Shown piece after piece: positions 1 to 64,000 of a stretch of DNA of 64,000 nt (positions are counted from its first letter, which is position 1; every line of letters begins with the position of its first letter). A model generated the notes under the pieces. It made no database searches, was not told where the DNA came from, and saw only the letters and a program-made list of their open reading frames with translations. The stretch is taken from positions 81,518,053 to 81,582,052 of the forward strand of contig OY720344.1 of the NCBI GenBank assembly GCA_963082975.1, written 5' to 3'. Position numbers and translations under genes: made by a program. Source of the DNA: Labia minor (lineage: Eukaryota; Arthropoda; Insecta; Dermaptera; Spongiphoridae).

Positions 1-1174
1 TGTTATCAAAAAAAGACACGTAGTTGAAATGTGTGAGGAAATATTGAAGAAAAGTTTGTTTACCCGTATAATAATATAATGTAGATATTCGGAGAATTGA
101 AAGATGACAAGAATTAGATTAGAAATGGTTGAAGGAATGTGATTACTGCTTTCAAGAATAGGGTCAAAGATATACATAGAAAACTGTTAATAAAAACATA
201 ACTTTTAACGAACTTATTTAAATTGATTTAATTAACAATTATCATGTCGATTTCTTATCAACTTAAGATTTCAGCCCATGTCAGTTATTAAATGCTATTT
301 CATTAAATAATTTTAAACTTAAGTATATTTCATTTTGTAATTAACGTGTAGTTTGATTTTATTTTTCAGTAGTATACCACTTGGACTAAGCTAAGATTAT
401 ACATAAAGATAAAATATATATTATACTTTAATACTATTCAAAAATTATTGCTAATATTATTATATTATTTGACTTCTATTAGTTTAGTTTAAAGGAAAAT
501 AACTTCATCGTTAATATTCAATATTTTTGCTTTTATTTATTTATTTAAAATTAATTTCAGTATTTTAAAATAATTTAGAAAATTTTTATATTGTTTCTAA
601 GTTCTTATCTGCCTATAAAAATAATTTTAGTTGAAACGTTTTAGACGTTCGAGATACTTCTCTCATCACTAATTAATAAACTTTTAATTAATATTTGTTT
701 CTTGCATAGGATGGATGGATAGATATAATAAGAATAAAACTTTTCAACTCATAATTATTTTATTCGTTTATTTTATAGAACTAATATATAGGATTTATTA
801 TTTTTTAATAAAACACTTATCCAAACTTATTAATTATAAATAAACATATTATTTTCATTTTATATCAATTTTTCTTTACATTTAATATAATTAAAATTTT
901 ATTAGCTCAAGAAACAAAGGTTAATATATAGGTATATAAATTTTAACAAAATATTTAAAAAAAATTTTTTTTTAATAATTTTTTAAATCAACTAAAATTC
1001 TTTAATGTCGCAAAATTGTTTTAATATAAAAATTAATATAAGTATAATTCAAAAAATAGAATAAAATTATTAAACAATTAAATTAATTAACTGACTTATG
1101 CGGATTTAAATATTTTTCTAGTATATTATGGTTATGAAAATATATTTGAAAGATTATAGCTTCTATATCCAAAA
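1..1174. other. AT-rich intergenic spacer
   Basis: No coding signal and no recognisable repeat. The sequence is mostly A/T runs and short TTAA/ATTA words. Confidence 0.6.
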
Positions 1175-1398
1175 TCGCCACAGGTTGGGAGATAACAGCG
1201 TTGACACATTTTCGTGGCCCCTGCTTCAAGTTCCACACCTGGCAAGGGAATTTCTCTAGCTAGGGTATATAGGACGGGGTCAACTCATTCTCCGGGATCA
1301 AAATTGGGAAGCTACTTAATAAAAGTAGCGCCTCGGATCAAGAAAATCAAGGTAAAGGTTGATAGGAATCGTTCTACTGATCATAGGACAGATAATTA
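1175..1398 (+). repeat. tRNA-derived SINE, copy 1 (degenerate head, 3' truncated)
   Basis: Same order of blocks as the copies at 6301, 47311, 61169 and 62494. A tRNA-like head has a damaged B box (CTTCAAGTTCC near 1227), followed by a body with CTGGCAAGGGAATTTCTCTA, GGGTCAACTC, GGGAAGCTACTT and AAGAAAATCAAGGTAAAGGT. It stops soon after TACTGATCATAGGAC and lacks the 3' tail seen in the 47311 copy. A 61-residue reading frame over it is incidental. Confidence 0.8.
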
Positions 1399-3429
1399 AT
1401 TTATTTTCTTCTACTAATTTGTTAATTAACCGACAAATATCTTACGTGAAAAAGCATAATATTGTTAGTGTTATTTTTTTATATTATTTCATTTTTTTTT
1501 TATTTTATGAGATCTAATATCATTTTTAAAATTTAAAAAAAATTTAACATGTTTTTTAATTAGAATACATATTTAACATCAATATAAGCAATAAGAAATT
1601 AACATAAAAACAAATAAAATATTTTATATAAATAATTTAGATCTAATTAGAAATTTAATATTAATATTCTATATTTAATTTATATATTCTTCTACATATA
1701 TTTATATTTATATTTAATTATTTTTTTTTGTATTCTAAATTTTGTTTGGAGTTGTTCTTTTTACTTATTTTTAATTCAGAATTTTTCAAAAAGATTTATT
1801 TATTTTTTATTTAGAAATCTAGAACATAATAATGTAATTGGTTGGTAAAAGATCGGACAAAAAAAGCTATTTATATAATATTGCAAAATAAGATAAAAAG
1901 TTGCTGTTTTTTTTAATCAGAAATATATTAAATGAGAATTCGAACACAATAGATAAAATACGGGGGTCAATCAAACAATAACGAGTCTTTAGTTGTTGAG
2001 AGTTGGGAAGTGTGTGTGTGTAAGATTGGGCACTTAGTCGTTAGAGAGGAATACATAGATTGGAGAAACCACATCAACAGTCTTGCCCCGTGCTTAATTT
2101 AGTAGCCCTTTCAAAGAGTGAGTTAAGTGTGCGAAATATGTGTTGAGCAAAGCATCATTAAAAAGTTACTGAGAAAAAGTTAAACCGGCTGGAATTTACT
2201 GCAGACTGAATATTCCTTTTACGGTCAATAGTGAATAGTAATTAGTGAATTTTTTATTCCATTTTACCAAAATTATACAAAAGGTTCGTTTATATTAGAT
2301 TGATCCTCATACTAGTATTTAGTTTACCTGAAGATTCAATTATAAAATTTTACGGAATTTTATCAAAACCGCAATTTTTCTGTTTTGTGAAATTTGTTTT
2401 GATAATATTAATTGAAACAAGATTATTCCTGCATTGATGTGATAATAAATTTGTAATTTCAATATTCAAGGAATTATTAAAATTAATTTTGAAATTCTTT
2501 TAAAGATTTTTCAGAAACCAAGCAATAATTTGAAATCAAAGGGTCTTGCTAAAATTTCTTTTTTATTCAGACTTTATATTTTCATGTTTATCTATATAAT
2601 TAAACGACAAGCAATCCTAAACTCCTTCTAAACGGCTTCATGGATCTTAATGGTTCGAGTATCATTAGAACCGTCAGGACCCAAGGATAAGGTACAAGGT
2701 TGAAAATTTCAAAAAAGTTGATCCGTTCCAAAGTTATAAGCACAAAAATAACTAACCCAATGCTCTTTCGGCGCCTCAAGTGGCTCATTTAAGAAGTTGA
2801 CTCTCAATATAAAATTAATAATTCTAGAAATTTCCATACAAAGAATGTTTATAATATTTAAATTTTTATTTTAAGTTCTAATATTCTATAATATTAAAAT
2901 TAAAATTAAATTAAATTGAATTGAATATTACTCCTAATTGAATAATATTTTCAAAGTTTTATATTTAAATTTATATTTTGAAAAATTGTGCAATTTGCAA
3001 ATATGAGTGAAAAAGAAGATCCAAATGAGAGAAAAAGTCGTTGGCTAAAGAAAGAAGGGCACAATGGTCATCTAGGAAAAAAAAGTAAAATAAGTCTGTA
3101 AATTTTTGTTTTCAACAAATTACTATGTATTACATCCCAGGCGCTCTGAGAAGCTAGTATCAATTAATAGATTTATTGAAAATTAGCTTTTCGAACATTA
3201 ATGTCGATATCCACAATCCCTTCTCGATAGATCCATTAACATTTATTGGGTGTAATAATCTTAGTGCTATAATAAATAACAATATCAACAACAGATATGA
3301 TTCTACCTAGGAAATTAATAGGAATGAAAAGACTGAAGAAGGCTTCATGCATTCATCTAAATAAAAATATGAGACATAGCAAGTGCTTCCACCCTCTACT
3401 TCATAAAACAATTAAATAATTTCAATATA
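1399..3429. other. Intergenic spacer with unclassified moderately complex blocks
   Basis: Two stretches have more balanced base composition: 1980-2220 and 2600-2800. The second, read on the - strand, contains CTTATAACTTTGGAACGGAT, a phrase typical of dispersed arthropod repeats. A 62-codon frame there matches nothing I know. The stretch 2835-2900 resembles the tail of the repeat at 5088-5400. Confidence 0.4.
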
Positions 3430-3561
3430 ATGTATGAAGGGACGAGAGAGAAATGGGAGGGTAGGGATTGGAGAGTTATGGCTCAGAATAGGGATACTTG
3501 GAGAAGTGTGGTTGCTGCGGCCAAGAACTTTCGAGTTCCGAAGAGCCACAGAGAGAGATAA
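3430..3561 (+). pseudogene. Non-LTR retrotransposon ORF2, C-terminal fragment
   Basis: In one frame ending at TAA 3559-3561 the translation reads DWRVMAQNRDTWRSVVAAAK, then a short basic tail. This matches the usual last residues of RTE/jockey-type reverse transcriptase ORFs (W..MA.DR..WR..V..A). A second, more decayed copy of the same end lies at 30665-30730. Nothing upstream is recognisable as reverse transcriptase, so this is a 5'-truncated, dead insertion. Confidence 0.7.
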
Positions 3562-5087
3562 TTTCAATTTTATAATGTAAAATGAAATAGAAATGATAAT
3601 CATAAATATTAAAATATTAGAATCCTGAGTTTTGCCTTGTAACCAATATCCCCCCTCCTCATCCCCCCAAATAAAAAAAAAATTTCCATTATCTACCAAT
3701 GCTGTTTAAGACATTTTTTTTCAAACGTCTATATAATTAATAAATTTAATTATATTATACTTACAACGGTTTAAGAGGAAAGTGAACAATTAGATTTTAT
3801 TACGATTTTTTTTTTAAATATTGCTACTATAGATATCATATTAGTGTCTCCAATTTTAGTATATTTTTATAATAATAAACTTGTCTAAAAATATTATTTG
3901 TTGATTTATAAAACAGGAGGGCAAAGCGAAAATTGAAATGACTATACCTTCATAGATGATATAAATAACTTAATAGAGCTAATAGGAAAATAGTATTAAG
4001 AAAACTCAATGAAAAAAAGCATATAAATATAATACAAATTTAATTAACTTAAACCTCTCTCTTTCTCTCTCTCCTACCCTCCACTTTGCCTTGAAATATG
4101 GTGCTTTTCATATCGGTCTCTGAACAGGCTACGTGACCGAAATTAAGATAAACAGGTCAATTGGTGCGAATGGGAGAAGAATTTTACTTAGAAATCCACT
4201 TGGAAATCGAACGTGAGTAAATCGGCACAATAATTTTGATAATGGTTAGAGAATCCATTTATTCATGTAGATATAAAAATAGATTGTATTTAAATGCTGT
4301 TAAAAATACAACTAAAGGTGCGGAAATTGAGAAGTAAGGCTAGGTTTTATAAGATTAGTAAATATGTTATATAATCTCTCTTTACAACTCTCAGTGGTTC
4401 ATTTATTATTATGAAATATATAAAATTGAAATAACATTGGGTTAATGATTAATGTTTAGTTTAAATAATATATTGTTCCTTGGTAACTTTTGATAATATT
4501 TACAGAGAGAAAGAGAGGTGTTGGTTCGTTAATAAAATTGATCTTACTATGAGAGAGGGATTGAGATGGGAAAACCACAGAGTTCATCAAAACTTGCTTG
4601 TTTACATCATTTGATTAGATATAAAGACTCGATCGTAGTAGTTGAAAAGGTCATACCTAAAATAACTTCCTGATTAAATAGGAAACCATTTGAAAATAAC
4701 ACACACATATTATACAATATTATAAATTATATTTATGAAATTTAGATTTATTGAAATTGAATAGAATTGGAATATGATGTAAGATAGCATAATTAAAGTA
4801 ATTAAATGGCTGCTGTTAGAAAATAAATTAATATAAATATTCTTTTATATATATACATTTTATTTAATAATGGGATTACAGATTGAAAATGAATGAATGA
4901 ATACTGATTAGAAAATATCTACAATGTTATTCATTAAATTGAATCTTTTGATAATAAAATTAATCCCTAAATGATAATAATAATTTTATTATATTTTTTA
5001 TAATAGATAATTGTTATTTATTATTAGTGTAAATATGTATTATTAATAATCTATATATATATATTATATAAACAAGTTTTTGTCTGC
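3562..5087. other. AT-rich spacer
   Basis: No gene seen. There is a CT-rich run at 4055-4082, a block of mixed composition at 4090-4220 and a purine-rich patch near 4500-4560. None has a recognisable product. Confidence 0.5.
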
Positions 5088-5400
5088 ATATTGCTCAGAA
5101 TTTAAAATTTTTTGCATATCTTCGCGTTTCATGACCTCTAGAATCCAAAAGTGACTAGAATTTTTCATGTCAGTCTGTCCGGAAATTCTGACATTATAGA
5201 CTCAACTGAACCAATTTCGATGAAATTACATCACAATATTCTTACATACCTCTATTTGAACATAGACTTTATTTAATTTCATTAATATCTAATCAATAAC
5301 TGCAGAAATTAATTTTTTAAAATTTGATATGTACCTGTTGGCATTCATCAGCGCAAAGAATAAAATACAAAGAATGTTTATATAATATTTATATTTTTAT
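5088..5400. repeat. Dispersed repeat C, copy 1 (shared with 62838-63296)
   Basis: Shares ATTGCTCAGAATTTAAA, the block CCTCTAGAATCCAAAAGTGA and GCGCAAAGAATA with the copy near 62.8-63.1 kb, in the same order. The end that in the other copy reads GAATCGGCCAAGCC and CACGAGAATTTTATATATAA is missing here. It is a truncated, non-coding transposon derivative, possibly Helitron-like. Confidence 0.6.
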
Positions 5401-6300
5401 TTTTATAATATTTACAATATTTAAATTGATCATATTGACCTATTCAACTTATTTGACACACTGAAATCATTCACATTACAACTATATATTACCTAATTTT
5501 TAAGATTATATGAATAAATAATTTTAATTTTGTTCTCATAAAATTAAAATATATTTTAAATAGGAAAATAAAAATAAATAAAGTTTTAAGTAATATACTG
5601 ATTGAAACAAAATGGATGAAAACCTTTTACATATAAACTTTCAACCAAATACTATCTATGTGTAGCCTCAACTCGGAAATGTTACCTTTTATAATATTTA
5701 TAGTCCTTAAGTTATCCTACTTGTTGCAGCCAAACTATGTATTTTCTGTAGTATCTATTTTATAGTAGAATCTACATGTAGGTTCTTTCTTTCCATTTTG
5801 TAAAAATAATAACTCTCCTTAAAAAGTTAAACCGGTTAGATGATTGCATAGTCTTTTCAGAAGAGGAAATTAACAAATTCACCAGTGTAAGGACTGGAGA
5901 AAACTAATCAGATACCCAAACTCAAATGCCAAACATCTGCTTACCAAGTAAGATAATAAACGCAGACTTATACTAAGACTTGGACCAATTTACTAAAATT
6001 GATAATATACAAGGAAATTAACGATTGTGATTATTATTGAGTTCGTCATTGTGTTTACCTTCATTCATTTCTACTCCTAATAGTTTACAACAAAATAGTT
6101 ATACCTAGTTTTTGCTTTTCTATCATTTTCCATTCTCTCTTGAAACAAAGAAGAGAAATACCTCGTCGTCCTTAATCCATTCATCTTCCCACCCTAATTG
6201 GTCTCTGGCAAATAGCTGACAATGAGTAGAGTACTCCTTACTTTATCTCTACATCATCCATCCACATAAAAAATACTCTAAAGTGTCCTATTATCAATTG
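5401..6300. other. AT-rich spacer
   Basis: No gene recognised. 5860-5990 and 6100-6290 are less AT-rich but have no long frame and no known motif. Confidence 0.5.
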
Positions 6301-6499
6301 AACGGGTCCTATCAACCTTTACCTTGATTTTCTTTATCGGATGCGCTATCAAGTAGCTTTCCCAATTTTGATCCCAGAGGCTGGGTTGATTCCATCCCAT
6401 AGACCCCGGTTAGAGAAATTCTCTTGCCAGGTCCGGGACTTGAACCCGGGACCACGAGAATATGAGGGAGCTTCGCTATCCTCTCACCCTGTGGCGCAT
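6301..6499 (-). repeat. tRNA-derived SINE, copy 2 (best preserved head)
   Basis: On the - strand the head has a good RNA polymerase III B box, GGTTCAAGTCC (6436-6446), in a CCCGGG stem context, and an A-box-like TAGCGAAGCTCC (6467-6478). Box spacing is that of a tRNA. The body follows with the same blocks as the other copies and ends near AACGGGTCCT. The A and B boxes indicate an internal pol III promoter, so this is a SINE head rather than a working tRNA gene. Confidence 0.85.
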
Positions 6500-7556
6500 T
6501 CATAATATAATATATATTTCGTAATTTGATTTTATTTATATTGATAATATTTTGTATTTAAGGAAGCGCTGTCTGACGTAGTTGCTGAAATCATTTAAAT
6601 TTCCTATTAAGAAAAAACTAATAAAGATGATTTTTCCCGAGGCAGAAACCAACAGATCTATTTTTCATTATAAAAATTATCTATAATGAGAATTTCAAAA
6701 AAAAAAACCTTAGAGCGGTTTAATATGTAAAAAATACAAATACATATATATATATATATATATATTTGTATATATATATACAATTTATGCTAGTATAATT
6801 AGATAAGATATCATTTATTCATTTATTTATTTCACAACAACTTAATTTTCTCTTAGCATTCACTTCATTTTTATAATTTTTTAAAAATCTAATTTAATCA
6901 CTTTGTTTAATAAATTAAAATAATAACGAACTTATAAATTTGCACTTTATATCCAAATAAATCCTCTTCGTTTAAAATTAATTTTTCACATCTCCCCCTC
7001 CCTCTTACTCTCGAACACACACAGACATATACTTTATGAAATAAAATAAAATTTAAATTCTTTTCATATAAAAATTCATTTTATCGATTTATTGATAACC
7101 AATGTGAGATGGACAACCAATAAACACTTTATACGCTTTGACACATCAAATTGATTAATTTCAATGTTCAAAAGGATTAGAGAACTTGAAAATGATAATT
7201 AATTCACACACACACCATATAATTCACGAATTTCTAATTTCCCTTAAGGACATAAAGAAGTAGATATTATTTAAAATATTTTCAATCAAATTAACATTAT
7301 AGTTAATAATATATTATACTATATAAGAATATAAAAACATAAATATAGGAATATATTAACATTTATTTCTCCTTTTTGAGAGTATATTTTCGATCTTTTC
7401 CTTTCCTTATCTTCATCTCATTCTATCAAATTAGAAAAGTTTGAGGAGGTTAAAAATTTCATCATAATCCAAATTTATTATATTCTCACAGACAAAAAAA
7501 GCCATAACCAGTTTACACTATTACACTAAATAAGATTAATTTTTAATACTTTGTTG
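6500..7556. other. AT-rich spacer with a (TA)n microsatellite
   Basis: A (TA)n tract runs from about 6744 to 6780, interrupted once by TTTG. The rest has no coding signal. Confidence 0.55.
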
Positions 7557-7760
7557 CGCGCGCACTTTCGAGGCTAAAGCGGCCCATACCCCTTCAGTTA
7601 AACTGCGCAGTTTATCATGTGTGACGTCATGTCTGAGCAATAAACTGTGTGAACTGCGCAGTTTTGTTCTTACGTCACACAGTTCTTAGGCCTGACCTAT
7701 TGGACTCTGTTTTACTCAGGTAAACTGCACAGGTCACTCAGTTCTGTCAGTTTTATCTCA
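7557..7760. other. Palindrome-rich GC island
   Basis: Within strongly AT-rich DNA this block holds the 14-bp palindrome AAACTGCGCAGTTT (7600-7613), a second copy of its core AACTGCGCAGTT (7652-7663) and a third degenerate copy, AAACTGCACAGG (7722-7733). TGACGTCAT (about 7622-7630) and ACGTCACA lie between them. It may be the left part of the fold-back element beginning at 7856, or a regulatory cluster. I recognise no gene. Confidence 0.5.
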
Positions 7761-7855
7761 GCCATTTCATTAACAAAGAAATCTTTGCTCCTAGATGGTG
7801 GGGTCTTGAATATGGTTTAAATGAAAACAGAATTACTCACAGCTTATGTTTTTTA

Positions 7856-8015
7856 TTGTTTGAATTTGTCGCTTCAAACAGTTTTTTTACATAATTAATA
7901 AATTTCAATATGTAGGTCTCCCTTAGTCGCTTGACAAATGTCTAAACATTAGTTAACATTTTTTCGTTAATGGCTGTCATTGATTCATTAAACCTGCTTT
8001 TTAAATTGTTTAGGT
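7856..8015 (+). repeat. Left arm of a long inverted repeat
   Basis: About 160 bp here is imperfectly complementary to 8418-8586. Matching blocks include AAATTTCAATATGTA-like, ATTAGTTAACATT, a TAATGG.TGTCA block and TTTTTAAAT.GTTT, in inverted order. Together with the right arm it forms a fold-back (palindromic) mobile element. Confidence 0.75.
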
Positions 8016-8107
8016 CGCGAATGTTTTATCGCTTTTCATGTACCCCCATAGTATTACGGACGCTTTGAATGTAAAATTTGGTGATAAATGGTTAGACTGG
8101 CAATGAC

Positions 8108-8310
8108 TAGGGAGACCATAATTCGAAAACACCAAACCGGGACAAACGGTTTACCTTTTTTTTAGAACCAAATTGAAAAAATTTTGAAAAGAAAGTACGA
8201 AATGTTAAAAAACGGAATAATAGGCTGTCCCGAAAACATTTTTGGGAACGCCGGGACAGAGCACCTAAACACGGGACAATCCTGGAAAAACGGGACGTTT
8301 GGTCACCATA
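8108..8310. mobile_element. hAT-type MITE, 203 bp, nested in a fold-back element
   Basis: Perfect 8-bp direct repeats GCAATGAC flank it (8100-8107 and 8311-8318). The ends are imperfect terminal inverted repeats: TAGGGAGACCATAA on the left, and TATGGTGACCAAAC read inward from the right. An 8-bp duplication and this kind of end are typical of the hAT superfamily. The interior has several CGGGAC words. A 93-codon - strand frame crosses it by chance. A similar end, TAGGGTGACTATAATTAC, occurs at 63297. Confidence 0.85.
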
Positions 8311-8417
8311 GCAATGACCAATGCCTATAACCTCCAAGGAGTCCAGAACTGACACACCTTGCGAATTTTTTTTATTGAGATATATCAAAAGCGTTGTTTA
8401 TACACAAAAAATTTTCT

Positions 8418-8586
8418 CTGCCAAAACGATTTAAAAAACAGGATTAATGAAACACTGACAACCATTATCGAAGTAATGTTAACTAATATTTGGACTTTTG
8501 CCGACTGACTAAAGAAGTACATATTGAAATTTAGTAATTATGATATGTAAAAAACCTGTTTGATGGAACCAATTTGAAAAGTTTAA
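8418..8586 (-). repeat. Right arm of the long inverted repeat
   Basis: Inverted partner of 7856-8015. The spacer between the arms carries the hAT MITE, so the fold-back element is older than the MITE insertion. Confidence 0.75.
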
Positions 8587-8808
8587 TTTTAGATCATATA
8601 TATTATATTAAAAATATTTCAACGATTGTCTACGGTTCAAAACTATTTAATTATTTTTATTTTTGGTAATATATATTGATTTTGTTTGTGCATTACATTT
8701 TTTCAGTAAATTGAATAGATTAATATTTTTTTAGGTCATAAGAGTATTTTTTTATTGTAATTTACTTGACCCGTATTGATTTTATATTTGCTGAATAGGA
8801 AAATTTCA

Positions 8809-8843
<35 letters not shown>

Positions 8844-9358
8844 TATATATTTTAGAGAAATTGGCAAAAGGACAAGAATATATTCAAGAAAATAAATGAA
8901 AGAGGTGTTTGTGTGGGAGTATATTCTTCTCTCTCTTTTTTGCCCTTGGATTTTAGGATTTATTTTCTTCTTTTTTTGCCCTTATCACATTGATTGAATG
9001 TTTTTTTAATAGCTTAGTTGGATGGAATGGTCGACTCTATTCTGACATTTCTAATTTATTTCATAGAAATTTTTCATCTTTTGCTTTTAAATTCATGTCA
9101 ATGTCTCGAACTTGAACTTGATTGGTCAATATAAAATATAACCACCCTAAGTCAACGACACGGAAAGAAAATGTTCGCTGAAAAGATTGAAATTTGAATT
9201 AACATAAAACTAAATAAAGAATAGCCAAAGCATCCCAATCTAAATATATCACCAAAACAAGGTATATGACTAATAACTATATGTTTACAACAAATTTATT
9301 TTCAACATACAATTGATACTTACAGAGCTTATCGTCCTGAAACTAATTTTAAGTTAAA
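8587..9358. other. AT-rich spacer with a (TA)n tract
   Basis: A (TA)n tract lies at about 8809-8850. Nothing coding seen. Confidence 0.5.
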
Positions 9359-9824
9359 AAATATGAGCTGTGGCCAGGCACAGAACCGACCCACTGAAAT
9401 ATGAAATATATACTCATATAAAGTAAAAAAAAAATATTTTTAAAACTTGAATTAAAATGACTAAATTATATTATCTTAGTATTTATTTTTAGTTTAATTA
9501 ATCAATTATTTATTACTACTATATTTTAAGTGAATTATTTTCTGACAATGAATATAAAATTAATTAATTTCTTTGGAAACTACCACGTCCGGTTTCCATA
9601 TATACATCCAAAGTTGATGATTCTACTGATGCATTAAATAAATATACCAAATTTTATCAAAATCCGTTGAGCCGTTCAAGCTGAACACGTCTATACGGAC
9701 ATACATCATGCTAAAAATACTTTTTTCTGTTAACAAAATGCATGATTCGTGCAGATATGTAAAACTCTCCACATGTGAAATTATGTGTGAAAACAATTCC
9801 TTCCCTTCCTATCGTCGGTCGGTA
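9359..9824 (-). mobile_element. Family B DINE-1-like element, copy B5 (single-module form)
   Basis: On the - strand it runs from ACCGACCGACG at the 5' end to a decayed 3' end (GGCC.GGC near 9370). It carries one copy of the 5' module (CACATGTGGAG), the CAAAATCCGTTGAGCCGTTC core and AAATTTTGATAAAATTTGGT. It lacks the second 5' module and the two TGACGTCA sites found in B1-B4. It may represent the older form. The 63-codon + strand frame at 9708 lies in this repeat and is not a gene. Confidence 0.75.
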
Positions 9825-9888
9825 AAAATCACTAGGTATTATGTAAGAGGCGAGAAGATAAATATTCATAATATAACATTAATTAAAA

Positions 9889-10528
9889 AAATAAGTTGAC
9901 CTGTGGCCAGGTCCGAACCGACCGACGGTTTGAAGTAAATTAATTTCCAGCTACAGAAACAATTTCAAATAATTTTAATATATCTATTAATGTAATAAAA
10001 AACAGATATGGATAGAACATAAATATTTTTAATTTTATTTTATTTATAATATATAGCTGAAGTAGCCGGCGTTACCCGGCGTTACCCGAGGCTGTGACGT
10101 CATGAAGGGCTGGGTGACGTCATATAATTTTAAATTAAGAAAAACATAATGAAGATGATTTTTCCCGAGGATAAAACCAATACATTCGTGGTGATATGTA
10201 AAAAAATCTCCTCATGTGAAATTTGGTGTGAAAATAACCCTTCCCTTCCTATCGTCGATCGCTAATACTACCACTTCCGGTTTCCGGATTTGCACCAAAA
10301 GTTGATCAATTCATCCCACTGATGCATTAAGTAAATATACCAAATTTCATCAAAATCCGTTCAGCCGTTCAGGCTGTACACATCTATACGGACGGACGGA
10401 CGGACAGACATCATGCTAAAAATACTTTTTTCTGTTAAGAAAATGCATGATTCGTGGAGATATGTAAAAATCTCCACATGTGAAATTTGGTGTGAAAACA
10501 ATACCTCCCTTACTATCGTCGGTCGGTA
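9889..10528 (-). mobile_element. Family B DINE-1-like element, copy B1 (two-module form)
   Basis: Near full length. On the - strand the 5' end is ACCGACCGACGATAG, then a module with a small hairpin (GTGGAGAT / ATCTCCAC), a (CCGT)n microsatellite, the conserved AAATTTGGTATATTTAC core, a second degenerate 5' module, TGACGTCA pairs, and an A/T tail. The 3' end is CGTCGGTCGGT followed by hairpin GACCTGGCCACAGGTC and AACTTATT. It is non-coding. Transposition would need proteins from elsewhere, by analogy with Helentron-associated elements. Confidence 0.85.
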
Positions 10529-10921
10529 ATAATAATAAATCCTTTCAAAGAATTCTTATTTGCTATTTTTATATTCTTTGTTGAACATGGTCTCTGAACT
10601 GAAATAGGCAGATTAACTGTGTCAGCTTATGATCTATTTATTATGTAGAAATAGAAAGTAATTATAAGATAATAAAGGTAGAATGGAGGATATTCATAAT
10701 AAATTTATTATTATCCCCGGACAAACCTTCAATATCCTTAAAACAATCTTCCTAGTTGGTAAAGAATAAATTTTTAAAATACCGATCGGTAGCTCGGTAA
10801 ACAAAGTAATAATTATACTTATACAAAATTGAGATAAATATTAGCTGAGAAAAATTCAAAGTTACCTAATTCAAAAAAACAATTTTCCATTCAATTATCT
10901 AAATTATATATTAACATTAAA

Positions 10922-11545
10922 ATAAGTTGACCTGTGGCCAGGTCCGAACCGACCGACGGTTTGAAATAAATTAATTTCCAGCTACAGAAACAATTTCAAA
11001 TAATTTTAATATATCTATTAATGTAATAAAAAACTGATATGGATATAACATAAATATTTTTAATTTTATTTTATTTATAATATATATATGTAAGACCAGG
11101 CTGTGACGTCATGAATGGCTGGATGACGTCATATAATTTTAATTATGAAAAAACTAATAAAGATGATTTTTCTCGAGTATAAAACCAATGCAAAGTGAAT
11201 GATTCGTGATAATATGTAAAAAATCTCCTCATGTGATATTTGGCATGAAAATAACCCTTCCCTTCCTATCGTCGATCGCTAATACTACCACTTCCGGTTT
11301 CCGGATTTGCACCAAAAGTTGATCAATTCATCCCACTGATGCATTAAGTAAATATACCAAATTTCATCAAAATCCGTTCAGCCGTTCAGGCTGTACACAT
11401 CTATACGGACGGACGGACGGACAGACATCATGCTAAAAATACTTTTTTCTGTTAAGAAAATGCATGATTCGTGGAGATATGTAAAAATCTCCACATGTGA
11501 AATTTGGTGTGAAAACAATACCTCCCTTACTATCGTCGGTCGGTA
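10922..11545 (-). mobile_element. Family B DINE-1-like element, copy B2
   Basis: Nearly identical in order and sequence to B1 and in the same orientation, about 390 bp away. Both ends are intact: the 3' hairpin at about 10929-10944 and the 5' inverted repeat ending at 11545. B5, B1 and B2 make a three-copy head-to-tail array within 2.2 kb. Confidence 0.85.
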
Positions 11546-11924
11546 AATATAGATAAATATATTATAATTAATGAATTAAATTTAGTCATATTAATTTATT
11601 CGGGAATCCGGTTTCAATTTTTGAGACTAAATAAAATAAATTAAAATATTATTTAAGTAATTAATTAGTTTTTATGAAAATAAAATAGATAAGTAAATTT
11701 TAAATTTTAATCTTGTATCATTTACTCCAGATAGAATAATAAATTCTATTAAGCAAAATACAGCAGATAATTATGGGATTTATAATTGGTCCAGATGTTT
11801 GAAAATGATAAAATTAAAATATTTTAATAAACTTTTAAATAAATTTTCAACTACTAAAATTAAACAAAGGCTCAAATCTCATTACATGGCTTTACAACAA
11901 AGAAAACCACAATTATATGAAAAT

Positions 11925-12468
11925 ACTCGACTATCTCGCAAATTTGAATTGAATTAAATAACATATATTAATTTAAATTAAATTATAAATTAAAATTAAT
12001 AAATAATATTTATTAAACCAGCGCATGTTTGGCTCTTTGTTGATGGGACCACGTCACGTATGGGGAGTGAGATTTGCAGTGTTAAAAAATTAATTCTGGT
12101 ACTTTCAGCGATTCAATCAAGCTGAATTTCTATATATAGCAGTTTTATTAAATTATTAATCATGTAAAAAATTATCAAACATATATCTTTATTTTTACGG
12201 TCACTTTAGAAGAAAAAAAATCAAAACGTTGTAGGTAATGACCCTCTTCCGGTTGAGCTACATTTCTCAAAAGTTAATAGAAAACTAGGAATTTTGAATA
12301 ATGGCCATGTACCAAATTGCATCATTCTAGCTCAAGCCGTTTTTGCGTAATCTTGGTTACATACATACACACATACACACACACAGATATTTTTCTCAAC
12401 CTTAGTGAAAATGATTCAGGAACCTTCAAAACGTATAAAAACATCAAAATCTCTGGCGAGATAGTAAA
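11925..12468 (-). mobile_element. Family A DINE-1-like element, copy A1
   Basis: The 3' inverted repeat CGACTATCTCGC-like end is at the left, and GGCGAGATAGT marks the 5' end at the right. The usual terminal hairpin is lost, and the segment after AACATCAAAATCTC is shortened. The internal (CA)n microsatellite at 12360-12384 and the block around 12230-12270 match A2. Small frames over it are not genes. Confidence 0.8.
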
Positions 12469-13183
12469 AAAAGAAAGATATCTGATAAAGTTGAGAATTA
12501 TGAAATTTAAATTGTTACTTTATTAAACGACGAGTAGAATTTAACTAACAATTAAATAACTTCAAGAATTACTATTTAAAAGTTATTTTATAATTCCTTT
12601 GTTGCTTCTATTGTTAATAATACACCGGTGACTCGTAGCAACTTCAATTAAATGAACTTTTGTTCATAAATATTAAATAAATTCCTAAAATATTTATAGT
12701 AAATAGGTGAGTGGTCTAATTACAAATTTCATATTCTCCACATTTTGTAAAATTGAATTAAATATTTTGTTTTATTGGTCATATTGTATTACATATTTTG
12801 TGAAGTGAAATAAGTATGTATAATATTTATAATGCACATTTTACTTTATTATTTATTGTATGTTGAAAAGGGGGGATTAAGTGCAACACTATCATTCACC
12901 ACCAAACAGATTTCCTCATATTATCATTCTTGTCAGTTTATTAAATTAGAAAATAAAATAAATTAGAAACTATATTATATCATATTGTAATATATTTAAC
13001 AATAAATCAACAGAAAATCATAAGATAATTAAAAGTCTTTCAAATTTATACTAATATAATATACGAGTATATTTAAAATTTATATTCTATTAAAAGATTA
13101 TTAAAAAATATTAATATCTTCAAAATATCTTAAAATTATAAATAATAAAACAAAATTTTTCTGTTTAAATTGAAACATTGCTA
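12469..13183. other. AT-rich spacer
   Basis: No gene or repeat recognised. There is a G-run at about 12869-12874. Confidence 0.5.
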
Positions 13184-14461
13184 TTGGGTTGATAGATAAA
13201 TTATGACGTTTTTTGGTATGAAATAAAAAAAAACTTGTTTTTTTAATTTTTTGATTTATTCATTCAATTATATAGTATTCACCATTTAAAATAACTTTTC
13301 TCCCATCTCTATACTAACATATTAATGCCTATAAAATAAAAATCCTCTGGTTTAGAAGAAAAATACGAATCAAGGGCGTTTTTCACTTGTTCAATTGAAC
13401 TGAATTTGTTTTTGTATAAATAATTTTGTAACGACCTGAAAAGATGAAAATCGGAAGGAGCAAGATCCGGAGAATAGGGAGGATGCTTCAAAACCTCCCA
13501 ATTTAAGTCCCTCAATTTGTGCTGTGTCGTCATTGTCATGTGTGGTTGCGCGTTGTCGTGATGAAAAATTACCCCTCTTCTGTTGACCAAACCAGGCCCT
13601 TTTTTTTAATTTCAGCGTCAAGTTTCGTCAATTGTTGACAATAGCGCTCGGCTGTAACGGTTTCGTTCCGTTCCAAAAGTTCATAATAAACAATTCCTTT
13701 GCAATCCCACCATATGCAGAGCATCACTTTTTGTTGATGAATATATGCTTTCGCAGATGTTAATGGGGTTTCTCCATGCATCCTCCAATGTCGTTTTCTA
13801 GTCACATTATCGTACACGATCCACTATTTATCTCCAGTTACCATTCTGTGCAATAAAGGTTCATGTTTTTGCCGAGCGCTTAAAGAAACACATGATTCGA
13901 TATGGGTCATTAAATTTGAAGCCGACAATTGGTGGGGGTCCAAACGTCGTACTGAGAAACCATTCCTAGGCGATGATCTACCACAGTTGATTGGTTAATG
14001 TCCATCTTGAACGCTATCTCCCTAGTAGTTAAATGTGGATCAGCTTCAATTAATGCCTTTAAAACTTCGTTATCAGTCTTCAAAGGGCGTCCTGTTTTTG
14101 GTTTATTGGTCAATGAAAAATCTCACGATCGGAATGTTGTAAACCATCTCTGATCTTGTCGAACTTTAACAACACCTTCTCCGTATACGGCGCAAATGTT
14201 TTTTGTGGCATTGTTTGCATTATTCCCTTTACGAAATTCGTAAAGCAAACAGTGTCGTAAATGCACTTTGTCAATGGACATTTCAAAAAATCACGAGGGT
14301 TGTTAATTAGGTGTTAGGCGAACCAAAACTGAACTAAAAGTGAAAGGAAGAGCATATTTATAAGACAAAATAGTCTGGAAACAGATGTATTTGGAGATTC
14401 CAAGAAAAATTATTTTTTATGAGCACCATATAAAAACGTCATAATTTATCCATCAACCCAT
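13184..14461 (-). mobile_element. mariner element 1, complete ends, 1278 bp
   Basis: The terminal inverted repeats match over about 30 bp. The left end starts TTGGGTTGATAGATAAATTA. The right end, read inward, starts ATGGGTTGATGGATAAATTA. Both continue with TGACGTTTTT. A TA dinucleotide lies at each side (13182-13183, 14462-14463), as expected for Tc1/mariner target duplication. Length fits a full mariner of about 1.3 kb. The transposase gene inside is broken. Confidence 0.93.
13309..14281 (-). pseudogene. mariner transposase pseudogene (D,D34D)
   Basis: Reading starts at ATG 14281-14279 (MSIDKVHLRH). The N-terminal part keeps the helix-turn-helix region (KTGRPLKTDNEVLKALIEAD, then TTREIAFKMDINQSTV). 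The catalytic part keeps VTGD, HHDNAQPH and YSPDLAPSDFHLF. The second and third aspartates are separated by 34 residues, which defines mariner proper. It is dead. A TGA replaces the usual Gly in FRSGDFSL, a TAG follows VTGDK just before the conserved W, and at least two frameshifts fall near 13.9 kb and 13.6 kb. The end near INMLV is also altered. Family known: mariner transposases cut and paste at TA. Confidence 0.92.
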
Positions 14462-14463
14462 TA

Positions 14464-15433
14464 TAACATCCTAAGTGATTGGTTATCTATCAAATACTTA
14501 TAAAATGTATTTACCTAAATGAAGTTTAAACAACCCAAATAAATTAGATTTTCAAATCAATTAACAAAAATAATTTTATGTTTTTTCAAATCATAGACGC
14601 TGAATTTTCAATTCTGTAAGAATTAAAATATTAAATTATTTGATTTCACTTAATGTCCTACGGTGTTATTGGAAAAAAATTATCAAAATTGATCAACAAG
14701 TTTATGATTTCAGTTGAATAATTTAATTTTTGTACCTGCTTTTCCAAACCTTGAATCATTATTATATTTTTATTTTAATTAACACATGATTGATTAATTT
14801 CATTAATTGTAAATAAATATCAAATTAAAATTATTTTTCCACATAAATGAACTTACAATAACATATCATGATTAATTTATTTATCATTTCTATTAGTATA
14901 TGATTATAATGAAAATTAAAATTATTTTTTAAATAATTATTCGTCTGTGAAATTTACACACTGGTTCACTAGTAAGTATTTAAATTAACATTGAACTTCA
15001 CAATCTCCAGGTTTTGGTAGCCTTTCCTGGTGAGTTGACAATCACAACCATGATTATATGTATATTAAACTTAAAATATGCTTAAGTAAAAAAAAAGAAA
15101 ACAAATGTAAATAAAATTTTATATAATTAATTAAAATTGTAATAGCGTATCAATAAATGATCGCAAAAGAAACAATTTAATCTTGTAAATATTGTAACTT
15201 TCATCTTTTGTATGTTCTGAAATCAACTATTGTAAAAATTTTGGCTAATAAACAAAAAAAAAAAAAAATTCATAGTAAATATATTAATGACAGGTGTTTC
15301 AAATGAATAACAGATGAACAAAACACCTTTTTAATGACAAAAATAATTATTTAATAAAAATAACTATTATTTTTATACGTAATTGAATTCATAAATGAAT
15401 TTATTTTTGATTTTGTGAATGTATGGGTGTGTA
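14464..15433. other. AT-rich spacer between mariner 1 and CEP19
   Basis: No gene seen. There is an A-run at about 15255-15268. Confidence 0.5.
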
Positions 15434-15656
15434 TTAATTAGCTGAAGGCGTAAAACGTCGATAGACGTGAATTAGGATAAAATCAATGCTGCTGGTCAAA
15501 TGAAGGTTGCCGGTGAGCGAGCGAACTGCGCGCCATCTATAATAAAGGAAGCGAGAAAAGGGCCGGCTGCTAGAATAATTCCGAGCTAAAAAATAATAAT
15601 AATTACGTAGTGCAAAAACAAGGAAACACTTCAATTCAACAACTTTTATATTGTAT
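15434..15656 (+). promoter_or_regulatory. CEP19 promoter and non-coding first exon (predicted)
   Basis: A GC-enriched island (especially 15500-15590) lies just upstream of CEP19. It contains GCGCCATCT (15529-15537), whose complement AGATGGCGC fits the insect CTCF core AGRKGGCGC. A strong splice donor, TAT|GTAAGT, follows at 15657. A 66-codon - strand frame here is not convincing as a gene. The transcription start is not determined. Confidence 0.5.
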
Positions 15657-15729
15657 GTAAGTAATCTTTAAATTTGAAACATTTTTACGATTGTTTTTAT
15701 TATTATTAATATTATTATTATGATTTTAG
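15657..15729 (+). other. Predicted 73-bp intron in the CEP19 5' leader
   Basis: The donor GTAAGT at 15657 and the acceptor TTTTAG ending at 15729 bracket a T-rich intron of normal short insect length. The start codon lies 12 bases after the acceptor. Confidence 0.55.
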
Positions 15730-15741
15730 TAAAGTACGGTT

Positions 15742-16242
15742 ATGATCATTGTTAAACGATGCGGAATCCGTTTCAAACCACCAGCATTAATTATCCTTTT
15801 TGAGGAAGAGGTACATGGTAAAATGAAATTAAAAAAATGTGTCATGCCGATACGTAATTTTCGACGAAATTCCAATGTTAATTTTCATGCGACTGAATTA
15901 AAGGCAAGGCATGTTTATTTAGAAACGGTTCCCATGGTGACCATCGAGAAAATGTTACGACTTCTTCAAGAGAATTTAAAAGGCAACACTTTAGAGGAAT
16001 CATTGGTTAAAGTCAATCGTGAATTTAGTTTGGATTCCGATGAGGATTTAAACAAATTAGATACAGAAGAGTTGAATAAAAAAAAAGAAATTATGGATAA
16101 AAGTTTTAAAAAAAATGTTATACGTCCGGATGATCCGGATTTTATCTATGATAAACGTGTAAATTATGAAGAGGAGGATAAAATTGAATCAGCTTGGGAC
16201 CAACAAAATGAAGAGGATGACGATGATACATTTTGGAATTAG
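15742..16242 (+). CDS. CEP19: Centrosomal protein 19 (CEP19) orthologue, complete
   Basis: The 166-residue product is about the length of vertebrate CEP19. Seen: an N-terminal KRCGIRFKPPALIILFEEE block (residues 5-23), MPIRNF (about 36-41), the acidic DSDEDLNKLDTEELNKKKEI segment (about 97-116) and RPDDPDFIYDKRVNYEEE near the C-terminus. All correspond in order to CEP19 of animals. Known of the family: CEP19 sits on the mother centriole, is brought there by CEP350 and FOP, and recruits the RABL2 GTPase so that IFT-B trains enter the cilium. No signal peptide or membrane segment. The start chosen is the first ATG after the predicted leader acceptor, which gives the conserved CGIRF block at the expected position. 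The coding part is a single exon. The neighbours are transposon remains. Confidence 0.93.
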   Translation: MIIVKRCGIRFKPPALIILFEEEVHGKMKLKKCVMPIRNFRRNSNVNFHATELKARHVYLETVPMVTIEKMLRLLQENLKGNTLEESLVKVNREFSLDSDEDLNKLDTEELNKKKEIMDKSFKKNVIRPDDPDFIYDKRVNYEEEDKIESAWDQQNEEDDDDTFWN

Positions 16243-16361
16243 AAGATATTGTGCTGAAAGTAGCAAGATTATATATGAATATTTAAAGGGTATAAATAAT
16301 TCAATGAGAATGTTGAAATGAATGATTATTCTGAAAATATAAGAATTATCTATTTTTAAGC

Positions 16362-16367
16362 AATAAA
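16362..16367 (+). terminator. Poly(A) signal AATAAA for CEP19
   Basis: Canonical AATAAA 120 bases after the CEP19 stop codon, in an A/T-rich 3' untranslated region. Confidence 0.6.
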
Positions 16368-19101
16368 TATAAATGATGATATTTGTTCACCATATGATTT
16401 AACTTTAGCAGGTTTGTAAAGCAAACATCATAAAATTTAGCAAAACAAAGTGGGTAAATATTTGTGATTTGCATTTGTACATATATATTATTTATTTATT
16501 TTACACATTATTTATTTTTAAAATTATATTAAGTTTTTGATTAATTAGAATTTATTTTATAAATCTGATGAGAATATATATATATATATAAATATATTTT
16601 TGTTGGGTTGGTAAGAGTGCCAAAAATAATCAAAATTATGTTATTATTGTTTTGCGTACAAAGTTAAAGTATTTTCAACACACTTTGATATATATAAAAT
16701 CATAGTAACTTTATATTATACAATTTAATAATCTTGAATTAATAATATTATCAATTATATTATTTATTTCATACTAGCATTGCTATATTTGTTTTAAGAT
16801 ATATTAGATTAGTAAATTTGCTAAACAAATTTTTAGTAATTTTAATTTAATTATTTAAATACATAAAAAAATCAATTGAAATGTTATAAAGATCCAAAAG
16901 TTGAACAAACAAAAGAAATGATGAAAAACATTGAAATGAAAATATTAATTATATTCTCATTGATTTATTTACGAAATGGTTGTTTAGTCAATTAAATTAA
17001 TTAAATTATTAAAATAAATAGATCAATGTATCAAATACATATCCTTCTATATCAGTGGATCTCAACCGATCATGGATTATATTTAACTTCATTTTTTTAT
17101 TTTTTTTTTAAAGATAGATTTTATAATTATCATATTTTTACACGACTCTATTCATTATTATTCATCTATATTTCATATTCACAAATCAAACCGATCCATT
17201 ATTTGAAATTAATCATCAATGATATTTTAATTTTTATATTGGAATTTAATACTAATAAATCATCTGAAAAATTGTATATTTTATAATGAAAACAAACTAA
17301 AATTTATTCTTATTTACATGTCTCTTATACTAAAATCTATATTAAAATCTCAACACTTTTATATACTTATGATTTTAAATTACAATAATATAATCAAAAA
17401 ACTAAAATATTATATTATGATGATTAATAATAATAATTGTCCATTATGTGTCCACTTTTTAATGAATCAATGAAAATAATAATAATAATAATAATATAAT
17501 AACATAATAAAATCTAGAAATATAAAAATTATTTGATAAAAATTATAAATAAAGAAAAAAAGTCAAATATTAATTAAAATTAAATAATTTAAATCATTTA
17601 ATAATGGTATGTGCAATTACAATAAAAAAATCAAAATAAAAAGAATTAAATGAAGACTTTATATAAAATAATACATTTCAAAACTTTTACAAATATTTAC
17701 AAAATATATAATTTAAATAAAAAAAACATTTTAATAATAACATATACACTTTTTGATTTTATATAATAAATAATTGGGCATATTTGGATAAAATAGGAAA
17801 TCTTATCTTTTTTTATTGGCTTCACTAATTTCAATCTTTACTGGCGCAACAATTTTTAATTATAGTTTCATGATTTTTTTTGTTTTTTTATAGAGATTAA
17901 TTTATCTAAGATGATATGATAACATTGAAACTTTTAACTTTGAATTGATTGAATATAATCATGAAATATCAATAAATAAACCCAAATATACTGAAATTTG
18001 AAAAAAATATGTTAATGATATACTAAATCAAAACATATTATATCAGTTTTTATAAAAATATATAAATTCCAATTCTATTGACATCAAATATTTCATTAGA
18101 TGGTATATTATTATTTATTATTTTTATATAACTAACTTTATTCTAAAATATTTAAAAGTCTAAATGAGAAATGTTAAATCAAATTACATATAAACTCCCT
18201 ACCCCTCTCCACCAACAAAAAATATCTATTTGTCTACAAGACATAAATTTAATTTTATTAAATTATATACTATTAAACGAGAAAAATGTTTGGATAAATA
18301 TATAAATCAAGTTATTATTAAATATTTTATATATTTTATGAATTCAGTCAATGATTATTAGTTTAATATTAATAAAATTAATCATTTAATATAAATTAAT
18401 AAATTGATAAATATATATATTTTTTAGTAATTATATTTTTTTATTACTATGATATTAATTTAAATAATTATAATAATAATAAAAAAAAATTATAATCAAA
18501 GTTGTCTCAGTTGAAAATTAAGGCATCAATTTGGTTAAAATGGCAGTCTTCTGCTGTATATATTTTTTTTTTATTTTTTAATAAGAAAGTTGAAAAGGTA
18601 TCCAAATAAATCCAAATAATACAATACTTGCTATAGAATTTAATATTATATCTTCATGGAGAGAGCATGCGGTTGGGAAACACTTTTCTATAATATAATT
18701 AATAAAAAAGCTTTTTGCTTCTTTAGATTAAATTGAAAGATTAGTCCATTATACAAATAAATGTATATAAATTGTCGATTAATATTTGACCAATATTTGA
18801 CAATATTTCTTATTTATTTATTTATTTTTTTATAGCTCTTTATATTCGATATATTATAATCGTATTAATAAAATGTAACTAAAGGTCCAATTTTTGTGAG
18901 CTTAAACATTAATTTTAATGATTTTATGATATTTATATTGGCATAAAAATGTACTTCCATTTATTAAATATATATACAATATAAAATAAGTATGTAATCA
19001 TTTATATGTAATTATACTTACATGTAATGTAAAGAAAAATAATTTATATAATAAATTGAAATAGATATATAAGTAATGTGCATTTTCATTGAAAAACAGT
19101 A
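16368..19101. other. Long AT-rich gene desert
   Basis: No gene recognised. 16603-16625 reads TTGGGTTGGTAAGAGTGCC, which looks like one isolated irritans-type mariner end with no partner. An (AAT)n tract lies at about 17477-17496. The 86-codon + strand frame at 17026 is biased to F/Y/I by base composition and is not a gene. Confidence 0.55.
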
Positions 19102-19109
19102 GTTTAAAT

Positions 19110-19483
19110 CAGTGGTTCTTAACCGTTAAAATAGTGTTCCGTGGGATTAGCGCCGGTTTGGAAGAAGACCATCATAACTAAAGATTTCCAGGAAAGGCAT
19201 TTCAAAATTTATATTGACAATAAGTAATAGTTTAATATAAAAATCTTGTATATAAAAAAATTGTAATAATTTTTGAGTTGTGATGGTCTTCTTTCAAACC
19301 GACGATATATATCAATATATATCATATCCTATATCATAAATAGAAATAATGTATTAATTATAATATATAATGCTTTTTTTCTCTTCATTAAATAATCAAA
19401 TATACAAGTAATATATAGTAGTTCCGTCAAATATTTTTGAGGTAAAAAGTGTTCCATCGTTACGAAAAGGTTAAGAGCCACGG
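19110..19483. mobile_element. hAT-type palindromic MITE, 374 bp
   Basis: The ends are CAGTGGTTCTTAACC and, inward from the right, CCGTGGCTCTTAACC. Flanking 8-bp repeats are GTTTAAAT (19102-19109) and GTTTATAT (19484-19491), 7 of 8 identical. Inside, about 29 bp around GGAAGAAGACCATCA (19151-19179) is inverted at 19275-19304, so the element can fold into a long hairpin. It does not code. Confidence 0.85.
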
Positions 19484-19895
19484 GTTTATATAATAGCATT
19501 TCTACAATATATATATATATATCAACATATTTTTTTTATTTTGTAAAATATAAATTTGTTAGCAAATCAAATTATAATAATCAAAAAAATATTATGTAAT
19601 AACAACAATTTTTATTAAAATTGAAAATGAATGTTCCTTAGAATTGATATGAAGAATTAATAAGAAGTTTTTTTTAATTTTTATTGTTTTTTATAAAATT
19701 TTATAATTTTTCTGATTGGAACTGATCTTCATTAAAAATATTAAAATAAATAAATTAAAAATATTAAAATATAAGTTATTTACAATTTAATTCAGGCACT
19801 CTATTTTGAAACCGTTTAATTGGATTTGCTGACGGTTCCTTAAATCAAGAATCCATAAAGTTCGACTTTTTTCAGTCTAATACCGAAGATATTTT

Positions 19896-20524
19896 TACCG
19901 ACCGACGATAGCAAGGGAGGTATTATTTTCACACCAAATTTCACATGTGGAGATTTTTACATATCTCCCCACGAATCAAGCATTTTCTTAACAGAAAAAA
20001 GTATTTTTAGCATGATGTCTGTTCGTCCATCCGTCTGTCCGTCCGTATAGATGTGTACAGCTTGAACGGCTCAACGGATTTTGATGAAATTAGGTATATT
20101 TACTTAATGCATCAGTATGATGGATTGATCAACTTTTGGTGCAAATCCGGAATCCGGAAGTGGTAGTATTAGCGATCGACGATAGGAAGGGAAGGATTAT
20201 TTTCACACCAAATTTCACATGAGGAGATTTTTTACATATCACCACGAATCATGCACTTTGTATTGGTTTTATCCTCGAGAAAAATCATCTTTATTAGTTT
20301 TTTCTTAATTTTAAATTATATGACGTCACCCAGCCCTTCATGACGTCACAGCCAGCTACTACTTATATATTATAAATATAATAAAATTAAAAATATTTAT
20401 GTTATATCCATATCTGTTTTTTATTGCATTAATAGATACATTTAATTGAAATTGTTTCTGTAGTTGGAAATAAATTTACTTCAAACCGTCGGTCGGTTCG
20501 GACCTGGCCACAGGTCAACTTATT
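19896..20524 (+). mobile_element. Family B DINE-1-like element, copy B3
   Basis: Full length on the + strand: ACCGACCGACGATAG at the 5' end, (CCGT)n at about 20026-20046, two 5' modules, two TGACGTCA sites near 20320-20348, CGTCGGTCGGT, then hairpin GACCTGGCCACAGGTC and AACTTATT. It abuts a Tc1 transposase scrap. Confidence 0.88.
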
Positions 20525-20727
20525 TGAATATGTCTGCAAAAATTGCTATGGTTTCGTTAAGTCGTAAATTAGCTGTGCAGTGTGCTTTAACGGTAACTTA
20601 AATAATATAATACTGAGTTATGAAAGTTGAGGATAAGTGTACAAAAATCTCACTAATTTTAAAATTAAAATTTTTCATTAATTAGGAGTCAGCTGGCTGG
20701 CAGCAGGAAAACGACATTATTATATTG

Positions 20728-20890
20728 TGACTAATTGTTAAAATTGGGTCCGTTGCAGGATTTCTTGAGACCAGGTTAGCTTCATTAAGTTTTCTTCTAG
20801 TTGTCCTGACGCTCATATTTACATCCTGAACATTTTCAAAGCGATTCCTTGCTTGTGTATAGAATCTGTTCCTGTATAAACGGTCATTTT
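20728..20890 (-). pseudogene. Tc1-like transposase, N-terminal fragment
   Basis: On the - strand one frame reads QARNRFENVQDVNMSVRTTR, then RKLNEANLVSRNPATDPILT. This matches the second DNA-binding helix-turn-helix of Tc1-like transposases (RRNRF.NA..., NVSVRTVRRRL.EANL.SR.PA..P.LT). An in-frame TAA lies just upstream (ATDT*PINKNDR), and no DDE catalytic domain is visible downstream. It is a short dead relic. Confidence 0.75.
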
Positions 20891-22716
20891 TGTTGATTGG
20901 TTACGTATCTGTAGCTGCGTCCATCCACGATAAACGCAACGGCTTTAATAGAATCTGTTATGAAGAGGTATAAATTTGATCTGTTTAATCGAAAAAACAT
21001 TCAAATAATGAATTTCAATTTTAAGAATATTATCAAAAGAAAAATAAGGATTAAATTAAAAAATCAATATATTTATGAAAATATTCGTTTTAATTTTACT
21101 TTAATTATAATTTTCAAATAAAATAATTTAAATTTATTAAAAAATGTTAAAAACATATCATATTAAAAGTTTATTCAATTTCATTGAATTAAAATTATTT
21201 TTTATTAATTATTTTCGAAGAAATCTAAGAGTTACGCTTTTATTATTGCATTTTCTAATCTACCAAAATAATCATAGAGTTCTAATTATATCACTATTAT
21301 ACAAAAAAATAAAAATTTCTAGTATGACTCATTCCAGGATTGTTAGAAGACAATCATTTTAAAAAAAGAATTGTGATATGTAAAATGTTTTTTTTAATAG
21401 TTATATACATTATTATACATTATATTTAAAAAAAAAAATAAAAAATATAATATTCTTAGAGATAATTATCATTTTGTTAAAAAATTTTAATTAAATATAA
21501 ACAATTTAAAATATAATAAAACAATATTTTTTCAAATTTTTTTCTTAAAAAACAAAAATTTATGATATATGAACAATGATAGCTTCAAGAAATTTTAAAA
21601 TTTTACAGAATTTTTTTTCTTTTAAAACGTGATTTTCTTAAATTTAAAATAATTATTCTATAATATTAAAAATACCTTATAATTTTTTTTAAAATTAATC
21701 ATATACAACTTTATAATATATATTTATTGTCTATAGTAATAAAAATAAAATTAAAATGATAAGCCATAAAGAAATAGAAATGAATGAACCAATTTTTAAT
21801 ATGATAATGATCGACTGTGAATTTATCAATTTGAAATATGTTAATTATTAAATTTGCATATATCATACAATTTTAAAAATCCTCTTTTTATTAATGTTTA
21901 AAAAATATTCTTTTGTTAAATTAATCTGTACATTATGGAATAAATACAAATAAAAATATACAACTATATAACTATTGATATTTTATTTTAATTCATTAGT
22001 AAAATAAATAAAAAAATATAAGTATTATTTTTTAAAGTGAGATCCTTATTTATATACATTACATTTTTTCATATTTCTTTAACAAAAGCAATAAAATCTG
22101 TTGACTTAGAAATTTATAATATATAAAAATAACAAATTGTTTAGATTAATGGATGAAATTATTATTTATAAGTATTATATAAAATATATATTTTGGTGAA
22201 AACAACATTCGAATAAACCTTCATTTCATCAAAATGTCCACGTGTACAAAAATAATAATATTAAATTATTATAAATATATATCAGAAGAAGGTTCTTGAG
22301 ATTTTTTATAATTATAATTACCATATTTTTTTTTATTTTTAATACACCTTGTTTAAGATTAATTTATAATAAAGAGAGAAATAATATTTTTTTTGAATGA
22401 ATGACAAAATGAGCGATAAAATGCGACAGAAATCTATTTTCTTTAAATCACTTAGGAGTCGTTAAATATTGGAAAAAAATGTTTTTATTTCTAACTTTAT
22501 CGCTTAATGTGTCATATGACTTAAGGTAAGATATAATAATATATATCTATGAGTGAAAATATAAGATTACTGTATGTTTTAACCTCTCTGTGTATATACA
22601 GACCAATATATATATTCCAAAAAAACTATAAGATTAACAATAATAAAACATAAAAACCTATGTTAATTTTTGAATAAAATTATCTAATTGTTTTTACATT
22701 AATATTAAAATTTCAT
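20891..22716. other. AT-rich spacer downstream of the TNF-ligand gene
   Basis: Mostly poly-A/T words. The 72-codon + strand frame at 21144 is a composition artefact. Confidence 0.5.
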
Positions 22717-22727
22717 ATTTATTTATT
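22717..22727 (-). terminator. Candidate poly(A) signal of the TNF-ligand gene
   Basis: On the - strand AATAAATAAAT lies about 145 bases after the stop codon. Other A-rich hexamers are nearby, so the actual site is not certain. Confidence 0.35.
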
Positions 22728-22868
22728 TTTTTTCTATTAATCTAGCTCTCTTTTTTTAAATGAGGTTTTCTTTTAGATTTCTTATAAAGATTACTTACAC
22801 TATATAAGCATCTTTGAATTTTAATTGATCTTATCAATCTCTTATAATGTATTTTATGTATTTATAAT

Positions 22869-23165
22869 TTATTCGTAATATTCTAATGAGACTAGTCCAA
22901 GATAGGAGTGTCCTTCTCGGAATATAACACGTCTTTTTGTCTCTTTTTGTTGGAGAAACACTCGATCCCCAGATACTAGAAATCGTACAAGTGAAGTATA
23001 ACAACTAACTCCGCTTACAGATGCAACAGAATCGTTACTAGCATTAGAACTACAAAGTGAAACTTCTTCACCGATAGATTCAAGAGGCAATTCGATTGTC
23101 GATGAAGATGGATGAGCAACTTTAATAGCAAAACTATTCAAACGTTCGGAAGTTAAATAGTACAC
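22869..23165 (-). CDS. TNF-ligand terminal exon
   Basis: The acceptor is TAATTTCAG just above 23165, and the exon begins GTG TAC TAT in phase 0. It codes for the strands from VYYLTSERLNSF to the stop after SLEYYE. A serine-rich loop (SSNASNDSVASVSGVS) separates two strands. A lone cysteine in SCYTS may pair with one in LCSSN, inferred from the common TNF disulphide. Confidence 0.88.
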   Translation of the reverse strand: MYYLTSERLNSFAIKVAHPSSSTIELPLESIGEEVSLCSSNASNDSVASVSGVSCYTSLVRFLVSGDRVFLQQKETKRRVIFREGHSYLGLVSLEYYE

Positions 23166-26100
23166 CTGAAATTACACAATAAATAAAAATATTAATGAGA
23201 ATAATTACAATAATTTAAAATAAGAAAAACAAAAATTAAATTAAATAAATGGAGAACAAAGTTGGAAATTTCAACAAGTTAAAAAAAATTTAAAATATAT
23301 ATGAAATAATAATAATAAAGTCATGCCTGACTTAAAAGGGATTAGCCTTAAAAACGCGTCTAAACAAATTAACATCAAGAAAATTGAATTAAGATAAATA
23401 AATTTGATATGGCATCTTTATTAAACTACTAATGTTTAATGGATTATCTAATTAATCTGGATGAATATTTATTAATTAAAATATAAATAAGAATATATAT
23501 ATAAGTTTGAGATAGATTTTAAAATACAATATTTCAACATAACGCACGTTTTAAGGGATTCTATTAAGTAAAGAATAGATTTTATAATATGTGAAGGAAT
23601 AAAAAAAATATAAAAAAAACTTTAAAAACACGCATTTATTTAAATGAACTAGAAAGGAGAAAATAATTTATCCACACACCACCATTTCCTTACAATTAAT
23701 CATAACTAAAAAATGAAAGTATGGGCACCGAACATGCAGGGAAAGGAAAAGAATACGAAGGACATTTCATTGTATATGCACAAACCTTTCTGTTTTTTTC
23801 CTTTTCCGCTATACTTGATAACTATGTCTATTTGAAGTAGAATTTTCGTTTTTCTCTGCATGTTGCCGCCCACGCTTTCATTTTTTAGATATGACTAATT
23901 GTAAGGAAATCGTGGTGTGTGTGTGTGTTGAGAAATTATTTTCTCCTTTTTAGTGCATTTAAATATAAGCGTGTTTTTAATTTTTTTTTTTATTTCCTAA
24001 TTTTTAGTCTTGACAGAAATTTCGCCCGGTTTATGATTTCAGATTATAGTGTTAACATTAATTAATTAATTAATAATAATAATATAAGGTATATTGTAGT
24101 GGGAAGTATATTTGGTCATTTAATTTAATTTACCTGTGCATAAATGAAATACATTCCTGATCTTTGAATTTCAACAGCACCCATTCCGTGAACCAATCGA
24201 AAAAATGAATCAGATTTATTCGCAAGTTTAGGTGAGGAAGCTTGATTATCCAAAAACCATGGCGCGATGATACCTAGTTCAATCAGATAAAACGTACTAT
24301 GATTATAAAATTGAACTTTCAACTAAATAATTTTCTATTAAAATAATAAATGAAAACTATATAATATTGTATAATATATAAATAAATATATATAAATTAT
24401 TATTAAATTAATTAAAAGAAATAATTTTAAAATATTAAAAAATTATTTTTTTCAATAAAAATAAATAAAATGAACAAATACAAACTACCTCCGTCTTTAG
24501 TAAATGTTTCCGGACGGCCACCTTTGAAAAGCATCGATATCACCTCTAAAAATCAAAATAAATAAATGATAAAAAAATAAAATAAAAACAAAAAAATATA
24601 TAAACTAATTAATTTCCCATTATAGCAACATGTTTTCAACAGCCCATATATCCCTTCCCTCTTATGTTTATTCTCACAATTCCCTCAGATCTACTATAAT
24701 TGTTATCTTCCCACCATTCACAACAAATTTTTAACATGCCTTTCTTTAATTTTCCAATCTCGTCGTTCAAAGTCATGGGTCATGCCTCAAACCCATGCAA
24801 ACATGCAAAAAAATAGTTTTATAGATTGTATTTTCGATAGCTATCGATAATAATATTGTTGAAAGGACAACGTTTTACGAATAATAATAGACCCTGTCCA
24901 TTTGAAAGGTTTATTTAAACTCTTCTCGAAAATTAAATTTAATATTGAATTGAGTATTAAACTATCTAGTATAAGAATATTAGATAAATTTTACTTTTGA
25001 AATAATTGTTAGTAATTTTTTTTAAATAAACTTTATATTTATATTAAATATCTTGTTTATAAAAATTTAGATAATTTATTTAACAAATTTATTGGAAATT
25101 TTGAATAATATTATTAGAAAATTAATAATTTTAATTATTTCTATAAAAGCAGAATAGAATATATCAGTAAAATATACGCCATTTAACATTCAAAATCTCA
25201 AATTATGATAAATCGAATCTAAAGTTTTAATTTCATATATTTTTAAAGAAATATATAATATTAATTAATTTTTAATAATTATTGTTAAAATTTATAAAAT
25301 ATCCTGTAAAATGGATATTTATTAATATTTTCAATTTAATCAAGGCTTCTCCTTCCAAAGTTAAATTATATTTCTAAGATTAAAAGTAAACGAGAAGGGA
25401 ATTTCACAATTATAAAGCATAAATAATATGAATATATTATTAAATAACTATAAACAATTTTATTAATTAATAATGTCCCAAATAATTTTCTGATTTTTAA
25501 ATTTGAAACTTATATATGATTGTGATTGTTGATTCTCAACAATATATCAAAGTAAAATTAGCTATTAATTATGATCAAATAATTGTTAATTTGTTGATTG
25601 TTATAATTATGAAATATATAAAATATAATAATTATAAAAATCAAAATATTATATATTATTTAATGTCAAAATGGTTTTAAAAATGTATTTAGTTTATAAT
25701 TTTAATTCATTTTCCAAAATGAATGTTTAGACAGATGATAAAAATAAATTAAATATATGAAATTTAAATAAATTGAAATTATATTGTGAAATTTTTAATG
25801 ATTAACATGCTTGTTAATTATTAATAATAATAAACATTGGACAATTGGAAATATTTATCATGCAAGGCATGATTATTATTTTTTTTTTAAATTATATTAA
25901 AACATAAAAGATGGTTAAAGTTTTTTAAGCACAGACACCGACAGATATTGTACCAGATGCTGGGCGAGAGCGCCGTATACATCGCCTTGAGTTATTTTTT
26001 TGTCGGCATCGTATTCGACGTTTGTCTGCCGTCCTTCTGCGCGTAGCAGCGGCAGCCGCATTTATTGTTGATCGGATTTTACCTCCTGATGAAGCGTCCG

Positions 26101-26358
26101 TTGTAACATCCCTTTTCTCACGGACCAGCGTTGGAAATGGCATATAATTATTGTTTCTGATATATGTGGGTGTTGAATGGTCCTTATAATTAAGATTTTT
26201 TTCCTCATATGGATATAAATGTTGCGATCTATTATGTATGGATATTTGTAAATTAGATATTTGTTCCCGTAGTCGATTTTGGTCCCAATTGAGTTTGATC
26301 ACAGACAAAAAAAGAATGACGCAACTGGCGCCAAGCACTTTCAAAGACCATAATTGAA
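22869..26358 (-). CDS. Eiger-like TNF superfamily ligand (5' end not found)
   Basis: Four exons on the - strand join in phase: 26358-25954, 24545-24489, 24273-24134 and 23165-22869, giving about 298 residues. Order seen: a single hydrophobic segment (LKVLGASCVILFLSVIKL), a predicted coiled-coil-like stretch, REKRD and several Arg-rich runs (RRRTADKRR, RRCIRRSRP) that could be furin sites, then a TNF homology domain. In that domain GMYFIYAQ joins VYYLTSERLNSFAIKV, and SCYTSLVRFL and GHSYLGLVSLEYY close it. This is a type II membrane protein. In insects the only well known member is Eiger, which acts through Grindelwald/Wengen to activate JNK signalling and cell death. I infer the same role. 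Missing: the cytoplasmic N-terminal exon with the start codon, and a clear strand A of the domain. The donor of the first listed exon is uncertain. Confidence 0.85.
23622..23980. mobile_element. Fold-back MITE inside a TNF-ligand intron, 359 bp
   Basis: Arms of about 130-150 bp are inverted copies. Left blocks AGGAGAAAATAATTT, TTTCCTTACAATTA and AAAAAATGAAAG reappear inverted on the right. The ends read TTAAAAACACGC and GCGTGTTTTTAA, so the insertion site may be TTAA (piggyBac-like) or TA; I cannot decide. It lies between the exons at 24134 and 23165. A single arm-like sequence recurs at about 39581-39625. Confidence 0.75.
24134..24273 (-). CDS. TNF-ligand internal exon (IIAPWFLDN to YIYAQ region)
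   Basis: The acceptor GAACTAG is just above 24273 and the donor CAG|GTAAAT is just below 24134. It is 140 bases long, entering in phase 1 and leaving in phase 0. It codes for FFRLVHGMGAVEIQRSGMYF and IYAQ, the most recognisable TNF strands (compare G-LYFVYAQV). Confidence 0.88.
24489..24545 (-). CDS. TNF-ligand 57-base microexon
   Basis: The acceptor TTTTTAG is just above 24545 and the donor GGAG|GTAGTT is just below 24489. Its 57 bases keep phase 1 and code for VISMLFKGGRPETFTKDG. Joined to the next exon it makes KDGGIIAPW without a break, which supports both junctions. Confidence 0.75.
24546..25953 (-). other. TNF-ligand intron, 1.4 kb
   Basis: AT-rich. 24620-24830 is slightly more complex but gives no in-phase exon. 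If strand A of the TNF domain has its own exon it should lie here; I did not find one. Confidence 0.5.
25954..26358 (-). CDS. TNF-ligand transmembrane and stalk exon
   Basis: The acceptor TTTTGTTTTAG is just above 26358. The frame runs from VQLWSLKVLGASC through the basic stalk to RRSRPASG. Two donors keep the phase: CTG|GTACAA at 25954 (used here, because GC-rich coding-like sequence continues to this point) and GGAG|GTAAAA at 26083, a better consensus that would remove about 43 residues. Alternative splicing is possible. The frame stays open upstream of the acceptor, but no ATG start is there. Confidence 0.7.
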
Positions 26359-27219
26359 CTAAAACAAAAAAAAAGTCATCAATATATATGTTTATACTTA
26401 TATACAAATAGTGGATTACAATTGTTAGCACTTGAGATTTGAGTCTCTACTTTTCAGCATCCATTTTAAGGGTAATTATATAGCAGAGTCACTCCATCAT
26501 GGATTTGGATAAAACTTTACCAGTGAGTTCTTTTTTTAATTCCAAATCAACTTTTCTTATTAAATTTTTGCGGGTCGCTTTTAGTTTACGAGATAAATAA
26601 AGATTTTTTAAGTTTGACAAATTAGCTGGTTATAAACGTCGAAATGTACCATAAGTAATGATTTATTGACTAATTCACTAATTATTCACTTATTTACTAA
26701 TTTTCGGTTTGGATTTATGAAAATTAAAAAATTAATTAATTAAATTATTTTCCTATAAAACCGAAAATTAGTCGCACCCACTGGTGGCCAATTGATAAAA
26801 CATGATAGCTTAATAGAATATATAAATAGATTTATAGGCAAATTTTAATAATTTTTATATCCTAAACTAGAAGCGACCCCCGTTTATTTGGAATTAAAAA
26901 AGGAAAAGTTGATATTTTGGATTGAATTAATGTGTAATGTTTGACTAACTGTGTGTGTGTGTGTGTGTTTCTGACTTTCAATATTACCATTTATCTAATC
27001 AAAATGTCAACTAAGACCCAAAATCCAAAAATTTTCTTTCAAATACTCTAATGAAAATGGTATCCAAATGGAAGCCAAAACGTCAAGATTCAAATCTCAG
27101 TAACAAAGAGAAAACAACTCGGATTTAGCTTTTCATAAACCAAACTTTGATTGAAACTTAAACAAATATACATATATAAACATTTTTTTTTTTAAATATA
27201 AATTTATATGTAAAATAAG
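26359..27219. other. Upstream flank of the TNF-ligand gene
   Basis: The first exon must lie here or further right. On the - strand ATGGATGCTGAAAA|GTAGAG (near 26467) is a possible start-plus-donor, but its phase does not fit the next exon. A (GT)n tract is at 26949-26968. Confidence 0.35.
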
Positions 27220-27817
27220 CTGGAGTGTCTCCACTCGACTATCTCGCAATTTGAATTGGATTAAATAACATAATATATTATGTTTAAATTAAATTTAATT
27301 AATTATAAATTATAAATATTAAACCAGCGCATGTTTGGCTTTTTATTGATGGCACCATGGCACGTGTTGGAGCGTGAGATTTGCAGTGTTAAAAAATTAA
27401 TTCTGGTACTTTCAGCAATTCAATCAAGCTGAAATTCTGTATATAGCAGTTTTATACAATTATTAATCATGGGAATAACTATCAAAGATATATCTTTATT
27501 TTTACGGTCACTTTAGAGGAAAAAAAAATCAAAACGTTGTAGGTAATGACCCTCTTCCGGTTGAGCTACATTTCTCAAAAGTTAATAGAAAACTATGAAT
27601 TTTGAATAATGTCCATGTACCAAATTTCATCATTCTAGCTCAAACCGTTTTTGCGTAATCTTGTCTACATACATACACACACACACATACACACACACAG
27701 ACATTTTTCTCAACCTTAGTGAAAATGATTCAGGAACCTTCAAAACGTATAAAAACATCAAAATCTCAACATCGAAAATTTTCGTGATCGCAATACTATC
27801 TCTTACGAGATAGTAAA
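27220..27817 (-). mobile_element. Family A DINE-1-like element, copy A2 (complete)
   Basis: On the - strand the 5' end is ACTATCTCGTAAGAGATAGT, itself a hairpin. Then come a TCGAGATTTTGATG-type block, a (TG)n/(TATG)n microsatellite (27668-27700), AAACGGTTTGAGCTAGAATG and ATGAAATTTGGTACATGG. The 3' end carries GCGAGATAGT followed by hairpin GGAGACACTCC and AGCTTATT. It does not code. Confidence 0.88.
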
Positions 27818-28690
27818 AATAGAAAAAAATCACTAATTATAAATTATTTTATTTATTTAAGAATATTAATGAATAAACATATACAAATAATATATACATA
27901 CAGTAGTATTAATATAAAATTATAATAATAAAAAATTATTAATAAATAATATAACATTATAAGATCTTCTTCAACCAAGGTTGATATTCTTATTCCATTT
28001 AATCGAATAGGAAACTACTAACTCGATCATTTCATATTTACTCCGATATAAGAAATTAAATTATCCCCTTAGTAATTTAATCACACAAGGAAAACGAATT
28101 TCTCTGGCCCGGTGTCCCAGATTTCTCTCAAACCAAGCCCAAATTCTATTTCAGGTAATATTTAATACGTTTATGTAATTCAATTGCACAAACACATATA
28201 CATATATAAATAATATAAATTTTGGAAATAAATAAAAAACCTTAAAAGTTATTTTTGGAATATTTCATTGAATAATTTACTAATAAAAAAATTGTCCATT
28301 AAAATATTTTGAAGTAATATTTATTTAACCCTATTATAGGAGCAATAATTCTACATATATATCTAGGTATTTGTAGTCTAGTTCTACAACAAAAGAATTT
28401 TTTTTGAAAATATATGTACGAATTAGAGGTTAATGAAATGAAAGCCATCTAAGTAATTAATGTATAGTCAATAAATATTATATATATAATATAAAGAAAA
28501 TAAATACATGATGCAATGATTCAAGTGACATTTCAAATCGATATAACTTTTATTTTTTAATAAATTTATTATTATTAATTTTCGATAATATTTCATCACC
28601 ATTAGAATCTCTTAAATTTTTTGGATAAAGATAAATTTAAATTAAATCAAATTAATTTATTCGAAAAAGTCAAAATGTAAAATGTTTGAT
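27818..28690. other. AT-rich spacer
   Basis: Nothing recognised. Confidence 0.5.
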
Positions 28691-28699
28691 AGTATAGAC

Positions 28700-28958
28700 C
28701 AGTGATTCCCAAACTGTGAGCCGCGATGCCGTCATAAGGGAGCCGGGAAAAAATTTTCTAAAATTTTTGAAACTTTTGAACATTTTCGATTATTTTTAAA
28801 TTTTTTTCAATATTGTTCCTAAAAAAAGGTCAGATGATTTTGCGATGCTCTGAAACAGGGAAGGAAGATAAGTATTCCAATTTTTCAAGAGGGGAGGGAG
28901 CCTCGGAAAAATCCGATTATTTAGGGAGCCGCAAACCAGGAAAGTTTGGGAACTTCTG
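28700..28958. mobile_element. hAT-type MITE, 259 bp (type CAGTGATTCCCAAA, copy 1)
   Basis: Ends are CAGTGATTCCCAAACTGT and, inward from the right, CAGAAGTTCCCAAACTTT. Flanking 8-mers are GTATAGAC and GTATAGAA (7 of 8 identical). It shares GAGCCGCG-like and GGGAGCCGCAAACC blocks with the copy at 51297. It does not code. Confidence 0.85.
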
Positions 28959-28966
28959 GTATAGAA

Positions 28967-29882
28967 TTTTCTTTTTTCATTATTTCTTCTAAAGGTTGGA
29001 AGCTTGGAAGTCATATTAAATGTGAAATAAAATTTTATTTATTTAATACTATATTTAATACTATAATTATTATTTTGAAGGGGGGGGGGGTTAAGGCATG
29101 TCATGAATTTAATTTAAATATACGTTACTTTTTATTTTATAGATTTATTTATTTATTAATGCGGTTATGCATGTATTTAATTTTAATTTAAAAATGTTTT
29201 GAAAAATCCAATTTAAAGATTTTTGTGAGTAAACTTTTTAAAAGTTTTAATATTTGAACAATGAAGCAAATATATATATATATATATATATATACTTGCT
29301 AATATTTATTTAACTATAAATATATTTAATTTTAAACGGAAAGTTTTCTTGTTCATTCTTTTTTTATCTTGTTTTTCTAATGAAAAGGAAGCGAATCAAA
29401 TAAATATTGGAAACGTCAAAGAGGTAGAAAATAATATAAATTCCGTGGTCCTCTTTTTTTGCTTTCCAATAGCTAATGACCTATTGATAGAAAAAGAGAA
29501 TGAACACAAAAATAACAACAAAATTCCAATTGATTTATTTACAAAAATAAAAAAAAAAAAATCTGTGATTTTATCACGATTCTTTTAAGATTTATTTATT
29601 TGTCCTCTTGTTTTTGTCTGTGTATTTTTTGTTCGGATCTGAGTTCCTTTCTTTTTCGACAATTTAATGATAAATTGAAAATTTTATTTGTTGCCAGGTA
29701 ATAATTAGGAGAGAGAGGACCTTTTCTATAATTCAAACTAACAATCTCTGTGGCACAAACGAACTTGAAAGTTCTTTGTACAAGTAATGCATTCATCCAA
29801 CATCCCCTATCCCATTTCATTCATTTTCCAATTTCTTCCAACTGCCATCAAATTATAGTTGAAATTAACAAACAAATTAAAT
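28967..29882. other. Spacer with poly-G and (TA)n tracts
   Basis: There is an 11-base G run at 29080-29090 and (TA)n at 29270-29294. Overlapping short frames on both strands at 29349-29820 are not recognisable proteins. Confidence 0.5.
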
Positions 29883-30479
29883 TTTTACTATCTCCCCAGA
29901 GATATTATTGCGATCACGAAAATTTTCGATGTCGAGATTTTGATGTTTCTATACGTTTTGAAGGTCCCTAAGTCATTTTCACTAAAGTTGAGAAAAAAGT
30001 CTTTAGACAAGATTATACGCAAAAACGATTTAATCTAGAATAATGAAATTTGGTATACGGGCATTATTCAAAATTCGTGGTTTTCTATCAACTTTTGAGA
30101 AACGTAGCTCTTTCGGAAGAGGGTCATTTCCTACCACGTTTTCATTTATTTTCGTCTAAACTGGCCGTAAAAATAAAGATATATGTTTGATAGTTTTTCA
30201 CATGATTAAAAATTGTATAAAACTGCTATATATAGAATTTCAGCTTGATTGAAACGCTGAAAGTACCGGTATTAATTTTTAAAATTTTTTTAACATGTTG
30301 ACTGCCAATCACGCGCTAGCACGTGACGTGGTGCCATCAACAAAGAGCCAAACACGCGCTGGTTTAATAAATATTAATTTTAATTTATAATTTACTTAAT
30401 TAAATTAAATATAAATTTAATATATGTTAATTAAATCCAATTCAAATTTGCAAGATAGTCGCCTGGAGAGACACTCCAT
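29883..30479 (+). mobile_element. Family A DINE-1-like element, copy A3
   Basis: The 5' hairpin is damaged (ACTATCTCCCCAGAGATATT). The TCGATGTCGAGATTTTGATG block, AAATTTGGTATACGG and the region of CACGTGACGTGGTGCCATC follow. The 3' repeat is CAAGATAGTC, then GGAGAGACACTCCA. The microsatellite is almost lost here (AGTCTTTAGACAAG). Confidence 0.83.
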
Positions 30480-30664
30480 ATTTTTAAATTTTAATTTTAA
30501 TTGTAAATATTGTAATGTAAATTTTTTAATGGGGATTCCGATTTATTTATATCAATACTTTTGTATACATTTTTAAAAAAAAATTTATTCGAAACTTGCT
30601 TATAGGTTGGGAGACCAAAGTTGCTTGTGCATCAGACAATATAAAGGAACGTTGAGTTGGATTG

Positions 30665-30730
30665 AAGGTAACTCTAGATAGAGACAGATGGAGGAATGTA
30701 GTTGCTGTGACCAGAATTCAAGTTACCTAG
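30665..30730 (+). pseudogene. Non-LTR retrotransposon C-terminal fragment, second copy
   Basis: The frame ending at TAG 30728-30730 reads KVTLDRDRWRNVVAVTRIQV, the same class of C-terminus as at 3430-3561 (DRD.WR.VV). Upstream sequence to about 30610 may belong to the element but is too decayed to read. Confidence 0.6.
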
Positions 30731-31900
30731 GGCCACGTATATATTGATAGAAAGTATAGTATTATATATGATAGAAAAGTTTATGTTTCATTTATCCTAG
30801 TGCAATGATTAAATTGTTTAATAAATTTTCCTTTAACATATACCTATATATAATATATTAAAGCATAAATAAAACAATAATAAATTAATAAAAACATTTT
30901 TAAATTAGCTTTTGAAAGACTATATCCTTGTATATTAAAAAAGTCAATTTTATTTTATCCATTCTGCATGGAATAATGATAAGAATACATAAGTAGAGGA
31001 TCAATGACCTCAAAATGGACGGGAGCAAGAAGAAAGAATTTAATATCCAATAAACTATAGACTTGAGGATTTAAATTTATTTTACTACTTTGGTTAGAGA
31101 GGGGTTCACATATTTTTTTTTTTGAAGTTGATTTTTAATAAAGTTAAAGTAATTACAAAGAAATGAATATAGAATGTATATTTTTCAAGCGATCGATATA
31201 ATTCAAATGTTTTCTTTCATATCAACTTTTTTTTATTTCTGAAAATATCTTCATGTATTCTAATATGTATCACGTTCAGTATTCAATAACCTTATAATAT
31301 TATGGATCATTTCCGGCAACAAATATAATTATTTAGAATGTTATTTTTATTACGATGATAAAGATTTGTGTGGAGGTAAGCAAATAGCTTTTGAGAATTT
31401 GATTCGTTTGTAAAATAAAAAAAAAGGAGGAGGGTTTGGGCAAGAGTTGCGATTGAGAAGGGAGAAAGCAATTCAATCAATTAAAATAATAATAATAATA
31501 AAAAAATTTAGATGACAGCATTCTTTGAATTTATTGCCGGAAATGATTGTGATAAATGAAAAATCAGGTCTCAAGAAGGATAAATAAAGGAGTTGAGGAG
31601 AATGTGAGGCTGGAGGGTTGGAAGAATTTGAGATTAGTGAGAAAGTTAGTAAGAGAACAGTTATTGTTTGTTTGTAAATCATTTGAGACGCAAGATAACA
31701 GTTAAAACTTATTATTTAAATAAACATAAACAAGGAATGAATTAATCCAAGAGTAGAACACAAGTGATATTGTCCTGAGCTACAAAACTTAAGGTTGAGA
31801 GTTTAAAGCTCACCAAGTGTAGGAAAAAATTTAAATAATAATATGTCTGGTATAAGTGAAAGGGCTTACAAGACGTAAATAAAAAACGTACTTGAAAAAT
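30731..31900. other. Spacer, purine-rich on the + strand in part
   Basis: 31420-31680 is G/A-rich on the + strand (GGAGGAGGG, GGCTGGAGGGTTGG). No gene recognised on either strand. Confidence 0.45.
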
Positions 31901-32489
31901 CTGGAGTGTCTCCACTCGACTATCTCGCAAATTTGATTAATTTGATTAATTAACATATATTATATTTAAATTAAAATTAATTAATTAAATTATATTATTA
32001 AAATTAATAAATAATATTTATTAAACCAGCACGTGTTTGGCTCTTTGTTGATTGCACCATGTCACGTGCTGGCGCGTGATTTGCAGTCATGTTAAAAATT
32101 TAATTCCGGAACTTTCAGGCTGAAATTCTATAGATATCAGTTTTATACAATTTTTAATCATGGGAATAACTATCAAAGATATATCTTTATTTTTACGGTC
32201 AGTTTAGAGAAAAAAAATGAAAAGTGGTAGGTAATGGACCTCTTCCGAATGAGCTACATTTCTCAAAAGTTGATAGAAAACTATTTATTTTGAATAATGT
32301 CCCTGCACCAAAAAAAAATTTAATTATTCTAGCTCAAACCGTTTTTGCCTAATTCTGTCTACACACACAAACACACATATATATTTTCACAATCTTAGTG
32401 AAATTGACTTAGGGACTTTCAAAAAGTATAAAAACATCAAAATCTCGACATCGAAAATTTTCGAGATTACCATCTCTGGCGAGATATTA
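31901..32489 (-). mobile_element. Family A DINE-1-like element, copy A4
   Basis: It starts at the left with CTGGAGTGTCTCC and CGACTATCTCGC (the 3' end in element orientation) and ends with GGCGAGATATT. The core is more diverged than in A2 and A5, and the microsatellite is short. Confidence 0.83.
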
Positions 32490-34558
32490 ACAAGACACTA
32501 TAATATATAATCGCTTCAAAATTATTTCAGAATAATTGCATATTAATTTTTACTCCCATATGGGCAATAAATTAAAGAAAATAGAAAAATAAAATTTATG
32601 CTTGTATTGGCGAATATTATTCGGAGGATTGTTTCTGTTACAGATTTTATATAAGTAAACCTCTTAAATTCAAAATAATTAAAAACAAAAATTAACAATT
32701 TTACTTTTAGAAATACACCCAACCCTTATATTGTTTTGAAATTGCACGGTTGACCAATAAGAGAGAACAATATTTATATTTACATCCGGTATTTTGGTAG
32801 GTAAATAGTAGGATGTTAGCATTGGAACGTTGATGAGATAAGGAAATGTAATGAATTTTGTCAAAACTTGGAACTGATTATAAAATTCTTAAGACCCAAT
32901 TAAAGAATAATTTACTGGAAATGCCTTGAAATTTGTTCAAAAAAGCTCATATTTTTTTCCAAAAACTAATCAGTATTCACAATCATATGCTACCAAATTG
33001 GTAACAGCTGGTTTCTTGCCTACAAGTGACGTCAGCGTGTTCTCTCCTTATATATTTTATGATGATGCTGAATTTTGACATTGTAATCAGAAGATGATCA
33101 ATATGCGAGTGAGTGTGAGTGAGTTGTGCTTGTTTAATTTACATTAAGAAGTTGGTGGAAGAGTCGGGCAATCTTTTTGAGACGGAAGAGCAAAAAGTTT
33201 CCCAATGGACAAAATTTCCAAGTTATCAAAGAGCCAGTAACAATTTTGTTCCAATGGTATTTAATTAGAATTAGGTATATAAATTTGATTAGATTTAAAA
33301 AAAAAATTAACTGGCTCCTTGAGTGTTTTTATCCTGTTTGTCGAATATTGTATATTATGAGTTTTGAAAATAAAATAATATAATTATAAATATTTGGAAC
33401 TGGAGAGTCATATCTTGACATTGACAGAGCCACATACCGGCTCCTGAATTAGAGGAACAGATAGCCGAAGTTTAAATATATTCACTGTTTTCTTTATATT
33501 GTTATACATGAAATTCAACACACCATTACACTAATAGTAATTATGTATAAAAAAATTAACTTTATATTTCGCAATGTATCTATTTATCTAAAATAGTTTA
33601 TGATATATATAAATAGATTTATATAATTTGAAAAGGAAACATATAATGATAGAAAATGTGTTTTTAAATAACAAGTCAAATAGATAAGTGATTAAGAAAA
33701 ATTTAAATCTTAAAATACGCGATTAGATTAAATCAATACTAAAGTAATTATAAATAAATAATAGATATTAATTAATTATTGAAAAAGTTTAAAAATAAAT
33801 CCTGCTAAAAACAAATTGTTATTGGATATAAATTAGACTGTTTAAAATAAAATTAATTTGACAATACCCCACCTAATTACTATATAATTAGTTATATTGG
33901 CTACTACAAATTTGTTAAGATAAAATATAAATAAAATTAGAAATAATTAAAAATATATTATCAATTAATAAAACAAATATTTAATATATTTTTAATTTAG
34001 TTTACTATATATTATTAGATAGTTTTATTTATATATATCATTAATTCTAATGATTTGTTTGGTTTATAATATATTTATTTTAACAAGATAAGCCTTCTGA
34101 ATAAATGCAATTTGTATAAATGGCCAAATGATAGTAAAGGATAATAGATTATATAAATATAAATGTTTTTAATATTTATAATCTTATCAATTATACATTT
34201 ACTATATAAATAAAATAAATAAAACAAATTTCCTTTAAGATCATTTGTTTTTTATATTAAGTATGTTTATTTTTTGCGATTCTACAATCTGCATACTCCC
34301 TCTCCAATTCTTTTAAAGGTTTAGGTTCCTTAATAATAAATAAAAATGTAATAAATATTTTGGGGAGAAAATATTGGCAAAGTGCTAAATGTATTATATA
34401 TTTTATATTATATTTTAAAGTGAGCATTTCATGAATCTTCAAGATAAATTTTGAAATTTTGAGTGTAATGAAACTCTAGCTTGAATTAATTTATTTTGTT
34501 TGGTTTATTTCAAATTTGTTTTGTTAGAACTTGATTAGAAGCTACTATTTGTACTTTT
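32490..34558. other. AT-rich spacer
   Basis: 33000-33240 and 33395-33475 are more mixed, with TGACGTCA at about 33027 and GAGTGAGTGTGAGTGAG at about 33108. No frame looks real. Confidence 0.45.
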
Positions 34559-34689
34559 ACTTTCCCGCATACTTCGTATAAGGGAAGTATTGGAATCGTC
34601 AAAAATTTCGACTTCGAGATTTCGATAGATCTTGACGTTTTAGACCTCCCTGAGTCGGAAAATACCATTTTTCGAATTATGTCTGTGTG

Positions 34690-34720
<31 letters not shown>

Positions 34721-35166
34721 TGTCTGTGAGCAAATTTACTCAAAAACTAATCAAGCTAGGGCTTCGAAATTTGGTACACCGATATTATTCACAGTTTGTA
34801 GATTTCTATCAAAATTTGGTCAAAATCGGTTAACCGAAAGAGGTACTTTACCTACACTGGTTGCGTTTACCTTTCAAGTAAAGTACCAGTTTGCTTAGAG
34901 ATATTTGCTTCATATTTTGTATTTAGATTTAAAAATATGAGAAAAATTCAGATACCAAATTTCATCATGATCTGACTACCGGAAGTATCATTTTACCTAT
35001 ACAAGTAGTGTTAGGTGTAAATTATAAATATATATAATAGTGTTAAACCATTTGACTTTATAATTTAAATTAATTAGTTTGTTTATTTTTATTGTTGTTA
35101 AAACATAATAATAATAACCTAATTACCTATTTATATGCGGGAAAGTCTAGGGGAGGACACTCCCGC
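34559..35166 (+). mobile_element. Family D DINE-1-like element, 608 bp, single copy
   Basis: The 5' end ACTTTCCCGC forms an imperfect hairpin with AGGGAAGT. It is followed by AATTTCGACTTCGAGATTTC, a (TATG)n microsatellite (34689-34719), CTTCGAAATTTGGTACACCG and AAAATCGGTTAACCGAAAGA. The 3' end has GCGGGAAAGT (35137-35146), the complement of the 5' repeat, then a hairpin GGGAGGACACTCCC ending at 35165. The order of parts is that of families A and B, with different end sequences. Confidence 0.82.
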
Positions 35167-37519
35167 TTTTTTTATTTTTGATTACATTTAAATATTTATA
35201 TCACTTAAAAATAATAATTGTTATAATTTTTATTATAATTATTTATTATATTATAATCTTTTAGAAATATTTTTAATTTATAATTAGTTAATTTTATTAA
35301 AAGAATATTTTTATTTTTATATATAGGTATTGTAAATTCAAATCAACGAAAAGTAAATGCGACAAACAAGGTCTTAAAATTTATAGAAAAACAATATGTA
35401 TTTTAATATAATAATAATTAATTAATAAAAATAATTCTTAATAAGATAATTAATCATATTTATATTATATACTCTTAATATCCTTTTAAATAATCTTATA
35501 TTTAATTGTAATTATCAGTATATCATTGGAATAATAATAAAAAAAACTTATTAAAATTATAAAAACTAATTATAATATTTTAGAATAAGTTAAACTTTGA
35601 AATGGTATATTAATATATTTATACAATTTAATATTAATAATATAGGCTTAGATAAATAAAAAAAGTGATTGTGCATGTAATGATATGATAGAATTTAACT
35701 ATGAATACACAAAATAATGTATTTTTAAAGAATGTTTATCATTTATAAACATCCTTTGAGAAAGTTTGAAATATATATATTAAATTTCGATGTATTTATA
35801 AGCCATTCTTTACAAATCTCAAATATTTATATAAATTTAAATTTAAATAGTACATATTAATATTTTAGATCTTAATTTAATTTTTAACTAAAAATTTTAA
35901 ACTTGATCAACAAAATAATTTTCCTTTTATTTATTTATTTTTAAATACTATAGATAAAATAATAAAGAAATTATACTGAGTGATTAATTAATAAAAACAA
36001 AAATTTAATGATAAAACCATTTTCTAATAAAAAGTTATAATTGATGAATTTTGATGAATTCTAATTTTGATACAATATTAATGTAGCGAATGATTGGAAC
36101 AGAAATACGAAAATTTAAACAAAAAGTACCTAAACAAAGGTGGGAAAAGGTCACTTACTACCTGACTTAGAGGGTTTAGGTAACTATTCAAACAGATGGT
36201 TTATTGGTATATGAATAGATTCGTGATTGAAAAGTGATAAAAGAAAGATTTTTTTCCTTAAATATAATAGTAATAGATTCATATATTAAATTCAGAGCAC
36301 GAATTTAAAATTACTTTCCAAATTTTCTTTAAGTTAAGTATATCTAAAAAAGATACAAATATGTTTTAAGAAAAATATTACAATATAAAAAATCGGTAAA
36401 ATTTCTATAAAAATGAGAGAAAGTCAATCAGAGCAAGTTTTAACTTTTTTTCTCAAAGTTAATAAAACTTTACGAATATATATATATATTATACAATATT
36501 TAAATTTTATAAACTTGAAAAGTGCGATTTTTTTTTGTTTTAAGATTCTTAATAAAATTTTATAAAGAAATTTTTTAAATTCTTTTTTATTTGCATCTAA
36601 AGTGGGTTTAAATATATATTTTATTTTCTATTAAAAATGTTTTTCTACATTTATTCCTTAAACATTTACCGTCATTATTATTTAATTTTTAAAAATCATA
36701 ATTTTTATTGATGATAATTATATCGTTTGATTAATTTATAAGTATATATATATATATATATATCTTTATTATCTGTATTATCAGGTGTGGAAATAGTGTT
36801 ATGCTCTTAAATTAATTTATTTTTACAACTTATCAATATATATTTATACTCTATTAATAAAATTTAATGTTATTAAATAAATATTTATATTGATTAAATA
36901 TTTACAAATATATAAATAATAATATTATTAAATGCAGTAAAGTAAAGTAAGTAGTTATATACTATAAGAAATCAGTAGTATTATAGAATTATTTAATTTA
37001 ATTTAATTAGTTAATTAATTTAATTATTTAATAATATATTTATTTCTTTTTATAAAAACTTATTCATCCCCGCCTCTAGTCTACTTTATTATTCGGATTG
37101 GAATGCATCGTTTATTTATGTTTTCCCCCACAAGGTCTTGTCCTTGAATTTTCTGGCCAGGAAATAAATTGACAAGATTTTGCAAGTGTTTTTCATTAAG
37201 AAAACAAATAAACATCTTCTTATTTAAAACATTCAACATAGAATGAAATAAAAAGAATATATTATTCGGTTTTTTTATTCTTCTTTTAATTTATGGAAAA
37301 TTTTATTATAAGTTATGTGTAAGAAATATTTTATTAATAATGTTAGATATTTTAAAAGTTATTGTTTTATTTAAATGTTGAGTGTACCTGTATCTGATGG
37401 AGACATTAGTCTTCGTTGTTCACCAAAGGTGAACAGGTTTTTTTTTTTTGTTTTTTTATATTATTATAATTTCACCGATATATTTTTATCACAATTTTAA
37501 TGGATTTTTAAAGCGAATG
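35167..37519. other. AT-rich gene desert
   Basis: (TA)n at about 36744-36761. A perfect short inverted repeat GTTCACC-AAA-GGTGAAC lies at 37418-37434. No gene seen. Confidence 0.5.
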
Positions 37520-37745
37520 TTACATTTTGTATGAACAGAATCTAAATTGAAATTTGTGGCCATTCCATTTAGCCAATCGGATCAAGTGAAATAATTTAAA
37601 ACGAATTGAATGAGTGCATCGGAAAGCGGGAAACGATTGAATGACGGACGCCAACAAACTGGACCGGCTAACAGCTGAGAATTTAGGTTGGCACCACTGA
37701 AATGCATCTGCCAAAAACCACGTGAGTTACACTCCCACTCATCGC
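37520..37745. promoter_or_regulatory. GC-richer promoter-like or exon-like island
   Basis: Contains AGCCAATCGG (CCAAT-like), several CpGs, an E-box CACGTG, and ATGCATCTGCC...CAC|GTGAGT, a possible short first coding exon with a good donor at about 37720. A 64-codon - strand frame also spans it. I recognise no product, so this may be the 5' end of a gene or an old repeat. Confidence 0.3.
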
Positions 37746-39120
37746 CCCTCCCAACATTTAATGTAAATAATGTAAAAATAAAAATAAAATGATAATCATG
37801 TATTCAAATATTTCACATTTTTTATTGAAATAATGAATAAACTAATATAATAAATAACTTATAAAGATAAATATATTGTAATAACTTATTTATTTATTTT
37901 AATGAAATAAATAATTATAGTTTTTATATTACTCTTAAGATAGCGCGAGTCTTCAATCACCCATTATCCGATTATAGAGATGTGCAAATTCGTTCCTTTT
38001 AATAACCCGTTATTTTGCCCGTTCATTGTTCTTTTTCAAAATTATTTTACATATGCTTAAATTACACACATTAATAAGAAATAATTTAGATTGTAGTAAA
38101 TATTTTTACTTAAAATTAAATTTATTATTACTATAACTATACTTATAATAATTATTGCTATTACTTTACTTATAATAATATATAAAGCAGTGAAAAAATT
38201 TACGACTATAACATATAAATAAATAAAATGAAGAGATAATAATCATTATAAATCTATAAATTTAAAAACATTATTTTACTTATAAATATAAAAGGGGTAC
38301 AATCGAGATTGTCATAATCTAACATGCTTTAAAAAAATGCACTTACAACTCATAAAGTTGCAGTAAAATAAATTTTATTAGATTCTTTATTTCAAAAAAT
38401 AAAAAAAAGATATCAAATAAAATAAAATTAAAAAAATAAAAAATTCAGAATTTTATTTTATGAAAAATAAATGATAGAACAAACTGTAAAATGATAGAGA
38501 CAAACGATCGGACTACTCAACACATTTGAACGGAGGTTTACCTATTATATTTATATAAACAAATAATATATTGTTAATGATAAATAATTAAGTTAAGTAA
38601 TTAATCAAATCTGAAATATTCCTAAGTTACTTATATGTTGATAAATAAATCTTTTAAAAATTCTAAACTTTTAGAAAATTTTATATTCAAAACTGGAGAA
38701 GAAATTTAAAAAAAATGTAACATTAAAGAGCTTAAATATATCGTTATTTTATTTAGCTTTAAATTTAAAATATATTTAAACTTTATTTTATAAGCCATAA
38801 TTATAAAGCTATTACGCCCATATATTTGTAAAATATTATTACAGTCATAAATAAAATGTAGTCCTACAGATTTGACCCACGGACAAATAATCAATTTGTT
38901 TAGTGGGCCCGGATGCCTAAACTAAATATTTCCCTATAGGAAGGGTGGGAAAACTTTATAATTATGATATTCCATAAATATTTACTATATATTTTTACTA
39001 AATAAAATATTTTGAGATTTTATTACAAGAATGACTTCTCTACTGAAATGTTCTAAAATTAGCATCTGAACATCATAATGCGAGAATGAAAATTAAAGGA
39101 TTCAAGCACGATCGAGGATT
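37746..39120. other. AT-rich spacer
   Basis: TAGAGATGTGCAAATTCGTTCC at about 37975 resembles a hAT-type end, but no partner was found. Nothing else recognised. Confidence 0.4.
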
Positions 39121-39148
39121 ACTATAATTAGACGGTGCTTATGACACG

Positions 39149-39243
39149 ATAAAGTTTCAAAAAGAAGGCGCTATGTGGCAGCACTAAGCAGCTACCTAAA
39201 TGCTCAGTGCTGCCACCTAGCACTTGCTTATTTAAACTTCTTG
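39149..39243. other. Long imperfect hairpin (pre-miRNA-like or MITE relic)
   Basis: The arms around GTGGCAGCACTAAGCA (39175-39190) and TGCTCAGTGCTGCCAC (39201-39216) pair with a single G:U wobble. The loop is the 10 bases GCTACCTAAA. Pairing extends outward for about 20 more base pairs with small mismatches (TTTCAAAAAGAAG against CTTGCTTATTTAAA). Size and shape fit a microRNA precursor. I do not recognise the mature sequence. Confidence 0.55.
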
Positions 39244-40186
39244 ATCCTTGCTTATTGAAATTTCTTTCTGTTTAACGATAGGCGCTGAATGGAAATTGAA
39301 CTATGAACAACCTTTCATTTTGATCGGGTTATTTAGGAATGTCCCATCACTAAATTTAAAATAAATTATTTATAAGAAAATAAATCAATAATTTTTAATT
39401 TTGTCACCATTTTTAATTTAAATGCAAGCGTTTTATTTGAGAGATCCCTAGAAAATTAATTAACCAATTCATTTTAATTAGGCTCTTTATTTAAAGTATC
39501 TAGACCATTGTTGTTGAAGTGCTAAGTAGGCGGACCCTTGTAGAACCCCATCATGAAGAAGTATATACTTATTGAGGCTAAGAGAAAAATTATTTTCTAG
39601 TTTTTAGTGCATTTATAAATAAAAGACTGTAACTCTTAATTTTTGTTTTAATTATTTATTTTATACACTAGTAAATAGAAATAATTTAAAAAAATTATAT
39701 AAAATAATATTTTTTTATTGATTGTTAATTACCAAATGTATACTAATATAAATTACAATTAACAATTTTTCAATCCTGAGGAAGAGTGCACCCCAAACGT
39801 TGACGAAAAAATCTGAATTAAAGATTTTTATTTAAATTTTCTGGGTGACCTACATTCTGAATCTTCTATTTTAAAAATTTGAACCCATAAACATCATATT
39901 TTTTAATGAGTTATTTAAAAATATTAAATACTAAGTTCTAAAAGATCATATATTTTAATGATAAAATCACTTAATCCATGAGTGATAAAATTCAATAATT
40001 TAGACAGAGAAAAGAAAGTTTTTCAATTCAAATTAATTTAATTTAAATATTGCAACTTTATATATAGATAATTATTTAATTTTTAATTTAATTATAAGAA
40101 TAAATTATCATATTTATTTATTATTAAAATATTTGAATTCATTTTCAAGTAGGGGTGATGGACTAATAAATCATCATTATCCATAA
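39244..40186. other. AT-rich spacer with a Penelope-like motif
   Basis: 39776-39806 reads CCTGAGGAAGAG...CCCAAACGTTGACG, like the CTGA(N)GA...CGAAACG phrase of Penelope-like retroelements. 39581-39625 resembles one arm of the fold-back MITE at 23622-23980. Confidence 0.4.
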
Positions 40187-40188
40187 TA

Positions 40189-41066
40189 CGAGGTCTGTTC
40201 AAAAGAAAAGGTGAATTTTGCATTTCCGCAGGTCGTGTACATTCGATTATCGAAATTTTTTTGTTATGTTAAAATACATATGTTTCTAAAATGTTGACAT
40301 TTTTAGATAATTTGAATTATAGTAGTTTGTTTTTGACAACTGAAAAAATTAGTCACGATTTTATTTGTTTATCGATTTATTAATTAACAAAATGGATCAA
40401 AGAATCTGTATTAAATTTTGCGTTAAAAATGGAATAAAGTGCTCCAAGGCACTTAAAATGTTTACTGTGGCATTCGGCGAGTCTACTTTGTCTCAAAAAA
40501 ATGTTTATAAGTGGTACAGAAGGCCGAGAAGTTCGATTAAATATTAAGGTTTTGCTCACTGTTTTCTTCGATTACAATGGCGTGGTGCATCATGAGTTCT
40601 TGTTAACAGGTCGTACTGTTAATAAGGAATACTACAAGGAAGTTATGAAATGTTTGTGTGAAGCAATACGGCTCAAACTATCAGAATTGTGGAAAAAAAA
40701 TATCATGGATTCTGCATCACGATAATCCACCAGCTCACAAATCATTGCTTGTTCGTGATTTTTTGGCCACAAACAACAACGTAATCATGCTTCAATCACC
40801 ATATTCACCAGATTTGGCTCCCTGTGACTTTTGTCACAAAATTGATAAAAGGAAAGCGTTTTGCCCCAATTGATGAGATAAAGTTGGAATGAAAAACGAG
40901 CTGATGACCATACTGAAAAGCGCATTTCAGAAGTGCTTCCACGATTGGAAGAAGCGCTGACATATCTGAGGGGAATTACTTTGAAGGAGACAAAATGGAT
41001 ATTGATGAATAAATAAATACTTTTCGAAATAATTCAAAATTCACCTTTTCTTTTGAATAAACCTCG
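40189..41066 (+). mobile_element. mariner element 2, internally deleted, 878 bp
   Basis: Inverted ends CGAGGTCTGTTCAAAAGAAA and, inward from the right, CGAGGTTTATTCAAAAGAAA both continue with AGGTGAATTTTG. TA lies on each side (40187-40188, 41067-41068). These ends differ entirely from mariner 1, so it is another subfamily. Confidence 0.93.
40392..41012 (+). pseudogene. mariner transposase pseudogene, second subfamily
   Basis: Starts MDQRICIKFCVKNGIKCSKA and runs to VYKWYR. A large central deletion then removes the linker and the first catalytic aspartate. It resumes at VLLTVFFDYNGVVHHEFL, GRTVNKEYY, HHDNPPAHKSLLVRDFL and YSPDLAPCDF. The two visible aspartates are 34 residues apart (D34D). 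The tail FQKCFHDWKKR then HI and SEGNYFEGDKMDIDE follow, with stops and frameshifts between. It is non-functional. The type is common in insect genomes as SETMAR-like transposase copies. Confidence 0.9.
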
Positions 41067-41068
41067 TA

Positions 41069-41787
41069 TGATTGAAAAAAAATATTATTTTTTTTATTAA
41101 AAATTAATTTTTATTGATCATTGATACTGTTATAATATATGTATCCAGGTATAAATAAATATGGATGTTTTAGTATAATAACCAGAATAGATTTTCTTCT
41201 ATTGAATTTAATTGCTATTGAATGATTTTGTGGTGAAGATGAATCAAATAGTATCAAGGACAAGAGCAACAACAATTTATTGCTGGTCCTAATCTACATC
41301 TGTTATTGCATTTAATGAATTTATGAGCTGAGAGAGCAAGGATAGAAATGAAGGCTGCCATAACAACAACAAAATGTTCGTTTTTATGGATATTATCATA
41401 TTTAAGTATTAATGAATTTCTATATTTTAAATTTTAAAGTTTTCTATGAAAGACTAATCAATAAATCTTTTAAGATACTTAACACAAAAACATAAATGAT
41501 ATTTTATCTAAAAGATAATTTTATTATATAAATTTTATAAAAAAGTGGGATACCTTATATTCTATATAATAATAAGTATTAATAAATAAATTATTTAGCT
41601 CTAAGTCGCGCTATGACTACAACGACAACAATCTTCCAATCATTCCAATTCGCAGACAAGTATCTCCCCTCCCCAAATTACTATTCTCTTCTAATTCTTT
41701 CACGTCTAATTTTTTATTATATTATTTCGGCTTAACATTCATGATCATAACCTCTTTTTCAATATATTTTTTCATAAATACATTTTT
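41069..41787. other. AT-rich spacer
   Basis: 41235-41390 is less AT-rich and non-repetitive, with CAACAACAA words. No gene recognised. Confidence 0.45.
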
Positions 41788-41904
41788 ACTATCTCGTAAG
41801 AGATAGTATTGCGATCACGAAAATTTTCAATGACGAGATTTTGATGTTTTTATACGTTTTGAAGGTTCCTGAATCATTTTCACTAAGGTTGAGAAAAATG
41901 TCTG

Positions 41905-41936
<32 letters not shown>

Positions 41937-42381
41937 GGCAAGATTACGCAAAAACGGTTTGAGCTAGAATGATGAAATTTGGTACATGGACATTATTCAA
42001 AATTCATAGTTTTCTATCAACTTTTGAGAAATGTAGCTCAACCGGAAGAGGGTCATTACTTACAACGTTTTGATTTTTTTTCCTCTAAAGTGACCGTAAA
42101 AATAAAAATATATGTTTGATAATTTTTCACATGATTAATAATTGTATAAAACTGCTATATATAGAATTTCAGCTTGATTGAATTGCTGAAAGTACCAGAA
42201 TTAATTTTTTAATACTGCAAATCTCACGCGCGAACACGTGCCATGGTGCCATCAATAAAAAGCCAAACATGCGCTGGTTTAATATTTATTATTTATAATT
42301 AATTAAATTTAATTTAAATATAATATATTATGTTATTTAATCCAATTCAAATTGCGAGATAGTCGAATGGAGACACTCCAG
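41788..42381 (+). mobile_element. Family A DINE-1-like element, copy A5 (reference copy)
   Basis: Cleanest member. The 5' inverted repeat and hairpin ACTATCTCGTAAGAGATAGT is at 41788-41807, (GT)n at 41900-41930, ATGAAATTTGGTACATGG near 41971, the 3' repeat GCGAGATAGT at 42354-42363, hairpin GGAGACACTCC at 42369-42379, then AGCTTATT. It does not code. Confidence 0.9.
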
Positions 42382-43423
42382 CTTATTTATTAAGCTTTAT
42401 CCTTCAATTATAAATATCTTGTATATATTAATTTTCCCGTTTTTATAAATTTAATTATTTGGGATGTGCATAAATGAGGTGAACTACTCCTTATAATATG
42501 TTATTTTCAGCTCATATTTTTTAATTTTATTTTCCAAAGACTTAAATCTATTCCTATTTGTCATGAACTTTGACTTCCACTCATGCAAACCGAGGCATAA
42601 GTTCCGTATGGCTGGCACGTGCCACTGGCGCCACGTGAAAAGCACCTAATGTTAATATATAAATATAATATATATATATATAAATTTAAAAACAAATGCA
42701 AAATATGGGATTACAAGAAATGGAAAATACAAGATGAAAAATCCAATTTCCGAAAATAAAACATCATATCTATTGCCCGAAAGGAGCGCAAGATCGTTGT
42801 TGGCCATAAGTGCCATTTATTCAAGCTAAGCCTCTCCAACTAATCGTTTTATATATTTTAACTTTAATAAGAAAAAATTGAATCATTTAAAATAATAAAT
42901 AAAATAATGTTTGACTAAATATAATATAAAAATGTCTAGCTATACAATAAAATTGAATTTAAAAAAATATAATCTAATTAAATGATAATGGAGATAAAAA
43001 TAAATGTTATATTAATTAATAAATAATGCATTTTAATAATTAAAGAGAAATAAATAGATTACCTGAAAATCCTCGGGCGGTCAACATGTCATAGTTTGCT
43101 TAAAGCTCTCGTTATGAACTAAAATAATTTATTTAAATAATATATTTATTCCCAGAAAAGTTAGTTTAAAAATAATTATGGATTATAAAATTTTTATTGT
43201 AAAGTTAGTTCTTATATATTATTAAACAATAAAAAGTATTAATATTTATTATTAATTTACTTTTAGGTCTAACTTATTGTATAATATAATTTGGTTTAGT
43301 GGAAGCTGAAATTAATTTTAATTATATACTTATATAAATATATATAATATTAATTTAAATAACATAAAAATACTTTAAATACTATAGAAATCTCTTTATT
43401 CTATTTATATCAATGTAATATCT
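42382..43423. other. AT-rich spacer with an E-box palindrome
   Basis: TGGCACGTGCCA at 42613-42624 is a 12-bp palindrome, followed by TGGCGCCA and CCACGTGA. 42770-42840 is GC-richer. No gene seen. Confidence 0.45.
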
Positions 43424-43431
43424 ATATAAGG

Positions 43432-44701
43432 CAGATGTGGCCAAACATTTAGCTTTTAGGGGCTACTTTTTCAATAAAAAATAGTCTGCGGTCGACTATG
43501 GTTATGGGCAAATAATTTTAAAATTTTAGAAGATAATTAAAGAAGTTATTATATCGCCGATTTAAATTGCAAACCTCCACTTTTGGTCAAAAATTACATT
43601 TTCACACTATTAGAAAGAGAAAAACACCTTACATTGGCTATGAAACAGCGCTATTATGCACCTATTTAATTGAAATCACGTGACAAGCAAAAAATATATC
43701 CGTTTTAAGAAAGTTGTGCAAAATATGCTGAATATGTGTTAGCAGGTTTGCAATCTAAGGCGACGATATATTTTTTATTTTATTAATTCCAACAATATTT
43801 ATCAAAATTTTTAAAAATACAATGTTAAGAAATAAACATATTTTTTATTTTATGAATTCCAACAATATTTATTAAAATTTAAAAAAAAATCAATGTCAAG
43901 AAATAAATACGAACAAAACAAATTTTACGCATACAATTTTTATTTGGATGAAACCTGGCATTGCATAAGAGCAACAAGTTTCTCAAAATTTGGCTCATAT
44001 GAACTTAAAGCAATTCTTAAGCATGACTCTAAATGTAGATCCGTTAGTTGCGATCGCTGTTTTGTTTTGATCGCATTCATATAAGTAAATGCGGATTCAC
44101 ATAAATATGTGGGGCCAAAGAAGGCATTGAAACGAGCAACCATTGTCCAAATATTTGGATATTTATCTTTGCTTATTAGTTTCCAAAAATTGTTATCTGA
44201 AACCATTGATTTTAGATTTATATCGCATTTAATATTTAGTATTTCTTCTAATTATGCTATATTTGTAGTATTAAGAAAATTATGAAGTTTCTGAGCAAGA
44301 CTTTCAACGTCGATGTCATTAAATGGGTAAGATAAAAAACAGGCAATATCTTCAAGTTCACTTAGTTTGAGAAATCTTCTATCAAATTCATTTAGAAGCA
44401 TTCCAATAACATCAGCATATTTGTCGTAAGCAACAGTCTTGTTATTTTTAGATTCATCTGCCAGATTTTGATAGTGTTTTAAATCACGACACTTTAGTTG
44501 CATTGCAAGCATATTTAATTTTTCCTTAAATGACTTCAAATTGCTAAATATAAACAGTATGTGTATGTTTCACATATAATTTATTATTGTAAGATTAAAT
44601 TAAATTATAGAATTAAGAATTTCAAACATTTATTTAAGTTAGAAAAGATTGTTCAAATTTGATTTTACGGGCCTTTTAGGTCGACTTGTTGGCCATCCCT
44701 G
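43432..44701 (-). mobile_element. hAT element, 1270 bp, with perfect 8-bp target duplication
   Basis: The flanks are ATATAAGG at 43424-43431 and again at 44702-44709. The ends are related but gapped inverted repeats: CAGATGTGGCCAAACATTTA on the left, and CAGGGATGGCCAACAAGTCG inward from the right, both followed by CTTTTAGG or CCTAAAAGG words. The remaining transposase is on the - strand. It is much shorter than an autonomous hAT (usually 2.5-5 kb), so the middle was deleted. Confidence 0.92.
43940..44563 (-). pseudogene. hAT transposase C-terminal region (GTF2IRD2/EPM2AIP1-like type)
   Basis: One frame runs LFIFSNLKSFKEKLNMLAMQ ... EFDRRFLKLSELEDIACFLS ... LNTTNIA, meets an in-frame TAA near 44251, and continues in the same frame with LEEILNIKCDINLKSMVSDN, FWKLISKDKYPNI, FGPTYLCESAFTYMNAIKTK and LTDLHLESCLRIALSSYEPN. 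The last part is the hAT C-terminal dimerisation region (YPN...A.R..A.FG.TYLCE.AFS.M...K...R..LTD.HL...LR). The N-terminal BED finger and first catalytic residues are absent. A single stop codon is the only lesion in the remaining reading frame, suggesting a fairly recent death. Confidence 0.88.
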
Positions 44702-44709
44702 ATATAAGG

Positions 44710-45594
44710 TGCTTAATAAAATTTTTTTTTCTGATGAGGAGGAGGGCCTTATTAGTCCAATTCATCGGCAGGAGTACTACTACTATAACTAAGCCCAATT
44801 ATTAGAATAATATATTATGATCTTCATTATAGAGATGGTTAATAATTTATATTTTTCCAAAAATACATAAGATTTGAAATAAAATCGGTGAAGTTCTCAC
44901 ATGTTTTACTAATTGATTAGTTAAGCATTTTATTTGAGGATAACTGATTGAAAAAAAACCTACAGAAAGAATAGGAACTTTAAATTGTTTACTTATATTA
45001 TTTATTAATATACTTAGATATTATAAATTAAACAAAATAATAAATTAACGAATCAAAAAAAATGTTTTTTTTAAGAAACTGATTCAATTTAGAGCGAAAT
45101 AAATAAAATGTAAATATTCTGGAATTGGAAATGAGTCGTTGAGTCCTTCAATTCGTTCAATAAAGAATTCTCGATATGAAAAAACACCTTTTTAGCATAT
45201 TTAATATATTATTATAATCTAAAATATCGCGACACTGATATTGAGAATCCATTTAAATAAGTACCTCCTTTTCCATTCTCCAATGATGTCATTCAATATA
45301 TATGATTACAAAATAAATATTAATATCTTTGAGAATAAATCTAAATATTTTTTTCTTTCCCTCCTACTATTTTTCAATGATACTTTAATTGTCAATAAAC
45401 TATTTCCTTATATTTCCATAAATATATATAATCCACCAGACAATAAATGTATTTTATTTTATATTGATTCAAGGTCCATTTGGGATGTTATAACTTATCT
45501 ATTGAGATTTATGATTCCAAGACCCTAAGATATAGAATTTGCAGATTTAATCTTGTAAACATTCTAGCTTCAGCCGCTTTACATCTATCAGTTT
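44710..45594. other. AT-rich spacer
   Basis: Nothing recognised. Two overlapping + strand frames at 45241-45710 are compositional, and the second runs into A6. Confidence 0.5.
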
Positions 45595-46083
45595 ATTTTT
45601 ACTATCTCGCCAGAGATAGTATTAAAAACACAAAAATTTTCAATGTCGAGATTTTGATGTTTTTATACGTTTTGAAGGTCCCTGCGTCATTTCCACTAAG
45701 GTTGAGATAAATGTGTGTGTGTGTGTGTGTGTGTGTGGACAAGATTACGCAAAAACGGTTTGAGCTAGAATAATGAAATTTGGTATACGGGCATTATTCA
45801 AAATTCGTAGTTTTCTATCAATTTTCGAGAAATGTAGCTCATTCGGAAGAGGGTTATTATCTACCGTGTGTTTTCAATTATTTTCCTCTAAAGTGACAGT
45901 AAAAATAAAGATATATGTTTGATAGTTTTTCACAAGATTAAAAATTGTATAAAACTGCTATATATAGAATTTCAGCTTGATCAACAAAGAGCCAAACTCG
46001 CGCTGGTTTAATAAATATTATTTATTAATTTTAATTTATAATTTAATCTATTCTTAATATAATAGTCGAGTGGAGACACTCAA
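45595..46083 (+). mobile_element. Family A DINE-1-like element, copy A6 (internal deletion)
   Basis: 5' hairpin ACTATCTCGCCAGAGATAGT, then (GT)n at 45714-45737 and ATGAAATTTGGTATACGG. The block after CAGCTTGAT joins directly to CAACAAAGAGCC, removing about 100 bp present in A5. The 3' end is TAGTCGAGTGGAGACACTCAAG, with one arm of the terminal hairpin mutated. Confidence 0.85.
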
Positions 46084-46576
46084 GTCTTTTATTATTGTAA
46101 TTTCTATTTATACTCAACTTACAAATTTTATTCCAACCTCATTTCTCCAACCATCCTTATCCTCAGTTACCTCCCCCATTCTCTTATCTGACCTTTTGTC
46201 TGCCCATTATGTCCTTGATCATCCAAAAGTCGATTTCCAATTAGTTTCCAAGTACACAAACTTATCACTACTTTTTCTCACCAAACCGAGCCATATCCCC
46301 ATTTAATAAACATTAATCTAATATTTTTTTTGTAATCTTTATTTACAAAAATAATGAAAGATAGTGGAATTATAATTTTTAAATCAAACCATGATATCAA
46401 CTATTTTGTTTAATATAATATTAATTAATGAATTATGAATTAAGATACGCTTTGATCTCTCTACATATAACTCTCATTTTAATTAATAAAAATCAAAATT
46501 CAAAATTAATTTTTCGATTAGTAATGATAAATTAAATTCGAATACGTTTTTTGAAATAATACATTCATTCCTTGGG
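46084..46576. other. C/T-rich then AT-rich spacer
   Basis: 46110-46300 is pyrimidine-rich and gives an open frame of 78 codons with no recognisable motif. Confidence 0.4.
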
Positions 46577-46718
46577 ATGAATTATAACGAAGAAACAACA
46601 AAACACCTCTTTTCACAATCCATGAGGCGAGCAATAAGCAGTAATTGTTGCAAAGTGCTAAACAAATGTTTTTCTACTCACTTTTCAAGACAATGTGTAA
46701 ACATTCAGGTAACTTTTT
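46577..46718 (+). other. Possible coding exon, unrecognised
   Basis: ATG at 46577 opens a frame of mixed composition (MNYNEETTKHLFSQSMRRAI, then SSNCCKVLNKCFSTHF and CVNIQ) ending at a reasonable donor, ATTCAG|GTAACT. Beyond the donor the frame becomes F/K/N-rich. I recognise no family. It could be a first exon or chance. Confidence 0.2.
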
Positions 46719-46863
46719 TTCACAAATATATTGCTTGGAAATTGTCCACTGTATATAAAGGTTTCGACTTTTTTTTTCAAATTTTACTTAATTCAAAATT
46801 TTCAAATTTTTATAAAAATAACCAAAGATATTTTATGAAGTGCCTATATAGAGATACAACATG

Positions 46864-47197
46864 CCTAATATGAGATATCTCAATCCTTTCACCGATCCCA
46901 CAAGACTATGGGAAAATAAAGATTCTGTATTTCTATGCAATTTTTGTTCTCAAAAATTAATGTACTCAATTATGAAATGTTTCCCATTTTCTATCTTTTT
47001 CAGAAATTTTTGAAATAGAAGTATCTGCATTGTTTTATTTTGAGTTAATAATTATCATTAATTAAACAACTTTGATTAAATAAAATTAATATATTTTCAA
47101 ATACATTTTTTTCAGAAGACCTTTTGAATATAAGATATATAATATATATATAGAATATAAGTCTCATTTTGGGAACACTTAGTATCTCATATTAGGC
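46864..47197. repeat. Inverted repeat pair, possible MITE
   Basis: GCCTAATATGAGATA (46864-46878) is a perfect inverted copy of TATCTCATATTAGGC (47183-47197). The match extends outward with a small gap into ACAACA / TGTTGT. The element would be about 350 bp. No clear target duplication was found. Confidence 0.5.
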
Positions 47198-47310
47198 AAC
47201 CTGTTGTCTGAACAGATAAAAACTACATTTTAAGTAAATTAATTTTTTGAACCAATTTAATAAAAATCAATGGATATATGAATCCATATACTTAACTAAA
47301 GAGTAAAATA

Positions 47311-47575
47311 AACCTCTGACTTTGTACGTCCTACGCAAGAACAACGCCTATCAAGCCGGTTATATCAATGAGGGGTCCTATGATCAGTAGAACGGGTCCT
47401 CTCAACCTTTACCTTGATTTTCTTGATCGGAGGCGCTATCAAGTAGCTTTTCCCCAATGTTGTTCCCGGAGGCTGGGTTGACTCCGTCCCATAGACCCCA
47501 GCTAGGGAAACTCCTTTGCAAGGCCCGGGACTTGAACCCGGGACCATGTGAATGTGAACACACCCAATGGCGTCT
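47311..47575 (-). repeat. tRNA-derived SINE, copy 3 (longest copy)
   Basis: About 265 bp on the - strand. B box GGTTCAAGTCC sits in CCCGGG...CCCGGG, then the body, then a 3' tail with CATTGATATAACCGGCTTGA, GGCGTTGTTCTTGCGTAGGA and ending ACAAAGTCAGAGG. The A box is decayed. This copy and 61169-61292 define the 3' end. Confidence 0.85.
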
Positions 47576-47775
47576 TTATCTAGAGAGTATTTATCAAAAT
47601 AAATAAAAGAGTATCCATATTAGGGCACTTTCTCCTATCTATATTGAGACAAAACCACCCTTGATAATAGAAAATGTAATAGTAAAAATAGATTAGCTAA
47701 AAATTAAACTTGAATTAAAATGTCTCAAAATTCAACATTTCAATTAATTCTTGTTCACTCGCCTGTATACAAAAT

Positions 47776-47777
<2 letters not shown>

Positions 47778-47810
<33 letters not shown>
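47778..47810. repeat. (TA)n microsatellite
   Basis: Uninterrupted AT dinucleotides directly before the GC-richer block at 47811. Confidence 0.85.
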
Positions 47811-47812
<2 letters not shown>

Positions 47813-48633
47813 AACAAGCCATTTCGAATCCCATGTGCACAAAAATAAAGTCTCCGAGAGGGCAGTCCTTCTGTTCCAACATACATGCTTTATCTCTTTT
47901 CTACTTCCTTGACTTTCCCCCTGCTCTCCTGTTCTGAATCCTGCTGTGTTTCCGGCCATTTTGGCCACTTGTTTACCTGCCTTTGAACTGAGCAAGTCAT
48001 TTTACCACTTCTGAGCGGCGTTGAGCCTGCTTTCTCCTTCGTTTCCATTTGGTGGATTGATCAACGGCAAAAAGTGTTTGTTTGAAGAGTTTGTTTGAGA
48101 AAAGTGTTTGAGATCCTTTTGCTCGAAGATACCACCATCTGAACCCCCTCATCCTCTTCCTTTCTATATTGTATTCCTTTCCTTACTTCATTCCCCGCAA
48201 GAGCTATCTTTGATCCAACACGGCCATCTTACCAGAACATCTAGCCTTTAGTTGAAGAAGTTCGTAGCTACAAGCGAACACTGGTCTCCAAGAGAAGCAG
48301 CGTCTGTTCTGTGCATTGGACGCGTGGCTTGATTGAAATTCCTGCCCTATTAACCTGGTTTGATTGATTTCATTCTGTTTATCTGTATATAGTTTTTGTT
48401 TTAATCAAAATATTAATTATTTTAAATAAAAAGCTCAGAAAAGAATATATTTGAGTGTACTTTCCTTATTCCAAATATCACGATCCATTACCTTTCGTTT
48501 AGAGTCAAAAACTCTATCTCTCTTCAGGTTATTTTCGAGAGAAAATAGCTTGTAATAATTCCAACGACAATAAGAATCTCTTTCTGAGAAATTCGAAGTT
48601 CGACCTGGGATTATTACGTTAATGTATTAAACA
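47811..48633 (+). other. GC-richer non-coding block, candidate solo LTR
   Basis: Clearly less AT-rich than its surroundings for 800 bp, with no long frame on the + strand. It begins TGAACAAGCC after TATAT and can be ended at ...TTAAACA before TATAT, giving TG...CA and a possible 5-bp duplication, but both flanks are low complexity. Inside, TGTATATAG (TATA-like, about 48389) precedes AATAAAAAG (about 48426), as in a U3-R arrangement. A - strand frame at its left end (MLSSKAGKQVAKMAGNTAGF) is unrecognised. Confidence 0.3.
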
Positions 48634-50010
48634 TATATATATTTAAAATCATTTGGAATCCATCTGCACCCACATAATGTATACAATATACAATTATTCC
48701 ATGATTGTAAATATGTATATATAATATTATTAAACCACCAACAAAAAGTATAAAAATAAAATATAAGTTTTTGTTTGTCCAGCTTGTGTACATATTTCTC
48801 ATTCACTAATGAGGTTAGTCAGGTGGGGTCGCCCAAGGTTTTCGCCCTTTGGCACGTGATTCATATCCTCCCCCCTTTTGGGCGGCCTTCACGATCAACG
48901 CATATTAGCCATTTATGGAATATTCTGTTTTCATAGCTTCTTAATAGTGATTTTTATAATTATTCATAAGAAATATGATTTATTAATATTTAAGTTAATC
49001 TTTGAGTTTACGAGTTATAAATCTGTCAGTTTTCAAATTCTACAAATTTAAATTATTATTTATATTATTAATTAATTTAATCAACCAATAAAGCAACTAA
49101 AAGACGCAAATCATTGACAACCACCAAAATATATATTTATATAAATTTGGTCACTAGTGATTTACTGGACAAGAGAGCAAAAATTTCTTTTTTTAAAAGA
49201 CAACTTTTTATGGAAATGGATTTATTATTACAATAAAATAAAAAATAATTAATATTAATATCAAAATTTAAAACTTAAAGCGTAACTGAAATTGTGTAAA
49301 CATGAACTATGGAATTTGAAGAAAAGTTCACAAAAGTTAAAAATTGAAAAATACAAAATAATTAAAAAAATAATTAAAGAACAAATGGCTAAGATAATTT
49401 CGAACAGCTACTTACAAAAATACCTGTATTGATAAAGGTACATATTTAATTTTAATTTAAATCAAAACTATCAATATATTGGTACATTGGAAAACAGTTA
49501 TATTATCGTTTCAATCAAAATTAAACAAAATAAATAATGAGAGTTATCTCTGATTAAAATCATGAATAGAGAAAAAATTGGAGATGGCGTAATATCTAGC
49601 GCCGGCGCCAACCTCCAATCTGACATGACATATTTACTTTTTAAAAACACTTCTGACATTTCATTCCCCTTATATGGAACAAATTTAAGATTTACATAGT
49701 GTAAGAATAAATAATCTTATAAAATTTCTCTATCTTCAAGATATGTATATATATATATCTATAATATGTTTTATTTATAAATCAATATCAATAAATTATT
49801 AAATTAAGAATGTTATTTTTTAAATAATATATTTTTAGTATATTTATATTATTTTTATGTTATTGTAAAATGTATCAATGTATCACATATATTCTATAAA
49901 AAAATAAAATACATTCATATAATTATTATTATTTACGAAATTTGATAATAAGAAAAACATTAATCAAATTTATAAAATAATATTTTAAACTAAAAGTTTC
50001 GGTTAGATTA
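48634..50010. other. Spacer
   Basis: 48815-48900 is GC-rich (GGGTCGCCC, CCCCCCTTTTGGGCGGCC). 49580-49625 has GAGATGGCG and CGCCGGCGCC. No gene recognised. Confidence 0.45.
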
Positions 50011-50013
50011 AAA

Positions 50014-50373
50014 GAACAGGTCAATAAGTCCATGACTTTTTGAATGAAACACAGATTTTAGGATAAAAAATTGTTTTATTTTTCAACATAGAGTCCTTTG
50101 AGCCATTTCTTCAGGTTTAGAAACAAGAAATAGTCGCTAAATCCGAAGAAAAGGATGGATGAGAGAGCAATTCATGGATTTTCATGAAAATTCACTTTTT
50201 TCCATTTTCCATTTTCTCAAATCACAAGGTACTCTTCTATTAATGGATGTCAAACAAAAATTAAAAGACCCAGCTGGTTCAAATTTCGATAGGAGTCAGC
50301 TGATGAGAGGAACAGTGTTGCCATTTCATTTAAGAGACAGGAAATTCAAAAAGTCACGGACTTATTGACCTCG
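50014..50373. mobile_element. mariner-derived MITE, about 360 bp
   Basis: Ends share AGGTCAATAAGTCC, then A or G, then TGACTTTTTGAAT in inverted orientation. The right end is CGAGGTCAATAAGTCC. TA is present on both sides (50009-50010, 50374-50375). The ends are mariner-type but unlike mariners 1 and 2. A 69-codon frame inside shows no transposase motifs. Confidence 0.8.
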
Positions 50374-50375
50374 TA

Positions 50376-51288
50376 TTTAACAAATTTTTCATACTTATTC
50401 AAAAAGTAGGACAATATCATAGAATTGAATTTTGAGACTTGAGGAGAAAGGGACAAATCCCTAAAGTTAACAAAAATTTAGTCATAAAAACTAATAATAG
50501 TTATAAAGAAATTGCGTAGATTTGCTAAATTGACATATATCCCGAAGGTCAACTAAAAATATATATATTATATTTTTATTTTGGTAAAATTTGAGAAAAT
50601 AGCTAACAATAAATTCCTTCATTATGTAACTTTCGACTCCTTATTAATTCTTCATCTCCGTCTTTTAATGTCTTCCATTTATAGAGTCATCTGTTGTGTC
50701 TCCGTATTTATCTCTTGATTATTTATCACTTTGCTATTCATTAATCTTAAACCTTTATTATATTTATTATTTATGAAAATAGAGAGAGAAAGAGAGATTT
50801 AATTTTGCAATACGTTCTTGACTGATTTAAAATAACAATGTTTGAATTGGGTTTTTCTAAATTTCATCTAATATGGATATACGTGTTTTGTATTGATGGG
50901 CACAGAGAGGGGGGGGGCGTATTAAAATGTATACTTATTATATGTATTTACTTTTTAAATATTAGATGAAACTCATTTATTATAAAATTATTTGTATAAT
51001 TTCATAATTATAATATACGTATATATATATATATATGTATAATCATTATTAAAATTAATTTTGATGAATGGATAAATATTATTTTTAGCGAGGGATTCTA
51101 TCTTAATAAGCCAAAAGATTTTTGAGGAAAAAGTTAAATTTTATTAGGAACGGGTTCGCCTAGTCAATTCATAAAACTTAATATTGAATTTTTTTAATTT
51201 TTATATAAATCTTTTGAGACACTTAAAAATTAACTCGAATTCATATAAAAATCAAATTTAACAAAAAGTAGTTGAACACAAAATTAAA
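50376..51288. other. AT-rich spacer
   Basis: A nine-base G run is at 50909-50917 and (TA)n at about 51019-51036. No gene. Confidence 0.5.
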
Positions 51289-51296
51289 GTCTATAT

Positions 51297-51552
51297 CAGT
51301 GATTCCCAAAGTGTCCACGTTGCCGTCATTAGGGAGTCGCCAATTAGATATTATATATTATCCCAAGGAAAATAGTAAGTATAAGTTTTTAATTTTACGC
51401 TGTTAAATGGGTAATCGCTTTTAAAAAAGGAAAGTTTTCCAATTTTCAAAGAAAGTCAAAAATTTAGAAAAAAAAATCTGATGTATTGAGGGCACCGGGG
51501 GAAAAATCTGATTATTTTGGAGCCGCAAACCGGAAAAGATTGGGAACCTCTG
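51297..51552. mobile_element. hAT-type MITE, 256 bp (type CAGTGATTCCCAAA, copy 2)
   Basis: Ends are CAGTGATTCCCAAAGTGT and, inward from the right, CAGAGGTTCCCAATCTTT. Flanking 8-mers are GTCTATAT and ATCTATAT (7 of 8). It shares GGAGCCGCAAACC with the copy at 28700. Confidence 0.85.
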
Positions 51553-51560
51553 ATCTATAT

Positions 51561-54500
51561 CATCAATCAGTTACCCATCTTGATCATTTTCTGACCAGTA
51601 AGTTTCATAATATTTACTTTTCCAAGAAAATTTATTTTATAATGACCAATACTAAAACAAAATATTTATTGAATTTTATATGATATAATTATTTATACAT
51701 ATATAACATTTCAAACCTTATGAAATAATTCAAAAATAATTGGCCAGTTAGGTTATGATGCATTTCTAAAATAGTCGACAAGATCATTTGGGCTGACAAC
51801 CTCTGATTTATTGTTTTCTTATCAAACCTAAATTTATACCTATATAGTATTGTCTTGTGGTTTATTGATTAATTTTTGATCAAATAAATGTTTTCATTTT
51901 AAAAATGGAAAATAACTAAATAAGAGAATAAAAACTATTTGTAACCTTTGGGAGTGTTGTCAAAAGAGGATGTTAGTAGGCGCTTTTGGTTCCTAAATGC
52001 GTTTGAAGTGACCAGCCTGGAATGACGTGTCTTTAGGAGCTGTATAAGGTTGGTTTCCCACCCGGAGTTGAGTCATTCAGCACCTGGATTCGCTTCCTTT
52101 CTGAGTGGCACCTTCGCCATTCACCCACATCTGACATCATTCCAAAGAGACAAATCAGTTCACCAGATGAAACATCCTTCCATTATTCACTCGAGTTTCC
52201 AGCAAATATATATTATATTATATATATTTTCTATTATATCTTCTAATGATCAATTTTATCAAAGGAACATGCCTATTACTTTTCTGTATAAATAGATAAT
52301 ATTAATAACATTAATAAAGAAATTTTTTTAATTCACTTCCTGTTAAAGTTTTCTTTTCTCATTCCAATGTTTCATAATGATTATTATTGTTTATCCTTCT
52401 GACCTGATGAACATAATAATAATTAATAATACAGTTTTTTTCAGGATAATTAAATATATTTTGTCATAATTATTACTAATTATAATTATAATTTTATTAT
52501 ATTTTAAATGTATTGTAATTATAATACAAATATAAATGTGAGATTTTGCTATTTCTTTATATTTCATGTACAAATAAACTATTTTTTTACGTTTTAACGA
52601 TTATATCTCTATTTGTGTAAAGGTGTAATTTAAATCTTTAAGGTGTTTCAAAATACATATACTATTACTGGTGATTTGTTCTAATTCAAATTTTCTATAA
52701 GTTGTGGAATCTATTAGACATTTTGAAAAATATTTTTTCTTATAAATTTATTTACAACTTTTTCAGAACTACATATTAATCAGTTTAGATAATTAAATTG
52801 ATATGTTAATATTTATAGGATCTAATTCTTTTTACAGATTTCCGATTTTTAAAAATTATTTACATTTTTCCTCAGGGTTATACATTATCTGTTTCCATTT
52901 GATTTCTCAACTTTCCCAAGTTTCAAGTATATAATGTATTTAACCACCAACTATTTAATATATTTTCATCAACAATATTTTATAATAGATAGAATTTTAT
53001 TATTATTTTTTAAATAAATTTTCATAAGTGAGTTTAAAAGTAAGTGATTCCATTGACAAAATAATATTTATAGACCATAATTCTTTATTCTATCCAATCA
53101 AGTAACTAATAATTAGCAATTTCATATATTACATTTTCATTATTCCATTTGAGCAACAACAACAACAACATATAAAGCATTTTTGTATGTGATAGCCTTG
53201 TCCCGATTTTACTCCTTAAATTATGAACCTTAGTAATAGTTAAAGAGTGAGAGAGAGAGAGAAAGGGAGAGAGAAGAGAATGGTTTATTTATAGACACTT
53301 TTATTGTAAAATCCACGACTGGATCTGATTAAAAGTACCATGAATATAAAGGTGAAATTTTATTAATGATTCACGAATTAGCCTTTTTATCTCTCTCATT
53401 GGCTCATTCTCTTTGCCTTATATACCTATATAGAAGAGATATTTAATTATATATCCTCGTGTCATCTGATTAAAGTGATGATTTATTAACAAATTTATTA
53501 TAATGAATCAATTAATATGATTTAAGTATGGATTCTACATTTATCGTTATACTAATATTTTATTTTAAATTTCAACAAATCTTTTAATTATCTGAGGAAA
53601 AGGTATCCAATGTTTTACATATTATGACGAGTGTCTCTATTACTTTTCTATTTTAATTTTTTTTATCAATTAATACTAAATAATTAAAAGGAATGAATCA
53701 GTATCTTCGCCTTCATTTATATTTATTCATTTTTCTTTTATTAATTTCAGGGAGACTTTTTGTAGATAAATTTCAATATTTTAAATACACCTATATTATG
53801 TAAATCACTTTTTAAAAAAAATATTATTATTATTATTATTATATTTCCATAAACTTGGTGAGATTTCAACTATTGATCTCAATTTTTGTAACTCTGATCT
53901 AAACCAATAAGCTACGTATGATATAATATTATTACAATTATTAGTATCAAAATCAATCAACAATCATTGACCTACCCTCGTATTTATTTCTTTTCAAACA
54001 CAGCTTTAATAATTATTCAAAAAGATTTTCCTTTTTTATTAAATATAATATAAAGTATAATAGTAACTTAGTAATATAGTTATAGTCTTGGTACGCAGGA
54101 CTTGAAATTGATCACTTAGATTCAAGATTTAATAATCAATTTCAAATAAATAAGAAAACTGACTCTATAATGGGTATAGATCCCTAAATAACCACTAAAA
54201 TTTAAAAAAAAATATTAATTACATTATTAATTACAAATCAATTACTATTTAATTAGATGAAATTTTAAAATATTTAGATATATATATATTTAAGATAATT
54301 TTAATAATTAATTCAAATATTTAAATTTATTTTGTTAATATAAACAGATATAAATATTCGAATCTTCCTTATCCTTTTGAAACCGTTCCATGTTTGCTTT
54401 TTTTTATTGTTGTCAAATAACAAACCTAACAACTGAAATAAAAATTGACATTTTATATCATATCATAATTTATCGTTTATTTATCTATTCACTTTGAATG

Positions 54501-55194
54501 TGTTTATTTATTTATTCTCTTATAAATAAGAAATCATCGAGGAAGTGCAATTTTGAAACATTTATTTCGATTTTATGTGATAATCGTTTCAAGCTAAACA
54601 TTAAAAGATTTAAAATGAAAATAAAATAAAATTTCCTAGAAGAAATCAGAGTGAAGAAAAATCGTGAACGTTTTTTTTTCATTTTTAATAGAGAAACAAA
54701 TCATAGGAGTGCAACAAAAAAAGAAGGATAAGGATCAAATATTATAATTGTTTTTATTTAACGTTTAATTCTTTTTATATCTTTGTTTTATGACAATCCT
54801 TGAGATCTTTGAATGGAAAAAATAAATACTTAGAATCAGATTGGAATGCGGATCAACGGATCAAATTACATTCATATATAGACATTTAAATTTTTTTCCA
54901 AATTCAAATTGAAATAAATAACCTTTTATTTATTTTTAAATTTTAGCAATATTTTTGAATATTTTAAAAAGTGCAAATCCCTTATGTTCCCCTTTCTATA
55001 AAATAAAACTTTTCAAAGGGGGCTAAGATATAACCCAAAAATACCATTTATAGACATAAAAATATAATTATCAGATATATAATATAGATAAAATATAAAT
55101 TAAAATATTAAATTAAATCTAATAATATTCACATTAATAAAATAAGAAGAAAAGAACCATAATCTTCCGACGTAAGTAGAATGGAATATTAAAT
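51561..55194. other. Mostly AT-rich gene desert
   Basis: 51940-52200 is GC-richer with an 81-codon + strand frame (MVSHPELSHSAPGFASFLSG) that I cannot assign. (CAA)n at 53155-53170, (GA)n at 53249-53278, (ATT)n at 53823-53843. Nothing else recognised. Confidence 0.45.
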
Positions 55195-56437
55195 ATGAGC
55201 TGTGGCCATGCATAGAGCAGACCGAAGATTTGAAATAAATTAATTTCCTAACAAGATTATATGTATATATATATCTAATCAAAAACATTCCTGTTAAAAA
55301 GGGGGCCAAGTTCCTATCGGCTATTTGTTTGCCTAAAAAAGGGTTCAAATCCATCCCAATGCCAAGATTAGATGCACTTTAAAATCAATCATAATCATTT
55401 TCATCAACAGCCTGACCCACTGGTAAACATTTGGCATTCCCAAGAATCGCCACCATTCCCAGTCCCCCGCCTCCTGCATCCAGGCACTACACGCCACTTT
55501 ATTCGCGTCAACGGTCCATCTGGCCGAAATTCACTTTACCATACACCCAACTTAAAATATGGTATAGTTGTTAAAATACGTAGGTACTTGGTTTAAAATA
55601 TCTAAAATTATAATACTTAGAAATTTGAACTTGGCAGGTTAATTTATATATATAAATAATAAAAATATAATTATACAATTAATCTAGTATTACGTACAGC
55701 ACGAAAACCTGCCAAGTTCAAATTTATAATTATATGCCAAATTTCACACTGCTAGGACAATTGGAAATACCTTAATAATTTTGTTGTCCAATCAGTGAAT
55801 CAGTGCCAAAATAAGCTATTTTCACAGGGTCATATTTCAGGATCTACTGAAGCTATATCTATGCAATTTGGCATACTACTTTATTTCTAGTATATGACTA
55901 CGTAGATAAAATTTTATCTCTGTACTTGCAATAGGCACTGAGATACAGGGGGTCAAAAGTGACTCCAAACCATTCGTGTAAATATACTTACGGCATGCGC
56001 TCGGCTTGCTGGAAACTTGGCCGGCGTACTGCCGTGCGCATAGATACTAATATATATAAAGTATATAAAAAATATTTTTAAAACTTGAATTAAAATGACT
56101 AAATTATATTATCTTAGTTTTTCTTTTTAGTTTAATTAATCAATTAATTTATCAATACTATATTTTAAGTGAAATATTTTCTAACAATGAATATAAAATT
56201 AATACTTTGTAAACTACCACTTCTGGTTTCCGGATATACACCAACTACAGATGCATTAAGTAAATATACCAAATTTTATCAAAATCCGTTCAGCCGTTCA
56301 AGCTATACACGTTTATACGGATACACAATGGACAGACGGTCGGACAGACATCATGCTAAATAATACTTTTTTCTGTTAACAAAATTCATGATTGGTGGAG
56401 ATATGTAAAAATCTCCTCATGTGAAATTTGGTCGGTT
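55195..56437 (-). mobile_element. Family B DINE-1-like element, copy B6, split by an insertion
   Basis: The 3' part (GAGCTGTGGCC, TTGAAATAAATTAATTTCC) is at 55195-55261. The 5' part (AACTACCAC.TC.GGTTTCC, AAATCCGTTCAGCCGTTC, CATCATGCTAAA, GGTCGGTTAA) is at about 56045-56437. The two parts match the single-module copy B5 and are separated by about 790 bp of unrelated sequence. Confidence 0.72.
55262..56044. other. Unclassified insertion within B6
   Basis: 55415-55550 is C-rich with a 74-codon + strand frame (SPPFPVPRLLHPGTTRHFIR) of unknown identity. A perfect 20-bp inverted repeat AAATTTGAACTTGGCAGGTT is at 55621-55640 and 55706-55725 with a 65-base spacer. 55980-56040 is GC-rich. No transposase is visible. 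Confidence 0.5.
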
Positions 56438-57129
56438 AAAATTATAATAATCATTCCTAAAATTAAATTAAAACTAAAATTGAGAATTGAGAATTATAAA
56501 AAGTGATTCTTTATAAAAGCCCCCTTATAAGTAAAATGATTGGATTCTATTCCTAGAACCATTATCAATCCATTAACTAATAAGTTATATTAAAATTTTT
56601 TAATTTATTAATTTTACATTTAATTTGATTAACTGTAATTTTTAAAGTATAGACGAAGTCACTTTACGTTGTCTCTTGGCCTATTGTTCATATTTTATTT
56701 AATGCGAAAAACTAAGCTTTAAAAAACCTAGAGAAACACAACATTTTACTCAACAAATTTTAGGTGTATATTATATTATATTTAAGAAATTCTATGAATG
56801 AGCTCCATCCTGAATAGTCTTATATTTCCTAAGGTTATTTTCTATAATTTTTATTTATTTATTTTCTTCCTTAAATTAATTTAATTTAGAATTAAAATAA
56901 CATATTGATTTTATACTATATAACTTCGGGATATCCTAACTAAAATCAGAGGCCTCTTTCCTATCATCACCATTCAATCCAATCCCGCCCTTCATATAAA
57001 TAAATCCGGTTTATATTAATATTAACAATAACGATAATAAAGGAAAAGATTAATTATAAATGCCATTCATTTGTCTAACTAAATTGAATTGCCGACAGTA
57101 TTCATATTCATCTAAATTATATATATAAC

Positions 57130-57167
<38 letters not shown>

Positions 57168-57321
57168 CTAAGATAAATGTTAATTATATATATTAATGAA
57201 AAATTGTGTGCATCATTTATCAAAATATAAATTTTTAATTAATATAATAATTATAATAAATATAACTTAAAAACTTTACTTCAATAATAACATTTACTTT
57301 TAATATAATTATAATCATTTT
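56438..57321. other. AT-rich spacer
   Basis: (ATT)n tract at about 57130-57164. No gene. Confidence 0.5.
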
Positions 57322-57870
57322 TTACCGACCGACGATAGTAAGGGAGGTATTGTTTTCACACCAAATTTCACATGTGGAGATTTTTACATATTTTTTTAGC
57401 ATGATATCTGTCCGTCCGTCCGTCTAGATGTGTAGAGCTTGAACGGCTCAACGGATATTGATGAAATTTGGTATATTTACTTAATTCATCAATATGATGA
57501 ATTGATCAACTTTTGGTGCAAATCCGGAAACCGGAAGTGGTAATATTAGCGATCGACGATAGGAAGGGAAGGGTTATTTTCCCACCAAATTTCACATTGT
57601 ATTGGTTTTATCCTCGAGAAAAATCATCTTTATTAGTTTTTTCTTAATTTAAAATTATATGACGTCATCCAGTCATTCATGACGTCACAGCCTGGTCTTA
57701 CATATATATATTATAAATAAAATAAAATTAAAAATATTTATGTTATATCCATATCTGTTTTTTATTACATTAATAGATATATTAAAATTATTTGAAATTT
57801 TTTCTGTAGCTGGAAATTAATTTACTTCAAACCGTCGGTCGGTTCGGACCTGGCCACAGGTCAACTTATT
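57322..57870 (+). mobile_element. Family B DINE-1-like element, copy B4
   Basis: The 5' end is ACCGACCGACGATAG. Two modules follow, both slightly deleted (the first lacks CTCCACGAATCATGCAT). TGACGTCA pairs are near 57661-57687, the 3' repeat CGTCGGTCGGT is at 57833-57843, hairpin GACCTGGCCACAGGTC at 57847-57862, then AACTTATT. Confidence 0.88.
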
Positions 57871-60800
57871 TTCTTTTATTCTATTTGCAAGTAACAACGT
57901 TTTTTGCTGAATATGAAGCATTGATCCATAAACTCTGTAAGGCTTATAAAAAATTATTTTATTCTTTTTAGTCCATGAGAAAAACGTTATTTTATAATTT
58001 TTTTTATATTTATATTATTATTATTATTATTATGAAAATGTTTAAATTATTTTATTATTTACTTATACTTAATGTTCTTAATATTTATTATTATGAAATT
58101 CTCTGTGGACTAAAATATGAATAAAACTAAAAACGCTCACAATTCCATAAATTTTGACATTTATATATTCCTTTATTTATTATTTAACCTACCCCTTAAA
58201 AATATACCAATTTTACCATTTGTTTATATATCTATTATATATTATTAAAGGATTAATCATAAAAGATGAAGAGAATGATTGCCTAATCAGAGTGGGAGAG
58301 AAAAGGTGAGGGAGAGAGAGAGATTTGACCCAATTGACAATGTTGTTATTAATGTTTATGTTTGTTGTTTGCTTCTTTTGAATTCTTTATTTATTAAATT
58401 TTTCCGACCTGACTAAATAAGTTGTAGAATCGGTCCCCTTTTTTGGCTCTCAGGTTACTTGTGACGTCAGATGGAAAGTATCCTTTCGTTTGATTTATGA
58501 CAGCAAACAAGTCGATTTAATATGGTAATTACTTTGCCAAATATATAATATATATTTTAAAATCTATAATAGGCTGTATTCAATATTTAATAACAGTAAT
58601 AAATACAAAATAAAAAGTCTTTAATGTTCAATTATGTCAAAATTGATTTTATTAATATATTTTATGATATTTTTATTATTAACTTATGTTTTTGAAATAT
58701 TTAAGGTGTGAACATATCAAATAAACTTCCTTACTTTATACATATACTATTTCTATCCTGATATTTATGATATAATATAATTTTTGTTAAATAAGAATAA
58801 AAATATCATTACTATTTATAAAAATGTAAATTGTAAATAATTATTTTAAGAATTTTTAAATTTTCATTTGAGATAATTATTGTTAGTTGTGATTCAATTT
58901 TTTTTTCTTTTATGATTTGCGCACGCATCTCTAGGTTATGGAATTCCAGAAACAGATTTAAATTAATTTATATAGTTCGATTTATGAATGTATTAATTAA
59001 TAAATAAATAGTTTAGCCCTGATATAAAAAAAAATATTCAATAAACACAATGATTTAATAAATACTATATTTTAATATTAGTTCATGTGGATTCTTTTCA
59101 ATCTGATTTCAAATATTTCTTAACAGGATTGCGCTGGTCATGGACAACATTCAAAAGAGATAATTTGAAGTCGTAGGGACGAGTGAAAGACACAGATAGA
59201 ATAAAAAAAAGGAGGGAGGCGTTTGAGAGGAAAACACCGTTCATATTCGCGATCTAACAAGTTCATAACAAGTTGAGCAACTGCAAACGGGTAGTTGCCA
59301 ATGCCATCAACGAGTCCGTCCCATTTTATTAAATCACATTTAGGTCATTCAGGGTGTCCATTACAAAGATAATATATATATATTTATTTATGTTATTTTA
59401 TGTCTAGGTCCTAAGAGCGCCAATAATTGTATTTATTGGATTCGTTTAATAAAATCAAATACTATCAATTCTAAAAATCTGATTATTAATTAATAATACT
59501 TAGCTTTATCTTAGAAGATTATTATAAAATCGATATAGTTATAAAAATGTTTGTTTGTGATGATTTTGCTATTAAAATAAGATCTGTCCAATTCAACATC
59601 TCGTGTATCAGTCATAAAACTTCAATGAAAGGTTAACTTTTTTTTTATTTCGTATAGAATGACTGATGTCATGAAGCGTCATACTAGTTTTATTATTTAG
59701 CAAATTGATTATTTAATCCGAATTCAAGGCTACATATGGATGCGCTAAAATTCGTATAAAACAACCACATTCAGAAATTGATCTGTATTGGTTTGTTATT
59801 CTTCTTGTCTTTTAGAATTCTAGAGTTTGCTTGTTGGTAAAATTTGTAGTAATTATGAAAGATTAATACAAACTTATATCAAAGAGTTTCGAATTTAATT
59901 TCGTTGTCGAGGAGATTCTGTTATATATGTACCACTCAGAAGCCAAAGCTATGAACTCCACATTTAAATAAACTGAGGAAATGAAGTCCAAAGTTTACAG
60001 TTTGTATAAAATTCAATGTTATTGATTACAGAAAAATGTATATTGAATTGCAATCTTAAGATGATCAAGTTCATTATTCACTTCATATGTTACCTTACTT
60101 AATATTTCATAACATTACTAGCAAAATTTTAAAAATTGGAATTAATCTGTTTGGCTTGTGAGTTGCTCATATTTCATATAAAATTTAATTACAAAAAATA
60201 TTTACCATGAAATTAGATGATAATGCATATCGGAATAATAATAATAATATTTTTAACATTATTCATTCAACATTTATCTCCACTTCTTCCAAATCTTTAA
60301 ATTTTCTAAAATTGCTACTACTAATTCGCATCCAAATCATAAATGCAATAATTGATCTAAACTGTCATTGTTGTGAACCAATCATCTATCATAATGATTG
60401 AAAGACCATGACACAAAACTCACATCATATTTTCATTTTTAATTTCATGGCTAATCTTATTATAGTATTATTTAAATTTAATATACATTGACCAGGTTCT
60501 GTTTTTAATATTAACATATTATTCATATTAGAAGAAAATTATAATTATCAAAATTTTACAAAAATTAATTTAAGATAATAACAATAATAAGATTATAATA
60601 GATATATTTAAATAAGAGGTGTTTTGTAGTAGTATTTAGTATAAAGATAATAATTATAAATACATAATTAATCAATTATTCAAATATACCTTACATTTTC
60701 TGCGTAAAATTGACATTGTGTTTCTTATAAACAAAAGTAGAGTCGATTTAAATTTTATATTTAACCTTGGTTTGATGGGAATTGAGATTGGTTAATATAT

Positions 60801-61168
60801 TAGTTAAGAACACCATATTATAGAAATAGATATCAAGTATGTATTTCGAAAAACTATATCATGTATGCTTGTATGCCATAAACAATATTTAAATCAAAAT
60901 TTATTTATATAACACATTTATTGTCTTAAAAAAATATTTATCACTTTTTATATAAAGAAAATGGATTTTCAATAACGAATTCTTAAACTATAAATAAAAT
61001 ATATTTTGATATATATATGATATTCTATCTACTTTATAATTTGAAACCAATAAAATCTTTTTGCCTCAATAGAATGATTTTTTTTTGCCATAACATAAAT
61101 TGTTTGTCTTTGTAGTTTTGTTAGTAAACTTATTTCTATTTTGAAAGTTCATAATAGGAAAGATTCGA
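57871..61168. other. Long spacer, no gene recognised
   Basis: 58255-58330 is purine-rich. 59120-59330 is GC-richer with an acceptor-like TTCTTAACAG before it, but no convincing frame. The 64-codon frame at 60207 is compositional. Confidence 0.45.
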
Positions 61169-61292
61169 TCGCCTCCGATCAAGAAAATCAAGATAAAGGT
61201 TGAGAGGACCCCTTCTACTAATCATAGGACACCTCATTGATATAAATGGCTTGATAGGCGTTGTGCTTGCGTAGGACATACAAAATCAGAGG
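61169..61292 (+). repeat. tRNA-derived SINE, copy 4 (5' truncated)
   Basis: Only the 3' half: CGCCTCCGATCAAGAAAATC through CTCATTGATATAAATGGCTT, GGCGTTGTGCTTGCGTAGGA and CAAAATCAGAGG, followed by a T run. 5' truncation is typical of target-primed reverse transcription. Confidence 0.82.
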
Positions 61293-62493
61293 TTTTTTTT
61301 TATTTAAAAATATAAAAATACGATTTTACATATTTTATATTTGATAAAACAATAATAAGATTGAAAAAAAACATTAAAAAAATTAAAAAGATTTTTATGT
61401 TAAAGAATAAAGAGGAAATATAAATTTTTAGAGCCATTTATATTTAATCATTGTTCATTTAATTTTATACATTTTTTATTTTATAAAACTAAATAAATAT
61501 TTATTATATATATTGTCAATGTTATATTCTCAATTAAAATAACGAATTAATAGATTGAAATAACTTATAAATGACATTTTAATATTTTATTTATAATATA
61601 ATCATATAAATATAACAATGTACTAATGAATCTTTTGATTTGTTAATAAAAAATTAAAATTCGGTTTTTGTTAAAAGTTCTTTTGATGATTTTTAATTGA
61701 TTAATTGTTTCAATTGATATAATAGTTTCTTCTTTCATCCGTGATCTGCAATGTCAAGGACTTAAAATTTTCTTTTTTATATATAATATATCTATATTAT
61801 ATATATGTACAAGCCACTCAAAATAATTGAATTGGTATTACTATTTATCTAAAGAAATTGATGTTTTCATTGCTCTGGCGTCATATTCTACTCAAGATCA
61901 ATGGATTTAAGAATAACATTAAATAATACATATTATATAAGTTTTTTATTGTTTTTTCAAATAATAAATATTGAAATTTTTTTACTTATAAAATATAAAA
62001 AAATCTTGATTATGAACAATGTGTGATTAAATTAATTACATATAATAAATTCATTTTTTTACTTTTAATTTTTAAATAATTAATAAAAGATCGATAACTT
62101 AAAACTATGAAAATCTTATACTGATTTTCTTATACTATCTCGTCATCTTAATATTTAACTTTTATCATTTGGGGACTATTTGAGAGTTTGTTTTAATCAG
62201 TTATTTTCTTAACTAATAAATTTATTCATACTTTTCGACCTATGGCGCCGTCAACATAGGCAACCTGTATGTCAACGCCTTTTCCTTTATTGTTTCTTTT
62301 ATCATTGTTAGACTCTTTGTGACAAATGAAAAATATTTATAATAATAGTAATTTTAACATTTTAAATTTAATATAACTTCTTAATTTATTAAAATGAATT
62401 TTTATATATTATCTATTATCAAAATAATTTAAAATATTAAAAAATATATTTTCATCAATCAATTCAATTTATAATGTTTGAAATGATTTTTTA
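61293..62493. other. AT-rich spacer
   Basis: CCTATG...CATAGG with GGCGCCGTCAA near 62239-62260 is a short inverted repeat. No gene. Confidence 0.5.
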
Positions 62494-62631
62494 GAGGCGC
62501 TATCAAGTAGCTTTTCCCGGAGGCTGGGTTGACTCCGTCACATAGACCCCAGCTAGAGAAATTCCCTTGCCAGGCCCGGGACTTGAACTCGGGACCACGA
62601 GAAGGAGAGGTAGCGATGATACCCCCACCCT
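62494..62631 (-). repeat. tRNA-derived SINE, copy 5 (3' truncated)
   Basis: On the - strand: head with B box GTTCAAGTCCCGGGCC, then CTGGCAAGGGAATTTCTCTA, GGGTCTATGTGACGG and GAAAAGCTACTTGATAGCGC, then it stops. It lacks the AAGAAAATCAAGG block and the tail. Confidence 0.82.
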
Positions 62632-62837
62632 ATATTTTTAAATATTAATTAAAATTATTATTATATTTGTTAAATTAATTAAAAACTGATTGTTTGAAAA
62701 TAATTTTTTTATTAATGAAATTAATTATTTCCAATGTTGTGCATTCTGTTAATATTTATTAATTTTTATGAAGGGATTCCTTAATATATATATATATATA
62801 TACATACTATCTGCTCAATATATATATAAAAAAAATT

Positions 62838-63296
62838 TTATCTGCACATTGCTCAGAATTTAAATTTTTTGCGTATATTCGCGTTTCATGTCCTCTAGAA
62901 TCCAAAAGTGACTTTAGAATTTTTCATTTCTGTTCATAGACTATAAATTTTAATAATATCTAATTAATAACCGCAGAAATTAATTTTTAAAAATTTGATA
63001 TAAACATGTTGTCATTTAGTAGCGCAAAGAATACAATAAAAAAGATGTTTTTAATATTTATATTTTTATTTTTATTTTTCTAATATTTACAATATTTCAA
63101 TTAATCATTAACTAAACTATTTTTAACTAATTAGCACCCCCTGTGCACACCTTAGCAATTAGCGGTTTAATAAAAGAAGTCTGACATGCCCTTAGACCTA
63201 CTGAATATGCATAAAAAATTTCATAAGAATCGGCCAAGCCGATTCGGAGGAGTATCATTTCAAAGTTTTGTGGCACGAGAATTTTATATATAAGAT
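62838..63296 (-). repeat. Dispersed repeat C, copy 2 (Helitron-like end)
   Basis: Longer copy of the repeat at 5088. On the - strand it starts TCTTATATATAAAATTCTCG, followed by TACTCCTCCGAATCGGC and GGCCGATTCTTATGAAATTT. A TC start with this kind of phrase resembles arthropod Helitron 5' ends, but no CTRR 3' end with hairpin could be fixed. It does not code. Confidence 0.55.
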
Positions 63297-64000
63297 TAGG
63301 GTGACTATAATTACTGTTTTAAACGGGAGGGTACTGTTATTTATATTTTTTGGTAGTACTGTCGTTTAATAAAAATGTCAATTTTGTCCCATTTTTAACA
63401 AACTATAGTAAAAACTAAATTTGTGTCATGGAGTGTAAGCAATCCTATGATAAGGTGTTGAATGATTGAAATTCGCTGTCTAAGAATCGTTCATTGGAGA
63501 AAACACCTCTATGCTTCTTTACAAATTTTTGTATCGGTTCTGTCACTATCGTTTGTAGAATGTCTGTCTGTCACTAATTGTTTGTAGAATCAGTAGGTAT
63601 ATATAATAATTTTTTTTACAATCTTACTTATTTATGAATACATATTTGAAAAGTTGAGAATTAAAAGGGGTGCCGGCTCTAGAATTTTGACGCCAGGTGC
63701 AGAAGTGTAATGGACGCCCCTCAAATAAGCATAGATAATTTTTACGAAAGAAAAATTTATATCACAAATACATTACAAATAGTATATAATATTAATTAAT
63801 AATAGGTTTACTTTTATGAAGTTTAATAGGTGTATTTAAAAATTAAACATTTTGTGCAGGATATTTACAAGATATACAAAAATATTTGATAATACATATA
63901 TTAACGCTGATTAAAGTGAACCCATATTGGTGGTTAGTTAGGGAGGTTCTATTTGAGGTTGCCTCAAATGTAGTGGTTTCAATACGAAATCTAAAAAGGT
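63297..64000. other. Repeat-like tail of the window
   Basis: 63297 starts TAGGGTGACTATAATTAC, close to the hAT MITE end at 8108; no opposite end was found. 63666-63725 (GGGGTGCCGGCTCTAGAATT, then GACGCC and GACGCCCCT) resembles a common animal DNA-transposon end that would run past the window. No gene. Confidence 0.4.

Follow-up and report, generated by a model that had tools for sequence, protein, structure and literature searches.

Three HINE/DINE-1-like element families and their Helentron partners in the genome of Labia minor

Three repeat families, A, B and D, lie within one 64,000-nucleotide stretch of Labia minor DNA (hereafter the window). They carry different ends on what appears to be a single blueprint. 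The locus raises the question of how such families are related to one another and to which autonomous elements they belong.

Copies and layout of families A, B and D

The initial annotation had counted 13 copies covering more than 7 kb, and we recovered the same number (A 6, B 6, D 1; about 7.4 kb). Its reference copies A5, B4 and D lie where it had placed them and contain the parts ascribed to them.

9354..9823, minus strand: B1, B-subfamily HINE whose 3' half differs; hairpin by eye, CTGTG..CACAG; 3' limit approximate
9890..10527, minus: B2, complete family B HINE
10921..11544, minus: B3, complete family B HINE
11922..12465, minus: A1, family A HINE that has lost its IR arm by deletion and has no 3' hairpin
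19897..20524, plus: B5, complete family B HINE
27214..27814, minus: A2, complete family A HINE
29887..30481, plus: A3, family A HINE without microsatellite; TATTTTT behind the hairpin
31897..32488, minus: A4, family A HINE; GATTTTT behind the hairpin
34559..35171, plus: D, complete family D HINE, the sole copy of its family within the window
34559..34588, plus: D 5' subterminal repeat ACTTTCCCGCATA and inverted arm GGGAAGT
34687..34865, plus: D (TATG)n microsatellite and core
35134..35171, plus: D 3' subterminal repeat TATGCGGGAAAGT, hairpin GGGAG-GACA-CTCCC, then GCTTTTT
41788..42387, plus: A5, complete family A HINE, reference copy
41788..41807, plus: A5 5' subterminal repeat ACTATCTCG, then inverted arm GAGATAGT; hairpin with 8-bp stem, the fold taken from A2, where the sequence is identical
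41900..42070, plus: A5 (TG)n microsatellite and core, with AAATTTGGTA at about 41975
42355..42387, plus: A5 3' subterminal repeat CGAGATAGT, hairpin TGGAG-ACA-CTCCA, then GCTTATT
45601..46082, plus: A6, internally deleted family A HINE; 3' limit approximate
56006..56434, minus: B6, fragment of the B1 subfamily with no recognisable 3' end
57324..57870, plus: B4, family B reference HINE; insertion with paralogous empty sites
57833..57870, plus: B4 3' subterminal repeat CGTCGGTCGGT, hairpin GACCTG-GCCA-CAGGTC, then AACTTATT

In all three families a subterminal inverted repeat of 9–13 bp, an inverted arm, a microsatellite and a core with AAATTTGGTA are followed on the 3' side by a repeat matching the 5' one and then by a terminal hairpin. 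The subterminal repeats are exact over 11 bp in B and 13 bp in D; those of A reach just 9–10 bp, slightly under the 11-bp criterion of PMC4067079. The inverted arm behind the 5' repeat pairs ACTATCTC with GAGATAGT in A and, with one bulge, ACTTTCCC with GGGAAGT in D. In B it is weak (5/7 by eye), and the predicted fold of B1 and B5 differs. The 5' ends read ACTATC, ACCGAC or ACTTTC, and the 3' ends mostly CTTATT.

A strict scan required a 9-nt exact subterminal repeat pair at a spacing of 250–1200, next a perfect hairpin stem of at least 5, and then CTT[AT]TT no more than 3 nt away. It returned seven matches in the window (A2, A5, B2, B3, B4, B5 and D) and none in 40 first-order Markov shuffles. 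For these seven the shared layout stands as originally described, whereas several copies are incomplete: A1 is devoid of the IR arm and hairpin, A3 of the microsatellite, A6 carries an internal deletion, and B1 and B6 differ in the 3' half, B6 being without a recognisable 3' end. The 3' palindrome was detected by the scan in A2, A5, B2–B5 and D and by eye in A3, A4, A6 and B1; among the 13 window copies, A1 and B6 are without it. Likewise, the statement that the hairpin is followed by CTTATT or CTTTTT applies to seven copies (CTTATT in six, CTTTTT in D), but not to A3 (TATTTTT), A4 (GATTTTT), A6 (AAGTCTTTTATT) and B1 (CTCATATT). A profile of the core recovers 13/13 copies, 12 of them its training set and A4 from outside it.

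Homology, abundance and insertion sites

The description of the families as unrelated in sequence has to be withdrawn. As determined with leave-family-out profiles, A, B and D are collinear homologues outside their ends, and their cores are homologous as well. The profile from D finds A at E 4.5e-30 over 590 nt and B at 3e-9, that from A finds D at E 2e-35 and B at 3e-4, and that from B finds D at E 6e-6 and A at 7e-5; the best match in 640 kb of shuffled sequence has an E of 0.6. The common blueprint is common descent, with outermost ends too diverged to be recognised.

Searches with the core beyond this genome led no further. Its 16-nt core word occurs in 116 IMG/VR stretches, but a profile search at E 1e-3 recovers the core in none of them, and these occurrences are therefore taken as chance words. 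A literature search with GAAATTTGGTA returned nothing related, as far as titles indicate. The reversed core may resemble the 3' tails of RTE retrotransposons.

Copy number was gauged by exact 3' ends across the genome, which number at least 20,866 in total (A 4,221; B 14,761; D 1,884), with 0 for the reversed-pattern controls. Families A, B and D thus form a noticeable part of the genome.

T's are present at the 5' junction of 13/13 complete copies. The suggestion that insertion occurs between T residues was borne out at B4, which split a T-run: the element is flanked by 6+2 T's, and the paralogous empty sites, found at 7/7 fetched loci, have 8 T's in four cases, 9 in one and 6 in two. Of eight flanks submitted to this empty-site search one gave a result, 40 of 537 candidates having been scored, and T-rich insertion without target-site change is judged on this one insertion.

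These observations bear on whether the elements might be MITEs of a cut-and-paste DDE transposon. Their short inverted repeats close to either end, their AT-richness and their high copy number would fit, and mariner-, DDE_3- and hAT-like pieces are present in the window. However, the ends are asymmetric, the hairpin lying near the 3' end and outside the 3' subterminal repeat. No target-site duplication of fixed length was found by eye at the 13 complete copies, nor was there one at the B4 empty sites, where the T-run is simply split. For A and D this origin is contradicted by the Helentron ORFs that their ends enclose (see below), and overall we consider it highly improbable.

Helentrons bearing the same ends

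The initial annotation had proposed looking for autonomous Helentrons with the same ends. In the window's own genome (604 Mb) both ends were found for A and for D, and the 5' end for B; the ORFs between the A ends and between the D ends are Helentron ORFs. Copy 1 of the A-Helentron (on C1) measures 12.2 kb and has both A ends with a 2181-aa ORF between them. Its 5' end is matched by A2 1–494 and 287–522 (91%) and its 3' end by A2 559–595 (37/37). Copy 2, which is nested inside the D-Helentron, displays the identical type of A 3' end 226 nt past the ORF, and both copies are collinear over 249 nt at the 3' end (99.2%). Since just 128 bp of the 5' region are left in copy 2 and copy 3 is dissimilar there, the evidence linking the A 5' end comes from copy 1 and these 128 bp. 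Two observations count against the pairing: both copies finish with GCTAATT, whereas the HINEs have GCTTATT, and in copy 1 a B-Helentron 5' fragment separates the ORF from the A 5' end. In the A-Helentron protein, DUF6570, Helitron_like_N and PIF1 (helicase match at E 1.9e-31) exceed the Pfam cut-offs. The match of the C-terminal part to Exo_endo_phos_2 (E 1e-4 to 3e-4) stays under the curated cut-off, and this domain is absent from the whole-protein matches listed at E 0.001; a GDFN motif is visible by eye in the AP-endonuclease region.

The D-Helentron is bracketed by D 1–543 (93.6%) and D 566–607 (97.6%), 13.8 kb apart, and resembles the A protein at 34–36% in the AP-endonuclease part; stop codons break the ORF of this copy, which counts against the pairing. 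The B-Helentron starts with a match to B3 1–519 (92%), the B 5' end, and reading 11 kb downstream of its ORF revealed no B 3' end. About 1.8 kb of its 5' region recurs in the fragment within A-Helentron copy 1 (89.8%), and its protein matches the A protein up to residue 1970. All three partners contain the Rep motif RGSPHEH, a Helentron signature (PMC4067079); for B and D, a PIF1 helicase is indicated by homology to the A protein. Identity over Rep and helicase is about 49–58% (A–D 55–58%, A–B 50%, B–D 49%), and the closest HINE pair, A and D, agrees with this ranking.

Could separate HINE fragments flank unrelated Helentron ORFs by chance and so feign the A and D ends? HINEs are dense, and the B-Helentron fragment does lie inside the A-Helentron. 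Yet each strand has one exact A 3' end in roughly 286 kb, so that about 0.005 are expected in 1.3 kb, maybe a few-fold more as inexact ends are commoner. Moreover, it stands behind both A-type ORF ends read, within the collinear 249 nt, and A and D agree in the shape of the matching pieces, with about 520–540 nt of 5' and about 40 nt of 3' sequence. Chance adjacency is thus very unlikely.

Derivation from canonical Helitrons, which are also young and common in this genome, likewise deserves little credence. The Helitron-type motif GLPH is present in 23 of 30 fetched Rep loci and GSPH in 4, and one canonical-looking element has a core-like motif. In contrast, the ORFs beside the ends studied here read RGSPHEH, a 3' subterminal repeat is present and T's mark the junction. 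Neither the ends, with their ACTATC, ACCGAC or ACTTTC and mostly CTTATT, nor the B4 empty sites display the 5' TC, 3' CTRR and A–T insertion of canonical Helitrons, and we hold such an origin to be most improbable.

Two further Helentrons were compared. Family F4 (C2:71968315 and three more loci), tried as a partner, begins with TTTTTAGTTATACGAGGG and lacks A, B and D ends in the single copy that was fully compared; L160 (1754 aa) is without A, B or D ends across its 10 kb. A canonical-looking Helitron piece of L160 carries a core-like stretch (E 7e-5; shuffles give E 0.69 at best and the reversed sequence none). That the core is a conserved piece of all rolling-circle elements was considered and is left as a remark, one such element type having been seen.

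The identification of the elements as HINE/DINE-1 mobilised by Helentrons is supported by both ends of A and D, the B 5' end and the B4 T-run. With a probability of roughly 0.95, A, B and D are non-autonomous Helentron-associated elements of this kind. A and D derive by internal deletion from their own Helentrons, of which they retain about the first 520–540 nt and the last 40 nt while the protein part is deleted; B very probably arose from its own Helentron in the same way. Three related Helentrons gave three HINE families, and hence the blueprint is common and the ends differ. Family homology, the shared ends, the Rep, helicase and endonuclease homology, the copy number and the B4 T-run support this assignment directly, and mobilisation would occur in trans.

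Known relatives, a candidate protease and end recognition

Like DINE-1/INE-1 of Drosophila, the elements combine subterminal repeats with an inverted arm just past the 5' one and contain a microsatellite and a stem-loop on the 3' side; both also have a TT/T-rich target, a Helentron partner and a core, the last likeness concerning its presence and not its sequence (PMC4067079). Unlike DINE-1, with repeats of 13 bp, they have repeats of 9–10, 11 and 13 bp, and three families whose partners are about 49–58% identical occur in one window. HINE-Mo of the mite Metaseiulus has repeats of 12–15 bp, 11 identical bp being the family criterion (PMC4067079). With HINE-Mo and Helentron-Mo our families share internal-deletion derivatives and a T-rich target of variable T number; in contrast to HINE-Mo, which is without IR and core, both are present here, the IR being weak in B (PMC4067079).

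By analogy with known Helentrons, the partner's Rep may recognise the subterminal repeats and the 5' hairpin, and this HUH enzyme would nick the 3' end beside the hairpin. The PIF1 helicase would peel one strand away, and the single strand would become joined to a T-rich target, which the endonuclease may open.

After the endonuclease, the A-Helentron protein closes with a candidate Ulp1/SENP-like domain of weak score (Peptidase_C48 at E 7e-4 to 3e-3, below cut-off). The best solved chain is SENP8 (E 0.004 to 0.016), whose stretches H-W, D-S, Q-Q-N and Y-D-C-G align with this domain; in SENP8 these stretches hold the catalytic residues. No OTU domain is listed for the A-Helentron protein. Other Helentrons bear OTU or VTD deubiquitinase domains (PMC9741609, PMC4067079). 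The A-Helentron is like these in having Rep, PIF1 helicase and AP-endonuclease together with an extra, here candidate, cysteine protease of the ubiquitin-like pathway, but differs in that its domain resembles Ulp1/SENP (C48). A literature search found no report joining Helentron and Ulp1, or Helitron, peptidase C48 and endonuclease; within the passages covered, reports naming both Helitron and Ulp1 link the latter to MULE elements or to a gene cassette of plants. From its sequence, there is an even chance that the candidate C48 domain ending the 2181-aa ORF represents a third kind of ubiquitin-like-modifier protease, recruited by the A-Helentron. If so, and taken with the OTU and VTD cases, rolling-circle elements would repeatedly acquire enzymes stripping ubiquitin-like tags, here perhaps SUMO or NEDD8, which may serve transposition or escape from host control.

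Mobile DNA of this kind is already known and is here documented in one genome. A resemblance has become a documented case, with three HINE families, three related Helentrons, copy numbers and one insertion site. Between families the 5' and 3' subterminal repeats changed together, clearly accompanied in A and D by the arm behind the 5' repeat, and the adjoining sequence is still recognisable. With both ends changed in step, the end sequence that each Rep recognises can be tested directly through an exchange of ends among the pairs.

HINE copies in the window and across the genome

The three reference copies reported by the initial annotation (A5, B4 and D) of the protein-less, Helentron-associated elements of the DINE-1 kind (HINEs) were each recovered in place. 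BLAST within the window yields the claimed thirteen copies (six A, six B and one D) and about 7.4 kb in total, where more than 7 kb had been stated. A strict scan finds the whole proposed blueprint in seven copies in the window versus none in 40 shuffles; the hairpin plus CTTWTT alone occurs nine times versus a shuffle mean of 0.2. Several copies are incomplete. Copies B1 (9354-9823) and B6 (56006-56434) have a common 3' half of their own (95% over 96 nt), unlike B2-B5, and by sequence form a B subfamily.

In the 604-Mb assembly (71 contigs), the exact 3' ends of A (34 nt), B (35 nt) and D (33 nt) occur 4,221 (2,039+2,182), 14,761 (7,376+7,385) and 1,884 (940+944) times, with zero hits for each reversed-pattern control; these totals are lower bounds, as only 7 of the 13 window copies match exactly (A 2, B 4, D 1). 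Since the genome average is 2.2 exact ends per 64 kb versus seven here, the window is about threefold rich. It also contains the following features.

Other features of the window
5275-5402 and 62946-63073: two-copy repeat, 81% alike
6358-6465, 47450-47557 and 62501-62608: three-copy repeat, perhaps a SINE, in which a tRNA B-box-like stretch can be made out by eye
13309-13605: DDE_3 transposase piece, below the Pfam cut-off
15733-16242: CEP19-like gene (E 1.7e-46)
40438-40725: mariner-type transposase piece
43940-44251: hAT-type transposase piece, below the Pfam cut-off

The B profile matches 6557-6670, adjoining the first SINE-like copy (E 9e-10), and weakly 5109-5227, before the first copy of the two-copy repeat (E 0.05). 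The CEP19-like gene together with the mariner- and hAT-like pieces suggests an animal genome, probably that of an insect.

The description of the three families as unrelated in sequence is contradicted by single-family profiles, each of which detects the other two families. The D profile aligns with A2 over positions 16-607 (E 4.5e-30) and with B3 over 20-289 (E 3e-9), the A profile matches D (E 2e-35) and B2/B3 (3e-4), and the B profile matches D (E 6e-6) and A5 (7e-5); the best E in 640 kb of shuffled sequence was 0.6. Both A-D and D-B similarity set in at positions 16-21, directly after the 5' subterminal repeat, and hence the recognition ends differ while the adjoining sequence is common. 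The inverted arm following this repeat co-varies with it (A, TATCTC/GAGATA; D, TTTCCC/GGGAA), the B arm being a weak match (5/7 by eye). Identities among the partner proteins (A-D 55-58%, A-B 50%, B-D 49%) agree with A and D as the closest HINE pair.

Autonomous Helentrons with HINE ends

The expectation that autonomous Helentrons carry these ends holds for both ends of A and D and for the 5' end of B. For A, two copies on contig C1 are central.

A-type Helentrons
C1:47862613-47874777, minus strand: copy 1, about 12.2 kb, A2 ends flanking a 2181-aa ORF
C1:44694181-44700650: copy 2, with stop codons

The ORF of copy 1 (locus C1:47868109) contains ERVEFQMRGSPHEH. A2 positions 559-595 match 1,245 nt behind it (37/37), and positions 1-494 and 287-522 match on its 5' side at a distance of roughly 4.3 to 3.6 kb (91%), the 5' match beginning ACTATCTCGC after a T-run. 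Copy 2 has the same 3' end 226 nt behind its ORF, and near this end both copies are collinear over 249 nt (99.2%); their last bases are GCTAATT versus GCTTATT in HINEs A2 and A5. Both A-type ORF ends that were read are thus followed by the A 3' end; from the density of exact ends, chance would place about 0.005 in the correct orientation in 1.3 kb, perhaps a few times more with inexact ends. The 5' link is less secure than the 3' link, because in copy 1 a B-Helentron 5' fragment separates the A 5' end from the ORF, just 128 bp of the 5' region is left in copy 2, and in copy 3 this region is unlike and the other side runs off the contig. Used as a query, the 2181-aa protein gave at least three further copies and more distant relatives among 22 of 1,837 candidates scored.

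DUF6570, Helitron_like_N and PIF1 all score above the curated cut-offs in the 2181-aa protein. With its C-terminal part alone as query, Exo_endo_phos_2 (E 1e-4 to 3e-4) and Peptidase_C48 (E 7e-4 to 3e-3) appear below cut-off; with the whole protein, neither is listed at E 0.001. The solved SENP8 chain matches the last 200 residues with E 0.004 and the last 486 with E 0.016, aligning H-W, D-S, Q-Q-N and Y-D-C-G. This weak match is in line with Pfam and hints at a candidate C48 domain at the C-terminus; the stretch is an open frame in copy 2 (97% identical) and carries stop codons in copy 4 (77%). In the parts of the literature consulted, OTU and VTD proteases are reported in Helentrons (PMC9741609, PMC4067079) and Ulp1 in plant MULE elements. 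Among the papers searched, none combines Helentron and Ulp1; Helitron and Ulp1 do co-occur.

Copy 2 is nested within a D-type Helentron, whose outer ends match D 1-543 (93.6%) and D 566-607 (97.6%; C1:44706630 to 44692855) and whose protein shares 55-58% identity with that of the A-Helentron across Rep plus helicase, falling to 34-36% in the endonuclease. The third Helentron, from C1:55785335 onward, starts with B3 1-519 (92%); the B 3' end is absent from the 11 kb read behind its ORF. At C2:66557900 a second copy of this ORF shows 98% identity across 1.8 kb, and the C2 pieces contain no A, B or D ends.

All three Helentrons share the motif RGSPHEH. Searching the genome for Helitron_like_N, with every one of the 126 first-look candidates scored, gave 104 matching sites; apart from locus C1:47868109, the 30 Rep loci fetched comprise 4 with GSPH, the Helentron signature, 23 with GLPH and 3 that yielded no motif. 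The four loci L150-L153 represent a further Helentron family (RGSPHIH; 99.7-99.9% identical); in the two copies compared, the 5' end is TTTTTAGTTATACGAGGG and the ORF starts about 150 nt further on. Near the Helentron family at C2:71968315, a piece in joined loci L157/L158 (reverse complement 9224-9840) with ends GTGGGGCGCA...TGCGCCCCAC is perhaps a TIR element. Seven canonical-type Helitron genes (L131-L137; QKRGLPH), of which the one at C1:82181971 is some 0.6 Mb away from the window, are 99.9-100% identical over 3.5 kb with 1651-1652-aa frames in six, suggesting that they were probably active very recently. Canonical-looking Helitron pieces beginning TCTTATATATAAAATTCTCGTG occur at window 63120-63310 (minus strand) and in Rep locus L160 (reverse complement ~600-1110, ending CAGCTAGT by eye). 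The HINE-core-like stretch AAACGGCTGGACCGATTCTAATGAAATTT is found in such pieces (E 7e-5 in L160 and 8e-4 in locus L154; for the window piece E is 0.2, where shuffled sequence reached 0.69 at best).

Insertion sites and proposed mobilisation

T's are present at the 5' junction of every one of the 13 complete copies (window plus fetched loci); inspection by eye reveals in none of them the fixed-length target-site duplication that would speak against a Helentron origin. For eight window copies the two flanks were joined and used as queries for empty sites (40 of 537 candidates scored); seven gave only self-matches among these. The B4 flank crosses the junction to near its end at 4 loci and reaches ~20-36 nt past it at 26. 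Seven of these 30 loci were fetched and all are uninterrupted across the site, with eight T's in four, nine in one and six in two; B4 itself has six T's before the junction and two after. Therefore B4, the one insertion resolved in this way, entered a T-run, in line with the predicted insertion between T's, and may have gained a T or two in the process.

Ends, partners, domains and the T-run target of one copy are established for these HINE families; the initial annotation is right in substance, and elements of this kind are already known. By analogy with the Helentron literature, as far as consulted (PMC4067079, PMC9741609, PMC13317346, PMC5240378), an HUH nick would occur at the 3' end of the element, the helicase would then unwind the strand, and the single strand would be transferred into a T-rich site, so that HINEs may be mobilised in trans by a Helentron.
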